64,000 bases of DNA from Parapedobacter koreensis (GTDB lineage Bacteria > Bacteroidota > Bacteroidia > Sphingobacteriales > Sphingobacteriaceae), in the NCBI RefSeq assembly GCF_900109365.1, contig NZ_FNZR01000006.1:186001-250000 (forward strand), read 5' to 3'. Positions 1 through 64,000 of this stretch are shown here, one piece after another. Made by a program: the position numbers and the translations under genes. The notes under the pieces are model-generated. The model was given only the letters and a program-made list of their open reading frames with translations, did not search any database and was not told the DNA's origin. Each line of letters opens with the position of its first letter. Position 1 is the first letter of the stretch.

Positions 1-941
1 AGGGCGATGATGGCAAAGAAATATACCGTCTTGATGCTACCTTGATCGGTGACCGCCGAGGTGATATCGGCAGAATACAGGTGAACGTCGAGCAATGGCT
101 GGAGGCTCAAATCCCATTTGCCACCCTTTTTCAGAAACTCATCGTAAGGCTGTCCGATGCGCTTGAAGGCGCTGACTGCATGCTGGCGCATCATAGCGGG
201 AAACTTGGCCTCCAGGCGTTTGATAGCTGCTGCATCGGTGGGCACCTGATCCTTGGACTTGACATACGTGGCCACATTCAGCCAAACCCAGCTCCAGTCA
301 AAGTACCTGACATTCTCAGCATTTGTAATAGGAATGAGAAAATCGAATGTGAGCGAACTGGGAAAAGGCGTGTACGCCACCACGCCGGTCACGGTATAGG
401 GCTGCTCATCGCCTTCAATGAATAGCGATTGGCCTACCGGGGCAGTATCGCCGAAATATTTCTTGGCCATGGCCTCGGTGAGCACAATGCTATGTGGGTC
501 TGAGAGGCACGTACTGCGATCACCTACCCGTAAAGGGTAGGTGAGTACTTGCAGGAAGTTGGAATCGACCCCCAATATGCCCTGCTCGTTGAACCGGGCT
601 TCTTGATTGGTGTCCTCACCTGCGTGGACGATCTGCTGTCCGGGACGGTAGAGCCGGGTATAACTTTCGATTTCGGGAAACGTCTCCACCAGTGTTCTCC
701 CCGCCGGAGGTGGAGTATAGCCGGCATAAAACTCCTCCTCGCCCATCTTGCCATTGATGTTTACGCGGAAGATGCGATCAGCATCTGCAAAATGCCTGTC
801 ATATTGATATTCATGTTTGATGAAAAGTGCAATCAGCATGACGCAAGCCATGCCCAAGGTCAGGCCAAACAGATTGATAAAGGCTTGGGCCCTATTCCGG
901 GCAGCATTCCGCCAAGCGGTTTTGAGGTAGTTTCTAATCAT
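1..941 (-). CDS. ABC transporter permease, MacB/FtsX type (5' part, cut by window edge)
   Basis: About 313 N-terminal residues are visible. The start MIRNYLKTAWRNA is typical of this family and is followed by a single membrane segment (about residues 20-42) and a MacB-like periplasmic core domain. Blocks shared with the other permeases here include the positions around GVDSNFLQV, the LTEAMAKKYFG motif and YTVTGVV. The FtsX membrane blocks lie outside the window. The gene is 151 bp downstream of the sensor kinase gene on the same strand, but the gap holds its own sigma-54-type promoter and upstream palindrome, so it probably starts a transcription unit running off the left edge. Family membership is clear; the substrate is unknown. 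Confidence 0.9.
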   Translation of the reverse strand, partial: MIRNYLKTAWRNAARNRAQAFINLFGLTLGMACVMLIALFIKHEYQYDRHFADADRIFRVNINGKMGEEEFYAGYTPPPAGRTLVETFPEIESYTRLYRPGQQIVHAGEDTNQEARFNEQGILGVDSNFLQVLTYPLRVGDRSTCLSDPHSIVLTEAMAKKYFGDTAPVGQSLFIEGDEQPYTVTGVVAYTPFPSSLTFDFLIPITNAENVRYFDWSWVWLNVATYVKSKDQVPTDAAAIKRLEAKFPAMMRQHAVSAFKRIGQPYDEFLKKGGKWDLSLQPLLDVHLYSADITSAVTDQGSIKTVYFFAIIA

Positions 942-967
942 GACTAATAAGCTAATCGCGGGAACAC

Positions 968-984
968 CGCACGTAACGCGCCAA
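968..984 (-). promoter_or_regulatory. sigma-54-type -24/-12 promoter of the permease gene at the left edge
   Basis: On the minus strand the sequence reads TTGGCGCGTTACGTGCG. The invariant GG and GC are separated by exactly 10 bases, as sigma-54 holoenzyme requires, and TTGGC-CG matches the -24 consensus well. The expected start point is near 957, giving a short leader to the ATG at 941. The same arrangement, with the same distance to a palindromic upstream site, recurs before the gene ending at 42393. Confidence 0.65.
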
Positions 985-994
985 AACAACAATT

Positions 995-1009
995 AATTGA
1001 TAATCAATT
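995..1009. repeat. A/T-rich inverted repeat
   Basis: AATTGATAATCAATT is a perfect inverted repeat with 7-base arms and one central base. It lies between the sigma-54-type promoter and the upstream site, where an IHF-like bending protein or another regulator could bind. That role is inference; such A/T-rich repeats also occur by chance. Confidence 0.3.
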
Positions 1010-1035
1010 GTGTGTATCGACTTTGTGCACTAAAA

Positions 1036-1053
1036 GTGTCCGATTTCGAACAC
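1036..1053. promoter_or_regulatory. Upstream activator site for a sigma-54 enhancer-binding protein
   Basis: GTGTCCGATTTCGAACAC is an imperfect palindrome with one mismatched pair, centred about 88 bases upstream of the predicted start point. Its near-identical partner at 42535-42552 is a perfect palindrome. In both places the near edge of the palindrome is 54 bases from the -24 GG. Homology also continues on the far side (CYTGTTGTYCA). Confidence 0.6.
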
Positions 1054-1092
1054 CTGTTGTCCAGATACGTACAGTAAGCGATGACATATCGG

Positions 1093-4000
1093 CTATGCTG
1101 CCGGTAAGCGGATAATAAATACTGTCCCATTTGCGCTAGTCTCTACTTGAAGTGTCCCATTATGCGCTTTTACGATATCGTATGCCAATGACAGCCCCAA
1201 TCCTGTTCCTTCACCTGTTGGTTTGGTTGTAAAGAACGGCTGGAAAATTTTGTCCAATACACTGCCGGGAATCCCATTGCCATTGTCATGTACGCTGATT
1301 TCTACGTTGCCATCGGTTTTTTGCGTTTTGACGGTTACCGTAGGCTCAAAACCCTCACCGATTTGGTTTTTCTTTTCCGTCACGGCATAAAAGGCATTCG
1401 TGATTAAATTGAGAATCACCCGCCCCATATCCTGGGGTATGATCCTGATTTTCCCGACAGTTTGGTCAAAATCCGTTTTCAGCGTAGCCTTAAAGGATTG
1501 GTTCTTAGCCCGCAGGCCATGGTAAGCCAATCGTAAATATTCATCGGCCAGCGCATTGACGTCCGTAGGTTCCTTCAGTCCGCTATTGCTCCGGCTGTGT
1601 TGCAGCATACCCTTGACGATGCTATCGGCACGTTTGCCATGGTGGTTGATTTTTTCGAGATTTTGCTTCAGGTCATCCGCTATGCTGACGGCTTCAGTAT
1701 GGTTCCCTTTAGCCAGCTCGTCTTTCATTTCATCGAGCAGCTCATTGCTTACTTCCGAAAAATTATTGACAAAGTTCAGCGGGTTTTGGATTTCATGAGC
1801 AATGCCAGCAGTAAGTTCGCCCAATGAAGCCATTTTTTCGGATTGGATCAGCTGGTTCTGTGTCGATCGCAGCTCCTCCATTTTCTGGTTCAGTTCGCGT
1901 GTTCTGTCGTTGACTTTTTCTTCCAGCAACTTATTTTCTTTCTCCAGCCACTGCGATCGCACGCGGACAATGAGGTAGACGATGCCTCCTGCCAAAAGGA
2001 TGAAAAGCACATAGGCCCACCAGGTCTGCCACCAGGGGGGCAGGATGGTAAAGTTCAATACATCCGGCTCACTCCATACCCCATTGAAACCCCGCGTGAT
2101 CACTTTAAATGAATAATGCCCGGGTTTGATATTGTAATAGATCCGGGAGGTATGTGCTGTACTCGCGACCGACCACTTATTGTCGGCTCCTTCGAGCATA
2201 TAACGGTATACGATGCGATCCCTTGCCCGTACGTCTTGGTTGACGAAAGAAAACGTAAAGGAATTTTGGTGATAAGGAAGTTTAAGCCCTACCGGCAGCT
2301 GAAATCCGGATTGTATGCTGTCCCAGTGGATCTTGTTCTTGGCGAGATAACCAGTGTCGGCAGGAAATTGATCGTGCACATAGGCCGTGGAGTCCCACCA
2401 TAGCGTATCGCCTTCCGCCAGCTTTTCGTTCAGGATCGCCATTTTCAGAAAGGATGGTCGCTGATCCATGATGCTCATCCCGCTTATTGAAACACGTGGC
2501 GGGATGGTGTCGATAAGGGGATCCTGGTGTGCCACTATTAGTACAGGGGCGGCGCTCCACCATGCCTGCCCGGTAGACGAAACGAAGCCGGTAGCCTGGT
2601 TATAATCGTTGTAAGAAAAACCTGCGGATTTGGCATAATTGTAGAACCGCCACGGCTGTCCCGCTTCGCCTGGCTGTTCGACGACGATGATGCCATTCTC
2701 CGAGCCAATTTGGATTCGCCCGTTACGTTCGATGATATCATACATCGCGGGCGGATACATACCGTTTTTCGCCGATATGTGGGTCATCGTTTTCAAATCT
2801 TTGTCAAACACGTCCATACCGACGTCCGTACCGATGTAGATATCGCCCTGTTGAGATTGAAAAAGCATGCTCGTATAACTGCTGAGTAGGCCATTTGACT
2901 TCTTTAGGTTCACAATCGTATTGGCTCGGGGATCAATCACATTGGCACCCCTATCTGTCAACACCCATATTCTACCCTGTTGGTCTTGTTGGATCACATA
3001 AGCCAGCGAAGCAGTCAATCCGGTCTGCTCACCAAGGCTTTTTATTGAATGGTCTTGGGGATTGAAGACAAACAGGCCATCATCACCCACCATCCAAATA
3101 TTTCCATCAGGTGTTTCGATGCCTCCAAAGCAAGTCGAGCTTATTTGCTTGTCACGTGTGTTGTAGAACGTCGCGGTGTTGGCTGGCAAATCAATGATGC
3201 CGAAACCATCTGCAGCCCCCACGAGAAAGACGTCTTTTCTTATCTTTCTAATTTGCCGATACTCATTGGTGCTTACTGAAGGCGGAAGTTTTAGCAGGGA
3301 AAGCTTATCAGTAGCCGGATCATAGACATTGATACCTTCGTAGCTTGCCAACCAGATTCTCCCCTTTGAATCTTCTGTGATGCCCCATATATTTTCGCTC
3401 ACTAAACCGTCTTTAACCGAGAAACGGTCTGCCAGCATTCCGCTGGGATCCATCAGCAACACACCGTCTGCATTGCTTCCCAGCCAGATGGTGCCGTCCG
3501 CGCCTTTCATGCCCGAAGAGGGAGGAAGGGCGGTCACGATCTTCGCTCCGGTCACCATTTTTTTTATCCGGGAGGATTTCCTGTCATAAATGCTTACGGT
3601 ATCGTTTGCCAGTAGCCACACCCGGTCCAGTTTATCGGTGAATACATCATATGTTGCGCCATGGTACCCTTGCTCAGCACCCAATGTGCTGATGGTTTGT
3701 TCTTTAAGCGATACGGCAAGTGCGCCCGGGGAAAGGGCGGTGATCCACACCGCTCCGGAAATATCCTCGGTAAAACCATACGCCAACTGTATCGGCAATC
3801 CTTCCGCCTCGCCGATCAATCGCATGGATGTAAACGCTGGATCAATAATACCGATACCTTCGTAAAATCCAATCCATAAATTGCCGTTGGCATCCATGGA
3901 AGCACAGTAAGCATTAGTTACGTCAAAGCCATTGGCCTTTAAGGGAAGGGAGAAAATCAGTTTTTTATCCAAATCCAAAAAGAAAACACCGCTTCCGGGC

Positions 4001-4785
4001 TTCGTTCCCCAAAGTTTTCCAGTATTATCAAAAGTCATCCTGGGAAATCCGTTGCCGATGGTAAAATATTCGACGACCCCTGTTTTTATATCCAGGCGAT
4101 AAAGCCCCGAAGTGGATCCCGAGATTAATAAGCGGCCTTCCTGATCGATAAGCATGTTAAAGAATATCGACTCACGGGGTACACCATCCCTTGTCAGAAA
4201 GCCATAGTTCAAAAATTCGGTGCCGGTATATTTGTTCAGGCCGCGTTCGGTCGCAAACCATACGCTGCCTTCCTGATCGGTCATCATGCAATAAATGTTA
4301 TTCCCCGGCAACCCTTCAGCCTGGCTAAGTTTCAATATGCTGGATGTACTTTTCTCCCATAGGCCCGGTGCGGAGGCTTGGGTGACCACCGGTTTGGGAA
4401 GCATAAACTTTTTCACGCTGAAGGGTGTCCCTTTGATGGTGTCCAGCTCCAGCGGGATGGTTTCGAGTTTTTCCCAGTCGAACCGCGTTGTCTTCAGCGG
4501 ACGCTTCAACGGGGCGAATTCATGCGCCGAAAACCGTTTGAAGGGTAACTTGTCCAAGTCGAATTTTACGGAGACCCGTTTGGGTACGCTGTCCTGCGGA
4601 TAGATTTTCCAATTGATGGGTTTGGCTTCCGGCAGGCTGAAAGATTCCGACACGGGCACCGTGTAGGCCACCTTCCCGTTTGACGACGGGGTATCAGGCT
4701 TCATTTGGCAGGATGCCATTATAAATAATGAGCAACAAAATGCAATAGCGCGCGGAATGGTTAGTATAGGTTGTTTTATGGACAT
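1093..4785 (-). CDS. Two-component sensor histidine kinase with beta-propeller sensor (Reg_prop/Y_Y_Y)
   Basis: 1230 residues. The lipoprotein-like signal ends in IMASC (Cys about 26), suggesting surface or periplasmic exposure before the membrane segment, although a second membrane helix follows at about 940-962. Residues about 150-700 hold Reg_prop propeller repeats (WFATERGLNKY, WLASYEGINVYD and similar). A Y_Y_Y domain precedes the helix, then a coiled coil. The H box is GELTAGIAHEIQNPLNF (phospho-His 997), with N box NLITNAFYAV (about 1127-1136), G1 DNGNGIPG (about 1167) and G2 GTGLGLSLAY. There is no fused receiver or AraC domain, unlike the classic hybrid kinases of this phylum. The H box is of the NtrB-like kind often paired with sigma-54 activators, which fits the neighbouring promoter. 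The partner regulator is not in the window. Confidence 0.93.
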   Translation of the reverse strand: MSIKQPILTIPRAIAFCCSLFIMASCQMKPDTPSSNGKVAYTVPVSESFSLPEAKPINWKIYPQDSVPKRVSVKFDLDKLPFKRFSAHEFAPLKRPLKTTRFDWEKLETIPLELDTIKGTPFSVKKFMLPKPVVTQASAPGLWEKSTSSILKLSQAEGLPGNNIYCMMTDQEGSVWFATERGLNKYTGTEFLNYGFLTRDGVPRESIFFNMLIDQEGRLLISGSTSGLYRLDIKTGVVEYFTIGNGFPRMTFDNTGKLWGTKPGSGVFFLDLDKKLIFSLPLKANGFDVTNAYCASMDANGNLWIGFYEGIGIIDPAFTSMRLIGEAEGLPIQLAYGFTEDISGAVWITALSPGALAVSLKEQTISTLGAEQGYHGATYDVFTDKLDRVWLLANDTVSIYDRKSSRIKKMVTGAKIVTALPPSSGMKGADGTIWLGSNADGVLLMDPSGMLADRFSVKDGLVSENIWGITEDSKGRIWLASYEGINVYDPATDKLSLLKLPPSVSTNEYRQIRKIRKDVFLVGAADGFGIIDLPANTATFYNTRDKQISSTCFGGIETPDGNIWMVGDDGLFVFNPQDHSIKSLGEQTGLTASLAYVIQQDQQGRIWVLTDRGANVIDPRANTIVNLKKSNGLLSSYTSMLFQSQQGDIYIGTDVGMDVFDKDLKTMTHISAKNGMYPPAMYDIIERNGRIQIGSENGIIVVEQPGEAGQPWRFYNYAKSAGFSYNDYNQATGFVSSTGQAWWSAAPVLIVAHQDPLIDTIPPRVSISGMSIMDQRPSFLKMAILNEKLAEGDTLWWDSTAYVHDQFPADTGYLAKNKIHWDSIQSGFQLPVGLKLPYHQNSFTFSFVNQDVRARDRIVYRYMLEGADNKWSVASTAHTSRIYYNIKPGHYSFKVITRGFNGVWSEPDVLNFTILPPWWQTWWAYVLFILLAGGIVYLIVRVRSQWLEKENKLLEEKVNDRTRELNQKMEELRSTQNQLIQSEKMASLGELTAGIAHEIQNPLNFVNNFSEVSNELLDEMKDELAKGNHTEAVSIADDLKQNLEKINHHGKRADSIVKGMLQHSRSNSGLKEPTDVNALADEYLRLAYHGLRAKNQSFKATLKTDFDQTVGKIRIIPQDMGRVILNLITNAFYAVTEKKNQIGEGFEPTVTVKTQKTDGNVEISVHDNGNGIPGSVLDKIFQPFFTTKPTGEGTGLGLSLAYDIVKAHNGTLQVETSANGTVFIIRLPAA

Positions 4786-4805
4786 GACTACGTTCCAGAT
4801 TTATT

Positions 4806-4813
4806 CAAAAATA
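4806..4813 (-). promoter_or_regulatory. Bacteroidota -7 box before the sensor kinase
   Basis: On the minus strand TATTTTTG matches the TAnnTTTG box of the primary sigma factor in this phylum, 20 bases before the ATG at 4785. No TTG is found at the ideal -33 distance, so the call rests on the -7 box alone. Confidence 0.4.
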
Positions 4814-4915
4814 AGGAATCTTTATAAAGAAATTAACCGTTGCGCAAAAAAAGATGCTCGCCGACCAAAAAACTGGATAACCCGGGGTGAATGAGGGTGT
4901 TTGTTTTTCTATTTG

Positions 4916-4923
4916 TATCTTTG
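4916..4923 (+). promoter_or_regulatory. Bacteroidota -7 box before the DUF4197 gene
   Basis: TATCTTTG matches TAnnTTTG. It lies 33 bases before the ATG at 4957 and downstream of the in-frame ATG at 4891, which argues that 4957 is the real start. Confidence 0.5.
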
Positions 4924-4956
4924 GCGATGTATATCTGCGAACTAAGCATTATAACG

Positions 4957-5730
4957 ATGTGTAGTATTAAAAAAACAATTTGCGTGATCGTCTTGGCGGG
5001 ATCACTTGCTATGCCTGCGGCCCAGGCGCAACGTATATTTGACAAAGTGAAGGAGGCCGTAAAGGATAAGCAAGCGGGTAAAAGCGACGAGGGCAAAAAG
5101 ACAAACAATGTGAACCTGACAGGCATATCAACTGGCGAAATGTCCGGTGCGTTGAAAGAAGCACTGAACATTGGGGTGAAAGAGGGGATACAAAAACTGG
5201 GTGCCGAAGACGGGTTTTTCAAAAATGAACTGGTCAAAATTCTGTTGCCTGAGCAATTGCGGAAAGTAGATGCTACGCTGCGGGGCATCGGCTTGGGCAA
5301 TCTGGCCGATCAAGGGCTGTTGCTACTCAACCGTGCGGCGGAAGATGCCGTGCAGGAAGGCGTTCCCATTTTTGCAAATGCCATCACCACGATGACCTTT
5401 GACGATGCCAAGAACATCCTATTGGGCGATAGCATAGCGGCGACCAACTACCTGAAGGGCAGAACGTCCGAACAGCTGTTTACGGCCTTCCAACCCAAAG
5501 TGGAAGGGTCGCTGGGCAAAGTAGGGGCAGACCGCGTTTGGGAACAGATCATCAGCAAATACAACGGGCTCACCAGGCAATCCATCGAAACGGACTTAAA
5601 TGCCTACGTCACGCAAGAAACCATCAATGGCGTATTCAAAATGGTTGCAGAAAAAGAAAGCGCCATCCGGGACAATCCGGTTTTCCGCACCACATCGTTG
5701 CTGAAGAAGGTATTCGGCGCGGTAGAATAA
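4957..5730 (+). CDS. DUF4197 family exported protein
   Basis: 257 residues from the chosen start. MCSIKKTICVIVLAGSLAM is a signal peptide that ends near AQAQ. A lysine-rich linker follows, then the DUF4197 domain (about 55-255), with characteristic stretches such as ALKEALNIGVKEGI, MTFDDAKNILLGD and YLKGRTSEQL. The 22-residue longer reading frame from 4891 is rejected because it starts upstream of the -7 box and would bury the signal peptide. The biochemical role of DUF4197 is unknown; it is predicted to be periplasmic and mostly helical. It diverges from the sensor kinase gene and is probably a single-gene unit. Confidence 0.88.
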   Translation: MCSIKKTICVIVLAGSLAMPAAQAQRIFDKVKEAVKDKQAGKSDEGKKTNNVNLTGISTGEMSGALKEALNIGVKEGIQKLGAEDGFFKNELVKILLPEQLRKVDATLRGIGLGNLADQGLLLLNRAAEDAVQEGVPIFANAITTMTFDDAKNILLGDSIAATNYLKGRTSEQLFTAFQPKVEGSLGKVGADRVWEQIISKYNGLTRQSIETDLNAYVTQETINGVFKMVAEKESAIRDNPVFRTTSLLKKVFGAVE

Positions 5731-5816
5731 AGAGATCGCCGGGCTATCCGTGCGAAGATGTCGGCCTATTTTCGGTAAAAAGCTTATCAGCATAAGAGAA
5801 ATTGACACAAACCGCA

Positions 5817-5824
5817 TATTTTTG
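5817..5824 (+). promoter_or_regulatory. Bacteroidota -7 box before the membrane hydrolase gene
   Basis: TATTTTTG fits TAnnTTTG, 60 bases before the ATG at 5885. There is no well-placed -33 TTG. Confidence 0.35.
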
Positions 5825-5884
5825 CGGGTACTGTTGTCAATAGGCTTCGAATTAGCTGATGATGGCTGAAAAAAGAAAGAAAAT

Positions 5885-8203
5885 ATGGAAGATCATGTAA
5901 AGTCGCGTTGGGAGCGGATTCAAAAAGGGTGGCGAAAGGCTGTAATGGCCATTACACCGAGCCGCCGGGTACTACAAGCCAGCGGAATCGGGATTTTTAT
6001 CGTTTCGTTGCTCTTCATTGCGTTCAACTTTGCGGATCGATTGCTGTCTTCCGTTGGCATTGGCTACTACCTGCTTACCGTTATAGGTTATGTGGGAGCC
6101 GCCTATCTGGTGGCCGTGCTGATCAGTTTTGCCATCGGACTTGCGGGAAAGACGCCACGCTACTTCCGGCAGTCCATTGCGTTTGTGATTTTCTTCATGC
6201 TGTTTTTCAGCCGGCTCGGTTGGCCGTATAATTGGATAATCATCGGATCCCTTATTGTTTTTTCTGCCTTGATCTTCGGTGGAATAGCTTACCGAAGAAA
6301 AAAACGAGGACCTGCCACCGTCGCTTTTCTCATCGGGATCATTGGCTTGGGGCTGGGATTATTTTTCTTCTGGCATCCAGGGGGCAAGGTGCCTCCCCTC
6401 ACCAACCACAAGATGCTCGCTGATTTGCCCGAGCACATCGCAGCACCCGATCCCACGCAAAAAGGAAAATGGAAGGTCTCATTTTTGACTTACGGGTCGG
6501 GAAAAGACAAGCATAGGACGGCCTATGGAAGCGATGTATCCATCGAAACGCCTTCGGTGGACGCGTCCTTCCTGTTGAAACCATGGAAGGGTATCTCCGG
6601 CAAGTTAAGGACATGGTATTTCGGATTCGATGAAACGGCATTGCCATTAAACGCGATGGTTTGGTATCCGGATGACTTGGAGGAACCTGCCCCCCTTGTA
6701 TTGGTCGTTCACGGGAATCATTTGGCGCAAGATTGGTCCGAAGGCGGCTATGATTACCTGGGCGAACTGTTGGCAAGCAGGGGATACATCGTGGCGTCCG
6801 TTGATGAAAATTTTCTGAACTCAAGCTTTACCGATATGCCGCAGGGACGCATGCAACAAGAAAATGGTACCCGTGGATGGTTGATGCTGAAGCATTTGGA
6901 ACTGTGGCGGCAGTGGAATCAAGATCCATCCAGTCCGTTTTATCAACGCGTCGATATGGGCAATATCGCACTTATAGGGCATTCCCGTGGCGGGGAGGCG
7001 ATAGCGCATGCGGCATTGTTTAATACGCTGCCCTGTTTTCCCGACAATGCGAACGAAACGTTTGATTTTAATTTCTCCATCAACGCTTATGTGGCCATTG
7101 CACCGGTCGATGGCCAATACAAACCGGCTTCCATTTTGGCTCCGATGCGGGATATCAATTACTTTGTGATACACGGCACACACGATATGGATGTGCAATC
7201 TTATAGCGGTTTGAGTCTTTACAAACGTATCCAGTATAGCCCTGCCTACACGGGTTTCAAGGCAGGCCTCTATGTCCATCATGCCAACCATGGACAATTT
7301 AATACCAGCTGGGGCAAATATGATGGTAGCAGTCCGAGCATCAACCAATTCAATATAGCCAGCATCATGCCCGCCAATGAGCAGGAACAGATAGCCAAGG
7401 TGTATATCAGCGCATTCCTGGAGACCCATCTGAAGCAAGTGACGGACTATAAGCCACTGTTTGTCGACTATCGCTACGGCAGGAACTGGCTGCCGAAACA
7501 GATCTATTTTAACCAGTATGAATCCAGTGAAGCGACCTTCTTCGCACGATATGAGGAAGATTTGGATCTGCAGACGGCATCAGCGCCGGGTGTCCGTATT
7601 GAAGCCGAAAATCTCAGCGTGTGGAAAGAATCCCAGCATAACCTCGCGGGCAGTGGTCACCTTTCCCGCGCCGCCTACCTGGGGTGGAATTGGGAGAAAG
7701 ACGAAAAACTCATCGGAAAATATACCGTTGACTTTGGCGATAGCATTCAGTTTGACTTAAAGGGCAAAGCACTTGTTTTTAGCCTTGCTGCCAGTGATGG
7801 AAGCTCCCAGCATGTAGAAAAAGGAAAGAAAGATAAACAAGCGAAAAAGGAGAAACAGCATTCAAGTGCCGACACGAAAAAGCGCGGGCAAGATGCAGCG
7901 GAACCGCAGCCCATTGATTTTACGATTGCGCTCATCGACCGTGAGGGAAACCGTATGCACGTTTTGCTGAGCAACTGCTCCCCCCTGCAACCACAGCTAA
8001 AAAAGAAGCTGACAAAATTTGCTTTTCTCAACACGAACGATGATGCGGAGCCCGTCCCGGATTTCTTCTATTTCGATTTGGATCGATTGCATCGGGAGCA
8101 TCCCACATTCGATCAAAAAAATGTACGTGCGCTCTCCTTTATATTTGATCAATCGCCTGCTGGCGTACTTATTTTGGATGATATTGGGTTTATGAAATTA
8201 TAA
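5885..8203 (+). CDS. Multi-pass membrane protein with alpha/beta-hydrolase domain
   Basis: 772 residues. Five hydrophobic segments (about 33-50, 58-85, 96-108, 113-136 and 145-163) are followed by an alpha/beta-hydrolase domain. The oxyanion-side motif VVHGNH lies at about 274-279 and the nucleophile elbow GHSRGGE at about 365-371 (Ser 367). A likely acid Asp is in IHGTHDMD and a likely His in HHANHGQF. The fold resembles dienelactone-hydrolase or chlorophyllase-like enzymes, but the substrate cannot be told. The last 190 or so residues look like a beta-sandwich and contain a lysine-rich insert (about 640-665). The membrane anchor puts the hydrolase on one face of a membrane; which face is not clear. 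It stands alone, with a PhnA-like gene 45 bp downstream that has its own promoter. Confidence 0.85.
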   Translation: MEDHVKSRWERIQKGWRKAVMAITPSRRVLQASGIGIFIVSLLFIAFNFADRLLSSVGIGYYLLTVIGYVGAAYLVAVLISFAIGLAGKTPRYFRQSIAFVIFFMLFFSRLGWPYNWIIIGSLIVFSALIFGGIAYRRKKRGPATVAFLIGIIGLGLGLFFFWHPGGKVPPLTNHKMLADLPEHIAAPDPTQKGKWKVSFLTYGSGKDKHRTAYGSDVSIETPSVDASFLLKPWKGISGKLRTWYFGFDETALPLNAMVWYPDDLEEPAPLVLVVHGNHLAQDWSEGGYDYLGELLASRGYIVASVDENFLNSSFTDMPQGRMQQENGTRGWLMLKHLELWRQWNQDPSSPFYQRVDMGNIALIGHSRGGEAIAHAALFNTLPCFPDNANETFDFNFSINAYVAIAPVDGQYKPASILAPMRDINYFVIHGTHDMDVQSYSGLSLYKRIQYSPAYTGFKAGLYVHHANHGQFNTSWGKYDGSSPSINQFNIASIMPANEQEQIAKVYISAFLETHLKQVTDYKPLFVDYRYGRNWLPKQIYFNQYESSEATFFARYEEDLDLQTASAPGVRIEAENLSVWKESQHNLAGSGHLSRAAYLGWNWEKDEKLIGKYTVDFGDSIQFDLKGKALVFSLAASDGSSQHVEKGKKDKQAKKEKQHSSADTKKRGQDAAEPQPIDFTIALIDREGNRMHVLLSNCSPLQPQLKKKLTKFAFLNTNDDAEPVPDFFYFDLDRLHREHPTFDQKNVRALSFIFDQSPAGVLILDDIGFMKL

Positions 8204-8235
8204 GGTGGTGTCATTTTTTTCCAATACGAAAACCG

Positions 8236-8243
8236 TACCTTTG
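8236..8243 (+). promoter_or_regulatory. Bacteroidota -7 box, near-leaderless
   Basis: TACCTTTG matches TAnnTTTG and ends only five bases before the ATG at 8249. The transcription start would fall at or next to the start codon, so the mRNA is probably leaderless or nearly so. Confidence 0.55.
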
Positions 8244-8248
8244 CGGCC

Positions 8249-8818
8249 ATGAATGAAAAGCTATTGGCACGGAGTGGCGGCAAATGCGAGCTGTGCCAAA
8301 AGGAAACCGAGGTGGTGGTCTATCGTGTACTGCCCGATACCCATGCCGATAACGAGGTGGTGGTCTGCGAATCGTTGATTGGCCAAATTGAAGGTACCGA
8401 GCCACTACAACCCGAGGCATGGCGTTTCCTGCCGGATGCAATGTGGAGCGAAATACCAGCCGTACAGGTGATCGCGTGGCGCATGCTTAATCGGTTGAAG
8501 GGCGAGAGCTGGGCTTCGGATGCACTGGACATCCTGTACCTCGATGATGAGACGCTGGAATGGGCCAAGGCCTTGGGTGAGCAGGCAGAGGCTGGCGAGG
8601 CCATCGTGCATAAAGATGCTAACGGCAACATCCTCCAAAACGGCGATTCGGTGGTGCTTACCAAAACCCTCGACGTGAAGGGCAGCAGCCTCAGTGCCAA
8701 ATTGGGCACGGTAGTCAGGAATATCCGCCTGGTGGAAGACAATCCCGAGCAAATCGAAGGCCGGGTGGAAGGACAGCTTATCGTCATCCTCACGAAATAC
8801 CTGCGCAAGCAGGGCTAA
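8249..8818 (+). CDS. yjdM: PhnA/YjdM family protein
   Basis: 189 residues with the normal two-part layout. The N-terminal zinc-ribbon-like part holds Cys13 and Cys16 in GKCELCQ and a single Cys40 in VVVCESL, where most relatives have a second CxxC pair. The conserved stretch MWSEIPAVQVIAWRML follows. The C-terminal PhnA domain (about 118-189) is recognisable from HKDANGNILQNGDSVVLTKT and VKGSS. Despite the old name, this family is not a core phosphonate-degradation enzyme and no phn genes are nearby; its role is uncertain. The lost fourth Cys suggests that zinc binding is altered or absent. Confidence 0.87.
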   Translation: MNEKLLARSGGKCELCQKETEVVVYRVLPDTHADNEVVVCESLIGQIEGTEPLQPEAWRFLPDAMWSEIPAVQVIAWRMLNRLKGESWASDALDILYLDDETLEWAKALGEQAEAGEAIVHKDANGNILQNGDSVVLTKTLDVKGSSLSAKLGTVVRNIRLVEDNPEQIEGRVEGQLIVILTKYLRKQG

Positions 8819-8834
8819 CATCCAGCTACCGCTG

Positions 8835-9743
8835 CTATTTATATTGATAAAGACTTGGAGTGATGCCCTCCAAGCGTTTAAATTGACGTATGAAGTAATT
8901 CACGTTATTGAACCCTGTTCGATAACAAACTTCTGCGACGGTCACGTGCGGGTCTATGAGCAATCGCTTGGCAAGCTTCACGCGCTCGCGGATGATGAAT
9001 TCGATAGGGGTCGTTCCTAAAAAAGATTTGAATGACCTGAAAAAAAGCGTTTTACTCATGCCCGACACTTGTGCGAGCATATCTACCGTAATCCGCTCAG
9101 ACAGATTCTTGCGAATATAAGCCAATACAGTTGCGAAATAAAATTCACGAGTGGAACGGGTTTCTTGCGCGATGGCAAGGTTCTGCGTCTGGATGATGCG
9201 CAACAACAACGATTTCAGCGCGATGTTCGCAAGTGCATCTTTGGCAGCATGTTCTTCCATACTGATGCGAATAAGTTGGTTGATGCTGTTGGCCAGTTCC
9301 CGGTCGTTCTGAAAATGATACTGACTGAAATTCAACCGCCACTCGAAAGGTGGAGCGGTATTTTGGTAATGCTCATTTAAAAACGCCAGGTTTTTATCGA
9401 CCATATCCCAGTCTAATGCCAACGTGGCACATTGTACCGGATGAGCCATGTCGGCATCTGGAAAATCGACGCGCATGGATACTCCCCTGGGTAGAATGAT
9501 GCTTTGCCCCGGGATGAAGTCAAACCGTTCGGATCCCGGTAGTGACATAATTTTTCTGCCTCGGATCATGCTGGATACCACTAATCCATCATAGGACAGG
9601 ACGACATCCTTGCTTCGATGATACGTTTCAAAAATATTCAATTGGCAATCCTTCAGGTTGAATGCCCGGCGATGTTCTACCAAGCTATCCAACTTGGTGG
9701 CGTCACTTAGGTTTATTGGCAACAGATGGCAAGCGCTTTCCAT
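8835..9743 (-). CDS. AraC family transcriptional regulator
   Basis: 302 residues. The N-terminal half resembles the AraC_N sensing domain (about 20-190). The C-terminal double helix-turn-helix (about 200-302) carries ERITVDMLAQVSGMSKTLFF for the first helix pair and VTVAEVCYRTGFNNVNYF for the second, followed by the usual RQFKRLEGITPS. It is divergent from the GlcG/HbpS-like and formaldehyde dehydrogenase genes, with 128 bp between start codons, so it is a likely regulator of that pair (inference). The inducer is unknown. Confidence 0.9.
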   Translation of the reverse strand: MESACHLLPINLSDATKLDSLVEHRRAFNLKDCQLNIFETYHRSKDVVLSYDGLVVSSMIRGRKIMSLPGSERFDFIPGQSIILPRGVSMRVDFPDADMAHPVQCATLALDWDMVDKNLAFLNEHYQNTAPPFEWRLNFSQYHFQNDRELANSINQLIRISMEEHAAKDALANIALKSLLLRIIQTQNLAIAQETRSTREFYFATVLAYIRKNLSERITVDMLAQVSGMSKTLFFRSFKSFLGTTPIEFIIRERVKLAKRLLIDPHVTVAEVCYRTGFNNVNYFIRQFKRLEGITPSLYQYK

Positions 9744-9834
9744 ACAGAAACTACAATTTGCAGGCGGAATGGTTTGCGCTACACGATTGTTCTATAAAAA
9801 AACAGAATAGTTCCATCTTTTCCACCCGGATACC

Positions 9835-9848
9835 GATACTATTGTATC
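9835..9848. promoter_or_regulatory. Possible operator between the AraC gene and its divergent target
   Basis: GATACTATTGTATC is an inverted repeat (GATAC-N4-GTATC). A further GATAC half-site lies just upstream in GGATACCGATAC. Its position in the 128-bp divergent gap fits a regulator site, but no experiment or conserved motif supports it. Confidence 0.3.
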
Positions 9849-9871
9849 TCCAATACGAAAATTAAACCCTT

Positions 9872-10276
9872 ATGAGTAACATCACACTGAAACAAGCTGA
9901 GGAGGTCTTAGCGGCAGCTAAGGCAAAGGCAGTAGCATTAAACACGCTGATGAACATCGCGGTAGTCGATAGCGGTACAAACCTTGTTGCATTCGCACAT
10001 ATGGACGACGCTTGGTTAGGATCTATCGACATCGCGCAGAAAAAAGCCCGTACGGCACGGTACTTCAATATGCCCACGGGCGAAATCGGCAAATTGTCCC
10101 AGCCGGGAGGTTCGTTGTACAACATTGAGCATTCCAATGGCGGGCTCATCACCTTCCCTGGCGGTGTGCTCATCAAGAATACGGCAGGAGAGATTATCGG
10201 AGCCATCGGCGTATCCGGCGATACTGTTGAAAATGACCATGCGGTCGCGCAGGCCGGTGCGGATGCGATTGTATAA
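9872..10276 (+). CDS. GlcG/HbpS family protein
   Basis: 134 residues, the usual length of this single-domain family, with the characteristic [18 protein letters not shown], a [14 protein letters not shown]-like middle and the end [20 protein letters not shown]. Members bind haem or small ligands, or are found beside dehydrogenases as accessory proteins of unknown action. Here the gene ends 19 bp before the formaldehyde dehydrogenase gene on the same strand, which strongly suggests one operon. The start at ATG 9872 fits [13 protein letters not shown]. Confidence 0.88.
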
Positions 10277-10295
10277 CCCTGTAAAATGTTAAGCT

Positions 10296-11486
10296 ATGTG
10301 TCAGAATCACGGAGTTACTTACGTCAAGCCCGGAGTGGTTGAAGTGACGGAAATTGCATACCCCAAGTTGGCCTTAGGTGATCGCAAATGCGATCACGGC
10401 GTGATATTGAAAATCGTGTCAACCAATATCTGCGGCAGCGACCAGCACATGGTGCGCGGGCGGACGACCGCCCCGTCGGGGTTGGTATTGGGCCATGAAA
10501 TTACTGGGACGGTTATTGAAGCGGGCCGCGATGTGGAATTCATCAAGGTGGGCGATCTCGTATCGGTGCCGTTCAACATCGCCTGCGGCCGGTGCCGCAA
10601 CTGCAAGGCTGGGCAAACGGGCATCTGCCTCAACGTGAATCCAGAGCGTCCGGGAGCGGCTTATGGCTATGTGGATATGGGTGGCTGGGTTGGCGGCCAG
10701 GCGGAATACGTCATGGTGCCCTATGCCGATTTCAATCTGTTGAAATTTCCAGACGCCGATGAGGCGATGACTAAAATTAAGGATCTCACTTTGTTATCCG
10801 ATATTTTTCCGACGGGCTTCCACGGTGCGGTGACGGCGGGCGTTGGCCCCGGCAGTATTGTCTATATCGCCGGTGCGGGGCCTGTTGGTTTGGCCAGTGC
10901 GGCTTCCTGCCACCTGCTCGGTGCTGCGGTGGTCATTGTGGGTGATATGATTGATGAAAGGCTGGCCCAAGCCAAGTCTTTTGGCTGTGAAGTGGTTGAT
11001 TTGAAGAAAGATGCTACGCTGGCTGAGCAGATAGCGGCTATTGTGCGCGTGCCGGAGGTGGATTGCGCTGTGGATTGCGTGGGTTTTGAAGCCAAGGGGC
11101 ACGGACATGACAGCGGCAAGGAACAGCCCGCTACGGTGCTCAATGCGATCATGGAAGTCACCCGGGCAGGCGGTCAATTGGGTATCCCGGGGCTCTACGT
11201 CACCGGTGATCCGGGAGCTGTCGACGAAGCGGCTAAACAAGGAAGCCTTAGTATTCGCATCGGTTTGGGCTGGGCAAAATCACATTCGATTCACACCGGT
11301 CAGTGTCCGGTTATGAAATATCATAGGCCGCTGATGAACGCTATCTTGTATGATAAAATCAAGATTGCCGACGCTGTCAACGTAGAAGTCATTTCGTTAA
11401 ATGATGCACCTAAAGGCTATCAGGATTTTGATAAAGGCGCAGCGAAGAAGTTTGTGATCGACCCGCATGGTATGATGGCAAACTAA
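10296..11486 (+). CDS. fdhA: Glutathione-independent formaldehyde dehydrogenase (zinc alcohol dehydrogenase family)
   Basis: 396 residues, close to the usual 398-400. Catalytic zinc ligands are visible as Cys46 in NICGSDQH and His67-Glu68 in LGHEITG. The structural zinc lobe has Cys97, 100, 103 and 111 in ACGRCRNCKAGQTGIC. The NAD-binding Rossmann motif is GAGPVGLAS. The long insertion and C-terminus (WAKSHSIHTGQCPV) are typical of the glutathione-independent formaldehyde dehydrogenase/dismutase group rather than ordinary alcohol dehydrogenases. It oxidises formaldehyde to formate with NAD in the cytoplasm. It follows the GlcG/HbpS-like gene and is probably under the divergent AraC protein. 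Related aldehyde substrates cannot be ruled out. Confidence 0.9.
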   Translation: MCQNHGVTYVKPGVVEVTEIAYPKLALGDRKCDHGVILKIVSTNICGSDQHMVRGRTTAPSGLVLGHEITGTVIEAGRDVEFIKVGDLVSVPFNIACGRCRNCKAGQTGICLNVNPERPGAAYGYVDMGGWVGGQAEYVMVPYADFNLLKFPDADEAMTKIKDLTLLSDIFPTGFHGAVTAGVGPGSIVYIAGAGPVGLASAASCHLLGAAVVIVGDMIDERLAQAKSFGCEVVDLKKDATLAEQIAAIVRVPEVDCAVDCVGFEAKGHGHDSGKEQPATVLNAIMEVTRAGGQLGIPGLYVTGDPGAVDEAAKQGSLSIRIGLGWAKSHSIHTGQCPVMKYHRPLMNAILYDKIKIADAVNVEVISLNDAPKGYQDFDKGAAKKFVIDPHGMMAN

Positions 11487-11497
11487 GGGGGCATAAG

Positions 11498-12226
11498 TCA
11501 ATACATCAACTCCTTGATTGCCGGCATGTAATTTCGCCCCACGTTGATTTCGATAGCATTAGGTAAGGCAACAAATAACTTACTAATGTCACGGTAAAGC
11601 GCTTGAATGTAGTCAATATTGATGATGTATGACCGATGGATGCGGATGAAATATTCCGGATTTAATTTGCGTTCAAGCTGGCCGATGCCGTTCCCACTAA
11701 GGTAAGACTCACCATTGATGGTATGGATCCACGTATAATCTTTGTCTGCTTTTAAGTGGGTGATTTGGTTGACCGTGATGCTGGTCAGTCGTTTCCCTTT
11801 TTCTACCAAAATGCGGGTGGGGTAGCTGGTCTTTAGCGCATAAAAATCTCGCGTTTCCACCAGTGGCACGCTCCGCAATTCCGATCGGCGCAGCGCCAGC
11901 TCTACACGGCCTGCTGTAAGCGGTTTCAGCAGGTAATCCACCGCATGATACTCAAAGGCCTTTGCTGCATACGCGGGCGAATCAGCGAGTAAAACAACGG
12001 CAGGTGTGTTGGTGGCGGCATCCAGCACTTCAAATCCATTTTTACCGGGCAACTCCACGTTCATTAGGACCAAGTTTGGCTGTAGCGCGTCGATGTATTT
12101 GAGCGCTTCAAATCCGTTGCAGCACTCCCAAAATACGGCAGGGTATCCCTGCTGTTTGATTAAACGCTGTAGTTCCTTACGGAAATCACTGTCCTTGTCC
12201 GCAATCAGTAACGTCGGCTTTCTCAT
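11498..12226 (-). CDS. LytTR family regulator with a degenerate receiver domain
   Basis: 242 residues. The receiver domain (about 1-120) has acidic residues in IADKDSD and the conserved Lys in DYLLKPL, but the phospho-acceptor position is Asn56 (LVLMNVELPG) instead of Asp. The LytTR DNA-binding domain covers about 138-242 (VEKGKRLTSITVNQITHL, then FIRIHRSYIINIDYI). The fold is clearly that of a LytTR response regulator, but normal aspartyl phosphorylation looks impossible, so it may act constitutively or through protein contacts. The related regulator at 16412-17128 keeps its Asp. No LytS-type kinase is adjacent. Confidence 0.9.
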   Translation of the reverse strand: MRKPTLLIADKDSDFRKELQRLIKQQGYPAVFWECCNGFEALKYIDALQPNLVLMNVELPGKNGFEVLDAATNTPAVVLLADSPAYAAKAFEYHAVDYLLKPLTAGRVELALRRSELRSVPLVETRDFYALKTSYPTRILVEKGKRLTSITVNQITHLKADKDYTWIHTINGESYLSGNGIGQLERKLNPEYFIRIHRSYIINIDYIQALYRDISKLFVALPNAIEINVGRNYMPAIKELMY

Positions 12227-12280
12227 GGCTGTATCCTTTCAATAGCGAACAAAATTAATACGGCACGGCTTCGTGTTCAA

Positions 12281-12294
12281 CTGACATATGTCAG
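12281..12294. promoter_or_regulatory. Perfect 14-bp palindrome in a divergent gap
   Basis: CTGACATATGTCAG lies between the divergent LytTR gene (start 12226) and the Crp/Fnr gene (start 12361). Its symmetry and position suggest an operator for one of the two neighbours. This is inference. Confidence 0.4.
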
Positions 12295-12297
12295 AAA

Positions 12298-12327
12298 TTG
12301 TCGCCATAATTTTTTTTATTATTTTCG
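12298..12327 (+). promoter_or_regulatory. Possible Bacteroidota promoter of the Crp/Fnr gene
   Basis: A TTG at 12298-12300 and TATTTTCG at 12320-12327 are 19 bases apart, close to the -33/-7 spacing used in this phylum. The -7 box has one mismatch to TAnnTTTG. It directly follows the palindrome. Confidence 0.35.
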
Positions 12328-12360
12328 TAATGGATTGACCACTACGGGTCCAGCTTAATC

Positions 12361-12960
12361 ATGATACCACCTGAATATTTTAAAAAAGTGTGCTGGTACG
12401 CACAACGGAAAGGGATATTATTTGCGCCCGCTGAGTTTGATATCATTAAATCGTATACCATCCATGAACTATTGCCGCCCAATACGGTCATTATGGAACA
12501 GGGTAAAACCGTCAAGGCGCTCTATTTTCTCAATAGCGGCATCGCTCGTTTGTACCGGATGCACAACGGCCTGGATTATACCTTGGGGATCATCTCGGTG
12601 AATGACTTTCTTTCTACTCCGTTGTACTTGTTGAATGGGGAGCTGTCTTCCTGCGCACTGGAATCGCTCACCGAGATAGACGTCTTGATGTGGGATAGGC
12701 TCGGCGTGGAAGCGATGAAGCGGCAAATTCCCCGGATGTATGACATGGAGTTGGTGATTATGGATCGCCTGCTCAATTGGATACAGGACAGCCAGATTGA
12801 CGCAGTATGTATGACTGCGGAAGAGCGCTATCAAAAGATACTGGCAGAACAACCGGAAGTCATCCAACAGATTCCCTTGAAATACATCGCTTCATTACTG
12901 GGCATCCATCAGGACAGCCTGAGCCGGATACGGAAAAGCCTCAGCCAAAAAGGAAGTTAA
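12361..12960 (+). CDS. Crp/Fnr family transcriptional regulator
   Basis: 199 residues. A cyclic-nucleotide-binding-like beta-roll (about 15-120) contains the stretch VIMEQGKTVKALYFLNSGIA. A C-terminal winged helix has a recognition region IPLKYIASLLGIHQDSLSRI. No cysteine cluster for an iron-sulfur sensor is seen, and the usual cAMP-contacting Arg motif is not obvious, so the ligand is unknown. The stop codon overlaps that of the convergent NarL-type regulator by three bases (12957-12960), so the two genes are packed end to end. Confidence 0.88.
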   Translation: MIPPEYFKKVCWYAQRKGILFAPAEFDIIKSYTIHELLPPNTVIMEQGKTVKALYFLNSGIARLYRMHNGLDYTLGIISVNDFLSTPLYLLNGELSSCALESLTEIDVLMWDRLGVEAMKRQIPRMYDMELVIMDRLLNWIQDSQIDAVCMTAEERYQKILAEQPEVIQQIPLKYIASLLGIHQDSLSRIRKSLSQKGS

Positions 12961-13586
12961 ATGAGTCCGCGGAGATAGGCTTCCTTAATTAATCCGGCTG
13001 GATTTTTAATGTTCAGTTTCTGGTTGAGGCTATGCCGATGCGACTCCACCGTGCGGACACTGAGGAACAATTTGTCGGCGATCTCCTGGTTGGAATATTC
13101 ATTCGCAATCAGCGCCAGGATTTCGCTCTCCCGCTTGGTGAGTTTGATGGCTGCCGATGTGCGCCTGCCGGAGATGGTTTGCTGCAAGATTGCCTGTTCG
13201 ATCTGCCGGTCTAAAAACTGCTGACCTTCATGTACCGCAAGGATCGCATTCAATAAGTTTTGCTTATCGGTTCCTTTCAGTAAATAGCCCTTAGCACCGC
13301 TGCGCATCATCTTCCTGACGTATACCACTTCGTCATGGTTCGTCAGCGCAATGATGGGCAAAGTGGGGTGTTTTTTCAGGATTTCAGCGCATAGTTCAAT
13401 CCCATTGCTGTCTGGCAATTCAATATCGAGCAATAAGACATCTGGCAACTGGAGCTCCAGTTTGGCCATCAATTGTTTGCCGTTGCCGGCCGTAAAGGCG
13501 ATGGGGTAATCCGGTTGATCGTCGAGCATATGAGCAAGTCCACTGATAATCAACGAATGATCATCCACGATTCCGATGGTAATCAT
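12957..13586 (-). CDS. NarL/FixJ family response regulator
   Basis: 209 residues. The receiver domain has the acidic pair in IVDDH, phospho-acceptor Asp54 (LLLDIELP) and Lys in GYLLKGT. The LuxR-type helix-turn-helix (about 147-205) reads LTKRESEILALIANEYSNQE and then VRTVESHRHSLNQKL. It lies 78 bp downstream of the TPR sensor kinase gene on the same strand, so the two form a probable cognate pair. It binds DNA in the cytoplasm; targets are unknown. Confidence 0.92.
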   Translation of the reverse strand: MITIGIVDDHSLIISGLAHMLDDQPDYPIAFTAGNGKQLMAKLELQLPDVLLLDIELPDSNGIELCAEILKKHPTLPIIALTNHDEVVYVRKMMRSGAKGYLLKGTDKQNLLNAILAVHEGQQFLDRQIEQAILQQTISGRRTSAAIKLTKRESEILALIANEYSNQEIADKLFLSVRTVESHRHSLNQKLNIKNPAGLIKEAYLRGLI

Positions 13587-13664
13587 AAAGGCATTCTCCT
13601 AAAGTCTAATGCAAATTAAAATAAATTAAAGCTCCGCTGTATCCGTATCACTACGTAAGTTGCG

Positions 13665-15602
13665 TTATCCGGAATACTGCGCGTCTAATCCGGTAGCGGC
13701 ATATTGCATAGCCTTTGCCGCATCGATTTCAATGTAGATGGACGTCCCTTGTCCCGGCGCGGAACGTACTTCCTGGCTTCCTTGCAACAGCTGTACCCTG
13801 GATATCAGGTTTTTCAGTCCGATGCCCTTCTCCGTCAGGTTAGCTGGGTCAAACCCCCTGCCATTGTCTTCGACGGTAATGGAAAGCCGCGGGCCGTCGC
13901 CGACGAGCTGCACGATACCTTCGGTGGCTTCGGCATGTTTCACCAGGTTAGCCACGGCTTCTTGGATGATCCGGTAAAGCAAGAGTTCGGCATTTTTGTC
14001 CAATTTAGGCAGGGTTCCTACAATGTAACATTCCAAACGCAAGCCGCTATGGCTTACGCGACGGCAATACTCCTGCACGGCATGTGCAAACCCTTCGTCA
14101 AGTACAACTTCTGGAGCAAGATTATGGGAGATGTTGCGTATTTCCTGTACGGCGGTCTCTATCAATTGGCCAAGCAGGATGTTTGCATGCGGACGCTCTC
14201 CATCGTCCCTGGCATGAATATGGAGTTTGGCGGCCGATAGGATGCTGGCCACACCATCGTGGAGTTCCCGTGCGGTACGTGCCCGCTCCTTTTCTTCACC
14301 CTGTAACTGCGCTTCCAGTAAGCGGTTTGCCTGCACTGTAGCTTCGGTTTTTCGTTTTTGCTGGTTGATAAGGCGACTGAAGACCAATATCATGGCTAAT
14401 ATCGCAACGAAGGATACCGATAGCATAATCCACGTGTTCAAGCGCGCCATTTCGCTGCGCTGCTCGCTGATTTTGAGATCGCGTTCGGCCAGCGCTTTTT
14501 CTTTTTCGGAGGTCTGGTACTTCACTTCAAGCTCCTGTATGGTGTTGTGTATCTCCTGATTGCGCACGGAGTCATTGATTTGCTCATATCGTTTCCGGAG
14601 CGCGAGCGCTTCTTTATAAGCGCCCATACCCTCCTTGATTTCCGCACCTGAGCGGTACAGTTCAATGAGCTGGGGTTTGGCCAGCTCTTCTTCAGCTAAT
14701 ACGGAAGCACGGCGGAAGTAAGTGTCTGCCGCCTCATAATGCCCCAGGTCCTTGTAAGTCGAAGAGATTCCCATGAGCACGTATACTTCGTTGCCCGGAG
14801 GGGCCTTATCCAACAGCCGCTGTGATTTTTTAAAGGTTTCTAATGCAAGTGCAAACCGTTTTTGCATGCGATAAATGTCGCCGAGGTTGTTGTGCGCTTT
14901 AAGTTCCATCTCGATATCGCGTTGCGACTGGCCGATGGCCAGCAGTTCCAGTCCGTGCTTTTCGGCATCAGCCAGCTTGCCCGCCATCGCCTCAGCCACC
15001 GTCAGGTTGACCAGGCTCCAGCCTATAGCAATCGTGTCCTGCAACTGCTCGGCAATTTCGAGCGCTTTTATGGCATATTCCTTTCCCTTTCCAAGATCAT
15101 GCATATCCAGCAGCAATGAGCTGAGGTTGTTATAGTATTTCCTGCGGTCCGAAAGGTCACGAAGTGTCGGATGCTTGATTTCGGATGAAATTTCGAGTGC
15201 CCTCATTAAGAATGCTGCCGCTTGTTGCAGCTTGCCCTGTGCTTGGTATTGCAGGGATATGTTGTTAAAGGCGTATCCCATGCGTTGTTTGTCATCCAAG
15301 CGTTGGCTGACCTCCAGTTGCACTTGGGCCAACGACAGTGCTTCTTCGTACCGCACGTGATGGTATAAAAACACGCAATAATGGCCTGCATACATCAAAA
15401 GCCCCCGGTCGAAGTTCAGTTGCTTAGCTAATGTCCCGGCTTGGCGAAAGTCCTTTTCGGCGGCATCGGCCAATCCCTGCTGCTGTTTCTCTCTGGCGGT
15501 TTCAATAAGCTGGTACACCCTAGCCGTGTCATGGTGGGCTACCTGACACTTGGCGCTTGTAAGCATGAAAAGCGAAAAACATAGGAAGCTAAGCTGTTTC
15601 AT
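13665..15602 (-). CDS. TPR-containing sensor histidine kinase (HisKA_3 / NarX-like)
   Basis: 645 residues. A signal peptide (MKQLSFLCFSLFMLTSAKC) is followed by about seven tetratricopeptide-type helical repeats (about 25-340) predicted to be periplasmic. A coiled coil and a membrane helix (about 394-416) come next. The HisKA_3 dimerisation motif is ARELHDGVASIL, with the phospho-His in ELHDG. The HATPase domain shows EAVANLVKHAEA (N box), DNGRGF (G1) and KGIGLKNL (G2). It probably senses a protein or cell-envelope state through the repeats and phosphorylates the NarL-type regulator 78 bp downstream. Confidence 0.92.
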   Translation of the reverse strand: MKQLSFLCFSLFMLTSAKCQVAHHDTARVYQLIETAREKQQQGLADAAEKDFRQAGTLAKQLNFDRGLLMYAGHYCVFLYHHVRYEEALSLAQVQLEVSQRLDDKQRMGYAFNNISLQYQAQGKLQQAAAFLMRALEISSEIKHPTLRDLSDRRKYYNNLSSLLLDMHDLGKGKEYAIKALEIAEQLQDTIAIGWSLVNLTVAEAMAGKLADAEKHGLELLAIGQSQRDIEMELKAHNNLGDIYRMQKRFALALETFKKSQRLLDKAPPGNEVYVLMGISSTYKDLGHYEAADTYFRRASVLAEEELAKPQLIELYRSGAEIKEGMGAYKEALALRKRYEQINDSVRNQEIHNTIQELEVKYQTSEKEKALAERDLKISEQRSEMARLNTWIMLSVSFVAILAMILVFSRLINQQKRKTEATVQANRLLEAQLQGEEKERARTARELHDGVASILSAAKLHIHARDDGERPHANILLGQLIETAVQEIRNISHNLAPEVVLDEGFAHAVQEYCRRVSHSGLRLECYIVGTLPKLDKNAELLLYRIIQEAVANLVKHAEATEGIVQLVGDGPRLSITVEDNGRGFDPANLTEKGIGLKNLISRVQLLQGSQEVRSAPGQGTSIYIEIDAAKAMQYAATGLDAQYSG

Positions 15603-15669
15603 GGTTAGCCATCGTTTCCGTAAAATTACGCAGTGTAGACCAAAGAACCATGTGGAATGTTACAGCCGC

Positions 15670-16158
15670 CTACATCTTTTTGGTTTTCAGCGTGGTGCGT
15701 ATGATGTGCGTCGCTCCGGAAGACCGGTGCTTCGCTACGAACACGATTTGTTGGGCTGAAGCGGATTCCAAGTGAGCCTCAACCGGTTGGCTGCCATCGT
15801 ATTTTTCCATGACGAGTGTTTTCGTAGCCGGGTCATAGGACCAGGTTCCCGTTTCTTCTTCCCGTTCCTCGTCCTCGTCACAATTTACTGGGCCCCGGTT
15901 GGTGAGGATGGTACCGTCATCCAGGTACCGGTCGGCATCGTCCCGCTCACATGGCGGCACCAATAGCAGCAGGTCAGTATCCGCTTTCCCGTCCAGGTCG
16001 ACGTCGAGCGCGGGATGGATGGTAGCCGAAGCAACCATCCAATACTGATTTCCAAAAGGCGAGTCCTGAATGGGCACCGCAGGGATATTTCGCCTACCTG
16101 CCGCTGCGAGGGTAACCGCGATCGCGGCGAAGGCGATTTGTGAGGGGATTGATTTCAT
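15670..16158 (-). CDS. Exported lipocalin-like domain protein
   Basis: 162 residues from the ATG at 16158, chosen because MKSIPSQIAFAAIAVTLAAA is a signal peptide and the reading frame upstream lacks sense. The body contains CERDDADRYLDDGTILTNRG, a second Cys in NCDED and GTWSYDPATKTLVM, a pattern seen in small lipocalin-like proteins of this phylum with a probable disulfide. It is probably periplasmic; the function is unknown. A -7 box lies 23-30 bases upstream. Confidence 0.75.
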   Translation of the reverse strand: MKSIPSQIAFAAIAVTLAAAGRRNIPAVPIQDSPFGNQYWMVASATIHPALDVDLDGKADTDLLLLVPPCERDDADRYLDDGTILTNRGPVNCDEDEEREEETGTWSYDPATKTLVMEKYDGSQPVEAHLESASAQQIVFVAKHRSSGATHIIRTTLKTKKM

Positions 16159-16180
16159 TACACGTATATTTTTTTCGGTA

Positions 16181-16188
16181 CAAAAGTA
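16181..16188 (-). promoter_or_regulatory. Bacteroidota -7 box before the lipocalin-like gene
   Basis: TACTTTTG on the minus strand fits TAnnTTTG and ends 22 bases before the ATG at 16158, supporting that start. Confidence 0.4.
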
Positions 16189-16279
16189 AAAAGCGAAGTG
16201 GTAGCGGTTTTCGTGACAACCACGGAACGCGTAAATTCCGTAGGAGTATGGAGAAACCACACGATGATGACAGTGCATA

Positions 16280-16295
16280 TGCGTAGTACTACGCA
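16280..16295. promoter_or_regulatory. Perfect 16-bp palindrome before the second LytTR gene
   Basis: TGCGTAGTACTACGCA is a perfect palindrome in the 253-bp divergent gap between the lipocalin-like gene and the LytTR regulator gene. It is a candidate operator. It differs in sequence from the palindrome at 12281. Confidence 0.4.
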
Positions 16296-16343
16296 AAAGC
16301 GTTTTCCAGCATCACTTCGCTGAATAGGACATGGCGAGGCATT

Positions 16344-16351
16344 TACTTTTG
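16344..16351 (+). promoter_or_regulatory. Bacteroidota -7 box before the second LytTR gene
   Basis: TACTTTTG fits TAnnTTTG, 60 bases before the ATG at 16412 and 48 bases after the palindrome at 16280-16295. Confidence 0.35.
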
Positions 16352-16411
16352 TATCCTGCCTTGCAGCAAGCTGCGATAGCCGCCAGGTAGGATTTAAAAA
16401 AGGAGGTTACC

Positions 16412-17128
16412 ATGAACACGATTTTAATTGCTGATCCAGAACCAGGATGCCGCCAGCAAATCCGGCAGCATATTGGCAGCCGCCCCGGATTCCGCGTGGT
16501 AGGCGAGTGCGGCAATCCATATGAAACCATCCGTTATGTCAATGCGTTGGAGCCGGATGTACTTTTTCTGGACGCGCAACTGGGCGGCAGCAGGGCGTTT
16601 GATTGGATACAACAGGTCGCCCACTTACCTAAGATCATCTACACCGCCCGCAGCGAATCACATGCCCTGCGGGCGTTTGACCATCAAGCACTGGATTACC
16701 TATTAAAACCCTATGGCGCGGCGCGGCTCGATGCCGCGCTGCAAAAAGTGGCCCGGCCGCCCGCAGCGGATGATGTACCGGACTATACTTTTATGCCCCA
16801 GCCTTGCCGCAGAAACCTTTTCGTGGAAGACGGTGGGCGTTTGCGGCGCATCGCGGTGAACGATATCCGGTACCTCAAGGCGGCAGGAGACTACACGGTG
16901 GTGTATACCGAGCAGGGGGAATTCCTGAGTTCTTCGGGCATCGGGTGCATCGGGCGGAAGTTGGATCCCACGCTGTTTGTCCGTGTGCATCGGTCGTTCA
17001 TGGTCAATCTGGAACGTATCGATACCTGCTACCGGGATATCGGCAAGCTGTATCTGGTCATGGAGAACGGACAGGAAATCAGTGTTGGCAAGCACTACCT
17101 GAATAACATCAAGTCCTTAATCTTATAG
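16412..17128 (+). CDS. LytTR family response regulator
   Basis: 238 residues. The receiver domain has phospho-acceptor Asp54 (LFLDAQLGG) and Lys in DYLLKPY, so unlike its paralogue at 11498 it can probably be phosphorylated. The LytTR domain covers about 135-238, with VEDGGRLRRIAVNDIRYL and FVRVHRSFMVNLERI. The two regulators are clearly homologous over their whole length. No kinase of the LytS type is adjacent. Its 3' end overlaps the convergent lipoprotein gene by six bases. Confidence 0.92.
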   Translation: MNTILIADPEPGCRQQIRQHIGSRPGFRVVGECGNPYETIRYVNALEPDVLFLDAQLGGSRAFDWIQQVAHLPKIIYTARSESHALRAFDHQALDYLLKPYGAARLDAALQKVARPPAADDVPDYTFMPQPCRRNLFVEDGGRLRRIAVNDIRYLKAAGDYTVVYTEQGEFLSSSGIGCIGRKLDPTLFVRVHRSFMVNLERIDTCYRDIGKLYLVMENGQEISVGKHYLNNIKSLIL

Positions 17129-17887
17129 CGGCTGCCAATCATATTCCAGCTTCGCACAATTGTCACATTGTGCTGCGATCTGCGGCCTAAATTGTAGGTC
17201 AAATGTCTCCGTGAAATCCGCTTCCGAGTTCCACCGCCTGAATCTTACCGGCTTCCCTTCGTAGGTGGCGGTAAGTTTGTAGCGGCCGATAGGGATATCT
17301 TTGATGTTATAGGCGTCTTCCGCGCGGCGGCGAATCACTTCGCCCGGGCTGCCGTCGACCAACGGACCTACTGGCGTAAAGACGAAGTCGATCGCGGTTC
17401 CGTCGATGTAGACATCCGGAAAATTGTCGATGGTCACGAGACCGCCATAGGTCCCCGATAATGGTTCCGGCATGGTACCCGAAAGTTTCCAAACGAAATT
17501 CCTTACTCCACCTTCATCGCCAAATCCTGCCGGATTATCCGGATGGAGATAAAAGGAGAACGTATCGCCGTTGTAGGCGACGTTGTGGGAGGCGAAGGCG
17601 TACCATGCGCCATGTGGCACCTTGATTTTATATTTGCCTTCTGCGTTGGTATAGGCCGCCATGTTTGAGTTGAAGAAGATGCTGTGATCCACGAGGACAC
17701 GTACGCCTTCCAGCGGGTTGCCGGCTTGGTCTTTGACCGTACCGGTGAGGTAACCAGCTTGAGTTGCGCCATCATCATCGGCGTCAGGGCCGACTTTCGA
17801 TTTCGAGCAGCTTACCTGCCATTGGGCAATGACGGCCAGCATTAGAAGGAAAACACCTGAAGCTACTTGTTTTTTAATCCGTTCCAT
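17123..17887 (-). CDS. Lipoprotein with carboxypeptidase-like regulatory domain
   Basis: 254 residues from the ATG at 17887. The signal ends in a lipobox-like WQVSC followed by SKSK, so it is probably a lipid-anchored envelope protein. Residues about 45-110 form a carboxypeptidase-regulatory-like (CarboxypepD_reg) beta-sandwich: GTVKDQAGNPLEGVRVLVD, then TNAEGKYKIKVP. A second half with GRYKLTATYEGK looks similar. The C-terminus has CDNC. The longer reading frame up to 18049 lacks a signal and is rejected. Function is unknown; such domains often assist surface binding or folding. Confidence 0.8.
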   Translation of the reverse strand: MERIKKQVASGVFLLMLAVIAQWQVSCSKSKVGPDADDDGATQAGYLTGTVKDQAGNPLEGVRVLVDHSIFFNSNMAAYTNAEGKYKIKVPHGAWYAFASHNVAYNGDTFSFYLHPDNPAGFGDEGGVRNFVWKLSGTMPEPLSGTYGGLVTIDNFPDVYIDGTAIDFVFTPVGPLVDGSPGEVIRRRAEDAYNIKDIPIGRYKLTATYEGKPVRFRRWNSEADFTETFDLQFRPQIAAQCDNCAKLEYDWQPL

Positions 17888-18133
17888 GAGATTCGATGAA
17901 TAGTGTATACTTAATGATGCGTTGATTTTAAAGATGCATTTGCATGACATTTCGATTGCGTAGCATGATTTTTTCCAGGCAAGTATCGCGTAAAGTGTCC
18001 GACCGTTGGTGCCGGTTTCGACAAACGGCCGATGGTGGCGATGAAGCACCGCTAAACGACGACAGGGAGTCCGTTAATGTTTTATCGGAGCCATGGTGCA
18101 TTCATACCGCTATATTGCTGTTTATCGAAACGA

Positions 18134-18165
18134 TTGAAGGCGATAAGGTATCGGCGATAACTTTG
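18134..18165 (+). promoter_or_regulatory. Bacteroidota -33/-7 promoter of the OmpA-like gene
   Basis: TTG at 18134-18136 and TAACTTTG at 18158-18165 are 21 bases apart, a good match in sequence and spacing. It lies 21 bases before the ATG at 18187 and supports that start over an upstream in-frame ATG at 17944. Confidence 0.55.
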
Positions 18166-18186
18166 TGCCGATTAATTATCAATGTT

Positions 18187-19515
18187 ATGAAGCGTTTACA
18201 ACTAACGACAGCGGCCATTGCCTTGGTTATGGGCATGTTTTTCGGCGCTATGCCCATCGGCGCACAGGCGCAGTCTATCCTCAACAAAATAAAAAGCCGC
18301 GTGGAGCAGACAGCCACCCAGAAGGTACTGAACGAGACTGACAAAGCAGTGTCGAAAGGGATGGATAAGGCCATTGAATCGGCAACAAAACCATCGCAGG
18401 AAAATACGACGGGGGTGGACGGCGTACCCACCGCATCCGTACCGGATACCGTTGCCAATAAGCAGACTGCCATCACCGCATTCAGCAAGTACGATTTCGT
18501 GCCCGGAGATTCGGTGCTATACGCCAACGACTTCAGCGGGGAAGCCATCGGCGAATTGCCAACGGGCTGGAACAGCAACGGCAGTTCCGTAGTGGTCACC
18601 TTGGATGGCCTGCCGGGGCAGTGGCTGCGCATGGCACAGCGTACGGTTGCACTGACGGATAATGAACAACCTTTTGGGCCGGATTTCACCGTAGAATTTG
18701 ACATGGTATTGCAAATTGATTTTCAGGGTTGGATGCCGCCGTCCCTGCGCCTCGGCCTGTTGGCTTCCGGTACGGAATCAGCAACGGCCAATAGCCTGCT
18801 GTCCGATCCGAAGGGCGACAAATCGTTTTACCTGGAAATATCACCCTTATCTGACGCGGCCAACCTCATGCTTGAAAGCTATGAAAAATACACCCGTTAT
18901 TTTCACAGTCCGTCTAATCGAAACACGACGGCGAGCACTTGGTACGGCAAGTCCGCGCACGTAGCTATTCAGGGACAGAAGGAGCGGCTGCGCATCTGGG
19001 TAGACAGAGAGAAACTCTACGATGTACCCAAAGGTATCCCGAAAGATGGCGAGCTCAACCAATTGTTTTTCCAGCTTAGCAGCAGCCCGTATAAAGACGA
19101 ACAGATAGGTGTATACATCGGCAACATTAAAATAGCCAAAGGGCTGCCCGACACCCGCCATAAACTGGTGGAAGAAGGCAGGTTCAGCACTACCGGTATT
19201 TTGTTCGATACCGGATCGGCGACCATCAAGCCGGAGTCCGCAGGCGTGTTGAATTCCATCGCAGCAGTGCTTGCCCAGCACCCGGATATCCGTGTCCGCA
19301 TTGTCGGGCATACCGACGCCGTGGGTGATGACGCAGCCAATCAGGCATTGAGTGAGCGGCGTGCTGCCGCCGTGAAGGAAGCGTTACAAGCGGAGTATAC
19401 GATTGATGCTGCGAGGCTGGAAGCCACGGGCAAGGGCGAAGCCGAACCCGTTGGCGACAACCAAACCGCCGAGGGCAGGGCGCAAAACCGAAGGGTTGAA
19501 TTTATCAAATTGTGA
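18187..19515 (+). CDS. OmpA family outer-membrane/peptidoglycan-binding protein
   Basis: 442 residues. The signal peptide MKRLQLTTAAIALVMGMFFG ends near AQAQ. A middle region (about 100-310) looks like a concanavalin/LamG-type beta-sandwich (VLYANDFSGEAIGELPTGW). The C-terminal OmpA domain (about 330-442) has ILFDTGSATIKPES, VRIVGHTDAVGDD and the peptidoglycan-contact segment NQALSERRAAAVKEAL, ending NRRVEFIKL. It tethers the outer membrane or a periplasmic partner to peptidoglycan. The next gene starts inside its stop codon (TGATG), so the two are translationally coupled. Confidence 0.9.
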   Translation: MKRLQLTTAAIALVMGMFFGAMPIGAQAQSILNKIKSRVEQTATQKVLNETDKAVSKGMDKAIESATKPSQENTTGVDGVPTASVPDTVANKQTAITAFSKYDFVPGDSVLYANDFSGEAIGELPTGWNSNGSSVVVTLDGLPGQWLRMAQRTVALTDNEQPFGPDFTVEFDMVLQIDFQGWMPPSLRLGLLASGTESATANSLLSDPKGDKSFYLEISPLSDAANLMLESYEKYTRYFHSPSNRNTTASTWYGKSAHVAIQGQKERLRIWVDREKLYDVPKGIPKDGELNQLFFQLSSSPYKDEQIGVYIGNIKIAKGLPDTRHKLVEEGRFSTTGILFDTGSATIKPESAGVLNSIAAVLAQHPDIRVRIVGHTDAVGDDAANQALSERRAAAVKEALQAEYTIDAARLEATGKGEAEPVGDNQTAEGRAQNRRVEFIKL

Positions 19516-20309
19516 TGATGAAGGTTCATTATATGATGGTACTCCTGCTGTTGGCAGGGTGCGGTAAAGGTGGAGTTTCGGGCCTGCCCGATCCATTAGA
19601 AGAAGGAAACGACTGGGATATCGTTATCCCCTCATCGAAAGACGAGCCGGGCATTGGCAATACCGATGGCGTCCCCGCAGGGGCGCCGTGGCAGCTGCCC
19701 GAAGGTATCGAGGTGGTGGCCCGGCCGGATAAGCCTTTCGATCCGGATCTCGCGCTCCTGCACGGGAGCCTGAATACGTTCTATACCGATGTAAATTTTA
19801 TCAATCGGTTGAACGTGGCCGTAACGGTTGAGGTGCCGGGCGGCCTAATCTGCCTATTCAAACAGGAAGGACGCACGCAGCACGGCATCCTCACGTCCAC
19901 CGTGCGCATTCAGGTGCCGCCTACGTATGCGGATGTCGGGACACTCGCAGACACCACTACCGTATACCTCGGTCTGGGTTGTCTCAACCATTCGATGGCC
20001 TTCCCCTGGGAGGAAAACCAGCAATGGGATACGCAGGATTATCCCATTGGCAAGGATATGTATGAACCCAGCGTAGTGAATACAGACCCGAACATCGGCA
20101 AGCTGTTGGATCTGTTAAAAGACTATCCCAAACTACGGCTAACCCAACATTATAACCCTTGGGACGCATTGGAACCTGACTATGAGACACCGGAATGGCA
20201 GGTGATTTATGGCCTTATCCAAAATGCACTGTGGGCGATTACCGACGGCCCCGGATTGACACGCAAGGATTACCGGGAGTTAGCGGAAGCGTTGGAACCG
20301 TATCGATAG
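19515..20309 (+). CDS. Lipoprotein of unknown function
   Basis: 264 residues from ATG 19515; a second ATG follows directly. The short signal MMKVHYMMVLLLLAGCGKGG has a good lipobox (LAGC). The mature part shows VAVTVEVPGGLICLFKQEG and a conserved-looking aromatic C-terminal half (WQVIYGLIQNALWAITDGPG). I do not recognise a domain. The reading frame overlaps the OmpA-like stop codon, so the two are probably co-expressed and may work together at the outer membrane (inference). Confidence 0.75.
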   Translation: MMKVHYMMVLLLLAGCGKGGVSGLPDPLEEGNDWDIVIPSSKDEPGIGNTDGVPAGAPWQLPEGIEVVARPDKPFDPDLALLHGSLNTFYTDVNFINRLNVAVTVEVPGGLICLFKQEGRTQHGILTSTVRIQVPPTYADVGTLADTTTVYLGLGCLNHSMAFPWEENQQWDTQDYPIGKDMYEPSVVNTDPNIGKLLDLLKDYPKLRLTQHYNPWDALEPDYETPEWQVIYGLIQNALWAITDGPGLTRKDYRELAEALEPYR

Positions 20310-20398
20310 GAAGAAGTTTTGTTGGCGAAAATCTGAATTAACTACGAGGTGATTTTTTATTTAAATAGCAACAAAATAGTATGGCAAAGTCCTCTCCA

Positions 20399-20440
20399 AA
20401 AGTTTCCGAAGTCGGTTTGGAAACCGACTTCGGAAACTTT
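20399..20440. repeat. Strong hairpin: 20-bp perfect arms, 2-base centre
   Basis: The arms at 20399-20418 and 20421-20440 are exact reverse complements (AAAGTTTCCGAAGTCGGTTT and its complement) around GG. It lies in the 322-bp gap between the convergent lipoprotein gene and the HExxH protein gene. A degenerate extra copy of one arm follows (CTTCGGAGACTTT near 20451). It may be a two-way terminator or an interspersed palindromic repeat. The rest of the gap holds A/T-rich sequence near 20600-20630 and no credible gene. Confidence 0.7.
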
Positions 20441-20631
20441 CCGGACTTTCTTCGGAGACTTTGGCAACTGACCGGGGTGATTTTTCGACAAAAAGCAGGC
20501 AAATTTTTGGGCCGAAAAAAAGCCACTTCGCAAATAAGGGCAAAATTAAGCCCGCTGAGCGCCTTAAATGTTGGATGGGGGTTGAGTCCAAAATGACAAT
20601 GAAATTAAAATTAATTTTTAATTAAAGGTGG

Positions 20632-22059
20632 TTAATGTAGCATCATCTCGGAATTTCTGTGATTTCCCGTATGAAACGATGCCGAAATGCCTAAGCGGAA
20701 TCCGGTTTTGGCATCGAGGTACGGATTGCCCGCCACCCAACCAGCGGTTTTGGCCTCAGCTATCGCGACAATGCACCAGGTGTTGTCAAGCGCATATCCA
20801 CCCTGCAACCGGATTTGGCCGCCGGGCCTGGCTTCCCGGTCATAAAAATCCTTGGGCTGTAGCCACAGCGTCACTGAAGGTTGTAGTAGCAAGCGGTCCT
20901 TCCCAGCAATATTGAATGCATAAGGGCTCCGTTCCATTTCTATGCCCGGTAATAGCTGGTGCTTATTGCGGTACCCATGCAGGCTGAAGAGGTATTGCTT
21001 TTTCCGGTGGTCAATAAAGAAATCGGCCGTCAGGTCATATCCAAAGGAATTGAGGTAGTGCCTTATCGCGAAATTGAATGCGGTCTGCTCGTTCAACCGG
21101 ATACGATTGATGCCAACCATAAATGGCGATAGGAAGTTGAGGTATTGCATGCGGCCCATCTTTTCCAGGTAGCTATACTCTTCATCGGTCAGCGCGGTTG
21201 TCTTGATGGCCCGATCGATGCCTACGCCGCTGGGATGCGGGCCCCGTGCTTCATAGGGCTCGTCCGGTCGGTGCAGATCATACACCCAGGGCGTAAAGTC
21301 CCATCCCACGAAGTCGCGGTCGGCCATCGCCAGCCCATGCGCGTTCATGCTATCGATGCTGGCATTGTAATCGCTTTGTTTAAATTGGTTTACGTAGTCG
21401 ATGGCGTGTTTCGTGAGCAGGATATTCAGCGCGATGTTGGCATGCTTGGAGCCACTGAAAAAATTGTCCTTTTGCAGTCCGCGTAATAGTAAAAACTCAC
21501 TCTCAATTCCGGCGGCAAAGCTGCGTACCAGCTCGCGGGGTGCTGTTTTTTTCAGCCGGATAAGGTCTTCATCCTTCACGCGGCTCACCGATCCGTTGGC
21601 AAACCCGCCATTGAAGCGGTTATACGTCTCGTCATAAGAGGAGACGCCCCGAACGGTCAGTCCGGCCCGGTGAAATTCCTCGTGCATCCATTGGGCAGAG
21701 AACACCACCCCATAGTACGTAAATACGTAGTCAACCAGTCCCGACGCAACGTTAGCGGCAATACGATTATAAACTTGCTTCCGTTTGCTATCGGGGCGGA
21801 TGATGCCGTGCCAGAGGCGATTGTTGAAGTGGTAGTTGATGCGGTGCAGGTTTTGCGTGACGGCAAGCGCCTGCTGCATGGAGTAACTGTCGAATAGTTC
21901 CCCTGCCCGCAAGGCATCCTGTTGGAAGGGCATGTCCAGGAGTGGGAGGTCAATTCGCATTGGATAGTTCCACAGACTATCTTGTCCCCCTGTTTGTCCA
22001 TGACTTACCGAGACGTACAGCGATAGCCATACGGTGAACACGGTTGGTATACGTTTCAT
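20632..22059 (-). CDS. Exported protein with an HExxH motif, function unknown
   Basis: 475 residues. The signal peptide (MKRIPTVFTVWLSLYVSVSH) ends near residue 20. An HEEFH motif at about 126-130 inside QWMHEEFHRAGL has the form of a zinc-metallopeptidase active site, but no third ligand is certain. The second half has repeated aromatic, alternating segments that could be beta strands of an envelope protein (LFSLHGYRNKHQLLPGIEME and later GGQIRLQGGYALDNTW). I do not recognise the family. It directly follows the small gene at 22060 with no gap, so the two are probably one operon. Confidence 0.78.
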   Translation of the reverse strand: MKRIPTVFTVWLSLYVSVSHGQTGGQDSLWNYPMRIDLPLLDMPFQQDALRAGELFDSYSMQQALAVTQNLHRINYHFNNRLWHGIIRPDSKRKQVYNRIAANVASGLVDYVFTYYGVVFSAQWMHEEFHRAGLTVRGVSSYDETYNRFNGGFANGSVSRVKDEDLIRLKKTAPRELVRSFAAGIESEFLLLRGLQKDNFFSGSKHANIALNILLTKHAIDYVNQFKQSDYNASIDSMNAHGLAMADRDFVGWDFTPWVYDLHRPDEPYEARGPHPSGVGIDRAIKTTALTDEEYSYLEKMGRMQYLNFLSPFMVGINRIRLNEQTAFNFAIRHYLNSFGYDLTADFFIDHRKKQYLFSLHGYRNKHQLLPGIEMERSPYAFNIAGKDRLLLQPSVTLWLQPKDFYDREARPGGQIRLQGGYALDNTWCIVAIAEAKTAGWVAGNPYLDAKTGFRLGISASFHTGNHRNSEMMLH

Positions 22060-22275
22060 TTAGTCTAAGGCAAGTAGGGAAAAAAGATGCGCCTCAAGAC
22101 CCGGGAAATTGCTTAGGTCTTTAAGGTCGGTTTGCTTGACAGCTGCCCAGTGCTCGAAAGTGGTCGGCACGTCCTGCGTCTCACGCAGGGAGGCACGTGC
22201 TTCTGCCAAAAGCGCAAACATTTTCATATAATCACTGGGAGAATCGATAGTGGTCTTGTTCATCATGATATCCAA
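22060..22275 (-). CDS. Small protein of unknown function
   Basis: 71 residues or slightly fewer; ATGs at residues 1, 4 and 5 are all possible starts. It is acidic, with no signal or membrane segment. Its stop codon directly abuts the ATG of the HExxH protein gene, which suggests translational coupling. It could be a regulator or chaperone of that protein, but nothing in the sequence shows this. Confidence 0.55.
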   Translation of the reverse strand: MDIMMNKTTIDSPSDYMKMFALLAEARASLRETQDVPTTFEHWAAVKQTDLKDLSNFPGLEAHLFSLLALD

Positions 22276-22374
22276 TTTTTCAGCAAAGCTAATGGGATAC
22301 CTATACGCATTTAGCGTTTTTCGACAACACGTAAGGAGAACCGATAAAACCCTATTAGTGAGGACGAACAGGAT

Positions 22375-24867
22375 TTACTCATCACGTAAAGACTCGACCG
22401 GATTGGCCACCGCTGCACGTACCGCCTGCCAGCTCAGCGTGAGTAGGGCAATTATTAGGGCTGCCATGCCCGCCGTGGCAAACATCCACCATTCGATATC
22501 GATGCGGTAGGCAAAATCTTCCAACCATTTGTTCATCATCCACCACGCGATGGGCGAGGCAATGGCAATGGCCATGATGACCAGCTTCACGAAACCCGTG
22601 GAAAGCAACCGCACAATGCCAGCTACTGAAGCGCCCAACACTTTCCGGATGCCGATTTCCTTGGTGCGCTGCTGGATACTGAACGCGCTAAGGGCAAATA
22701 TACCCATAACGGCAATGCCCAATGCAGCGCCTGTAAGCCACGAGGTGAGCACGGCAAAGCGCTCATGTTTTTCCAGCAGCCGTGCAAAATCATCATCGAG
22801 CCACGAATAACGTACCGGAAGTTCAGGTTCCAGCATTTTCCAAAACGTCGTTACAGCTTGTAATGCTTGCTGTGCCTGCCGACCGTCTATCTTGACAAAT
22901 ACAAATTGATGGCCTGAAAAGTTGCGAGGCTCATCCACACCCATCATATACAATTGGGGCAGCACCTCGTTTTCATAACCCGAGAGGTGGCTATCTTTCA
23001 GTACGCCGATGACGCGGTATTCCATTCCCAAAAAACCCACGGTTTTGCCAACAGGATCCTGCCACCCCATCTTTCTTGCCGCAGTCTCGTTGATGACAGC
23101 TGCATCTATCGTATCTCGGGCAAAGGCTGTAGAAAAATCACGACCTTCGACGATAGGCATGCCCATGACGTTAAAATAATCAAAGTTGACCAAGCCAAAT
23201 TGCATAGCCAATTGCTGCCCGCCATCGTATACTGCGGTTTGGACAGCATCGGAATAGGGCAAACCGGGGTAAAGCTGACCCGTAGATACTGTTTTTACAC
23301 CGGGTAGACGGAGCAATTCCTGTTTTACAAAAACCGATCGGTCATCCGCTTGGCCAGGGAAAAGCTTGGTATGCGTAACTTCAATCCGCAATACCTGATC
23401 GGTATCGAAGCCAGCGTCATGATTGCGCATGAAGCGTAGCTGGAGGGCAATGATGATCACACTGATGATGAAGCAGCTTGCGATGCTGTATTGAAAGACC
23501 AACAAACCGTTGCGCAACCAACGGCCCTTTACGGTTTTAGTAATATCGCCATTCAGTACCCGGACAGGTTTGTATTGGGAAAGCACGAACGCTGGATACA
23601 TGCCCGATAGGAGGGTAGTTGCCAGTAGGACACCGACCAATTGTCCAACCAATTGCCAATTTTGCTGGGCATCAAATGCATTCCAAAATACAAGTTTCAA
23701 GCCGAAGGTGTTGTTTATGGCGCTTACTAATATGGCGACCATCGCCACGGCCAATAGCACAGCAAAGACGCATTGGATGAACGATTCGGCCAGAAATTGG
23801 TAGATAAGCTGTTGACGACTGGCACCCATTACTTTGCGTACGCCGGACTCCTTAGCGCGTTTCCCACCCTGAGCAATAGCCATATTGGTGTAGTTGACAC
23901 AGGCGAGCAACAAGACTAGCAGTGCCACTAAAGAAAAGATAGTAACAGGCCGTTGATTAGTAGGATTGAAATCGTAAACGGCCTGTTGTGCAGACCACGC
24001 TTCAAACCCAATGGGCCGGAGATGGATATCCCCGACGGGCTCAAAGAATACACCGAGGCCTGAAATACCGTGCTGTTCGGCAAGCCAATGCACGGGGTCA
24101 ACCGTATTCACAGTTGTTCCAGCGCTTCCATCGGTATATGAAGCCGCATAGTGCAGGGCATAATGTTTGGTTGCTTTTTCTTCCAAAGCAGCTCGGGAAA
24201 CCGTTGGATTCAATCGTACATAGGTGTCGTGGTTGCGCATGAACCAATTGGCTGCAAAGTGTGTGGAGTGATAGGAAAGGCAAATATTAAAATCAAGGTG
24301 TGAGGGCCCCTGCTTTTCAATGACACCTGTGATGGTATAATGCTCTTGCAGGTTGATGGCGAGCCTCTTGCCTATCGGGTCTGCATCGCCGAAGAGCTTG
24401 GTGCTCATTGCTTTTGTAATAACGGCGGTATTGGGTTGGCTAAGTGCTGTGCGACCATTGCCATGGATAAAGCGATAAGGGAACAATGCAAAGAAATTAC
24501 TATCAGCGCTTATCGCCTTCGTTTCATAAAACTCCTGCCCATCCACAGCCACCAAGGTCTCGCCATAGGGAACCCTTACGCGAGATGTCAATTCCACTTC
24601 CGGACATTCTTCAGCCAGAAACGTGCCCAACGGATATTGTACGGAAGGCGATTGCTCCAGCCCGTCTTCAGTCCGCTCGGACACGCCAACGCGATAAATC
24701 TGTTCCAGTCGGGTATCCCAGCGGTCGTAACTTCGCTCTCGGTTGATATATAGCAGCACCAGTACAACTACCGTGAGACCGATGGACAATCCCGCAATGT
24801 TGATGGCAGCATAAACGTTATTGGCCCAAAGGCTGCGCCAGGCGGTTTTGAAATAGTTGTTTAGCAT
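22375..24867 (-). CDS. ABC transporter permease, MacB/FtsX type (last gene of the eight-gene run)
   Basis: 830 residues. Layout: membrane helix 1 (about 21-41), MacB-like periplasmic core (about 45-290), first FtsX membrane block (about 305-440) with RAKESGVRKVMGAS, a helix at about 455-475, second periplasmic core (about 480-690), and second FtsX block (about 705-820) with QRTKEIGIRKVLGAS. It ends in VESLRDE. In this family the permease is coupled to a separate LolD/MacB-type ATPase and acts by mechanotransmission at the inner membrane rather than by forming a classical channel. No ATPase gene is present nearby. It shares the NRERSYDRWD start region with the gene at 27398. Confidence 0.95.
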   Translation of the reverse strand: MLNNYFKTAWRSLWANNVYAAINIAGLSIGLTVVVLVLLYINRERSYDRWDTRLEQIYRVGVSERTEDGLEQSPSVQYPLGTFLAEECPEVELTSRVRVPYGETLVAVDGQEFYETKAISADSNFFALFPYRFIHGNGRTALSQPNTAVITKAMSTKLFGDADPIGKRLAINLQEHYTITGVIEKQGPSHLDFNICLSYHSTHFAANWFMRNHDTYVRLNPTVSRAALEEKATKHYALHYAASYTDGSAGTTVNTVDPVHWLAEQHGISGLGVFFEPVGDIHLRPIGFEAWSAQQAVYDFNPTNQRPVTIFSLVALLVLLLACVNYTNMAIAQGGKRAKESGVRKVMGASRQQLIYQFLAESFIQCVFAVLLAVAMVAILVSAINNTFGLKLVFWNAFDAQQNWQLVGQLVGVLLATTLLSGMYPAFVLSQYKPVRVLNGDITKTVKGRWLRNGLLVFQYSIASCFIISVIIIALQLRFMRNHDAGFDTDQVLRIEVTHTKLFPGQADDRSVFVKQELLRLPGVKTVSTGQLYPGLPYSDAVQTAVYDGGQQLAMQFGLVNFDYFNVMGMPIVEGRDFSTAFARDTIDAAVINETAARKMGWQDPVGKTVGFLGMEYRVIGVLKDSHLSGYENEVLPQLYMMGVDEPRNFSGHQFVFVKIDGRQAQQALQAVTTFWKMLEPELPVRYSWLDDDFARLLEKHERFAVLTSWLTGAALGIAVMGIFALSAFSIQQRTKEIGIRKVLGASVAGIVRLLSTGFVKLVIMAIAIASPIAWWMMNKWLEDFAYRIDIEWWMFATAGMAALIIALLTLSWQAVRAAVANPVESLRDE

Positions 24868-24938
24868 TTTTTTCTTTCTTTGCTTTAAGCGGTATGCTTT
24901 AGGCCTATTGCTTATAGCCTACAGCCTACTGCTGAAAA
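24868..24938. repeat. Class 2 spacer repeat between permease genes
   Basis: A 71-bp spacer of the type TTTGCTTTAAGCGGTATGC, TTTAGGC, TTGCTTATAGCCT, TGCTGAAAATCAC. Nearly the same spacer lies at 34860-34930, and shortened versions at 27350-27397 and 37376-37424. Degenerate 7-base words (TAGGCTT/TAGCCTA) recur inside it. Confidence 0.7.
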
Positions 24939-27323
24939 TCACTCATCTCTCAACGACTCGACCGGATTGGCCACCGCCGCACGTATCGCCTGCCAACTCA
25001 CGGTGAGCAAGGCAACGACCATCGCCACCACGCCTGCCAATGCAAACATCCACCATTGGATGTCGATGCGGTAAGCAAAGTTTTCCAGCCACTTGTTCAT
25101 CGCCCACCAAGCGATGGGTGAGGCGATGACGATAGCGATAAGTATTAGTTTCACAAAATCTTTGGAGAGTAACGTCACGATACCCGACACGGAAGCGCCA
25201 AGTACCTTACGGATACCGATTTCTTTGCGTTTTTGAACAACCGTATACGTGGTCAAGCCGATTAAGCCCAAACAAGCTACGGCGATGGTCAATATAGCAA
25301 ACAGCCCGATAATCCGTGCCAGGTTACTTTCGGTTTTATATTGCCGATCAAAATCATCGTCGAGCATAAAATATTCAAACGGATAACCGGGAAAACGACT
25401 TTTCCAAAAACGTTCAGCATTTTCCAAGGTCGCCTTCAGGTTGTGTCCCTGCGTGGCCAATGCGATATAGTTGTACGCATAGGGTTCGCTGAAAATAAGA
25501 ATCGGATTTAACGGTTGCTGTAGGCCATGCTGATGGTAATCCGCCATTACACCGATGATTTTCCCATTTTCCATGCCTGAAGTATTGATCCCTTTTCCGA
25601 TAGCCTCTTGTGGCTCCCAGCCAATCAGCCGGCATGCGGTTTCATTGATCAACACGCCTCCTGAAGCATCAGTAACGAAATCTTTTGAGAAATCACGCCC
25701 TGCTACCATACGAATGCCAAGCGTTTTTACATAATCTACGTCCGAAGGAATGACTTCCATGGTGAAGCTCTGTCCTTGGGAAAGACCTTCAGGATTGACC
25801 AATTGGCCACTCCACCCTGCTCGCCCGGGAAGGCCTGCTGAAGCGGTTACGGATGTTACGCCCGGAAGCTGTGCCAATTGGTGCTTTACGCTTTCGTAGT
25901 TTTCAATAACTTCACGGAAAGGGGATTTGGCAAGGCTGATAACTGCGACCTGTTCCTGCTCAAAGCCCAAGTCCTTGCCACGCATGTAGTGCAATTGCTT
26001 GAGGCAGATAAAGGTACACGTCACTAAAACCAACGTCACGGTAAATTGGAACGCCACCAGTGCACGGCGAATCCCCATCCCCTTTTGGCCGTCGGAAGAT
26101 TTGTTTTTGATAGCGGATACCGGATGCAGCTTGGACAAGACGAGCGATGGATAGGTACCTGCGAGCACTGTGGTAGCCAATAAGACGATAACACCCCAGG
26201 TGATGACCGCCGGCGAACCCAGCACCGTGTAGTCAACCGTCAATCCTGACCACATGGATACCGTGGGTAATAACAACACAATGAGCCCGACCGCTAACAG
26301 CGAAGCGACTACGACCATCGTCAGCGTTTCAGTTAGAAATTGCCCCGCAAGCGACCGTTTGGAAGCGCCGAGCGTTTTCCGTACCCCTACTTCCTTGCTG
26401 CGATCGGCCTGCAAAGCCGTTGTTAAATTGATAAAATTGATACAGGCCAAAACCAGCAGCGCAATACCGATGGCAGAAAAGATATAGAGCTGCGAGGCGC
26501 TACCCAACGCCCTGTTGAATCCGGAGAGCGGCGAATGCAGGTAAATATCCTTCACCTTTTCCAGTTCATGTGATACATCATAGCCATAGCTCCGGTATTC
26601 ATCACCATTGTAATGCATAGATAGTGTTGCTATTTTTTGCTCCGCCTGTAGCGGATCGGCTCCCGCTTTCAGCAGCACGTAGCAGGTCATGTCCCAAACA
26701 AACCACCTACTCATATCGCCTTCCATGCTTCGCCAAGTGTCGAAAGACAGCAATACATCGACATCGATGTGCGAAGCAGGTAAATCATCCAATATGGCCG
26801 TAACGGTGAACGCAATCGTATCATCCACCATCAGGATTTTGCCGATAGCATCGGTGGATTTAAAGTATTTTTGGGCAGCGGATTTGGTCAGAACAGCGGT
26901 ATAAGGTTTTGCAAGTGCCGTATGGGCGTTGCCGCTCAACAAGTGAAAACTGAATGCTTCCAGAAAGTGCTCCCCGGCAAAAGCAAGGTTGTCGAAATAA
27001 TAGACATCTCCAACTTTGACCGGGGAGTGGGCTTTATACAATGGAACTACATGTTCCACTTCCGGTATCTCCTGTTCGATGACCGGTATCAGCGCCCGTC
27101 CCACCGTCTGTAGTTTGCTTGCGGATGTTTCGGATTGGTACGTAGTGATCACCCGGTACAACCGCTCGGGCTGAAATTGATCTACCCGTATATTTTCATA
27201 TACATAGATGCCGATAATACCAGCAAATGCCAACCCTATCGTGAGTCCGGTGATATTGATGAACGAAAACAGTTTTCGTTTCCATAGGCTCGTTAGCGCT
27301 CTTTTAAGATAAAATTTATTCAT
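24939..27323 (-). CDS. ABC transporter permease, MacB/FtsX type
   Basis: 794 residues. Helix 1 is in FSFINITGLTIGLAFAGIIG, and the two FtsX coupling motifs are RSKEVGVRKTLGAS and KRKEIGIRKVLGAS. The periplasmic part after helix 1 (IRVDQFQPERLYRVITTYQS) is unlike those of the flanking genes. The last FtsX block differs from most others just before the second motif (LGLIGLTTYTVVQKR) but is of the common type after it, which marks where shared sequence begins. It ends VESLRDE. The start codon is 74 bp from the stop of the upstream gene. Confidence 0.95.
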   Translation of the reverse strand: MNKFYLKRALTSLWKRKLFSFINITGLTIGLAFAGIIGIYVYENIRVDQFQPERLYRVITTYQSETSASKLQTVGRALIPVIEQEIPEVEHVVPLYKAHSPVKVGDVYYFDNLAFAGEHFLEAFSFHLLSGNAHTALAKPYTAVLTKSAAQKYFKSTDAIGKILMVDDTIAFTVTAILDDLPASHIDVDVLLSFDTWRSMEGDMSRWFVWDMTCYVLLKAGADPLQAEQKIATLSMHYNGDEYRSYGYDVSHELEKVKDIYLHSPLSGFNRALGSASQLYIFSAIGIALLVLACINFINLTTALQADRSKEVGVRKTLGASKRSLAGQFLTETLTMVVVASLLAVGLIVLLLPTVSMWSGLTVDYTVLGSPAVITWGVIVLLATTVLAGTYPSLVLSKLHPVSAIKNKSSDGQKGMGIRRALVAFQFTVTLVLVTCTFICLKQLHYMRGKDLGFEQEQVAVISLAKSPFREVIENYESVKHQLAQLPGVTSVTASAGLPGRAGWSGQLVNPEGLSQGQSFTMEVIPSDVDYVKTLGIRMVAGRDFSKDFVTDASGGVLINETACRLIGWEPQEAIGKGINTSGMENGKIIGVMADYHQHGLQQPLNPILIFSEPYAYNYIALATQGHNLKATLENAERFWKSRFPGYPFEYFMLDDDFDRQYKTESNLARIIGLFAILTIAVACLGLIGLTTYTVVQKRKEIGIRKVLGASVSGIVTLLSKDFVKLILIAIVIASPIAWWAMNKWLENFAYRIDIQWWMFALAGVVAMVVALLTVSWQAIRAAVANPVESLRDE

Positions 27324-27397
27324 CGACGTTTACAAAGATTACATATTGTTTCTGAGATCAGAAAAACTGCTTATAGCCTATAGCCTACTGCTGAAAA

Positions 27398-29911
27398 TCA
27401 CTCATCCCTCAGCGAATCAACGGGATTAGCCACCGCAGCCCGTATCGCCTGCCAGCTCACCGTCGCCAATGCAATCACCAAGGCTGCCAACCCCGCTGCG
27501 GCAAACATCCACCACTCCATGTCTATGCGGTAGGCGAAGTCCTCCAGCCACGTATTCATTGCCCACCAGGCAATGGGGGAGGCGATGACGATGGCAATCA
27601 ATACCAGCTTTACGAAATCCTTGGAGAGCAGACCTACGATGCCTGCGACGGAGGCTCCCAGCACCTTGCGGATGCCGATCTCCTTCGTACGCTGCTGAGC
27701 GGCAAACGTACTCAATGCAAAAATGCCCATGATGGCGATGGCAAGCGTAATGAGCGTCAGCAAGCTGGTCAGTTTGCTGAATTGCACGTGTTTTTCCATT
27801 AATTTTGAAAACTCATCGTCCAACCAGCTATACCGCATTGGTCCACTGCCATCTACCGTTTTCCATATGGCCGCAATTTTTTCGACGGCCTGTTGGGCGT
27901 CCCTTCCGGAATTCAGCCTGACCAGTAATTGGCGCTTGCCACTGACGATATTTGGAATCACGCCGTTCACGTAGATTTCCGGCCGGATGGCCGTGGTATA
28001 GCCTGCACCGTAACTGTCTTTTACGACTCCGATAATGGTATATTCCCGGCCGATTACCGTCACCTGCTGTCCAACAGGTTGTTCAACTCCCAGTGCCTTT
28101 GCGGTCGTTTCATTGATAATAGCTGCATTGACGGAATCCATCGCATATTGGGTGGAGAAATCTCTCCCTTGGCTGATGGGTGTTCCTACGGTCTCAAAAT
28201 AGTCCAAGCCCACATAATTGGTGCTCAGCGACAGCGTGTCGTTTGCCGGGCCGAAAGCGGCACGCTGGATACTGTGGGAAGGTTGGCCAGGATAGAAGTG
28301 GGTCGTTGCTACAGATTCCACTTCGGGCAAACTCCGGAGGCTATTCATCAGGAACGCGTGTTCATCCAGCGATTGGAAAAAGTTCAGGGGTACGCGCTCG
28401 CCGTTGATCCGCAGGACCTGTTCGCTGTCGAATCCCGGGTCGTTGCGCTGCATGAAACGCACCTGGCCATTCATGATGAAGAGGGAGGTGACAAAGGCTA
28501 CCGCTATGGAAAATTGGACGATGACCAATACGTTTCGCAGGCGTAAACCTCTGGTACCGCTGGCCAGTTCGCCTTTCAGTATCCGGACGGGGCGGTAACT
28601 GGATAAGAGCAATGCCGGATAACCGCCGGCTAATAAAGAAACCATCAGGGTAATGGCACATAGCTGCACCACCAATTGTCCGTTCGCTGCCGCATTGATG
28701 CTGCTCCAAAGCTGCAATTCCAGTCCGAAAGTCGTATTGAGGTAATGGATAAGAATTTGGCTGAATAATATGCCAAGGCATAAAGCAGACACTACTTGGA
28801 TGAACGATTCAAGCAGAAACTGGAAAACCAATTGGCCCCTACTGGCACCAATGACCTTGCGCAGACCGGATTCCTTCGCCCGTTTGTGGCCTTGGGCTAC
28901 CGCGAGGTTTACGTAGTTGATGCAGGCCAAAAACAGGACCGCAATGGCGATGAGGGAAAAGACCACAACGGGAATATGGTTGCCTTTTTCGTAATCACTG
29001 ATGGGATGGTTGGCTGGCGAATCTCTCCAGGGATAGGCTGTGGGTTGGAGGTGAATACCGCTTACCTGTTCGAGTTCTGTGCGGATTTCTGTGATTTCCT
29101 GATTCTTTTCCAGCCATTTCCTGGCGCTTTCGGCCGAAGTGATAGGATCGTCAAAATTTTCTCCTCTTGGAGCGTTTGGGTTTGCGTGGATGGCTTTAGC
29201 CAACTGGAGGGTGTATTGGTCCGTGATCTTTTGCGCTATCTGTGCAGCCTTTGTGTTTTTCTTCAACACGGTATAGGTATAGACCACACTTGCCCACCAA
29301 TTACCGTCATCGGAGATGGACGACACACATAGGTTGAAATTCAGGTGGGAAGGGGCCATTTTTTGAAACACCCCGGTAATGGTATACGGTTGGCTGTTTT
29401 CAATTTTTAAGGTTTTTCCGACAGGGTTTTCATCGCCGAACCATTTTTTGCTCATTTCTTCGCTGATGACTACAGATTGTGGTGCAGCCAGGGCGGTGGC
29501 GGCCTGCCCATACCGGAACCGATAGGGAAAAACGGAAAAAAACAAGCTGTCGGCAGCAAGAAGTTGTTTCTCGTAAAATTGTTCGTTTCCAATTGTTATC
29601 ACCGTTTCCTGCCGTTCTTGCAGCGTGGTTGCGGTTTCCACCTCCGGCAGGCTATGGCGCATAAAATACCCCAAGGCGGGCGGCGCAAAAGGAGAAAATT
29701 CTTGGTCCCCTCCCCAGTTTTTTCCGATGTTTACGCGGTATACCTGTTCCAGCTTGTCGTCCCAGCGGTCATAGCTCCGCTCGCGGTTTACGTAGACCAG
29801 TACGGTGATAAACACCGCCAGTCCCAAGCTCAGGCCGATGGTGTTGAGGGCGGTGTACTTCCGGTTGTTCCATATGCTGCGACACGCGGTTTTGAAATAG
29901 ATCATTATCAT
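27398..29911 (-). CDS. ABC transporter permease, MacB/FtsX type
   Basis: 837 residues, the longest of the set. The start region is NRKYTALNTIGLSLGLAVF and the coupling motifs are RAKESGLRKVIGAS and QRTKEIGIRKVLGAS. The periplasmic part up to residue 300 contains an extra segment (FDDPITSAESARKWLEKNQE). The tail is VDSLRDE rather than VESLRDE. The last 190 or so bases are about 96% identical to those of the gene at 32520 although the two proteins are unrelated in their N-terminal halves beyond general family level. A second ATG (residue 3, MIYFKTA) is an equally good start. Confidence 0.95.
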   Translation of the reverse strand: MIMIYFKTACRSIWNNRKYTALNTIGLSLGLAVFITVLVYVNRERSYDRWDDKLEQVYRVNIGKNWGGDQEFSPFAPPALGYFMRHSLPEVETATTLQERQETVITIGNEQFYEKQLLAADSLFFSVFPYRFRYGQAATALAAPQSVVISEEMSKKWFGDENPVGKTLKIENSQPYTITGVFQKMAPSHLNFNLCVSSISDDGNWWASVVYTYTVLKKNTKAAQIAQKITDQYTLQLAKAIHANPNAPRGENFDDPITSAESARKWLEKNQEITEIRTELEQVSGIHLQPTAYPWRDSPANHPISDYEKGNHIPVVVFSLIAIAVLFLACINYVNLAVAQGHKRAKESGLRKVIGASRGQLVFQFLLESFIQVVSALCLGILFSQILIHYLNTTFGLELQLWSSINAAANGQLVVQLCAITLMVSLLAGGYPALLLSSYRPVRILKGELASGTRGLRLRNVLVIVQFSIAVAFVTSLFIMNGQVRFMQRNDPGFDSEQVLRINGERVPLNFFQSLDEHAFLMNSLRSLPEVESVATTHFYPGQPSHSIQRAAFGPANDTLSLSTNYVGLDYFETVGTPISQGRDFSTQYAMDSVNAAIINETTAKALGVEQPVGQQVTVIGREYTIIGVVKDSYGAGYTTAIRPEIYVNGVIPNIVSGKRQLLVRLNSGRDAQQAVEKIAAIWKTVDGSGPMRYSWLDDEFSKLMEKHVQFSKLTSLLTLITLAIAIMGIFALSTFAAQQRTKEIGIRKVLGASVAGIVGLLSKDFVKLVLIAIVIASPIAWWAMNTWLEDFAYRIDMEWWMFAAAGLAALVIALATVSWQAIRAAVANPVDSLRDE

Positions 29912-29940
29912 TTTATTTTTTTAGACACTAGATATTAAAT

Positions 29941-30031
29941 ATTAGACATTAGACTGGATTGTCCTTGTTCTTTTTCCATTGGGATCTTGCGTTTACGTGA
30001 TTTATTCATCGCGCAAAGACTCGACTGGATT
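29941..30031. repeat. 91-bp exact direct repeat, copy 1
   Basis: Identical to 32459-32549. It covers the spacer (ATTAGACATTAGACTGGATT onward) and the last codons of the permease gene ending at 30002. The two copies flank exactly one permease gene. Confidence 0.9.
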
Positions 30032-32437
30032 CGCCACCGCTGCCCGAATCGCCTGTCCGCTCACCGTGAGCAGCGCAATCACCAACGCCGCCAATCCCGC
30101 CCCGGCAAACATCCACCACTCGATATCGATGCGGTAAGCAAAATCTTCCAGCCACGCATTCATCACCCACCATGCGATGGGCGAGGCAATCACGATAGCA
30201 AGGAACACCAGCCTAACGAAGTCTTTGGAGAGCAAGCCCCCAATCGCTGCTACCGAAGCGCCCAGCACTTTGCGGATACCGATTTCCTTGGTACGTTGCT
30301 GGGCGGCTACCATCACCATACCTAACAGCCCGAAACAGGAGATAAGAGTACTTAAGCTGCCAAATACGATGCTGAACGTTAGCGCCTTGCGGTCGTCTTT
30401 GTAGAGCTTGTCAAATTCTTCATCCAAAAAGACACACGTAAATGGATGTCCCGGATAGTGCGTCTCCCAAACCGACTGGGTATGGTCCAATGCCTGCTTC
30501 ACGGTGCCCGCGTGGGCTTTTACCAAGTAAGACGGCCCCAAGATGAACGGATCCATACAGAGAATGACCGGGTTGATTTTTTCATGGAGGCTTTGGTGGT
30601 GGAAATCCTTTACCACACCGATGACCGTCCCACTGCCGCCATACATGCCGTTGGAGTAGGTGGTGCCCACCACGGGTTCTTTCAGTTCGAATGTTTTTAC
30701 GGCCGTTTCGTTCAGGACGATGTTGTTTCTGTCCGAAACGTTGCCTGCGTCAAACCATCGTCCGGATACGAGGGTGAGGTTGGCTATCTCGTCGTAATCT
30801 TCGTCTATCCATATCGGTACGACCTCCGGTTGCTCGGCTTGCTCCGGATAACCCGTCCACACGATGCGGGAAGGCTCCCTCCGGTTGTCGTTGAGTACGG
30901 ATACCCCATTTACGCGCGATACGGCTTGGATGGCACTGCTGGACAACAGACGGGTTTTGAAGTCATTCAGCGTATTGACGCGGCGTTTCACGGCTTCCTG
31001 GTCATTCATGCGTATAGGTTCATCTGATGACGGTGCGTGGATTTTGAACACCTGCTCCTTTTGATAGCCTGCCGCCTGTTGCTGGATAAAGGCAAACTGC
31101 CGGTAGATGGTGATGATGCCCACCAGCATGACCACGGCCATGGTGAGCTGGGCTGTCACCAACACCTTACGCAGCCCCTGGCGGCCAGCCCCCATCACCC
31201 CACGTTGCCTGAGTAGGCCGATGGGCTGCTGTGTGGCCAGCAGCAATGCTGGATAGAGGCCCGTCAGGAGCAGTACAAAGACAAAAACGCCCGCAAGCAA
31301 TAATATTACTGGTCCCTCTGCCAACAGGTGGAGCACGAAATGCTTTTCTGTAAACGCATTGAATGCGGGGAGGGCGAGGGCGACAAGCAGTAGGCCAAAT
31401 GCCATAGACAGGGCCACAAACAGGGTGGTTTCTACCATTACCTGGCCAAACAATTGTTGTCTGGCGGCTCCCACGATTTTGCGGACACCGATTTCTTTCA
31501 GGCGGAGGCCAATCCGTGCAATGGACAGGTTGACGAAGTTGATGCCCGCCGTAATCAGCAGTAGCACCGCCAAAAGGGTAAATATTTTTACGTTTTGCGG
31601 ATTGCCGTGGTTGATGATGCTGTCCTTGAGCGACTGCATGAAGTGGAGCGTTGGCAGGGGAATGAGTCGGCTATAGTTGGTTGAAACTTCGCTCCATGTT
31701 TGATTGGTCCAAAAGACGTTGGTAATTTTCTCTTCGGCTTTATGGACGGCCGTATTGGGCGACAGCTTTACGAAGAGCAAATGCGAATAAAATCCCCAAT
31801 CGAGGTTGCGACGGGTGGCTTCATTTCTTAGGAGTATTGCATTGGGAATCAATACCTCCTGCTGAAAGGAGGTATTTGCGGGGGCATCTTCCACTACTGC
31901 CGCGATGGCACAGGGTACCGAGTCAATGAAGACAGTTTGCTCCAAAGGGGGCAGGCTGCCGAAGTATTGTTTGGCTTTCGAGCGGCTGATGACAATTTTA
32001 TTGGAGGCGGCCGTAAAATCGTCTAAGCTGCCATGGAGTACCTTATAATTGAACATCCGGGTCCAGTTGGAGTCTACAAAGAGGGCGTTCTTTTCCTCGA
32101 ATGGGCGACCGTTTACCTCGAAAAGGTGGCCGCCCCATTGGGTAGGCTGTGCCATGGCAAGTAACTCGGCTTCCGGTACCGCTTCCTTAATGGCGGCATA
32201 GGTCGGAAAAGGGGAGGATTCTGACCAGTATTCTGCTCTTGCCGTGTCGTATTGGACGAGTAGATGGATCCGTTCCGCATCGTTGTGGTAATTGTCATAC
32301 CGCAGTTCATTCTGCACCCACAGAAGGATGAGGATGGATGCTGCAAGCGCAATGGCTAATCCCCCGATGTTCAGTGCGGATGTTCCCCGGTGTTGCCACA
32401 GGTTTCGCCATGCGATTTTGAAGTAGTTATTTATCAT
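30002..32437 (-). CDS. ABC transporter permease, MacB/FtsX type
   Basis: 811 residues. The start region (GTSALNIGGLAIALAASILI) and the short acidic segment YDNYHNDAERIHLLVQ set it apart. Coupling motifs are RLKEIGVRKIVGAA and QRTKEIGIRKVLGAS, the second followed by VAAIGGLLSKDFVRLV. It ends in VESLRDE. It is flanked on both sides by 91-bp exact direct repeats, so a single crossover would remove or double precisely this gene. Its N-terminal half is most like the gene at 57686 (both have ILWVQ after helix 1). Confidence 0.95.
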   Translation of the reverse strand: MINNYFKIAWRNLWQHRGTSALNIGGLAIALAASILILLWVQNELRYDNYHNDAERIHLLVQYDTARAEYWSESSPFPTYAAIKEAVPEAELLAMAQPTQWGGHLFEVNGRPFEEKNALFVDSNWTRMFNYKVLHGSLDDFTAASNKIVISRSKAKQYFGSLPPLEQTVFIDSVPCAIAAVVEDAPANTSFQQEVLIPNAILLRNEATRRNLDWGFYSHLLFVKLSPNTAVHKAEEKITNVFWTNQTWSEVSTNYSRLIPLPTLHFMQSLKDSIINHGNPQNVKIFTLLAVLLLITAGINFVNLSIARIGLRLKEIGVRKIVGAARQQLFGQVMVETTLFVALSMAFGLLLVALALPAFNAFTEKHFVLHLLAEGPVILLLAGVFVFVLLLTGLYPALLLATQQPIGLLRQRGVMGAGRQGLRKVLVTAQLTMAVVMLVGIITIYRQFAFIQQQAAGYQKEQVFKIHAPSSDEPIRMNDQEAVKRRVNTLNDFKTRLLSSSAIQAVSRVNGVSVLNDNRREPSRIVWTGYPEQAEQPEVVPIWIDEDYDEIANLTLVSGRWFDAGNVSDRNNIVLNETAVKTFELKEPVVGTTYSNGMYGGSGTVIGVVKDFHHQSLHEKINPVILCMDPFILGPSYLVKAHAGTVKQALDHTQSVWETHYPGHPFTCVFLDEEFDKLYKDDRKALTFSIVFGSLSTLISCFGLLGMVMVAAQQRTKEIGIRKVLGASVAAIGGLLSKDFVRLVFLAIVIASPIAWWVMNAWLEDFAYRIDIEWWMFAGAGLAALVIALLTVSGQAIRAAVANPVESLRDE

Positions 32438-32458
32438 GTTATTTTTTTAGACACTAAT

Positions 32459-32549
32459 ATTAGACATTAGACTGGATTGTCCTTGTTCTTTTTCCATTGG
32501 GATCTTGCGTTTACGTGATTTATTCATCGCGCAAAGACTCGACTGGATT
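32459..32549. repeat. 91-bp exact direct repeat, copy 2
   Basis: Identical to 29941-30031, 2518 bp away. It spans the spacer and the last codons of the permease gene ending at 32520. Outside the copies the neighbouring sequences differ (C versus A at the next base, then further changes). Confidence 0.9.
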
Positions 32550-34859
32550 AGCCACCGCCGCCCGAATCGCCTGCCAGCTCACCGTCGCCAATGCAATCAC
32601 CATGGCTGCCAACCCCGCCGCGGCAAACATCCACCACTCAATGGCTATGCGGTAGGCGAAGTCCTCCAGCCATGTATTCATTGCCCACCAGGCAATGGGG
32701 GAGGCGATGACGATGGCAATCAATACCAGCCTTACGAAATCCTTGGATAACAATGCCGCAATGCCTGATACGGATGCCCCCAGCACCTTGCGGATGCCAA
32801 TTTCTTTCACGCGCTGCTGTGCGGCATGAACGATAGCACCATAGAGACCCAGGCAAGCAATCAATATGGCGATAAACGAAAAAACTTTGCTCAGCTGTTG
32901 GAACTGAGTTTCGCTTTTAAATAGCTCTTCGAATTGCTCGTCGAGAAACTCATATTCCAACGGATGTTCAGGGGCTGTTTCTTTCCATACAGCGCCAATA
33001 GAAGCCAGATTTTGAGCAAGGTTTTTGGTCTGAAGGCGCACGATAATCGTATAGACATACTCGTCGCCTAAACTGATGATTGTGGGATGTATCGCAGTGC
33101 GTATGTTATTCAATTGGAAGTCACGGACGACACCCACAACTTCCTTGTCGCCACCAAGACCCTGACCCGTCCGTTGCCCGATGGGTTCATCCCAACCCAT
33201 GGTACGAACCAAGGCCTCGTTTACAACGACCCTGTTGGAATCCGTAGGCAGCAGGTTCCGGCCGGCGAGGAGCTCCATGTCCAAGGTTTGGACAAAGTCC
33301 GGATCCGCGATGAATTCACTGAGACTATAAGAAACGCCGTCCTTTTCTTCCTTCGAGCCGTTGATAAATCCACCGCCGAATGGGGTTCCGGTACTCACGC
33401 TGGCGTGCGTCACACCCGCTAATTGTAAGAGCCGCTGCTTCATCAGTGGCGCATTGAGCTTGTTAAAACGCGGTGTCCGCAATACCAAGACCTGCTCTTT
33501 GGTAAATCCGAGCCGCTCGGAACTTAAATAGTCCATTTGCTGCTGAATGACGATCACCGATAGCACCAAGGCGATGGCTATCGCAAACTGGAATACCATT
33601 AAGGGCTTCCGGATGGGAAAGCCGACATGGCTGACCACAGGCGCTTTGCTTAAGGTAGCGATTGGACGCGAGCGGATGACCAGTACCACCGGATAAATCG
33701 CCGATACGGTCAGCAGCAGGAGCAACACGATGAGCAGCACGGCAAGATTAGGCAGGCTTAGTAAAAATTCGCGGTCAATGCTGCTACCCAGTAGACCGTT
33801 GATCACCGGGAGTGCCGACAAGGTGATAAGTACAGCAGAAAAGGCGGCGACACTGCAGAGCAGCAGGCACTCCATTAGCGGTTGGAAGATTAGCTGCCGT
33901 TTGTCGGAACCCAGTATTTTCTTCATGCCGAAGTCTTTCACGCGTGCCGCATAATCGGAAATGGAAAGGCTGATGTAGTTAAACGAGGTGGAAAATACCA
34001 GAATGGCTCCAATGATTCCAAAGATATACAGGTACTTGATGTCTACCGCTTCGGGAGAAGCCTGGATATGGGTAGAGTGCAGGTGGATGTCCCGGATAGG
34101 CTGGAGCTGGTACGTCGGTGGTTCGGATAGCCAAGAGACATTCCCGGCCATGGCCGCATTGATTTTTTTTGTTACCTGTGCCGGATCGGTCTGCGCAGCC
34201 AAACGCAGGTATATATAGCCTTGATGGCTCCAAGGATTGTCGAGGTTTTTGAAGGTATTCAACGAACCGATTAGGTCTTTCTTCAAGTGGGTATTGGAAG
34301 GCATATTGGCGATTACGCCGGTCACCGTGAGATCTTGGTCGTTTATGGTAATCACCTGTCCCATGGGGTCTTCGGTATTGAAAAGCCGATTAGCTTCTTT
34401 TTGGGTAATGATGACTGCATTGGGTGCCGATAATGCTTGGTTGGGGTCGCCTTGTAGAAACTGGATGTCAAGCAGCTGCAGCAAAGAAGCATCAGCCCAC
34501 ATGAATGCGCTTTTGGTAAACACTTCGGTACCCATACGTAACACAGCCGTCCCGACGGGTTTGACGCGCGCGATTTCCGTGATTTCCGGTATATTACTCT
34601 CGATAAATTGGGTTACTGGGAGGAAGGTACTTGCAGAAAGCGTCTTGTCATTTTCGCCGATCCATTCGTTTGAAGAAACCATCCGGAAGGTGTTTGCCCC
34701 GTCGGGGTGAACACTGTCATACGTGCTTTCGTGGTAGAGGTAGGTCGCGATACAGAACGACGAAACTAGTCCGACGACAAGCCCCGAAAGATTGATCAGG
34801 CTGAATGTCTTGTTTCTCCACAGGTGCCTGATGGCGATTTTGAACGTGTGTGTTATCAT
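32520..34859 (-). CDS. ABC transporter permease, MacB/FtsX type, with divergent first coupling motif
   Basis: 779 residues, the shortest complete member. The first FtsX motif is RVKDFGMKKILGSDKRQL, where nearly all others have KE-GVRK or KE-GIRK. The second is the standard QRVKEIGIRKVLGAS. The start region is FSLINLSGLVVGLVSSFCIA. The first periplasmic part is short and polar (MVSSNEWIGENDKTLSAS). The second half of the protein is of the common type and ends VESLRDE. The combination suggests an older or foreign N-terminal half joined to the common tail. Confidence 0.95.
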   Translation of the reverse strand: MITHTFKIAIRHLWRNKTFSLINLSGLVVGLVSSFCIATYLYHESTYDSVHPDGANTFRMVSSNEWIGENDKTLSASTFLPVTQFIESNIPEITEIARVKPVGTAVLRMGTEVFTKSAFMWADASLLQLLDIQFLQGDPNQALSAPNAVIITQKEANRLFNTEDPMGQVITINDQDLTVTGVIANMPSNTHLKKDLIGSLNTFKNLDNPWSHQGYIYLRLAAQTDPAQVTKKINAAMAGNVSWLSEPPTYQLQPIRDIHLHSTHIQASPEAVDIKYLYIFGIIGAILVFSTSFNYISLSISDYAARVKDFGMKKILGSDKRQLIFQPLMECLLLCSVAAFSAVLITLSALPVINGLLGSSIDREFLLSLPNLAVLLIVLLLLLTVSAIYPVVLVIRSRPIATLSKAPVVSHVGFPIRKPLMVFQFAIAIALVLSVIVIQQQMDYLSSERLGFTKEQVLVLRTPRFNKLNAPLMKQRLLQLAGVTHASVSTGTPFGGGFINGSKEEKDGVSYSLSEFIADPDFVQTLDMELLAGRNLLPTDSNRVVVNEALVRTMGWDEPIGQRTGQGLGGDKEVVGVVRDFQLNNIRTAIHPTIISLGDEYVYTIIVRLQTKNLAQNLASIGAVWKETAPEHPLEYEFLDEQFEELFKSETQFQQLSKVFSFIAILIACLGLYGAIVHAAQQRVKEIGIRKVLGASVSGIAALLSKDFVRLVLIAIVIASPIAWWAMNTWLEDFAYRIAIEWWMFAAAGLAAMVIALATVSWQAIRAAVANPVESLRDE

Positions 34860-34930
34860 TTTTTTCTTTTTTTGCTTTAAGCGGTATGCTTTAGGCTTAT
34901 TGCTTATAGCCTATAGCCTGTTGCTGAAAA

Positions 34931-37375
34931 TCACTCATCCCTCAACGAATCAACGGGATTAGCTATTGCTGCCCGTATCGCCTGCCAACTTACCGTCGCT
35001 AACGCAATCAGCACGGCCACAACTCCTGCCGCTGCAAACATCCACCATTGGATGTCGATACGATAGGCAAAATCTTCCAGCCATTTGTTCATGATCCACC
35101 AAGCAACGGGCGAAGCCACTACCACGGCAATCAGTACGAGTTTGACAAAATCCGTAGAAAGCAACCGCACAATGCCAGCTACCGATGCGCCCAGTACCTT
35201 TCGGATGCCGATTTCCTTCACGCGCTGCTGTGCGGCGTGCACAATCAGGCCGAATACGCCCATGGCTGAAAGGAAAAGCATCAGGCCGCTAAAAAACGAA
35301 AATAGGGCTTGCTGCTTCTGCTCGGCCTCGTATTGTTTATCCAAAATATCCGTCACCCATTGGGCATCCAAGAGGCGGTTGGGATAAAACTCCTTCCATA
35401 GTTTTACGAGTGACTGCTGGGCCTGTTGCTCCATGCCCGGTGTGGTACGGATGAATAGGTAGGCGTAATTCGGATTCTGCTGTCCCAGTATGAAGACCGG
35501 CCCGAGGGAATGATGCAGGGATTCGTGGTGGAAGTCTTTCAGGATGCCCACGGCCGAATAACCCAACTTAGGAATGGGCACACCTGTTTCTTTAATACCG
35601 AGCATGCGGGCTGTGGAAGCCGTGACAAGGGATGAACGGGTATTTTTGTACTGTTCTCCTTCTTCCTTATCCATTCCCATAGTGGCATACAAATCATATG
35701 CATCTGTGCCATAGGCAGCATCGAGGAGCCTACCCTCTTGCAGTTCGAATCCCAAGGTCTGTGCAAAATCAAAATCAGCAATGATGTAGTTGATATCGAT
35801 TTTTTCGCCTTCCTTCAGTGGATGGTCAATGGTACCGGACATGCCGGTGCTGCCATTGACCAAATTCCATCCCGCGATGCTCGCTGCCTCGATGCCTGGC
35901 TGTTTCGTCAGTTCGGTCTTGAAGGTTTCTCCCTTGCCCTCCCAATTCCGGAGGCCGATATGCAACAGGCTTTCCTTGTTATAGCCAATGTCCTTATGGG
36001 TTAAATAATCCACTTGTTGCCGGACCACAAGCAATGCCACCAATACCACGATGGAAATGGTGAATTGCGTGACCACCAACGCTTTCCGTAAACCTGCTGT
36101 ATTCATGACAGGATTTTGGCCGACCTTGCCCCGAAGCGTATTGGCGGGCTTAAATCCGGATACTATCCACGCGGGATAGGCTCCGGTGGCGATACTTAAG
36201 GTAAATACCACCAGCAAGGTCAGCGCAAAAACCGGTAGACTGGATAGCAGCGTGCCAGCGAGGTCATGACTCAGGAAACTTTCGACTACGGGAATGCCGA
36301 GCGCATACAGACCGATGGCCAAGCCGATGCCAATGACGAAGAACAATAAGGATTCAGTGATAAATTGGGCAACCAATTGCTTGCGCTCAGCGCCAAGAAT
36401 TTTACGCACCCCCGTTTCCTTAAGTCTTTTCATGGCCCTTGCCAGACTCAGGTTTACAAAATTGATGCAGGCAATCAGCAGGAGCAATCCCCCCACGCCG
36501 CTTAGGATATATATTGTTCGGATATTGCCCTTTACCTGCTGCCGACCGTTGAAATCGGAGTGGAGGTACACGTCCGTCATGGGTTGTAGGTCAAATGTGA
36601 CGCCCTTTTTTTCAGTTGGGTTTTCCGTGAAATCCCTGAACCAGGTATTGATTTTGTTGGTAAATACCCGTGCATCTGTCCCTGGTTTGAGCAGGTAATA
36701 AACACTGGTTCCACCCCTTATACCCGCCTTAGTCAAGTCTCCACCATCGCTGGGTTTGGTCAAGGCAATAGCATCAGCCCTTAAATGCGTATTTGGAGGG
36801 ATATCTTTGATAACAGCCGTGATGAGATAAGATTGGGATTTATTGCTCCACGAAGGTACATCCTCGACGACTTTGCCAATGGGGTCTTCACCTTCGAAAT
36901 GCCTCTTACGAAAACTTTCGGTAATGACCAGGTTTTGGTGTCCCGCTACGAATGGGACGAGTTGGCCGGATAGTACTTGGAAGTTAAGCATGGCCAGGGC
37001 GTTGGTATCGGCGTTGATCACGTTTAGCCTAATGCCATCCTGATCATCGTCACCGATACGTAGCTGCAACTCATTAGTGTTGATACTGCTGAAATGTTCC
37101 ATTTCCGGAAAACTTTCCTTTAGCCCGTACCCCAGGCCTACCGGAGTGTAGACGTTCTTTTTATACAGGCCATCGGCCATTTTATCAGACATGTTTACTT
37201 TATACAAGTCACCTGCCCGGCTCCAAAACTTATCATATGATAGCTCGTCAATGACCACGGTGAAGACCAGCATGCAAGCAGCAAGCCCGATAGTGAGCCC
37301 AAGGATGTTGATGGTGGCGTAGGTCTTGTCTTTGACCATCGTGCGCCAAGCGGCTTTGAGGTGGTTCTTTATCAT
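34931..37375 (-). CDS. ABC transporter permease, MacB/FtsX type
   Basis: 814 residues from the ATG at 37375, chosen because MIKNHLKAAWRTM aligns with the other starts; the ATG 21 bases upstream adds only MPKARKK. Coupling motifs are RLKETGVRKILGAE and QRVKEIGIRKVLGAS. It ends VDSLRDE. It is a close paralogue of the genes at 39952 and 52449: all three share KTYATINILGLTIGL or nearly so and DELSYDKFWS or DDLSYDKFWS. This points to fairly recent duplication within the array. Confidence 0.95.
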   Translation of the reverse strand: MIKNHLKAAWRTMVKDKTYATINILGLTIGLAACMLVFTVVIDELSYDKFWSRAGDLYKVNMSDKMADGLYKKNVYTPVGLGYGLKESFPEMEHFSSINTNELQLRIGDDDQDGIRLNVINADTNALAMLNFQVLSGQLVPFVAGHQNLVITESFRKRHFEGEDPIGKVVEDVPSWSNKSQSYLITAVIKDIPPNTHLRADAIALTKPSDGGDLTKAGIRGGTSVYYLLKPGTDARVFTNKINTWFRDFTENPTEKKGVTFDLQPMTDVYLHSDFNGRQQVKGNIRTIYILSGVGGLLLLIACINFVNLSLARAMKRLKETGVRKILGAERKQLVAQFITESLLFFVIGIGLAIGLYALGIPVVESFLSHDLAGTLLSSLPVFALTLLVVFTLSIATGAYPAWIVSGFKPANTLRGKVGQNPVMNTAGLRKALVVTQFTISIVVLVALLVVRQQVDYLTHKDIGYNKESLLHIGLRNWEGKGETFKTELTKQPGIEAASIAGWNLVNGSTGMSGTIDHPLKEGEKIDINYIIADFDFAQTLGFELQEGRLLDAAYGTDAYDLYATMGMDKEEGEQYKNTRSSLVTASTARMLGIKETGVPIPKLGYSAVGILKDFHHESLHHSLGPVFILGQQNPNYAYLFIRTTPGMEQQAQQSLVKLWKEFYPNRLLDAQWVTDILDKQYEAEQKQQALFSFFSGLMLFLSAMGVFGLIVHAAQQRVKEIGIRKVLGASVAGIVRLLSTDFVKLVLIAVVVASPVAWWIMNKWLEDFAYRIDIQWWMFAAAGVVAVLIALATVSWQAIRAAIANPVDSLRDE

Positions 37376-37424
37376 TTTTTTTCTTGCTTTAGGCAATAAG
37401 CTTTAGGCTTATCGCTTGTAAAAA

Positions 37425-37466
37425 TCATTCGTCCCGTAGTGACTCCATCCCGATATGCATCGGGAT
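37425..37466. repeat. Orphan permease tail plus hairpin (copy 1)
   Basis: On the minus strand 37445-37425 reads as the codons E-S-L-R-D-E-stop, the universal permease ending, but it lies 38 bp after the stop of the complete gene ending at 37483. It is preceded by a hairpin, ATCCCGAT-ATGC-ATCGGGAT, at 37447-37466. A second copy of the same pair lies at 43040-43081. I read it as the leftover 3' end of a lost permease gene. Confidence 0.75.
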
Positions 37467-37482
37467 CTCGCTATTACGCGAT

Positions 37483-39879
37483 TTATTGATCGCGTAAAGA
37501 CTCGACCGGATTGGCCGAAGCTGCACGAAATGCCTTGAAGCCAACTACGGTAAGCATACAGCAAAACGTGAATAATCCCGTCAGTACAAACAAAAGAAGC
37601 GGAACCTCGATGCGATAAGCGAAATTATTCAACCAATTGTGCATGAGCCACCAAGCAATAGGGAAAGCTAATGCCGCGGCTACGAACACAAGTTTGGTAA
37701 ACGAAGCGGAAAGCAAAGATACGATCGAGCCGACCGAAGCGCCAAGCACCTTTCGGATGCCAATTTCTTTGACCTTACACTCAATGGTATAGATAGCGAT
37801 GCCCAGTACACCCAAAAGCGCTATCAACATGCTGATGCTACTGAAGAAAGCCAGTTGCTGATATTGTTTTTGTTCGTTGAGGTATTGGTTTTTTATCTGT
37901 TCTTCAAGCCAGTTGATCCGCGAAATCCTATTGGGAAAAAAATCATTCCACGTAGCTATTACGGCCTCCAGCGCTTCTTTCTCCTGTCCGTCCGCTACCC
38001 GCACCAACATGCAGCCGGCATCCCACTCCCGCTGTGCTTCGATCATCATCAGAGCAATGGGATATCGCAGGCTGGCACCATGGAAATCTTTGACTACCCC
38101 TACAGGCGTATGGGATAGTGGAGCAGACGCTGAGTTTAGCTCCAGGTGAAGATTTTTTGCTGTCGTTTCAGTGACCAACACATTGCTATAGATCTCCCTT
38201 TGCAGGGTTATGGAATCATACGTTACAGCATCAAGTGCGTGGTTTGGCTGCAGTTTCCGACCGTCAATGAGCTGCATTCCTAAGGTATTGATAAGATCAA
38301 AGTCACCCCTGAATAAAGCGATATGTTCTTTATGCGCTGGATTTTCAGGGTCTTCGACCTCGGTAAATTCCGCGTAACCACTAAAAGGGGACCATTGCGA
38401 AAGGCTGACAGATGTGATGCCTGGATGCTGCGACAATGTTTGTTTGAAGGCCTGACTTTTTCCTTCCCACTGCGTGTAATCCAGTACAAGCAGGTTTTCC
38501 GGCTTGTAGCCCAGGTCTTTGGCATCCATATACCGCAACTGTTCCCGGATTGTAAGCATGCAGATGATCACTACCATCGCTATGCTGAATTGCAGGGCAA
38601 TCAAGCTCTTAGTAAACCCGGTGTTTAAGGGCAGATTTAAGATGGTCAAGCGTTTTTTCAGTTCATGGGTTGCTTTGGTTTTTGATAAGGCAAGCGCGGG
38701 GAATAAGCTACAAAATATGCCCAACAATACCCAGAAGAATAGCAAGCCTGCGAGCATCGGAAGCGATCGGTGAAATGTCAGGGTCAGTGGATGTCCGAGG
38801 TATTTTTCGAAGGCGGGCAATACCAACACGTAGCCGAAGAAGGCAACGGCGAGCGCACTCCCGAAAAGCAACAGGCTTTCGGCTCCTATTTGGGAGATCA
38901 GGTGGATACGGTTTGCGCCGAGTACTTTACGGATTCCTGTTTCGAGCGTACGCTTTACAGCATGGGCAAAGGTCAGGTTGACAAAATTGATGCATGCCAA
39001 TACTAGGATAAGGGTAGCAATGCCGATCAACACATAGATATCCCTCATCGGACTGTCCCACCCGGTCACCGAGCGGAGATGGATGTCTTTGATGGACTGG
39101 AATGTGAAAGCAATATTGCCGTGTCGTTGTTCCGGCTGTTGCCTTGTGTACCATTCGTTGATTTTGGCCGCCAACGTGGCGGTATCGGCACCCTGCTGGA
39201 TATGGATGTATTGCCCCTGTTGAGCACCAGCTTTATCGGGCTCGAAGGGCTGATGGTGTGGAACGATGAGTATTGCTTCAGCGTGTAAATGTGTATTTTG
39301 TGGCAGATCCCGCAAAATCGCATTGATGACATACGGATCGGGCTCGCCGGCATCCGGTCTGCTGTAGAATAGTTTTCCGATAACCTCTTCCCCTTCAAAA
39401 TACCGGCGGTGTGTACTTTCCGTAATCACGAGGTTTTTTGCATGGGCTACGATTTGCTTCGGGTTGCCTTCCAAGGCCTGCGTGTCAAACAGGTTAAAAA
39501 AATTGGTGTCTGATTCCAGTACATCAAGGTCTACATAACGATTTGAAAGCCGGTCGATCGTCAATTTGGGGGTCATCGAATTGATGTTGGTGTAGTCAAT
39601 GACCTCAGGAAATTGAGCAGCCAATGCATGACCCAGTCCCGATGGGGCACCGTCTGAACGGAATTGCACATTTCCATCCTTATCGCTATGGATTGAGCGC
39701 AGCCGGTACAACTCGTCCCGAAGGGTCCATTGGCGATCATAGGATAGCTCGTCCAAGACCAAAGAAGAAATCAACATGACCACGACAAGCCCTAAGGAGA
39801 GGCCTATCAGATTGGTTATCGAATACGTACGATTGAGTACCATCGTGCGCCAGGCGGTTTTGAGGTGGTTCTTTATCAT
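37483..39879 (-). CDS. ABC transporter permease, MacB/FtsX type, with divergent C-terminal block
   Basis: 798 residues. Coupling motifs are RTLETGIRKVLGAN and CKVKEIGIRKVLGAS. After the second motif the sequence leaves the common type (LLSASFTKLVFVAAALAFPI, then a C-terminus with LFTFCCMLTVVGFKAF) and returns only for NPVESLRDQ. It is one of two members (with 60462) whose last block has escaped homogenisation. The stop is followed by the orphan tail and hairpin. Its N-terminal half (DELSYDRQW) is distantly related to the 34931/39952 group. Confidence 0.95.
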   Translation of the reverse strand: MIKNHLKTAWRTMVLNRTYSITNLIGLSLGLVVVMLISSLVLDELSYDRQWTLRDELYRLRSIHSDKDGNVQFRSDGAPSGLGHALAAQFPEVIDYTNINSMTPKLTIDRLSNRYVDLDVLESDTNFFNLFDTQALEGNPKQIVAHAKNLVITESTHRRYFEGEEVIGKLFYSRPDAGEPDPYVINAILRDLPQNTHLHAEAILIVPHHQPFEPDKAGAQQGQYIHIQQGADTATLAAKINEWYTRQQPEQRHGNIAFTFQSIKDIHLRSVTGWDSPMRDIYVLIGIATLILVLACINFVNLTFAHAVKRTLETGIRKVLGANRIHLISQIGAESLLLFGSALAVAFFGYVLVLPAFEKYLGHPLTLTFHRSLPMLAGLLFFWVLLGIFCSLFPALALSKTKATHELKKRLTILNLPLNTGFTKSLIALQFSIAMVVIICMLTIREQLRYMDAKDLGYKPENLLVLDYTQWEGKSQAFKQTLSQHPGITSVSLSQWSPFSGYAEFTEVEDPENPAHKEHIALFRGDFDLINTLGMQLIDGRKLQPNHALDAVTYDSITLQREIYSNVLVTETTAKNLHLELNSASAPLSHTPVGVVKDFHGASLRYPIALMMIEAQREWDAGCMLVRVADGQEKEALEAVIATWNDFFPNRISRINWLEEQIKNQYLNEQKQYQQLAFFSSISMLIALLGVLGIAIYTIECKVKEIGIRKVLGASVGSIVSLLSASFTKLVFVAAALAFPIAWWLMHNWLNNFAYRIEVPLLLFVLTGLFTFCCMLTVVGFKAFRAASANPVESLRDQ

Positions 39880-39951
39880 TGTATTTTTTTTTAGACACTA
39901 GACTGGACTGTCCTTATTGCGTTCATCCTTATTCGTTGTTCCATTTTTTAG

Positions 39952-42393
39952 TTATTCATCGCGTAAAGACTCGACCGGATTAGCTACCGCTGCCCGCACG
40001 GCCTGCCAGCTTACCGTTGCCAATGCAATCACCACAGCCACCGCGCCCGCCGCAGCAAACATCCACCACTGGATAGTTATGCGGTAGGCAAAATCTTCCA
40101 GCCATTTGTTCATGATCCACCAAGCAACGGGCGAGGCTACTACCACGGCCACCAATACCAGCTTCACAAAATCCGTAGAAAGCAACCGCACAATGCCAGC
40201 TACTGAAGCGCCCAGTACCTTGCGGATGCCGATTTCCTTCACACGCTGCTGTGCGGCGTGCACAATCAGGCCGAATACACCCATGGCTGAAAGGAAGAGC
40301 ATCAATCCGCTAAAGAAAGAAAACAGGATTTGTTGTTTCTGCTCCGCTTCGTATTGCTTATCCAGAATGTCCGTCACCCATTGGGCGTCCAACAGGCGAT
40401 TTGGATAGATTTCCCTCCATAGCTTTACGAGCGATTCCTGCGCCTGCTGCTCCATGCCTGGAACGGTGCGGATAAACATCATTGCGTAATCGGGGTTAGG
40501 ATTCCCAAGGATGAACACGGGGCCAAGGGCATGACGGAGGGATTCCCTGTGGAAATCCTGAAGGATACCCACTGGTGGATGGCCCAGTTTCGGGACGGGT
40601 ACACCCATCTCGCGGATGCCGAGCATCTTGGCGGTAGATGCCGTGATGAGCGCCGAACGGGAGTTGACGTACTGGCTTTCTTCGAGGCTGTCCATCTGCA
40701 GAACGGCGTCAAGGTCGAAAGCATCCGTTCCGTGAGCTGCGTCCAGGTATCGGCCCTGCTGGAGTCTGAAACCCAAGGTCTGTGCAAAATCGAAGTCGGC
40801 GACAATGAAATGCACTTCAAGTTTTTCATTTTCTTTTAAGGGGTGGTCAAATGCATTAAGGTAGAAGCTGCCATCACCATTTACCGGGCTCCAACTGGCA
40901 ATGCTGGCGGCTTTGATACCGGGTAGCTTCTTCAATTCGTTTTTGAATGTTTCGCCTTTGCCTTCCCATGTGCGGCGACCGATGTGCAATAGGTTTTCCT
41001 TATCATAGCCAATCGGTTTGCTGGCCAAGTAATTTACCTGGTTCGTTACGACCAGCAGTGCTATCAACACCATCACAGCGATGGCAAATTGGACTACTAC
41101 CAACGCCTTCCGCATACCGCCTGCACTAACCATGCTGCCTCGGAAGAGTTTACCGCGGAGGGCATTCGATGGGTTGAAGCCCGACAGCAACCACGCAGGG
41201 TAGGCACCCGTGATGATGCTGATGAAAAAAATGAGCAGTAACGTAATACCGAAAATGTCTGGGCTGGCCAGCAGCGAATGCACCAATTGGTGTCCGATGA
41301 AACTTTCAATGACCGGCAATCCCAAAGCATATAGGCCAACCGCCAGCAGCGTACCCACCAGGAAGAATAGGAGGGATTCGGTGAGGAATTGTCCCACCAA
41401 TTGGCTGCGTTGGGCACCGAGGATTTTTCGTACACCGGTTTCCTTGAGCCGTTTCATTGCCCGCGCAGTGCTGAGGTTCACAAAGTTGATGCAGGCGATG
41501 AGCAGGAGCAAGGCACCCACTCCGGTGAGGATATAGATGGTATTTCGGTTGCCCTTTACGGTGACATTGCTGTCGTGGTCAGAGTCAAGATAAATTTCAG
41601 TGAGCGGTTGCAGCCCGAAGGCCTTTTGCTTTTGTTTCGGATTTTCGATGTATTGTTGCACCCAGGCATTCATTTTTTTGGTGAATGCCTGTGCATCCGT
41701 ACCCGGTTTGAGCTGATAGTATACTTTTCCGCCTCCCCAAAGCCCGTCTTTGCTTAATTGGGCGTTGGCAGGTTTGGTAAGCGCGATGGCATCTGCCCGG
41801 AGGTGGGTGTTTTGAGGAATGTCTTTGATAACCCCGGTGATAAGGAAGGGTTGCTTTTCCTCACTCCATGTGGGTACATCTTCGATGATTTGCCCGGTGG
41901 GGTCCTGACCGTTGAAGTGCCTGTCGCGGAAGCTTTCGGTAATCAGCAGGTTTTTTTGCCCGGACACGAAGGTTGGCAGGCGACCGCCGACGGGTTCAAA
42001 ATCAAACATCGCAAGCGCATTGGTATCGGCCTCCAACACCCGTGCGGCTATGCCATCGGGATTTTCCGGGCCGATGCGGAAGCGCTGTTCGCGGGCCGAT
42101 ATTTCGGAAAACTGCTCCACTTCCGGAAAATTATCTTTCAAGGCCTTACCAAGCCGGGCTGTGGTGTTGGGGTGTTTCAGGTAGATATTATCGCCCATCT
42201 TCCGGTCTTCATAGACGGTGTAGAGGTCATCTGCCCGGCTCCAAAACTTATCGTACGACAGCTCGTCGATGACCATGGTGAATACCAGCATGCAGGCCGC
42301 AAGGCCGATGGTAAGGCCCAGAATATTGATGGTAGCATAGGTCCTGTCTTTGACCATTGTGCGCCAAGCGGTTTTGAGGTGGTTTTTTAGCAT
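39952..42393 (-). CDS. ABC transporter permease, MacB/FtsX type (first gene of the eight-gene run)
   Basis: 813 residues. The start is MLKNHLKTAWRTMVKDRTYA. Coupling motifs are RLKETGVRKILGAQ and QRVKEIGIRKVLGAS; it ends VESLRDE. It is the promoter-proximal gene: the sigma-54-type promoter is 74-90 bases upstream and the palindromic activator site is 142-159 bases upstream. Much of its last 350 bases is identical to those of the gene at 34931. Spacers of only 71-107 bp between this gene and the seven downstream make a single long transcript possible. Confidence 0.95.
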   Translation of the reverse strand: MLKNHLKTAWRTMVKDRTYATINILGLTIGLAACMLVFTMVIDELSYDKFWSRADDLYTVYEDRKMGDNIYLKHPNTTARLGKALKDNFPEVEQFSEISAREQRFRIGPENPDGIAARVLEADTNALAMFDFEPVGGRLPTFVSGQKNLLITESFRDRHFNGQDPTGQIIEDVPTWSEEKQPFLITGVIKDIPQNTHLRADAIALTKPANAQLSKDGLWGGGKVYYQLKPGTDAQAFTKKMNAWVQQYIENPKQKQKAFGLQPLTEIYLDSDHDSNVTVKGNRNTIYILTGVGALLLLIACINFVNLSTARAMKRLKETGVRKILGAQRSQLVGQFLTESLLFFLVGTLLAVGLYALGLPVIESFIGHQLVHSLLASPDIFGITLLLIFFISIITGAYPAWLLSGFNPSNALRGKLFRGSMVSAGGMRKALVVVQFAIAVMVLIALLVVTNQVNYLASKPIGYDKENLLHIGRRTWEGKGETFKNELKKLPGIKAASIASWSPVNGDGSFYLNAFDHPLKENEKLEVHFIVADFDFAQTLGFRLQQGRYLDAAHGTDAFDLDAVLQMDSLEESQYVNSRSALITASTAKMLGIREMGVPVPKLGHPPVGILQDFHRESLRHALGPVFILGNPNPDYAMMFIRTVPGMEQQAQESLVKLWREIYPNRLLDAQWVTDILDKQYEAEQKQQILFSFFSGLMLFLSAMGVFGLIVHAAQQRVKEIGIRKVLGASVAGIVRLLSTDFVKLVLVAVVVASPVAWWIMNKWLEDFAYRITIQWWMFAAAGAVAVVIALATVSWQAVRAAVANPVESLRDE

Positions 42394-42466
42394 TTTTTAG
42401 ACGTTAGGTACATCAGACTTGCTTAGCCTTGTTCTTTGCTTACAAGGTCACGCTTTCATTTTTCAC

Positions 42467-42483
42467 AGCAGTTATGCTACCAA
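42467..42483 (-). promoter_or_regulatory. sigma-54-type -24/-12 promoter of the permease run
   Basis: On the minus strand TTGGTAGCATAACTGCT has GG and GC separated by exactly 10 bases and the TGCT ending typical of -12. The predicted start point is near 42456, about 63 bases before the ATG at 42393. An overlapping TATTTTTG (minus strand, 42481-42488) could serve the primary sigma factor instead, but it has no -33 TTG. Confidence 0.65.
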
Positions 42484-42534
42484 AAATATAATAAGCTGAT
42501 AATTAGTGATAAATGGAGTTTTTGGTACTGAAAA

Positions 42535-42552
42535 GTGTTCGAAAACGAACAC
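42535..42552. promoter_or_regulatory. Upstream activator site for a sigma-54 enhancer-binding protein
   Basis: GTGTTCGAAAACGAACAC is a perfect palindrome (7-base arms, 4-base A centre), about 87 bases upstream of the predicted start point. The near edge is 54 bases from the -24 GG, exactly as at 1036-1053. Confidence 0.65.
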
Positions 42553-42576
42553 TTGTTGTTCATTTGCGGACAGTCC

Positions 42577-42946
42577 TTACCGCCGGACGAATCGTTTGAA
42601 CCACAGCTCGTACATGGGGTCGAGGAAGTAGGAGTGGCCATTCCGATCAACCCCGAGGTAATCAGGTGCTTGAAGAACTGCTTGCCGGGAGCGGCTCATT
42701 CTTCGAGTTTGCAATTTGTTGTTTTGATGGTAGCCGTGGCAAATGCTTTGTAAAACTCAGCTTCACCTTGCTCGCCACTTCCTGTGCAACACGTTTTACC
42801 AAGGAAGATTTTCCCCATCGCCTTGGCGAAATCAAAAGGGTGTTGACGCCGTTCTGAAAGTTGCTTTTCAGTCGTTTTATCTCTTTCGTACGGTTAGTAA
42901 ATCTTTGCGTGCTAACACTTCTTCCAAACAAAAATGGCGATTTCAT
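42577..42946 (-). pseudogene. Decayed AAA-family ATPase (ATPase_2 / ATP-binding protein) gene
   Basis: Three pieces in order on the minus strand. From ATG 42946 comes MKSPFLFGRS, then FTNRTKEIKRLKSNFQNGV and the Walker A region SPRRWGKSSLVKRVAQEV. After a frame change a second frame reads EAEFYKAFATATIKTTNCK, then LEE, an in-frame TGA where the family has Trp, and FFKHLIT. Finally the third piece, GHSYFLDPMYELWFKRF and a stop at 42577, looks like the family C-terminus. Most of the middle (Walker B, sensor, helical part) is missing. The gene is dead by frameshift, nonsense mutation and a large deletion. It lies directly upstream of the sigma-54 activator site. Confidence 0.75.
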
Positions 42947-42991
42947 TACACAAAATATAGGGTTTATGTTCGGGAAAGGCAATTTTTTATG

Positions 42992-43035
42992 TAACCATGT
43001 GGTTAGTAACCGATCGGTTACTAACCACATGGTTA
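42992..43035. repeat. 44-bp perfect palindrome
   Basis: The sequence is exactly its own reverse complement, centred between 43013 and 43014. The core is GGTTAGTAACC-GATC-like, with outer arms TAACCATGTGGTTAG. Its sub-arms are themselves nearly palindromic. It sits 46 bases upstream of the start of the ATPase pseudogene and five bases from an orphan permease tail. It may be an operator (the core resembles TetR-family sites in form), a hairpin terminator or a recombination scar. Confidence 0.85.
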
Positions 43036-43039
43036 GCTG

Positions 43040-43081
43040 TCATTCATCCCTCAATGAATCCATCCCGATATACATCGGGAT
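43040..43081. repeat. Orphan permease tail plus hairpin (copy 2)
   Basis: On the minus strand 43060-43040 encodes D-S-L-R-D-E-stop. It is joined to ATCCCGAT-ATAC-ATCGGGAT at 43062-43081. The arrangement matches 37425-37466, including the following CTATTACGCGATTTA and the stop of another permease sequence. The tail is of the VDSLRDE kind, so it derives from a different donor than copy 1 (E-S-L-R-D-E). Confidence 0.75.
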
Positions 43082-43097
43082 CTTACTATTACGCGAT

Positions 43098-43262
43098 TTA
43101 CTCATCACGTAAAGACTCGACCGGATTTGCCAGCGCTGCCCGTATCGCCTGCCAGCTTACCGTAAGTAAAGCAATGGCCACGGCCACCACTCCGGCTATT
43201 GCAAACACCCACCACTGGATCTCGATACGGTAGGCAAAATCTTCCAGCCATTTGTTCATGGC
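43098..43262 (-). pseudogene. 3' remnant of an ABC transporter permease gene
   Basis: Only the last 54 codons remain: AMNKWLEDFAYRIEIQWWVF onward, ending VESLRDE and TAA. Upstream of 43262 the similarity to all other members stops abruptly (others continue with W and SPIAW). No start codon belongs to it, although an artificial frame runs on through the adjoining sequence. It shows that the island replaced the body of a ninth gene of this run. Confidence 0.85.
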
Positions 43263-43500
43263 GCTGACCGATGAAATCTTATATCGGAAAAGGTGGCGGG
43301 CATTATCAAATAGCGATGGGCCGCGGACCTTGTTCCCCATCGAAGGCCGTAGGAAGCCGCTTAGCGAGAACAAGAGCCAGCCCATCGCTACCCGCAAAGG
43401 TAGGGAATGAGCGTTGGACTCCTGTCCTTGCGCTAATGGAAATTTCCTACGTTTTCGATGGCAAGTTTCAGTGTCAAACACCAAATAATTTCAAGACAGA
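43263..43500. other. Structured non-permease sequence joined to the remnant
   Basis: No credible gene. Nested inverted repeats are visible: AGCGATGGGC (43312-43321) with GCCCATCGCT (43380-43389), and inside it CTTGTTC with GAACAAG. A small hairpin CTACC-CGCAAA-GGTAG follows. This could be a non-coding RNA, the end of a mobile element or a MITE-like insertion. Its left edge coincides with the break point of the truncated permease at 43262/43263. Confidence 0.45.
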
Positions 43501-43616
43501 CAATTGCTTGTATGTCTTTTGACGGGGCTAATATAAATAGTGATAATCAAAAATGCAGATTATTTCGTCCCCCTGTTTTTAATTCTTTTTCTCAAGATGG
43601 CCTAATATGCCATTAT

Positions 43617-44060
43617 ATGGTAAAAATAACTCCTCTTTCCTTATACATAATCAACCGAGCCAAATTAAGAAGGTTGATAATCGATTTATCTTCAAAAGCT
43701 CTCTCGCGAATTTTAGAGCACGTAGAAAGTTGTGTAACCACTATAGAAAGTCTAAATAGGGCAGCTCAATACCCTCCCCACGAATACCCCGGATTAGCCG
43801 CCGCCCTCGATTGGACGATTAAGGATTTACTCCCTCCAGATGATTGGGACGTAGGCGATGGTACCAAAGTGGAGAAGAAAGTATTGAGCCTTTCCAATCC
43901 GGATGATATGCGACTGGTGTTAAACGGCATGATTGACCATGGATTTTTCAATGAGCCAAAATCGTTGGCGGATACAGCGAAACATCTTTACATTGATGGA
44001 AAGGAGGAAGAGAAGGTTTTGGAAGATGTGTGGGGGAACTGGTCGATAAGGGCAAAATAG
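43617..44060 (+). CDS. Small protein of unknown function (segment copy A)
   Basis: 147 residues from ATG 43617; an upstream in-frame ATG at 43458 would start inside the structured sequence. The N-terminal part is basic (LYIINRAKLRRLIIDLSSKA). The C-terminal 65 residues (GDGTKVEKKVLSLSNPDDMR, then GFFNEPKSLADTAKHLYID) recur in degenerate form at 44689 and 45387. I recognise no family. The C-terminus ends WGNWSIRAK, and copy C continues differently, so this copy may be truncated or fused. Confidence 0.5.
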   Translation: MVKITPLSLYIINRAKLRRLIIDLSSKALSRILEHVESCVTTIESLNRAAQYPPHEYPGLAAALDWTIKDLLPPDDWDVGDGTKVEKKVLSLSNPDDMRLVLNGMIDHGFFNEPKSLADTAKHLYIDGKEEEKVLEDVWGNWSIRAK

Positions 44061-44087
44061 GCCTTAAAGAAACGCTATATGCAAAAA

Positions 44088-44378
44088 TCAGTAATTAAGC
44101 GGTGTGCGACTTGTATGCCTAAAACGCACGATGCGTATCTCTTTTTCCAGTACCCGATAAGAAATTCGGAAATGGTACTTTTCAAAAGCACGCCAAGAGC
44201 CATCATTGTCCTTTTTGTATTTATCCAACGGATGTTTTAACGGGTTTTCCGGAAGGGCCAAGGTTATGTCAACAATGGTTTCGACTACTTTCCGTGCATT
44301 TTGGGGAGACTCCAACGAAATATATTCGAAGGCTTTGGTAAGTTCTTTTTTGGCTCGCTTGCTCCAAACGGTTACCAT
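44088..44378 (-). CDS. RelE/ParE family toxin
   Basis: 96 residues: VTVWSKRAKKELTKAFEYIS, then NPLKHPLDKYKKDNDGSWRA, FEKYHFRISYRVLEKEIRIV and RFRHTSRTP. This is the normal length and pattern of the ParE/RelE superfamily, with a basic C-terminal strand. It overlaps the upstream antitoxin gene by seven bases on the same strand. ParE members poison gyrase and RelE members cleave mRNA on the ribosome; which applies is not certain. It looks intact. Confidence 0.85.
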   Translation of the reverse strand: MVTVWSKRAKKELTKAFEYISLESPQNARKVVETIVDITLALPENPLKHPLDKYKKDNDGSWRAFEKYHFRISYRVLEKEIRIVRFRHTSRTPLNY

Positions 44379-44587
44379 TTCTTGATTTCGGCTTTCAGGT
44401 CGGTCGCTGTTATGTATTCACCCCGTTCGATTTCGGCGTCCCCTTCTTCTAAATCTAGATTATATTCTTCAAGAGTTTGGCGCTTCTCTATCGTTTGGAA
44501 GTTTATGCCCATCAACTTCAACGTGCTCAAAAGCCATTTCTTTTTTTTTGCCTCCTTGATGTTGTCTATATCGATAATCAATTCCAT
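44372..44587 (-). CDS. Probable cognate antitoxin
   Basis: 71 residues, strongly charged, with a long helix (IDNIKEAKKKKWLLSTLKLM) and an acidic C-terminal half ending ITATDLKAEIKKW, the usual toxin-binding type of tail. It precedes and overlaps the toxin gene, the standard order for type II antitoxins. No DNA-binding fold can be assigned by eye. Confidence 0.75.
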   Translation of the reverse strand: MELIIDIDNIKEAKKKKWLLSTLKLMGINFQTIEKRQTLEEYNLDLEEGDAEIERGEYITATDLKAEIKKW

Positions 44588-44688
44588 AATCTTATCGCTT
44601 TAAACGTTATATTTCCAAAATTAGCTTTTTTTGGCCAAAATTGCAACAAAGCGTAAATATCATCAAACGGACGGTTGGTTGGCTTAAA

Positions 44689-44819
44689 AGCGATGGCACG
44701 AAAGTGGAGAAGAAAGTATCAAGTCTTTCCAATCCCGACGAAATGCGACTCGTTGTGGATAGGTTGGTTAAGTGTGGCTTTTTCAACGAACCAAAGTCGT
44801 TGTCATTGCCGAGCAATTA
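44689..44819 (+). pseudogene. Degenerate segment copy B
   Basis: In frame it reads SDGTKVEKKVSSLSNPDEMR, LVVDRLVKCGFFNEPKSL, then SLPSN and a stop where the other copies continue DTAKHLYID. No start codon belongs to it. It is a truncated duplicate of 43855-44038. Confidence 0.6.
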
Positions 44820-44895
44820 AAGGCATTGAACGACAAGTTTATAGCAAAGTAAAAGGACTCTATCGGTTTCGATAGAGTCCTCGATGGCTCTTATG

Positions 44896-45208
44896 TTACT
44901 TCTTCTTTTTAAAATGCCTGGTATTTGAAATCAACCGTTTGCCGTGATGCACAGTTAGTATATTCACCTTATCTCCCGCGGCCAATTGATATACAATCCG
45001 ATAGTTATCGACCATAAGCTGCCTAATACTTTCATCCATAAATTGAGGTACGATAGTTCCCCTTCTAGGGTAAGTCTCTAATATATCTGCCGCTGAAAAT
45101 AATTTTGATACGATTAGTTCGGCATATCGGATAGATTCTTTTGCGATATATTCGCCGATATCATCCAAATCGGCAATGGCATTATTCTGTCCAAACTATT
45201 TCAGCCAT
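44896..45208 (-). pseudogene. RelE/ParE family toxin gene with a frameshift near its start
   Basis: From ATG 45208 the frame reads MAEIVWTE and stops at TAA. One base later, in another frame, the toxin continues NAIADLDDIGEYIAKES, then the typical body with YPRRGTIVPQF and IRQLMVDNYRIVYQL and the end VNILTVHHGKRLI. Removing a single T (near 45184) restores one open frame of the usual length and family. The later ATG at 45168 would give a protein lacking the first strand. The antitoxin upstream is also damaged. Confidence 0.75.
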
Positions 45209-45300
45209 TTGGCTAACTTATGACGTGCCTCTCGTTTGGTATTAACTTTACCTTGTTCCACGTCATTCAACCCCCGCTGCACCTTCTCGATAAATACAAC
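45197..45300 (-). pseudogene. Remnant of the antitoxin partner of the frameshifted toxin
   Basis: On the minus strand the frame reads VVFIEKVQRGLNDVEQGKVN, then TKREARHKLAKWLK and a stop overlapping the toxin start. The charged helix ending RLAKWLK is typical of antitoxins paired with ParE. Upstream the sense is lost and no good start is found, so the N-terminal half is missing. Confidence 0.55.
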
Positions 45301-45386
45301 GTATATACCTCCTCTCACAAAGATAATGATATCGAGTATAATATCCAAAATAAGCTTGTATCTCCCGCTCAATGACGGTTTATTGG

Positions 45387-45624
45387 TGACGGCACCAAAG
45401 TGGAGAAAAAAGTGTTGAGCCTCTCTAATCCTGAAGACATGCGGCTGGTTGTGAAGAGATTAATCGATTATGGTTTTTTTAATGAGTCAAAGTCGCTGAC
45501 GGATACAGCGAAGCACCTGTATATTGACAGCAAAGAGGAAGAGACAGTTTTGAAGGAGGTGTTGGGGGATGCGGCAAAGGGAGGAGCATTAAAAGAAAAT
45601 GCACAAGAATATACTGAGGCTTAG
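45387..45624 (+). pseudogene. Segment copy C
   Basis: It reads GDGTKVEKKVLSLSNPEDMR, GFFNESKSLTDTAKHLYIDS, then a 20-residue tail ending QEYTEA and a stop. It is closest to copy A but lacks copy A's upstream part; the ATG at 45400 lies inside the repeat. It may still be translated as a 74-residue protein, but it looks like the 3' part of a duplicated gene. Confidence 0.5.
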
Positions 45625-45644
45625 CTGTTTGCAACAGAAATTTG

Positions 45645-45652
45645 TACATTTG
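45645..45652 (+). promoter_or_regulatory. Bacteroidota -7 box before a small gene
   Basis: TACATTTG fits TAnnTTTG and lies 20 bases before the ATG at 45673. There is no -33 TTG at the right distance. Confidence 0.3.
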
Positions 45653-45672
45653 TATTGTTGAGCAAAACGGAG

Positions 45673-45852
45673 ATGGCAATGCAACTTGTAACTACAAAAA
45701 AGAAAGCCAAAGGAGATCGACTGAACTGGACCCCGTTAAAATACGTTAAGCCTGTTAAACTAAATGCGGACACCATCAGGGGGAAAGTAGTAGACGTACA
45801 GGTTGAAGCTCAGCGGAAAAACCAAGAGAAACCTAAACTGCTGATACCTTAA
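45673..45852 (+). CDS. Small basic protein of unknown function
   Basis: 59 residues, rich in Lys (TTKKKAKGDRLNW, RGKVVDVQVEAQRKNQEKPK). It has a possible -7 box in the right place. Not recognised; the 278-bp stretch after it to 46131 shows no credible gene or strong repeat. Confidence 0.4.
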   Translation: MAMQLVTTKKKAKGDRLNWTPLKYVKPVKLNADTIRGKVVDVQVEAQRKNQEKPKLLIP

Positions 45853-46130
45853 TATTTGATTATCCCGGAAGCGATTTACAATGGCTCAGCCCATCTTTTT
45901 TCGTTCTTATGTAAATTCTATATCCTTAATTTTAATCCAAGTTCTTAGAACCCAAATCCCCAGCCTGCTAACCTTACTGGCAGAGAAGCGAAGTAGGTAT
46001 CTAATTTTTCCGTTAGGTCCTGGTTTTCGCTCATTGGTATTTAATTGTTTAGTAACAAAACTAAAGAATAAAAAGCAATTAGCTTCTTAGCCACAAAAAG
46101 TAGATATTTGACGGGTGCCAAGAACCATCA

Positions 46131-46820
46131 ATGATTGTCACGACCATCAAAAAAAGCGAACGGAAACCGGCCGGCTCATTTGTGAATATTTCACGGATGG
46201 ACTATGAGCTGGTGCTTAACGTCCTCCGGCTGTTGGAAGAGACTGGTATGGACGACGAAGAACTTTCTTTCCTGCTTGGCAAACGAAACCAATATTTCTT
46301 TGATGTAATTGACCCGCGAAAAAAGCAAAAGCTGAAAACTGACCAGGTGGATCCGCTGGCTGCCATCATGGGCAAGCCTCACCGTGAGATAATGCCGCTT
46401 GATATTAAACCGGACGAAATGATTCAATTGCACCATGCCACGCGAAAAGTAAACGAAGAAAATAATACGATAACCTACAGCCACATTGTGTATCCGCAAG
46501 ATGGCGGTGATGGCATAAAAATCATTTGGCAGAAAACGTTCGTGACGGGGGTGCGGCGCAAGGTGAATGATGCGGTACATGCCTTTTTGGAAGAAAAGAT
46601 TGGCGCTGGTTATTTCGCTAAGCCTCGATTGGCACTGACAGTTTATTTGGAGCTTAAGGACGAATTAACTGCAGATTCGCTTTCCGCTGCTGATTTGGAG
46701 AAGAGTCTCGCTGTATTGACAAGGACAGGTGGACCATTGATGCGCTCGAAGATTGACACACAGCTTCATTATCATAAAAATTTACTGTTTTCCAACTTTG
46801 TTGTTTCCCCCCTGACATAG
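46131..46820 (+). CDS. Protein of unknown function
   Basis: 229 residues, soluble. Residues about 20-60 (MDYELVLNVLRLLEETGMDD, ELSFLLGKRNQYFFDVIDP) look like a Cro/C1-type helix-turn-helix region, so a DNA-binding role is possible. The C-terminal half (about 140-225) has no obvious domain. It is intact and stands outside the decayed island, on the opposite strand to the permeases. Confidence 0.7.
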   Translation: MIVTTIKKSERKPAGSFVNISRMDYELVLNVLRLLEETGMDDEELSFLLGKRNQYFFDVIDPRKKQKLKTDQVDPLAAIMGKPHREIMPLDIKPDEMIQLHHATRKVNEENNTITYSHIVYPQDGGDGIKIIWQKTFVTGVRRKVNDAVHAFLEEKIGAGYFAKPRLALTVYLELKDELTADSLSAADLEKSLAVLTRTGGPLMRSKIDTQLHYHKNLLFSNFVVSPLT

Positions 46821-46874
46821 GGCTGTCAGTGGATGTGGATAGCTTTGGCTCAAGAAACAACAAATAAATTGAAC

Positions 46875-47369
46875 ATGGATATCATTAACGAACTATTCAC
46901 TGAATTGGAAACCGAAGGAGCGATAACCCGCAAGATGCTGGCGCTTGTGCCGGAAGATCGATTCGATTGGGCTCCACACCCCAAAAGTATGACGCTGAAA
47001 CAATTGGCTACGCATTTGGCCGAAATTCCTTCATGGTATGCGTTGGCTGTGGATCAGGATGAGCTGGATTTCAATGAGGGGGCGTATCAGCCTACATCGA
47101 TTGCCGATAATGCTGCGCTCCTCGCTTTATTTGAAAAATCTTATCAAACGGGTAAAGCAGCACTCCAACGTTTGCCGGAAGCTGTGCTTGACAAACCTTG
47201 GATAATGCGTGGCGGGGACGCCGTGTACCTGGATACCACAAAATACGGAATGGTTCGTCATGCGTTTGCCCAAACCATTCACCACCGTGCGCAATTGGGT
47301 GTTTTTTTGCGCCTCTTGGATATCCCAATACCGGGAAGTTATGGGCCCAGTGCAGACGAGATGGGTTAG
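46875..47369 (+). CDS. DinB family protein
   Basis: 164 residues from ATG 46875 (MDIINELFTELETEG), preferred over the in-frame ATG at 46833. The four-helix DinB fold is indicated by LATHLAEIPSWYAL and by HAFAQTIHHRAQLGVFLRLL followed by IPIPGSYGPSADE. Metal-binding His residues are visible in THLAE and IHHRAQ. DinB_2-type proteins are metal-dependent, sometimes thiol S-transferases; the substrate is unknown. It ends two bases from the convergent ankyrin gene. Confidence 0.88.
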   Translation: MDIINELFTELETEGAITRKMLALVPEDRFDWAPHPKSMTLKQLATHLAEIPSWYALAVDQDELDFNEGAYQPTSIADNAALLALFEKSYQTGKAALQRLPEAVLDKPWIMRGGDAVYLDTTKYGMVRHAFAQTIHHRAQLGVFLRLLDIPIPGSYGPSADEMG

Positions 47370-47370
47370 G

Positions 47371-48081
47371 TTAGGTAGTGGCGGCTGGATTGAATAACGC
47401 CTGTACGCCTTTCCGATTGCCTGATTGCGCCAACGCCCTCGGGGATATACCTGCCTTGTTTTCCCTGTGGGGGTTGGCACCGAATCGTAGCAGCAGTGCG
47501 ATGTGCTCCAGTTTGAATTTCCGGTTCACAGCAATGTGCAAGGCGGTGTTCCCTTCCGGATCGATTGCGTGCACATCGGCACCGTTTTCCAGTAACCATT
47601 TGGCGATGCGAAAGCGCCTCCAATGGAATGCGCCGGGGACAAAGGTATCCACACCGCTGCTGTCGCTAATTTTCGCTCCATGCTTCTTGAACAGTTCAGC
47701 CGCTTCTACATCATCATTCCAAATGATGGCCCACAGGCAGTTCTCGGGGCTGGCTTTCTGCTCCAATAGATAGCGGTACAACGTTTCATTCCTCCCTTTG
47801 GCGTAGGCGTACCACAACGGGGTTGCGGGAAAGAAGTCACAATTGGGGTCGGCAATCTGGTGGATGGAATTGTAGTCCATCCCGCTGTCCAGCAATAGTT
47901 TCAATAACCGCAAACTATCAGCGGCCAGTTGCTTGTCATTGCCAATAGCGACCCCACACAGGTAATGCAACGCATTTTTGCCACTATCTTCGGCCCAAGA
48001 AATCCATTTCGGCTCCTTGTGGAGCAATGCCTCCACGGTACCGAAGTCTAATCGTTTAATAGCTTTTATGAAGTTGTTCAT
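47371..48081 (-). CDS. Ankyrin-repeat protein
   Basis: 236 residues from ATG 48081 (MNNFIKAIKRLDFGTVEALL). Ankyrin-type repeats are visible: GKNALHYLCGVA, LLKLLLDSGMD, AAELFKKHGAK, KWLLENGADVHAIDPEGNTA and LHIAVNRKFKLEHIALLLRF. No signal peptide is seen, so it is probably a cytoplasmic protein-binding scaffold. The longer start at 48099 adds only six residues. Confidence 0.88.
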   Translation of the reverse strand: MNNFIKAIKRLDFGTVEALLHKEPKWISWAEDSGKNALHYLCGVAIGNDKQLAADSLRLLKLLLDSGMDYNSIHQIADPNCDFFPATPLWYAYAKGRNETLYRYLLEQKASPENCLWAIIWNDDVEAAELFKKHGAKISDSSGVDTFVPGAFHWRRFRIAKWLLENGADVHAIDPEGNTALHIAVNRKFKLEHIALLLRFGANPHRENKAGISPRALAQSGNRKGVQALFNPAATT

Positions 48082-48160
48082 AATTGCCAGCGCTTGCAAA
48101 GAACGAAGATAAGTGTTTGTAAAATAATTTAATAGGTTTTTATTGTTCGAATTATGCGAT

Positions 48161-50524
48161 TTATTCGTCGCGTAAAGACTCGATCGGATTGGCCATCGCC
48201 GCCCGCACTGCCTGTCCGCTTACGGTAAGCAGCGTAATCACCACAGCCGCCAGCCCGACCGCCGCAAACATCCACCATTCGATGTCGATGCGGTACGCAA
48301 AATCTTCCAGCCATTTATCCATTACCCACCACGCAACGGGCGAGGCGACAACTACGGCCAACAATACCAACTTCACGAAATCGTTGGAAAGCAGCGTCAC
48401 GATACCCGGCACCGATGCGCCCAACACCTTGCGGATACCGATTTCCTTTGTGCGCCTGGCCGTCATCAGTGCCACCAGTCCGTACAGGCCGAGGCAAGCG
48501 ATCAGGATGGCCAATATAGTAAAACAACTGAACAGGTACATCGTAAGGGTATCTTTGCGGTATTGAGCAGCGTAGGCTTCATCCAAAAAGGTATAGTTGA
48601 AAACCATGTCGGGAAATAAACGCTGCCATAGGACTTTTACCTTCGGAAGATCCCTGGGCTGTATCTTTACCGAGATAAACCACGGGGCGTCTGTTTGGTA
48701 GATCATCGCCAGCGGCTCCACAAGGTTGTGCATGGATTTATAGTAAAAGTTTTTAACCACCCCCACGACTTTCCCCTTACGATCAAACCCCTCCACAGGC
48801 TGGCCGATTGCATCGGTTTCGGACCAGCCCATGGTGTGCACAAACGCTTCATTCACCAGAAACGCCTCCGTTTTGTCGGTAGGGAGATAGTTCGACATAT
48901 TTCGGCCTTCCAGCAACTGGATTTGGAAAAAGGAGACGAAATTGGCATCCACAAAGAAATAATTGCAGAATAGGTGGCGTTGCTTCCCGTTATTGCTCGC
49001 CAGCGTGGTCGCCAGTGCTACATCTTCTCCCCGCACGCCGTTTCCTGAGGTGATGGATTGTACCTCGGGCAGTTGGCGCAGGGCTTCATAAAAGCCATTC
49101 ACCCGACTTCGGTTCACGTCGTCCGTAGGAACCCGTATGCTGACCACCCGATTGACATTAAACGCTTGGTCGGCATTCGTGATATATTGCACCTGCCAGT
49201 ACACCACTAGGGTGCCGACGGTCAGCACGATTGCGGCTGCGAATTGTATGACAACAATGCCCTTACGCAACGATACCCCTTTTAAGCTGATTTTCCGGTT
49301 TCCTTTCAGTACATCAATAGGACGGTAACCAGCCAGCGCAAACGCCGGGTAAAGCGATGTAAAAAAGGTGGTTGCGATGAATGCTCCTATCAAAAATACG
49401 GCGTGATCCTGCCAATGGAAGGAGAGCTCGGTGCCCAATAACAGGTTGATGTAAGGAATGGACAGCAGTATGAGCCCGATAGCCACCACCCAGGCCAGTC
49501 CGATCAATAGAAATGATTCGATTACAAATTGTCGGACGAGCTCCAATGGGCGAGCACCGGCAACCTTGCGGACACCTACTTCTTTTCCTCTTTCGGACGC
49601 TTTGGCCGTAGCGAGGTTGATATAGTTCAGGAGTGCAATCGCCAGGATAACAAGTGCCAACACGGAGAATACGTAGTTGAATTGTTTATTGCCTTTGGGG
49701 GTATCCATTTGCTTACCCTCACTGAAATGTACATCGGCGAGCGCTTCAACCAAGAAGCGGGCATGGTAGTCTATGGCACCCATCTCGTCCAGCTCAGGCT
49801 GTACGTACTGTGTGGCCAATCGTTGCAGTTTTTGCTCAAAGCCCGGCAGATCCGGCTTTTCTTTGAAAAGCACAAACGTATACACCGGAAAATCGTCTTC
49901 CATCCAGCTGGTTACTTTAGAGAAGTCGGCCGAAAGCAATCCGTCGATCCGGATATCCGAGTTGGGGGGCAGGTCGGCCACCACAGCGGTGACATGCAAG
50001 GGCTGTTGGCCAGATACCAGGGTACTTCCAACGGCCTCTTCCGCAGAACCGAAATACTTTTTTGCTATACGCTCCGTGAGGACAAGCTGATTTGGCTTGG
50101 TCAGGGCGTCTTTTTTATCTCCGGCGACAACCGAAAACGAAAAGACCGAGAAGATACTTTGGTCGGCTTTGTAAAAACCCGCTTCGGTGACCAGCTCGTT
50201 TTCGTATGTCACAGCGGCGGGTGACGATTCCAGGCGTACGGTGGCTTCCACTTCCGGGTATTCGCGCAGCAAGGCGTCTGCGAGGGGATAGGGGGTAGTC
50301 GCAAGCGACAGGTTGTCCGATTCAGGGGTATGCACGGTGGTCGTTATCCGTGCAATCCGCTCGTAGTGTTCATTGTGCTGGTCGTAGGTCAGTTCATAAC
50401 GGACAAACAAGAAGATCAATAAACAGGCAGCTACGCCCGTGGACAGCCCCACAATATGGATGAGCGAGTACAGCTTATGCTTATACAAGTTTCGCCAAGC
50501 GATTTTGAAGTAGCTCCTGATCAT
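48161..50524 (-). CDS. ABC transporter permease, MacB/FtsX type (stand-alone member)
   Basis: 787 residues. The start is MIRSYFKIAWRNLYKHKLYS. Coupling motifs are RGKEVGVRKVAGAR and RRTKEIGIRKVLGAS. The first periplasmic part (HNEHYERIARITTTVHTPES) is unlike the others. The tail is NPIESLRDE, and its DNA (ATTCGTCGCGTAAAGACTCG) matches the 3' ends inside the large runs although it stands apart between the ankyrin gene and a helical-repeat gene. No sigma-54-type promoter was found before it. Confidence 0.95.
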   Translation of the reverse strand: MIRSYFKIAWRNLYKHKLYSLIHIVGLSTGVAACLLIFLFVRYELTYDQHNEHYERIARITTTVHTPESDNLSLATTPYPLADALLREYPEVEATVRLESSPAAVTYENELVTEAGFYKADQSIFSVFSFSVVAGDKKDALTKPNQLVLTERIAKKYFGSAEEAVGSTLVSGQQPLHVTAVVADLPPNSDIRIDGLLSADFSKVTSWMEDDFPVYTFVLFKEKPDLPGFEQKLQRLATQYVQPELDEMGAIDYHARFLVEALADVHFSEGKQMDTPKGNKQFNYVFSVLALVILAIALLNYINLATAKASERGKEVGVRKVAGARPLELVRQFVIESFLLIGLAWVVAIGLILLSIPYINLLLGTELSFHWQDHAVFLIGAFIATTFFTSLYPAFALAGYRPIDVLKGNRKISLKGVSLRKGIVVIQFAAAIVLTVGTLVVYWQVQYITNADQAFNVNRVVSIRVPTDDVNRSRVNGFYEALRQLPEVQSITSGNGVRGEDVALATTLASNNGKQRHLFCNYFFVDANFVSFFQIQLLEGRNMSNYLPTDKTEAFLVNEAFVHTMGWSETDAIGQPVEGFDRKGKVVGVVKNFYYKSMHNLVEPLAMIYQTDAPWFISVKIQPRDLPKVKVLWQRLFPDMVFNYTFLDEAYAAQYRKDTLTMYLFSCFTILAILIACLGLYGLVALMTARRTKEIGIRKVLGASVPGIVTLLSNDFVKLVLLAVVVASPVAWWVMDKWLEDFAYRIDIEWWMFAAVGLAAVVITLLTVSGQAVRAAMANPIESLRDE

Positions 50525-50593
50525 TCATGCAAATCTACCCATTCGATCGACGCACAGCTGTTAAAAGATGTGAAACCGATCGGGTGTCCGCTA

Positions 50594-52084
50594 TTAACTG
50601 ATGTCGGACAGCAAGCTGGCCAACTCCTCTTGCATAGCCCTTCGGAAGCTGTAGCGGCGATACAATGCCTGTGCCAATTCGGCTATACGGGGCTTGCCCC
50701 GGGGAATGTCTTCAACGACCTTTCGCATCACGCTTACTAATTGCTGATATTGGCGACGGCCGTTGGCTTGGTCGGCAAATACTTCCAATTGATGCAGGTA
50801 AAGTTCCAAAAGTGCATCTGGATACTGGGGCAGCAAAGCCTCATGGTATGCCATGGTTGTTTCCAGCCGGTTTTCTTGCTGTACGGCAATCAGCAGGCGA
50901 TCCCAGGAGCCTTCTTCAATAAAGATCTGACCGAGTGAAACGAGCAATAGCGGCGCTTCGGTACGCCAATGTGCGGGCATGGCCTTCCATTGTTCGGTAG
51001 CCTTTTTGGTCACGGTTTCAATATGGGCATTGATCACCTCGGTCCACTCATCGGGCGGGTAGGTCGCTTTCCATGCGCGATAGTGGTCCAGCGATAGCCC
51101 ATGGGTGCCCAAGGCGAGCTTCTTTGCCGATTGGCGGATGGTGGGCACGTCATTTTCCAGCTGGGCCACCCGAAGCAACTGCTTTTCCCACATGGATGTA
51201 ACACCGGGATGTTGCGCCGCGTCAGCTAATGTGATACCTTCGGCAATCAACGCCTTGGCTTGCTGAAAGTCGTTCGTTGCTAACAACCTTTCGAGCTTTC
51301 TCATCCGGACAGGAGGTCTCGTCAGGTGTTCTTCAATCAACCGCGTGGCCTCATCTGTTCGGCCGATTTCGGTCAGGTAATCTATTTTGGCGGCAAGCAG
51401 GAAAGACGTTTGGTAATCCGTATAATAGCCTGCAGCCTGTGGCAACTGTTCACCCACATGCGCAAGGAATGCATCATGCTCACCAAATAACAAGGACAGC
51501 CGCGTGAACACCGCAAAAATCCGGGGATAGAAATCGCCGTATTCGTGATAAATGGGATTGCGTAGCTCCTGCTCCACAAAGCCGAAAAGCTCCTGCTTGA
51601 GCTCCATGGGCGCCAAGGGCAATGTCGAAAGGGTATCAAGCAAATCCAGCAACACGTGAATCACCGTACTTAAGTAACCACTGGAATCATCGCTCTTGGT
51701 GATGGCGTCCATTGCAGCAGGCAATGTTCCTGAGAACAACGCGTAAGCGTCGCGCATATTCCCTCGTTCAAGCAGCTGTTTCCCGTCTGATGTGAGCCTG
51801 CTTAATTCCTTGGTCATTTTGCTGTTTGCCCGGTAGTCGATAAATCCCTGCCGGGTATATTTTTGGATGATTTTTTTCGCTGCATCGGCGTAATGCTGGC
51901 TTGCATCTACACTGCCTTCGCGGCCAGCGAAATACAGTTCGAAATCTGCTTTGAACCCTTTGTGGCGTGTAGCATAGTCCAACACAAATTGGCGGAACTC
52001 TTCCAATCCGATGTCTTGCACCAGTTTTTTGAGATTCCGGCGCTTTTTGGGTACTGCAGGTTTAGTCTCGTCTTTCATAAGCAT
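50594..52084 (-). CDS. Large helical-repeat protein of unknown function
   Basis: 496 residues, soluble. A basic N-terminus (KPAVPKKRRNLKKLVQDIGL) is followed by a long all-helical region with TPR-like spacing (FVEQELRNPIYHEYG, TRLIEEHLTRPPVRMRKLER, KALIAEGITLADAAQHPGV, LLLVSLGQIFIEEGSWDRLL). I do not recognise a named family; proteins of this look occur beside SWIM zinc-finger proteins in related genomes, but none is seen here. It overlaps the YjbR-like gene upstream by 23 bases, so the two are one operon. The stop is 69 bp before the permease start. Confidence 0.8.
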   Translation of the reverse strand: MLMKDETKPAVPKKRRNLKKLVQDIGLEEFRQFVLDYATRHKGFKADFELYFAGREGSVDASQHYADAAKKIIQKYTRQGFIDYRANSKMTKELSRLTSDGKQLLERGNMRDAYALFSGTLPAAMDAITKSDDSSGYLSTVIHVLLDLLDTLSTLPLAPMELKQELFGFVEQELRNPIYHEYGDFYPRIFAVFTRLSLLFGEHDAFLAHVGEQLPQAAGYYTDYQTSFLLAAKIDYLTEIGRTDEATRLIEEHLTRPPVRMRKLERLLATNDFQQAKALIAEGITLADAAQHPGVTSMWEKQLLRVAQLENDVPTIRQSAKKLALGTHGLSLDHYRAWKATYPPDEWTEVINAHIETVTKKATEQWKAMPAHWRTEAPLLLVSLGQIFIEEGSWDRLLIAVQQENRLETTMAYHEALLPQYPDALLELYLHQLEVFADQANGRRQYQQLVSVMRKVVEDIPRGKPRIAELAQALYRRYSFRRAMQEELASLLSDIS

Positions 52085-52412
52085 TTAAAGCCTTTTTGCC
52101 CACCCGTTGTTTCCAGCCCGCTACCAAAAGGATACGTAATTCATCGGGATCCACACGTGGTAGCTTCACCAAGACATAGTCGTAATTCCGGAAATGGTCA
52201 TTGGTGAAATAGACAGCCGGGTCTTTCTCCATCCACTGTTGCTTTTCGCGTGTGTATACAGAAAGCGTTTCTCCGTCTTCCTGCAGCCGTGCAAATAATT
52301 TTTTGCCAGCGTAAAATCCGGGGGTGCCGTGGCAGGGCTTTTCCGAGCACTCCGGCAGTTCAGCGACCGCACTGCGGATGATGTGCAGGAAAAAGGAATA
52401 ATCAGCTTCCAT
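52062..52412 (-). CDS. YjbR/MmcQ family protein
   Basis: 116 residues with the family layout: CHGTPGFYAGKKLFARLQED near the start, a central strand-turn region, then NYDYVLVKLPRVDPDELRIL and LLVAGWKQRVGKKAL. These small cytoplasmic proteins have a double-wing, DNA-binding-like fold; the function is unknown. It is translationally coupled to the helical-repeat gene. Confidence 0.88.
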   Translation of the reverse strand: MEADYSFFLHIIRSAVAELPECSEKPCHGTPGFYAGKKLFARLQEDGETLSVYTREKQQWMEKDPAVYFTNDHFRNYDYVLVKLPRVDPDELRILLVAGWKQRVGKKALNAYERRD

Positions 52413-52448
52413 GACGGATGTTTTTACGAAGATAGGAAATTTGATCGG

Positions 52449-54842
52449 TCATTCATCTCGTAGGCTGTCGATCGGATTGGCCAACGCGGCTTTAATAGCC
52501 TGCACACCTACGGTAACCAAAGCAATCATCAAGGCTACCACGCCTGCTAACGCAAACACCCACCATTGGATGTCAATCCGGTAAGCGAAGTCTTCCAGCC
52601 ACTTATTCATGGCCCACCAGGCAATGGGAGAGGCCACGAGCAGAGCTATGCCCACCAGTTTGACATAGTCTAAGGAAAACATGCGGACGATACCCGTTAC
52701 CGATGCCCCCAGTACCTTACGGATTCCGATTTCTTTCACACGTTGCTCCGTGGCATGCACCACCAACCCGAAAACGCCAAGTGCAGCGAGGAGTAAGGTC
52801 AATGCACTGAAAAAGGTAAACAATTGTCCCTGTTTGGTTTCTTTTTCATATTGCCCCTTAACCAAATCATCTACCCATTCCATGTTTAAAGGCTTGCCAG
52901 CATGGAATTGCTGCCACAATTCGTTAACGGATTTTATGACTTGGGACTCTTTGCCTTGTTGTACTTTAATCAGTATATTGGCGTATTGCAAGATGTCTTC
53001 GGCTATGACCACCGTCGGGACGATGGGATTACGTAAGGAGATACTATGAAAATCATCAATGATGCCCACGGGAATGATGGAAAGCTCCTCAATGGGCCGC
53101 CCCAGTTCAGTCACGCCAAACAGTTTTGCCGTGCTGGCCGTTAGCAATGCATTTTTAGGTTGGTTTTCATCTTCGATATCATGAGACTCAAAAAGCCTGC
53201 CATCCCTTATTCGGAAGCCCAATAGATCGGGTAGATGGGTGTCGCCAGCGATGAAGCTGACCATTACCTTTTCACCTGATTTATTGGGATGTTCCACAGA
53301 CTTGGCCATATGCCCTGTACCTCTTGTGGGGGCCCACGCTGCTACGCTCACGCGTTGAACACCGGCCAGTTGTTCAAGTTCGTTTTTGAGGGCTGACCGG
53401 TTGTTTCCAAGTGCAAATTGCGGAATATTTAGCACCCGATCCGTATCGAATCCCACATCTTTTTTTTCCATGTATTGCACTTGCCGCCAGACAGTAATCA
53501 TTCCAATCAGCACCAGCAACGCAACGCCAAATTGTAAAGTTACCAGCATATGGCGTATCCATGCCCCCGCTAAGGAGGTTGTATTCCCTATGCGGTTTTT
53601 CAGAGCATTGGTGGTGTTAAAACCCGAAAGCATCCATGCGGGATAAGTTCCAGTAACCACACTAAGCATAAGAATTGTGGATAAGAAAATGAGGAAAAGC
53701 GAAAGGTTGCCCAATAACTTGAGTGTGAGTGTATGCCCAAGAAAAACCTCCAGTGGGCCGAGTGACAAAACATATAAGCCACTTGCTAACAAAGCTGATA
53801 GGACAAAGAACATCAGTGACTCGGTGAGATATTGTATTAATAATTGCCTCCTTCCAGCCCCAAGGACCTTGCGTACACCGGTTTCCTTTAATCGCCGCAC
53901 CGCCCGGGCAACACTGAGATTGACAAAATTGATGCAGGCGATAAACAGCAATAATCCCGCTACGACCGAAAAAATATAAATATTGCTGAGATTGCCACTG
54001 ACACGTTGGTAGGAAGAGTAAGGAGTAAGGTATACTTCCTGTATAGGTTGGAATTCATACACTGGAATCCGCTTTTTAGTATCTTCTGAGGCTTCCGTCA
54101 GAAATTCCCGATACCATCGGTTTGCTTTCGTGGCAAAGGCCACCATATCGGTGTTCGGCTTCATGAGCAACAGCTGTTCGTCATAATATCCCCAGCCCTC
54201 TCTGCTCAATTCATGGCTGGATGGCATGGCTACCTGTATGGCTTCAGCACGGAGGTAGGTGTTTTGTGGCAAATCGGCCATCACCCCAGTAATGAGATAA
54301 GGAGTAGCTTCTTCGCTGTAGGCTGATACGCTGTACATTATTTTGCCAACAGGACTCTCGTTTGAAAAATGCTTTTTCCGAAAGCTTTCGGAGATGACGA
54401 GATTATTTTGCCCAGCAACATAGTGTTTGGGTGTGCCGTCAATAATGTCGATATCGAGTAATTTCCAAATATTGGTGTCGGCGTAAATTGCATCCAACTG
54501 GATAGCTGTTTCATCCGTCTTATCCTTTCGCATCCAGCGTTCTATAGCGTACACAGTTGCTGCTGCTTCCACGTCAGGGAAGTTAGCTTTAAAGGTGTTG
54601 CCCAAATTTGCATAGACCGAAGGGTTCTTACCCGCTAGGCCAGCAGTCGTATCGGATGTGATGATGCGGTATAGCTCATTTTTATGCGACCAAAACTTGT
54701 CATAAGAAAGGTCATCCAGCACCACCGTGCCCACCAACATACAGGCGCACAGCCCGATAGTAAGCCCAAGGATGTTGATAGTGGCGTAAGTCTTGTCCTT
54801 GACCATCGTACGCCAGGCGGTTTTAAGGTGGGTTTTTAGCAT
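52449..54842 (-). CDS. ABC transporter permease, MacB/FtsX type
   Basis: 797 residues from ATG 54842 (MLKTHLKTAWRTMVKDKTYA). The frame is open 29 codons further upstream, but that part is spacer repeat sequence. Coupling motifs are RLKETGVRKVLGAG and QRVKEIGIRKVLGAS, the second followed by VTGIVRMFSLDYVKLVGIAL. It ends NPIDSLRDE. It belongs to the 34931/39952 subgroup by its N-terminal part but has a partly different last block (TVGVQAIKAALANP), so its halves have separate histories. Confidence 0.94.
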   Translation of the reverse strand: MLKTHLKTAWRTMVKDKTYATINILGLTIGLCACMLVGTVVLDDLSYDKFWSHKNELYRIITSDTTAGLAGKNPSVYANLGNTFKANFPDVEAAATVYAIERWMRKDKTDETAIQLDAIYADTNIWKLLDIDIIDGTPKHYVAGQNNLVISESFRKKHFSNESPVGKIMYSVSAYSEEATPYLITGVMADLPQNTYLRAEAIQVAMPSSHELSREGWGYYDEQLLLMKPNTDMVAFATKANRWYREFLTEASEDTKKRIPVYEFQPIQEVYLTPYSSYQRVSGNLSNIYIFSVVAGLLLFIACINFVNLSVARAVRRLKETGVRKVLGAGRRQLLIQYLTESLMFFVLSALLASGLYVLSLGPLEVFLGHTLTLKLLGNLSLFLIFLSTILMLSVVTGTYPAWMLSGFNTTNALKNRIGNTTSLAGAWIRHMLVTLQFGVALLVLIGMITVWRQVQYMEKKDVGFDTDRVLNIPQFALGNNRSALKNELEQLAGVQRVSVAAWAPTRGTGHMAKSVEHPNKSGEKVMVSFIAGDTHLPDLLGFRIRDGRLFESHDIEDENQPKNALLTASTAKLFGVTELGRPIEELSIIPVGIIDDFHSISLRNPIVPTVVIAEDILQYANILIKVQQGKESQVIKSVNELWQQFHAGKPLNMEWVDDLVKGQYEKETKQGQLFTFFSALTLLLAALGVFGLVVHATEQRVKEIGIRKVLGASVTGIVRMFSLDYVKLVGIALLVASPIAWWAMNKWLEDFAYRIDIQWWVFALAGVVALMIALVTVGVQAIKAALANPIDSLRDE

Positions 54843-54957
54843 TTTTTTAGATGTTAGACAACAGATATTAGACACTGGACTTGCTGACTCCGGACTTGCG
54901 GACTTCGCCTCCGGACCAAAATTACTCATTCCCCAACTTTCCTTTTCCTTCCATCGC

Positions 54958-55036
54958 TTTTACGTTGGCTGCGGACACGACCTTGGAGACGTCAGCGAAG
55001 CGCCACGGATCCAGACGTGGAGCAGTGAACCTAAAG
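54958..55036. repeat. 79-bp hairpin element, copy 1
   Basis: Shares the core ACACGACCTTGGAGACGTCA and ACGGATCCAGACGTGGAGCA with five other copies. The outer stem has decayed (TTTACGTTGGCTGC against GCAGTGAACCTAAA). It lies 120 bp from copy 2. Confidence 0.8.
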
Positions 55037-55077
55037 CCTACTTCACTCCCTCCAAACTTTCCCTTCCTCATCATGGT

Positions 55078-55156
55078 TTTTACGTCCGCTGCAGACACGA
55101 CCTTGGAGACGTCAGCGAAGCGCTACGGATCCAGACGTGGAGCAGCGGACGTAAAA
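55078..55156. repeat. 79-bp hairpin element, copy 2
   Basis: The stem is 15 bp and perfect: 55078-55092 (TTTACGTCCGCTGC) pairs with 55142-55156. The loop is about 49 bases and carries the conserved core. It lies directly after the stop codon of the permease ending at 55163. Confidence 0.85.
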
Positions 55157-55162
55157 GCCACC

Positions 55163-57559
55163 TCACTCATCCCGCAGGCTATTCACCGGGTTAGCCACCG
55201 CAGCGCGGATGGCCTGTCCGCTCACGGTGAGCAGTGCAAGGGTTACCGCCCCGAGCCCAGCCACGGCAAACATCCACCACTGGATGTCTATGCGGTAAGC
55301 GTAGTCCTCCAACCATTTACTCGTGGCCCACCATGCAATGGGCGAGGCAATCACCACGGCAATCACCACCAGCATCACAAATTCCTTGGAGAAGAGGGCC
55401 AGGATATTGGATATCGAGGCTCCCAATACTTTGCGGATGCCGATTTCCTTGGTGCGCTGGTAAGCCATCAGTGTAGCCAATCCAAACAGGCCGAGACAGC
55501 TGATGAAGATGGCCACCCCGGTCGTGTAGTTGATGATTTTGGCCATGCGGTGTTCCTGCGTGTACATGCGTTCGATGACCTCATCGTAAAAACGATAGGC
55601 AAAGGGCGTCTCGGGATAGATGGCCTTCCAGTCATCGGCAAAACGCTCAATGGTCGAAGCCCACCTTTTCGAGGCGGAGGCGTGCAGCTTGATGGTAATC
55701 GTTGAAGCATTTTCCGGAATACCCATCCTGATTTGCAACGGCCGGTTTTCCATTTTGAAGTTGAATACGTGGAAATCCCCCACCACACCTACGATGACTT
55801 GCTCGTCCTCCGCTTCACCGATCAGTTTACCGAGCGCCTCTTCCGCCGAGCCAAATCCAAAGGCTTTCACCGCTGTTTCATTCAGCATGATTTCGCTGCT
55901 TTGCTGCCCTGCGAAAGGCTGGCGTCCGGCCAGCAGCTTTACTTCGTATAGGTTCATCCAGTTTTCATCGATGTTTTTTACGAGGAGGTCGGCACGGATA
56001 ATCCCCGAAGGTCCATTATACTCGACGGGATGGGAAAACACACCCGCTCCAAGGGGAATTTCGCCTATCGATACGCCCGCTACTTCGGGGTGTTTCAATA
56101 AGGCTTGCTGCAAGACCTGTTGCCTGCTTAGCGCCATGTCGTTTTTTTGTCTGGTATCGGTGATGTCCAGGGTGATAATGGCATCTTTGTTGAATCCCAA
56201 ATCCTTATGTAGGGTATAGCGGAGCTGGAGGCCTACAATGAGGGCACCGATTATGAAAATCTGCGCGATGACGAACTGGAAGACAATTAGCATTCGCCGG
56301 AACACCAGTCCGCCGCCCTGTTGCCGATGGTCTACCTGCCCTTTCATCATTTTTACCGTATTTACCTTGGTGAGCAACCAACTGGGATAGATGCTTGATA
56401 GGCCGGTGATAACCAATATGAGGGCTGTCAAGAACAACGCGATACCTGAATAGTCGTAATAGCCAGACAACCCATCGGGGAAATAATCGGCAAACAGGCG
56501 GATGATTAACCCGTGTAGAAGAAAAGCAAGCAAAAGGGCCAGAAAGGTAATGCATAGTGTCTCGCCCATGAAACGCAGCACCAGCTGGCGCGACCGGCTG
56601 CCCAACGTTTTCCGTATCCCGATTTCCCGGGTGCGCTGAGGCAATATGGCCGTGCTGAGATTTACATAATTAATAATGGCCAGTAGGAGTAAGAAAGCAG
56701 CGATACCGGCTAAGCCGTAAAGGACGTTTTTATTGGCCGTACGGTGGTGCGGACTGTAATAGTCTGACACAAAATGCCTTTCGGCCACAGGGATGAAGGT
56801 GTACGAGTAGCTGGATTGGAAACGCTCGAAATAATCGGCGTTCCGTTTTGTGTTGATGGCGTTGATTTGGGACAGTACATTGGCCTGCGAGGTGCCGGGG
56901 TGTAATTTCAGGAAAAGTAAGCAGTTATTTCGCCATCCGAACTCCAGGTCGCTGGGCCATTCGCTTTCGGTAATCCGGAAAAACTCCTGTGCATCAAACG
57001 AGGTGTTGCCCGCCAGATTTTCCACCACGCCCGAGATGGTCATGGTTATTGTATCGCGGTAAGTGATGGTTTTTCCCATCAACTCCGAGGGTTGCAACCC
57101 AGGATAGTGATATTCGGCACGGCTTTGGGTCAGCACCACATCATGCGGCCCTCGGAGGGCCGTGGCCGGACTACCGGCCAGCCATCGGTAAGGTACCATG
57201 TCGAAATAGGAGGGAAGTACCGCTACTTGGTCCTTGAAGGCATCGCTTTTCCCGTAGTCCCTGTAGTACATGGGGATGATGGCTTCCACGCCTGTCACCT
57301 CGTTTTCGATGATCGGTGCGAGACCCATGGCTACAGCAGTGACGCCACTTTCCTGGCTATGGGAGCGTTGTTTCACGGCCAGTTGCACATAGTCGTTTAG
57401 GTTGGGCAACCCCTGGTCGTAGCTCAACTCGTAAGTCACCAACCGGTAGACGACGAAACTGGCGCAGAGGCCAATGCTCAATCCGAGGATATTCAGCGCG
57501 GTAAACAAGCGATTTCGCCACAGGTGCCGCAAAGTGGTTTTTAAGTAGCTCCCAATCAT
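55163..57559 (-). CDS. ABC transporter permease, MacB/FtsX type
   Basis: 798 residues. The start is MIGSYLKTTLRHLWRNRLFT. Coupling motifs are RTREIGIRKTLGSR and QRTKEIGIRKVLGAS, the second followed by ISNILALFSKEFVMLVVIAV. It ends VNSLRDE. The first periplasmic part (YDQGLPNLNDYVQLAVKQRS) is again unique. It is followed after the stop by hairpin-element copies 2 and 1 and preceded by copy 3 in the upstream spacer. Confidence 0.95.
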   Translation of the reverse strand: MIGSYLKTTLRHLWRNRLFTALNILGLSIGLCASFVVYRLVTYELSYDQGLPNLNDYVQLAVKQRSHSQESGVTAVAMGLAPIIENEVTGVEAIIPMYYRDYGKSDAFKDQVAVLPSYFDMVPYRWLAGSPATALRGPHDVVLTQSRAEYHYPGLQPSELMGKTITYRDTITMTISGVVENLAGNTSFDAQEFFRITESEWPSDLEFGWRNNCLLFLKLHPGTSQANVLSQINAINTKRNADYFERFQSSYSYTFIPVAERHFVSDYYSPHHRTANKNVLYGLAGIAAFLLLLAIINYVNLSTAILPQRTREIGIRKTLGSRSRQLVLRFMGETLCITFLALLLAFLLHGLIIRLFADYFPDGLSGYYDYSGIALFLTALILVITGLSSIYPSWLLTKVNTVKMMKGQVDHRQQGGGLVFRRMLIVFQFVIAQIFIIGALIVGLQLRYTLHKDLGFNKDAIITLDITDTRQKNDMALSRQQVLQQALLKHPEVAGVSIGEIPLGAGVFSHPVEYNGPSGIIRADLLVKNIDENWMNLYEVKLLAGRQPFAGQQSSEIMLNETAVKAFGFGSAEEALGKLIGEAEDEQVIVGVVGDFHVFNFKMENRPLQIRMGIPENASTITIKLHASASKRWASTIERFADDWKAIYPETPFAYRFYDEVIERMYTQEHRMAKIINYTTGVAIFISCLGLFGLATLMAYQRTKEIGIRKVLGASISNILALFSKEFVMLVVIAVVIASPIAWWATSKWLEDYAYRIDIQWWMFAVAGLGAVTLALLTVSGQAIRAAVANPVNSLRDE

Positions 57560-57601
57560 TTTTAGACAATATACATTAGACTTTTTGAATGCACCATCGC
57601 T

Positions 57602-57679
57602 TTTACGTCCGTTGCAGACACGACCTTGGAGACGTCAGCGAAGCGCCACGGATCCAGACGTGGAGCAGCGGACATAAAA
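57602..57679. repeat. 78-bp hairpin element, copy 3
   Basis: Core identical to copy 1; outer stem TTTACGTCCGTTGC against GCAGCGGACATAAA has two mismatched pairs. It lies seven bases after the stop of the permease ending at 57686. Confidence 0.8.
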
Positions 57680-57685
57680 CCTACT

Positions 57686-60055
57686 TCACTCATCTCTCAA
57701 TGACTCCACCGGATTAGCCACGGCCGCCTTGATCGCCTGATAGCTTACGGTTAGGATCGCGATGACAATAGCAATTAAACTTCCGAGAATAAACGTAAGC
57801 GCACTTAATTCTACCTTATAAGCGAAATTAGCCAACCATTGTTGCATGAGATAAAGGGCGATGGGACAAGCAATCAAGATGGCTATACATACAAGCAATA
57901 CAAAATTTTTACCCAATAGTCGGACAATACTGAAGATGCTGGCCCCCAATACCTTTCGGATTCCAATTTCTTTGATGCGTGTTTGCGCCGCATGCGTTGC
58001 CAAGGCAAATAAACCGAGTGCCGATATGAATATCGCTATACCCGAAAAGATATTGAACAATAAACCTGTCCGTTTTTCAGCCTTGTATAGATTATCGAAC
58101 TGCGCATCGATGAACGTATAGCTGAAAGGTGTATCCGATGGATAGCGATTATATATCGCCTCCAGCGCGTTGATGGCTTGTTGCGCTTGGGCAGTCGTCG
58201 TTTTAACGTACAAGGTGCCTGCTCCCCAACGTGTCCAGAACACCATCGGACCTATTTTCTCTCTGACGGATTTAAAATGGAAATCTTCCACCACACCGAT
58301 GATTTGACCGGGGACATTGTGAAAGCTCATTTGGGCACCTACATATGGCGGTTTCAAGCCCATCTCTTTTGCCAGGGTTTCATTGATGATGTAGTGTGAA
58401 GAATCTGCTGGCAGGCCACTGAAATTCGAGCCTTCAAGGAAAGGAATATCCATCAGTGGAAGAAAGTCCTTATCGATGGTAGCTTGGGATACGACCAAGG
58501 GGTTGTCTTTCGATTTGCCCGGCCATTCGATATCACTGGTAGAATGAAAGTAGTCGATCAGGTTCCAGATCCCCGATAGCGATACACCCTGTATCGCCGG
58601 ATTACTCGTCAGTTCTGCACGGATGGCATCCATGTGGTTGTATGCCTCTCCCGGCAGACCGAGGGTCAGGACATGGTCTTTATCATATCCAAGATTGATT
58701 TGCCGGATGAATTCAAGCTGGTTCCTGATGACCAGCGTACATACCATGAGCGTAACCGCGATGGTAAACTGGAAAACGACCAGCACTTTTCGCAATGTGT
58801 TGGAAGAGATCCGTCTGGTGGTTTTCCCCTTTAGCGATTCAACCGGGTTGAAAGCGGAGAGCTGGAGCGCCGGATAAATGCTGGATAGACACAGCGTCAC
58901 GAAGACAGCTGCACCGATATACTTCCATAAGGCACCATTGCTGAGCGAATAATGCAGGGATTTCTGGGCGATTTCGCTATATCCGGGTGCCAACAAAAAG
59001 ATAAGACCTAGTGCAATAAGTAACGAGAGGACAAACACAACGACTGTTTCCAGGACAAACTGCATGAAGAGCGCCGACCTGCTGGCACCGATGACCTTAC
59101 GTATGCTCACTTCTTTTGCCCGGTCTATGGCTCTTGCCGTGCTGAGATTAACGTAGTTCACCGCCCCGATGATCAATAAAAGTGCTGCGATTGCCCCGAA
59201 AATCTGCACCATCCAAAGCCCGGCTTTGTTCCCGTCAGCAGCAATTAAGTGTACGATTTCCAGCGGAGCCAACATAAAAGCCGTGGAGTTCTCGCCGTTG
59301 CGGGCCTCGGTGTACGACGCGGTGATGGATTTACCAATGGCAAGCGGGTCGTTATTGGGTTGCGCCTTGATGTAGGTTTGAAAACTGTAGTTACCCAAAT
59401 CCTCATCGATGGTTTTCCATTGGCCGTTGCCGCCCCATTTGGTAAAGCGCTGGGCATGGTATCCCAACGGGGCGACGACATCAAATTGGATAGAAGAATT
59501 CGCCGGCACATCTTTTAAAATACCGACAACAGCAAAGAGGTCTTCGCCGTATCGGAAAGTTTTACCGATTGCCTGTTGGCTGCTGAAAAGTTTCTCCGCA
59601 GTGGATTCAGTGATCAATGCGTTGGTAGGATTCGTTTGAAAATGGACAAGTGAACCTTCGAGCAACGGAAAGTTAAACATATCGAAGAAGTTGCTGTCTA
59701 CGTAGGAAATTTTAATCCCGGTAACCGGACGCTTAAGGGCATCGTTGACCACCGTCGAATAATTGTCCTGTGAAACGCGCGTGGCCAGCTCCACCTGAGG
59801 CGCGTTTTGTGCAAATCTCGCGATAGGTCCGGGAGAACTTGTCCATATCGATCCGTTCGTTTCTGGATTGAGATGCGAATTTACGGTATAGAGTTGTTCA
59901 TAATCAGGGTGGAATTTGTCAAAACTACCTTCATCCTGTACCCACAAAATAATCAATATCGACGTAGCAAGGCTGATGGATAACCCTAAGATATTGACCA
60001 CGGTGTAGAATTTTTTCTTCGTTAAACTCCTTAATACTGTTTTTAGCCTGTTCAT
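57686..60055 (-). CDS. ABC transporter permease, MacB/FtsX type
   Basis: 789 residues. The start is MNRLKTVLRSLTKKKFYTVV. Coupling motifs are RAKEVSIRKVIGAS and TRIKEIGIRKVLGAS, the second followed by IFSIVRLLGKNFVLLVCIAI. The last block (VELSALTFILGSLIAIVIAI) differs from the common type but ends AAVANPVESLRDE. Its N-terminal half (LATSILIILWVQDEGSFDKF) is closest to the gene at 30002. Confidence 0.95.
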   Translation of the reverse strand: MNRLKTVLRSLTKKKFYTVVNILGLSISLATSILIILWVQDEGSFDKFHPDYEQLYTVNSHLNPETNGSIWTSSPGPIARFAQNAPQVELATRVSQDNYSTVVNDALKRPVTGIKISYVDSNFFDMFNFPLLEGSLVHFQTNPTNALITESTAEKLFSSQQAIGKTFRYGEDLFAVVGILKDVPANSSIQFDVVAPLGYHAQRFTKWGGNGQWKTIDEDLGNYSFQTYIKAQPNNDPLAIGKSITASYTEARNGENSTAFMLAPLEIVHLIAADGNKAGLWMVQIFGAIAALLLIIGAVNYVNLSTARAIDRAKEVSIRKVIGASRSALFMQFVLETVVVFVLSLLIALGLIFLLAPGYSEIAQKSLHYSLSNGALWKYIGAAVFVTLCLSSIYPALQLSAFNPVESLKGKTTRRISSNTLRKVLVVFQFTIAVTLMVCTLVIRNQLEFIRQINLGYDKDHVLTLGLPGEAYNHMDAIRAELTSNPAIQGVSLSGIWNLIDYFHSTSDIEWPGKSKDNPLVVSQATIDKDFLPLMDIPFLEGSNFSGLPADSSHYIINETLAKEMGLKPPYVGAQMSFHNVPGQIIGVVEDFHFKSVREKIGPMVFWTRWGAGTLYVKTTTAQAQQAINALEAIYNRYPSDTPFSYTFIDAQFDNLYKAEKRTGLLFNIFSGIAIFISALGLFALATHAAQTRIKEIGIRKVLGASIFSIVRLLGKNFVLLVCIAILIACPIALYLMQQWLANFAYKVELSALTFILGSLIAIVIAILTVSYQAIKAAVANPVESLRDE

Positions 60056-60106
60056 ATCCTATTTTTTATGATTTAAACCGTACCCGCTTTACAAATATAA
60101 AATCCG

Positions 60107-60457
60107 CTCGTCCCGCAAATTCATCCTTCCCCAAAATGGCTTTACGTTCACTGTAGACACGACCTAGGAGACGTCAGCGAAGCGCTACGGATCCAGACGT
60201 GGAGCAGCGGACTAAAACATCCCTTACTCCTCCCGCAAATTCATCCTTCCCCACAATGACTTACGTTCGCTGCAGACACGACCTAGGAGACGTCAGCGAA
60301 GCGCTACGGATCCAGACGTGGAGCAGCGAACTAAAACATCCCTTACTCCTCCCGCAAATTCATCCTTCCCCACAATGGCTTACGTTCGCTGCAGACACGA
60401 CCTAGGAGACGTTAGCGAAGCGCTACGGATCCAGACGTGGAGCAGCGAACGTAAGCC
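60107..60457. repeat. Three tandem 119-bp units, each a hairpin element plus a permease-tail fragment
   Basis: The hairpin elements are at 60141-60217, 60260-60336 and 60377-60457; the core GACCTAGGAG recurs at 60161, 60280 and 60399, exactly 119 bases apart. Each unit also has CTCGTCCCGCAAATTCATCC or CTCCTCCCGCAAATTCATCC, which on the minus strand reads as the codons N-L-R-(D/E)-E, the last two with a stop (60224-60244 and 60343-60363), i.e. the end of the adjacent permease gene. The last unit's stem (60377-60392 with 60442-60457) is a perfect 16 bp. Confidence 0.88.
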
Positions 60458-60461
60458 TACC

Positions 60462-62855
60462 TCACTCCTCCCGCAATGTATCTGCCGGATTTGCTTTTGC
60501 CGCCTTAAACGTATGGAACCCTACCGTCAATGCCGCCACAGCCAATACCGCCAGTGCTGCAATAAGGAAGACCCAGCCATTCAACGAAATGCGATAAGCA
60601 AACCCCTGCAACCACGCATTGGCCGCCCACCAACCCAATGGGATAGCAATCGTCACGGCGAGAGCAATCAATCGCATAAAACCCTTGCTCAACAACAAGC
60701 CAAGGTCAGCAATGCTCGCCCCCAGCACCTTACGGATGCTGATTTCTTTCATGCGCTGGCCCACCAGAAAGGCGGTCAATGCGAAAAGGCCCATGACAGC
60801 AATGGCGATGGCCGTGAAGCCGAAGAAATTGATAATCCGTTGTAAGCGGATATACGAAGCAAACAGTTGCTGAAAATTATCATCCAAAAACGAATAGCGA
60901 ATTGGGAAAGCCGGCTCAATATTTTTCCACGCCTGTTCGATGGCCGATACGGAATTACCGATATCGTCGCCAGCGAGTTTTACCAGCACCGCTCCGGCCG
61001 ATTGGAACACACAAGCATCATTGCCAATGGTATAGGCCACCGGCTTGATAGACTGCTCAAACCCGGATACGTTGAAATCCCGCACGACACCCACCACCTG
61101 TATCGAAACACTATCGCAACCGGGAAAATGGATGATAGCCCCAATGGGATCTTCGAGGTTCAGTTTCCGTGCACCAGCTTCGTTGATGATGGCACTGCGC
61201 GTATGTTGGTCGGCATAGCTATCGTCAAACAGGCGGCCCTGTACGAGGTCAATGCCCAGGGTCTTGAAATATTGTGCACTCACTTTAACGGAAGACATGC
61301 GATGCACTTCACCTGCATGTTTGAAGGCCCACGTGGAAGTATCGACATACACATCGCCCGGTACCGCCGTTGTTTTCGACACTTCCAAGACACCCGGCAG
61401 GCGCAATAGCGCACTCCGCATGGTTTCGAACCCAGCCTCCCGGGTCTTGAAGTCAGCCTCGATACGCAAGACCTGTTCGCCGGAGAAACCCCTCTCACGA
61501 GTCTGCATGTACTGCATCTGCTTGCTGATGACCAGCGTACCAATCACGAAAAAAGCCGAGACCACAAATTGCACGACGATGAGCGCATTGCGGAAAGCAA
61601 GTCCTTTGGTACCCCGCGTAAGGTCTCCTTTCAGTACATATACGGGGTTATAACGGGAGAGGAATACGGCTGGATACAATCCCGAAAGGACAATCACCGC
61701 AACCAAGCATAAGGCCGCTTGTAAGGCAATGGACGATGCGTTGCTTGCCTCCCAAAATGCCAGCTGGACATTAAATGCCGTATTGAAATAAGGTAGGGCA
61801 AGGCTGACCAACAGCGATGCAAGCCCCAAACTGACGGCACATTGTAGGGCAATTTCACCCAAAAACTGCCAAAGCAGTTGCTTACGATTCGAACCCAGCA
61901 CTTTCCGTACACCTACCTCTTTGGCCCGCCGGATGGAAGCAGCAATGGATAAGTTGGAAAAGTTGATGGCTCCAGCAAGGAGCAACAGTGCGGCGAGCAC
62001 AAGCAGTATGGAAACCGTGGTAAAGTTGCTATCCGCATGCTTCGGGAAGTTATGCAGGTCCTGCACCGCATCCACAAATAATCCAGCTTGATGTCCGGCT
62101 TTGCGGAAGTCCTGGAAAGACACGTTGTCTTTTTTCAGGCGTTGTTCGTAGTACAATTCGTCTACCTGCCCTTCGAGCACGGCCACCGGCACAACTTGAT
62201 GGGTTTTTACATAAGTCATAAAGGACGTATTTCCCCATTGCTCCCTTGAACTGTCGATAAACTGTGTCCGTGCCACGACGGCTGCGTGAAGGTGCGAGGG
62301 ACCATCGGGTTCCTTCATGACACCAGTTACCTCCAGTTCGAAGGCATCATGGACCTTGATGGTTTTGCCGATTGGATCACTGTCGCCGAACAGCTTCTTG
62401 GCCACGGACTCCTCGATGACGGTGGTGTTCGGTTTGTCCAGCGCGGTCGCAGCATGGCCTTGGACCAATTGGAAAGGAAATACCTTGAAAAATGAAGAAT
62501 CGGCCTCCACGAAGTTCGGCTGGTAAATTTTACGATCGCCGACAGCTAAGAGCACTTCATAGTCTTCATAAGGTGATATCCGCGTGGCATGTGCTATCAG
62601 TGGCAGTTGGTTCTTGAGAAAGTCGGGCAACGGCGCATGAGTGCGCTTCATGATATCCTCGTCTGTCCGTTCGGATACCTTATACACTTTTCCCAATTCG
62701 GCATCCCAACGGTCGTAGTTCAGCTCATGGTTGAGGTACAATAGGATAACGAGGAAACTGGCCAGCCCAATGGCTAGGCCAGCGATGTTGATGGCACTGT
62801 ATACCTTATTCTTCCAAAGGTTGCGCCACGCGATTTTGATGTAGCTTTTTATCAT
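60462..62855 (-). CDS. ABC transporter permease, MacB/FtsX type, with divergent C-terminal block
   Basis: 797 residues. The start is MIKSYIKIAWRNLWKNKVYS. Coupling motifs are RAKEVGVRKVLGSN and QRMKEISIRKVLGAS. The last block (LPLGWW-like IAIPLGWWAANAWLQGFAYR, then TVGFHTFKAAKANP) is distinct and ends ADTLREE, unlike the SLRDE of the rest. The orphan tails in the tandem repeats after its stop copy this ending. The N-terminal half (NHELNYDRWDAELGKVYKVS) is related to the 22375/27398 pair. Confidence 0.95.
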   Translation of the reverse strand: MIKSYIKIAWRNLWKNKVYSAINIAGLAIGLASFLVILLYLNHELNYDRWDAELGKVYKVSERTDEDIMKRTHAPLPDFLKNQLPLIAHATRISPYEDYEVLLAVGDRKIYQPNFVEADSSFFKVFPFQLVQGHAATALDKPNTTVIEESVAKKLFGDSDPIGKTIKVHDAFELEVTGVMKEPDGPSHLHAAVVARTQFIDSSREQWGNTSFMTYVKTHQVVPVAVLEGQVDELYYEQRLKKDNVSFQDFRKAGHQAGLFVDAVQDLHNFPKHADSNFTTVSILLVLAALLLLAGAINFSNLSIAASIRRAKEVGVRKVLGSNRKQLLWQFLGEIALQCAVSLGLASLLVSLALPYFNTAFNVQLAFWEASNASSIALQAALCLVAVIVLSGLYPAVFLSRYNPVYVLKGDLTRGTKGLAFRNALIVVQFVVSAFFVIGTLVISKQMQYMQTRERGFSGEQVLRIEADFKTREAGFETMRSALLRLPGVLEVSKTTAVPGDVYVDTSTWAFKHAGEVHRMSSVKVSAQYFKTLGIDLVQGRLFDDSYADQHTRSAIINEAGARKLNLEDPIGAIIHFPGCDSVSIQVVGVVRDFNVSGFEQSIKPVAYTIGNDACVFQSAGAVLVKLAGDDIGNSVSAIEQAWKNIEPAFPIRYSFLDDNFQQLFASYIRLQRIINFFGFTAIAIAVMGLFALTAFLVGQRMKEISIRKVLGASIADLGLLLSKGFMRLIALAVTIAIPLGWWAANAWLQGFAYRISLNGWVFLIAALAVLAVAALTVGFHTFKAAKANPADTLREE

Positions 62856-62902
62856 TTTTTAGACATTAGACAACAGACTCGCCTATCCTCACTTCTTTTC
62901 TT

Positions 62903-64000
62903 TTACTCATCCCTCAACGACTCGACCGGATTGGCTACCGCGGCCCGTATTGCTTGTCCACTTATTGTGAGCAACGCAATCACCGCCGCCACCAAACCCG
63001 CTATAATAAACATCCACCATTCAATGGCAATGCGGTAGGCGAAATCTTCCAGCCAGCTGTTCATTGCCCACCACGCGATGGGCGAGGCAATAAGGATGGC
63101 CAAAAGCACCAGCCGAATAAAGCCTGCCGAGAGGAGGTAGACGACACTCATCACAGAAGCACCCAGCACTTTCCGTACCCCAATCTCTTTTACCCGCTGC
63201 GCAGCTGTAAATGTTGCAAGGCCGAACAGCCCCAAACACGATACGATTAACGCCAAAACAGCAAAGCATGAGGCAAGCCTGCTCACCAGCTGCTCACTGT
63301 GGTATAATTTCGAAAATTCCCAGTCCGAAAATTGATAAGTAAAGGGGATGGCTGGATTTAAGGTTTTATTTACCTGTTCAAGGCCTTTCAGAGCAGGCGC
63401 GGTTTGCCCCGGCGCAATCCGGACGAGAATGGTGCCCCAACCCCAGTTTTCGTCCAACCGTACGATGAGCGGTTCGATGGTATGGTGCATGGAGTTGAAA
63501 TGGAAATCTTCCAATACGCCAATCACTTGCCCTTGCCTTTGATCCCAGCCCAGGGATTGGCCAAGGGGCTGTTGAAGACCTATGGCACGTGCGGCGGTTT
63601 CATTGATAAGGAATGCCGCGGTATCTGCGCCAAACGCGCGGGAAAAATCACGCCCTTCCTTCAGCCGGAGGCGCATGGTGCTCACGAAATCATAGCCGAC
63701 TACCGCATCGGTAAACGATAGGGTAGTGCCCGGTGGTTTGCTGGGCCAACTGACTCCCCACGTGTGGTGTTCGATATACGTGGGGGAGTTGCGCATTTTC
63801 GATACGGAGAGCACGCCAGGCACTGCAGAAGCTTGTGCTTTAAATGCTTCATAATTGGTGATCAAATTGCCTTCTATGGGGATGTATAGCAAGTTGTCGC
63901 GGTCATACCCAATCGTTGTATGCTGGATAAAATCCATTTGCCGCTGGAAGACCAGCATAGCTGCTATGAGGATGATGGAGAGGCTAAACTGGAATACAAC
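62903..64000 (-). CDS. ABC transporter permease, MacB/FtsX type (3' part, cut by window edge)
   Basis: About 365 C-terminal residues are visible, beginning in the middle helix (VVFQFSLSIILIAAMLVFQR). The second periplasmic core and last FtsX block follow, with QRVKEIGVRKVLGAS and VMSVVYLLSAGFIRLVLLAI. It ends VESLRDE. The open frame continues off the right edge, so the array goes on beyond the window. The stop is 47 bp from the ATG of the next gene, the shortest spacer in the array. Confidence 0.93.
   Translation of the reverse strand, partial: VVFQFSLSIILIAAMLVFQRQMDFIQHTTIGYDRDNLLYIPIEGNLITNYEAFKAQASAVPGVLSVSKMRNSPTYIEHHTWGVSWPSKPPGTTLSFTDAVVGYDFVSTMRLRLKEGRDFSRAFGADTAAFLINETAARAIGLQQPLGQSLGWDQRQGQVIGVLEDFHFNSMHHTIEPLIVRLDENWGWGTILVRIAPGQTAPALKGLEQVNKTLNPAIPFTYQFSDWEFSKLYHSEQLVSRLASCFAVLALIVSCLGLFGLATFTAAQRVKEIGVRKVLGASVMSVVYLLSAGFIRLVLLAILIASPIAWWAMNSWLEDFAYRIAIEWWMFIIAGLVAAVIALLTISGQAIRAAVANPVESLRDE

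Follow-up and report, generated by a model that had tools for sequence, protein, structure and literature searches.

The array of internally duplicated MacB/FtsX-type permease genes in Parapedobacter koreensis is probably the amplified permease subunit of one MacAB-TolC-like tripartite export machine, co-regulated and with two ATPases, here called A and B, shared in trans by its many permeases. This reading draws on gene order, co-occurrence across genomes, the pattern of conservation within the permease, an operator with fixed spacing in Parapedobacter, and the permease fold, all of them observed by computation.

Extent and conservation of the permease array

The array occupies about 161 kb of contig C11 (C11:165,891–327,104) and contains 40 full-length permeases, all on the same strand, with a permease–permease identity of approximately 33%. 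The window (the 64,000-nucleotide stretch of DNA analyzed here, C11:186,001–250,000) takes in part of it, and the 41-kb array described in the initial annotation is a fraction of the whole. Within the window that description was accurate: 13 complete permease genes of one architecture (779–837 aa) lie on the minus strand, with MacB_PCD and FtsX above Pfam cut-offs in 13/13, and there are partial permeases at both ends and one remnant. The complete genes recognized by the domain scan are located at 22375–24867 (830 aa), 24939–27323 (794 aa), 27398–29911 (837 aa), 30002–32437 (811 aa), 32520–34859 (779 aa), 34931–37396 (821 aa), 37483–39879 (798 aa), 39952–42393 (813 aa; the first gene of an eight-permease sub-run, with an operator upstream), 48161–50524 (787 aa), 52449–54929 (826 aa as called from an upstream start, the core beginning at about residue 30), 55163–57559 (798 aa), 57686–60055 (789 aa), and 60462–62855 (797 aa). 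The gene cut at the left edge (1–941, minus strand; MacB_PCD) is C11:184461–186992 in full as called from an upstream TTG, its likely ATG being window position 941; the gene cut at the right edge (62903–64000, minus strand; domain scan) is C11:248903–251299 in full (798 aa). The remnant, a 128-aa ORF on the minus strand (43098–43484), was found with an HMM of the 40 paralogues and is the one recognized permease remnant on C11, against 40 full-length genes. Four permeases of the same type lie off the array (C12:298899, C16:100798, C16:103256, and C14:580737), which gives a genome total of about 44 full-length array-type permeases; a looser first count gives 64 permease candidates. Histidine kinase genes are present beside the array (C11:164268–165833) and in it (window 1093–4785).

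The initial annotation had proposed a diverging periplasmic repertoire on a common membrane engine, and the pattern of conservation agrees with this. Pairwise identity across the 40 paralogues is 23–25% in the periplasmic domains, 66% and 84% in the two coupling helices, and 83% in the C-terminal tail; the coupling helices and tail are the most conserved parts also in paralogues more than 100 kb from A. Conserved coupling helices are, however, a general feature of the FtsX superfamily, and therefore they do not by themselves prove one shared ATPase. The permeases are under purifying selection: 182 orthologue-like pairs retain 65–85% amino acid identity while their synonymous sites are nearly randomized (4-fold synonymous identity 0.38–0.42). 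In the last 24 codons of distant pairs, 4-fold synonymous identity is 0.418 within a genome vs. 0.378 between genomes (about 0.30 over most of the gene), and spacers between paralogues contain period-7 repeats. Because the within-genome excess is only modest, conservation of the 3′ ends is attributed mainly to selection, and gene conversion was rejected as its chief source.

ATPases, adaptor, and channel

None of the 59 ABC ATPase matches falls in the window (C11:186001–250000), and there is no adaptor among the window genes scanned, a set that took in part of the small ORFs. The reported absence of both genes thus stands for the window and fails for the array, because the window ends short of the array heads. 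ATPase A, of the LolD/MacB type (C11:292257–292931), immediately precedes the permease that opens the main run and lies 42 kb outside the window, and an HlyD adaptor gene (C11:327176–328576) heads the second permease run. A linked ATPase just outside the window, which the initial annotation had named as evidence against its own reading, was therefore found for the main run, the second being headed by the adaptor and not by an ATPase. A and the permease are separate genes, not one fused chain. Another, dedicated ATPase of this genome is at C14:179837.

ATPase A is 96–98% identical across the genus Parapedobacter. Among the best 80 A loci, a sample weighted to close relatives, A is followed by same-strand permeases in 77, and the A–permease gap is below 300 nt in 70 (5 of which overlap as called); of the three loci without following permeases, two lie at contig ends and the third is that of P. 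soli, in which A is present with no array adjoining. In the same 80 loci an HlyD gene lies upstream of A in 72 (52 within 1.5 kb on the same strand) and a sigma-54-type response regulator gene in 69, its domains having been checked in two examples. ATPase B is found at the array tail in several relatives and elsewhere in the genome in most Parapedobacter; in four relatives (G001, G009, G020, and G023) one run is headed by A and ended by B. Five of the mapped relatives have a gene of the TolC family at, or close to, the head or tail of the array. Walker A, Walker B with its Glu, and the His loop are intact in the A and B orthologues listed, and the signature LSGGQQQ was read in A and B of the P. 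koreensis genome. The regulator–HlyD–A block is kept without linked permeases in G014, G025, and G038, which argues that A acts in trans; an earlier proposal that A is confined to arrays was dropped, being contradicted by these three genomes and G008.

Among 41 genomes, all 20 with strong permease matches have A and/or B, and all 21 without strong matches have neither. The line between strong and weak (1e-60) was set after the best matches had been viewed and falls in the gap between a group at 1e-78 or better and one at 1e-48 or worse. Among the 21 permease-negative genomes, G015 (76% complete) and G016 (71%) are incomplete, and the counts are not independent because the genomes share ancestry. 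This co-occurrence, with a dedicated ATPase at the array head, speaks against the ATPase-independent roles that had been suggested for the permeases, and linkage and co-occurrence together point to A and B as their cognate ATPases. Nine Parapedobacter genomes have 5–6 A-like ATPases each (E < 1e-44) vs. 13–64 loose permease candidates, and G022, with B only and A absent, still has about 40 permease candidates. In the wider phylum, A was searched for in 80 of 113 new genomes (33 permease-positive and 47 permease-negative) with a line at 59% identity. It is missing in 8 of the 33 permease-positive genomes, each of which has one permease match; in three of these eight an ATPase gene adjoins the permease, and these are therefore taken to hold a different, dedicated type. 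In G102, one of the permease-negative genomes, the match to A is at 56%, under the line and possibly B-type.

The array is not an ancient, unchanging set of genes with one-to-one orthologues. Better-than-paralogue reciprocal best matches were found for 19, 18, 15, and 9 of the 40 permeases in four sister species and, in a Mucilaginibacter genome, for 7, counts that are lower bounds because the comparison took in part of the array stretches only. Since fewer than half of the permeases have a clear counterpart in the compared stretches of any one sister species, the repertoire appears to be fast-changing.

A shared operator and a candidate sigma-54-type switch

Twelve units of this genome, namely the TolC, HlyD, A, and B genes and eight permease sub-runs, share TGTTCG-N4-CGAACA, a palindrome accompanied by a GG box at constant spacing. 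Ten operator sites occur in 226 kb vs. 0.3 in shuffled sequence, every one preceding a permease gene, A, or HlyD, and the operator is also present at B and at the genome's closest TolC homologue. In the window, one operator with a single mismatch (1037–1052) lies upstream of the cut permease at 1–941, with a sigma-54-like box (TTGG-N10-GC; 969–984, minus strand) 53 bp away. Upstream of the eight-permease sub-run, the operator TGTTCGAAAACGAACA (42536–42551) has no mismatch and is accompanied, at 21 bp, by a second, weaker one with two mismatches (42557–42572); the sequence and the fixed 53-bp spacing define another box of this form (42468–42483, minus strand). TGG is found at the fixed offset in 47 of 48 sites from six Parapedobacter genomes (shuffles 5.7, maximum 12), the box having come to light by inspection, through anchoring on the palindrome, and not from a prior prediction. 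The boxes behind A, B, HlyD, and 319001 in this genome do not have the usual G[C/T] spacing. An E. coli-type −12 element is present upstream of HlyD in 0 of 71 cases, and therefore the use of sigma-54 is something that we infer. The Bacteroidota housekeeping promoter (TTTG..TAnnTTTG) was rejected as an explanation, as it precedes 1 of the 40 permeases.

The distribution of the operator is uneven. It is upstream of HlyD in 30 of the best 80 A loci and anywhere in 44, and 25 of the 87 operator sites in these loci lie in other positions. Two relatives show no excess of sites in their arrays: G021 has 4 with ≤2 mismatches against 3.3 in shuffles, and G020 has 2 against 0.7. No operator is near the regulator–HlyD–A block of G025, G038, or G014. 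In G014, dispersed permeases without a linked ATPase carry an operator of the kind found at B of that genome in two of three stretches, the third having none near its permease. In P. koreensis, no operator was found near the dispersed permeases on C16 and C14, and no sigma-54-type regulator gene on the examined stretches of C11; the pairing of regulator and operator is a presumed one. The motif allows regulon mapping in Parapedobacter and some relatives.

Related systems, proposed mechanism, and alternatives

The model of the permease at 60462–62855 (mean pLDDT 89.8) has eight TM-length helices. Its nearest fold match is E. coli YbbP (Z 25.2, rmsd 8.9, 669 aligned), followed by BceB (Z 21.4), with LolC/LolE also among the matches (Z about 15). 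By sequence profile, MacB (structure 5nik; 1.3e-27) is far closer than LolE (7.6e-4), and no solved structure of a whole family permease was found by sequence, the best matches being a Porphyromonas domain (3is6) and MacB. As in type VII (MacB-type) ABC exporters, MacB_PCD and FtsX modules are present in all 13 complete window permeases and the ATPase motifs are intact. The parts resemble MacAB-TolC in the MacB membrane and periplasmic modules, the LolD/MacB-type ATPase, and, as probable components, the HlyD-type adaptor and TolC, but here the ATPase is separate, each permease is a single chain with an internal duplication, and one adaptor and ATPase go with tens of permeases. The double permease fold is shared with YbbAP of E. 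coli, which is one fused pseudo-symmetric permease with two copies of a separate ATPase, an extra TM pair joining the halves of YbbP (PMC12646458); YbbP has ten TM helices including the linking pair, whereas the model here has eight. YbbAP also differs in consisting of one permease and one ATPase, with TesA.

The ADOP family (TIGR03434) matches over the whole profile of about 800 aa (e.g., 8–803 of 803) and shares internal duplication and large paralogous families, but the best score here is 365 bits against a curated cut-off of 622.3, a cut-off that is exceeded in none of 41 genomes (P. koreensis and 40 relatives) and in none of 118 genomes from the phylum. The ADOP family description emphasizes permeases without neighboring ATPases, in contrast to the present array, which an ATPase heads, as it does the permeases in most of the best A loci. 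In the only paper found to name ADOP, RAST labels give 28 and 33 copies in two Dyadobacter genomes (PMC11573002). DarB (NF038008) is a duplicated permease of similar length with a weak match (best 136.7 bits among five permeases scanned; cut-off 700), and it belongs to one dedicated darobactin export cluster. In type I importers, multitask ATPases such as MsmK and MsmX each power several transporters (PMC7658222); the permeases here differ from those importers in being MacB-type and in tens. No description of arrays of this kind with an ATPase was found in the literature searched, which took in few subscription journals and no preprints, so that one may exist.

In the proposed mechanism, each permease, which is a fused double unit with two MacB membrane modules, eight predicted TM helices, two periplasmic domains, and two coupling helices, would dock a small, dimeric ATPase of the LolD/MacB type. 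A, at the array head, and B, at the tail or elsewhere, would energize the permeases in trans; the periplasmic domains would each select their own cargo, either in the periplasm or in the inner membrane's outer leaflet; and ATP-driven, MacB-like movement would send it, in the presumed outward direction, through the common HlyD adaptor and TolC channel of a putative tripartite complex. A sigma-54-type response regulator probably turns on all parts via the shared palindrome and GG box. The cargo might, at a guess, be toxic peptides or hydrophobic compounds. Tentatively, and with somewhat less than even confidence, the idea may be extended to several Bacteroidota families, in which duplicated "orphan" permeases would be exchangeable cargo heads on one tripartite export machine, with one adaptor, one channel, two trans-acting ATPases (possibly an A–B pair on the unequal permease halves), one sigma-54-type switch, and a receptor-like turnover of repertoire. 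Large families of duplicated permeases, annotated as orphans of unassigned function for which no ATPase was known, are here matched with likely partners: ATPases, an adaptor, a channel, and a common switch. If true, the idea of one ATPase for many transporters would apply not just to sugar importers but, at a far larger scale, to exporters of the MacB type.

Two other functional readings were weighed. Only the permeases adjacent to A or B might be energized, the others being ATPase-free sensors or decoys, for example flux sensors working with nearby histidine kinases (cf. BceAB-BceS). We consider this unlikely: the second-closest solved fold is BceB and histidine kinases do lie in and beside the array, but the coupling helices and tail are the most conserved parts in all 40 paralogues regardless of distance from A, and the ATPase-unlinked permeases of G014 share the B-type operator in two of three stretches. 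It is similarly improbable that the system is Lol-like, with each permease sorting or extracting a class of lipoprotein or lipid for the outer membrane and no TolC route. Bacteroidota are rich in surface lipoproteins, and LolC/LolE are among the fold matches; against this, A is usually preceded by an HlyD-type adaptor gene, five mapped relatives have a TolC-family gene at or close to an array end and the closest homologue here has the operator, and the MacB profile outscores that of LolE.

The amplification itself could be mostly neutral, tandem duplication via shared 3′ ends and repeat spacers having little functional meaning. The excess synonymous identity of the 3′ ends, the period-7 spacers, and the high turnover of permeases between species would fit such a process, which nevertheless seems very improbable given the single recognized remnant beside 40 full-length genes on C11 and the retention of amino acid identity in orthologue-like pairs whose synonymous sites are nearly randomized. 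The reading of the array as the amplified permease subunit of one export machine is preferred to it also in that the sub-run promoters are kept in six Parapedobacter genomes.

Layout of the permease array and its ATPases

The permease genes of the window are not clustered by chance, nor does their array lack an ATPase; the best interpretation is that they encode an amplified permease subunit belonging to one MacAB-TolC-like system whose ATPases act in trans. Contig C11 of this genome (5.55 Mb, 27 contigs) carries 40 full-length permeases of the duplicated MacB/FtsX type, every one on the minus strand and 779–843 aa long as called: 34 form a main run (C11:165891–292119) and six a second run (C11:311626–327104). 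The 13 complete permeases, two cut genes and one remnant that the initial annotation placed on one strand are indeed present in the window, all on the minus strand, and each complete protein matches MacB_PCD and FtsX above Pfam's cut-offs. Its statement that no ABC ATPase accompanies them is true inside the window (C11:186001–250000), where none of the ATPase matches falls, but fails beyond it: ATPase A (224 aa; C11:292257–292931), whose closest solved structures are mainly MacB- and LolD-type ATPases, sits directly upstream of the main run. The second run is headed by a HlyD-family periplasmic adaptor (C11:327176–328576), and ATPase B, which shares 53% identity with A, lies behind a lone permease on another contig (C12:301473–302138). 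Pairwise identity among the 40 paralogues of C11 has a median of 33% (range 24–74%). Four further array-type permeases are dispersed on C12, C16 (two) and C14 (C14:580737), and C14 also encodes an 851-aa permease with a dedicated adjoining ATPase and a C-terminal tail unlike the array type.

Other genes lie within the array. A block of ~19–21 kb (window 1093–20309), encoding a 1230-aa propeller histidine kinase, two LytTR response regulators, a TPR histidine kinase, an AraC regulator and an OmpA-like protein, interrupts it, and sister species carry homologues of several of these genes within or next to their own arrays. Proteins of 475 aa (window 20632–22059) and 496 aa (window 50594–52084), both without a Pfam match, are encoded between permeases; homologues of the former occur in array stretches of four sister species. 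Genes for X-Pro dipeptidyl-peptidases (S15) are found inside the main run (C11:174904–176778) and upstream of the HlyD gene of the second run (C11:328593–330470), with more peptidases nearby; the S15 genes are possibly linked to a peptide cargo.

Conservation of gene order and co-occurrence in relatives

A is 96–98% identical to its counterparts in all eight other Parapedobacter genomes and 84% identical to that of genome G021. It is likewise 96–98% identical to A of seven named Parapedobacter species, which places the window's genome in Parapedobacter (Sphingobacteriaceae). Among the best 80 A loci, a sample weighted toward close relatives, 77 have same-strand permeases after A, the gap being <300 nt in 70 (five of which overlap as called); of the remaining three, two lie at contig ends and one belongs to P. 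soli. In P. soli (locus L018, G008:C78:74105–74779), A is kept with the operator 112 nt upstream and its usual DUF6266 neighbor, and the array is missing there. In 72 of the 80 loci a HlyD gene lies upstream of A (same strand and within 1.5 kb in 52), 69 have a response regulator (RR) carrying a sigma-54 interaction domain there, and a TolC gene close enough in sequence to be recognized was found in 34. The eight loci without an upstream HlyD are the seven of Parapedobacter and one with only 3.3 kb of upstream sequence. The head of the Parapedobacter array has been split: HlyD heads a short second run in G003, G004, G005, G007 and the window's genome, and one Parapedobacter genome (G001) retains on one contig the intact order regulator, TolC, HlyD, permease, A, permeases, B.

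A single run is bracketed by the two ATPases, A opening it and B closing it, in G001, G009, G020 and G023. The tail of the G022 run is B, with no A, and in G021 B ends one run and A starts another. In the other Parapedobacter genomes B lies away from the array: it follows one lone permease in G003, G005, G006, G007, G008 and the window's genome and, in G004, a permease broken into two ORFs; in G002 no permease precedes it in the 15 kb covered. By coordinates, the bracket also occurs in other families (G072, G128, G139), where the tail ATPase is known only as ~52% like A. In further members of the phylum, two such ATPases stand 40 to ~620 bp apart (G078:C24, G089:C16 and G152:C28), 68–71% and 55–57% like A, and would fit an A–B pair. 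Of the 40 permeases, at least 19 (in G004), 18 (G007), 15 (G003), 9 (G005) and 7 (G021) have reciprocal best hits that beat their closest paralogue within the array stretches compared from each relative. The layout of the array is conserved while its permeases change.

Presence of the permeases follows that of the ATPases. Of 41 genomes (the window's genome and 40 relatives), 20 match the duplicated-permease profile strongly (E of 1e-78 or better for the best hit; 1e-48 or worse in all others). All 20 have B (at least 63% identity) and 19 have A (at least 69%; the exception is G022); in the other 21, A identity is at most 54% and no B match was found at 1e-60. An even draw of 118 genomes from the phylum gave strong hits in 38, and 80 of these genomes (33 permease-positive, 47 negative) were scanned for A with the line drawn at 59% identity. 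A was found in 25 of the 33 positives (at least 67% in 23) and in one of the 47 negatives (G060, 61%; a 56% match in G102 was left out), counts that are non-independent through shared ancestry, though many families are involved. All 22 scanned genomes with two or more permease hits have A, and each of the eight positives lacking it shows a lone permease hit; in three of these (G109, G120, G130), an ATPase gene lies no more than ~0.4 kb away. The nine Parapedobacter genomes hold 5 or 6 A-like ATPases (E < 1e-44) for 13 to 64 permeases, counted as loose candidates. An intact RR-HlyD-A group with no permease in the 20–50 kb covered around it occurs in one genome of the same family (G014) and in two from other families (G025, G038), an arrangement that suggests action in trans.

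Structure and divergence of the permeases

The 797-aa permease at window 60462–62855, modeled with an alignment of 107 sequences (mean pLDDT 89.8, pTM 0.86), consists of two MacB-like halves, each with four TM-length helices, a periplasmic domain after helix 1 and a short helix between helices 2 and 3 (residues 311–319 and 702–710). Among solved folds, E. coli YbbP comes closest (Z 25.2, rmsd 8.9, 669 aligned), followed by BceB; MacB and Lol permeases match single halves. In YbbP, two coupling helices bind two ATPase copies (PMC12646458). In the array, mean pairwise identity among the 40 paralogues is 0.66 and 0.84 in the coupling segments and 0.83 in the C-terminal tail, vs. 0.40 in the remaining membrane part and 0.23–0.25 in the two periplasmic domains; none of 302 circular shifts of the mask reached the coupling-helix identity. 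A constant ATPase partner combined with variable cargo sites would give such a pattern, though coupling helices are conserved across the whole superfamily. The permeases probably work like a MacB/YbbP-type exporter. MacB proper, however, has a fused ATPase where the array system has a separate one, and YbbP has 10 TM helices whereas the permease model has eight; array permeases fall below the curated cut-off of TIGR03434, and thus do not belong to it, and by membership test they are not DarB. ADOP copies in two Dyadobacter genomes are counted from annotation in one published study (PMC11573002), and ATPases shared between transporters are described for sugar importers in another (PMC7658222). 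A search of part of the journal literature found no description of an ATPase-headed, co-regulated permease array.

Across 182 orthologue-like interspecies pairs, amino acid identity is 65–85% by region at a 4-fold synonymous identity of 0.38–0.42 (0.26–0.29 expected from base composition); the permeases are therefore under purifying selection. The last ~100 codons are far more alike than the remaining gene, and the last 330 bases of the C11 permeases 316511 and 319001 are practically identical (1.00, rounded). Synonymous identity of the last 24 codons is modestly higher within a genome (0.418) than between genomes (0.378), which suggests some gene conversion at the 3′ end.

A shared palindrome and spacer repeats

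A palindrome, TGTTCG-N4-CGAACA (often GTGTTCGATATCGAACAC), frequently with a weaker second copy 21–22 bp away, occurs 10 times in 226 kb of C11 with at most one mismatch (0.3 in shuffles): eight copies are upstream of a permease, dividing the array into sub-runs, and the others are upstream of A or HlyD (taking the usual 416-aa start). The window copy at 42536, for example, is followed by eight permeases (22375–42393). Copies also lie upstream of B and of the closest TolC homologue (C11:106394–107722). Across six Parapedobacter genomes, TGG stands at a fixed offset (51–56, or 72–78 counted from the upstream copy; mode 53) from 47 of 48 sites (shuffles 5.7, maximum 12), and the remaining site does not lie ahead of a permease. 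In the window's genome, G[C/T] stands ten bases on from this sigma-54-like box in eight of 12 sites, those of A, B, HlyD and 319001 differing. Because the usual neighbor of A is a sigma-54-type RR, the simplest reading is that the palindromes are binding sites of this regulator, from which it activates sigma-54 promoters. No gene for the regulator turned up in the stretches of C11 searched, and the E. coli −12 sequence was present upstream of HlyD in 0 of 71 cases.

Sites are absent from the dispersed permeases on C16 and C14 of the window's genome, and the record in relatives is mixed: the palindrome is upstream of HlyD in 30 of the best 80 A loci and anywhere in 44, the G021 and G020 arrays have no clear excess, and G014 has it at B and at permeases in two of three dispersed stretches, with none at RR-HlyD-A in G014, G025 or G038. 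A shared switch thus has good support in Parapedobacter; beyond the genus it is patchy or different.

Degenerate tandem repeats of period 7 stand just before many permease starts, e.g., at window 62856–62878 and 29921–29954, with forms such as GTCTAAT GTCTGTT GTCTAAT GTCTAAA and GCTATAA GCAATAA GCCTAAA. Lag-7 identity is 0.41 in the 40 permease leaders vs. 0.28 in 72 other C11 genes, and one 23-base form has 15 matches genome-wide (at most three mismatches), nine of them on C11. Between two permeases, window 60107–60476 holds a 119-bp tandem repeat (3.1 copies, 94% alike), and similar stretches occur in other spacers.
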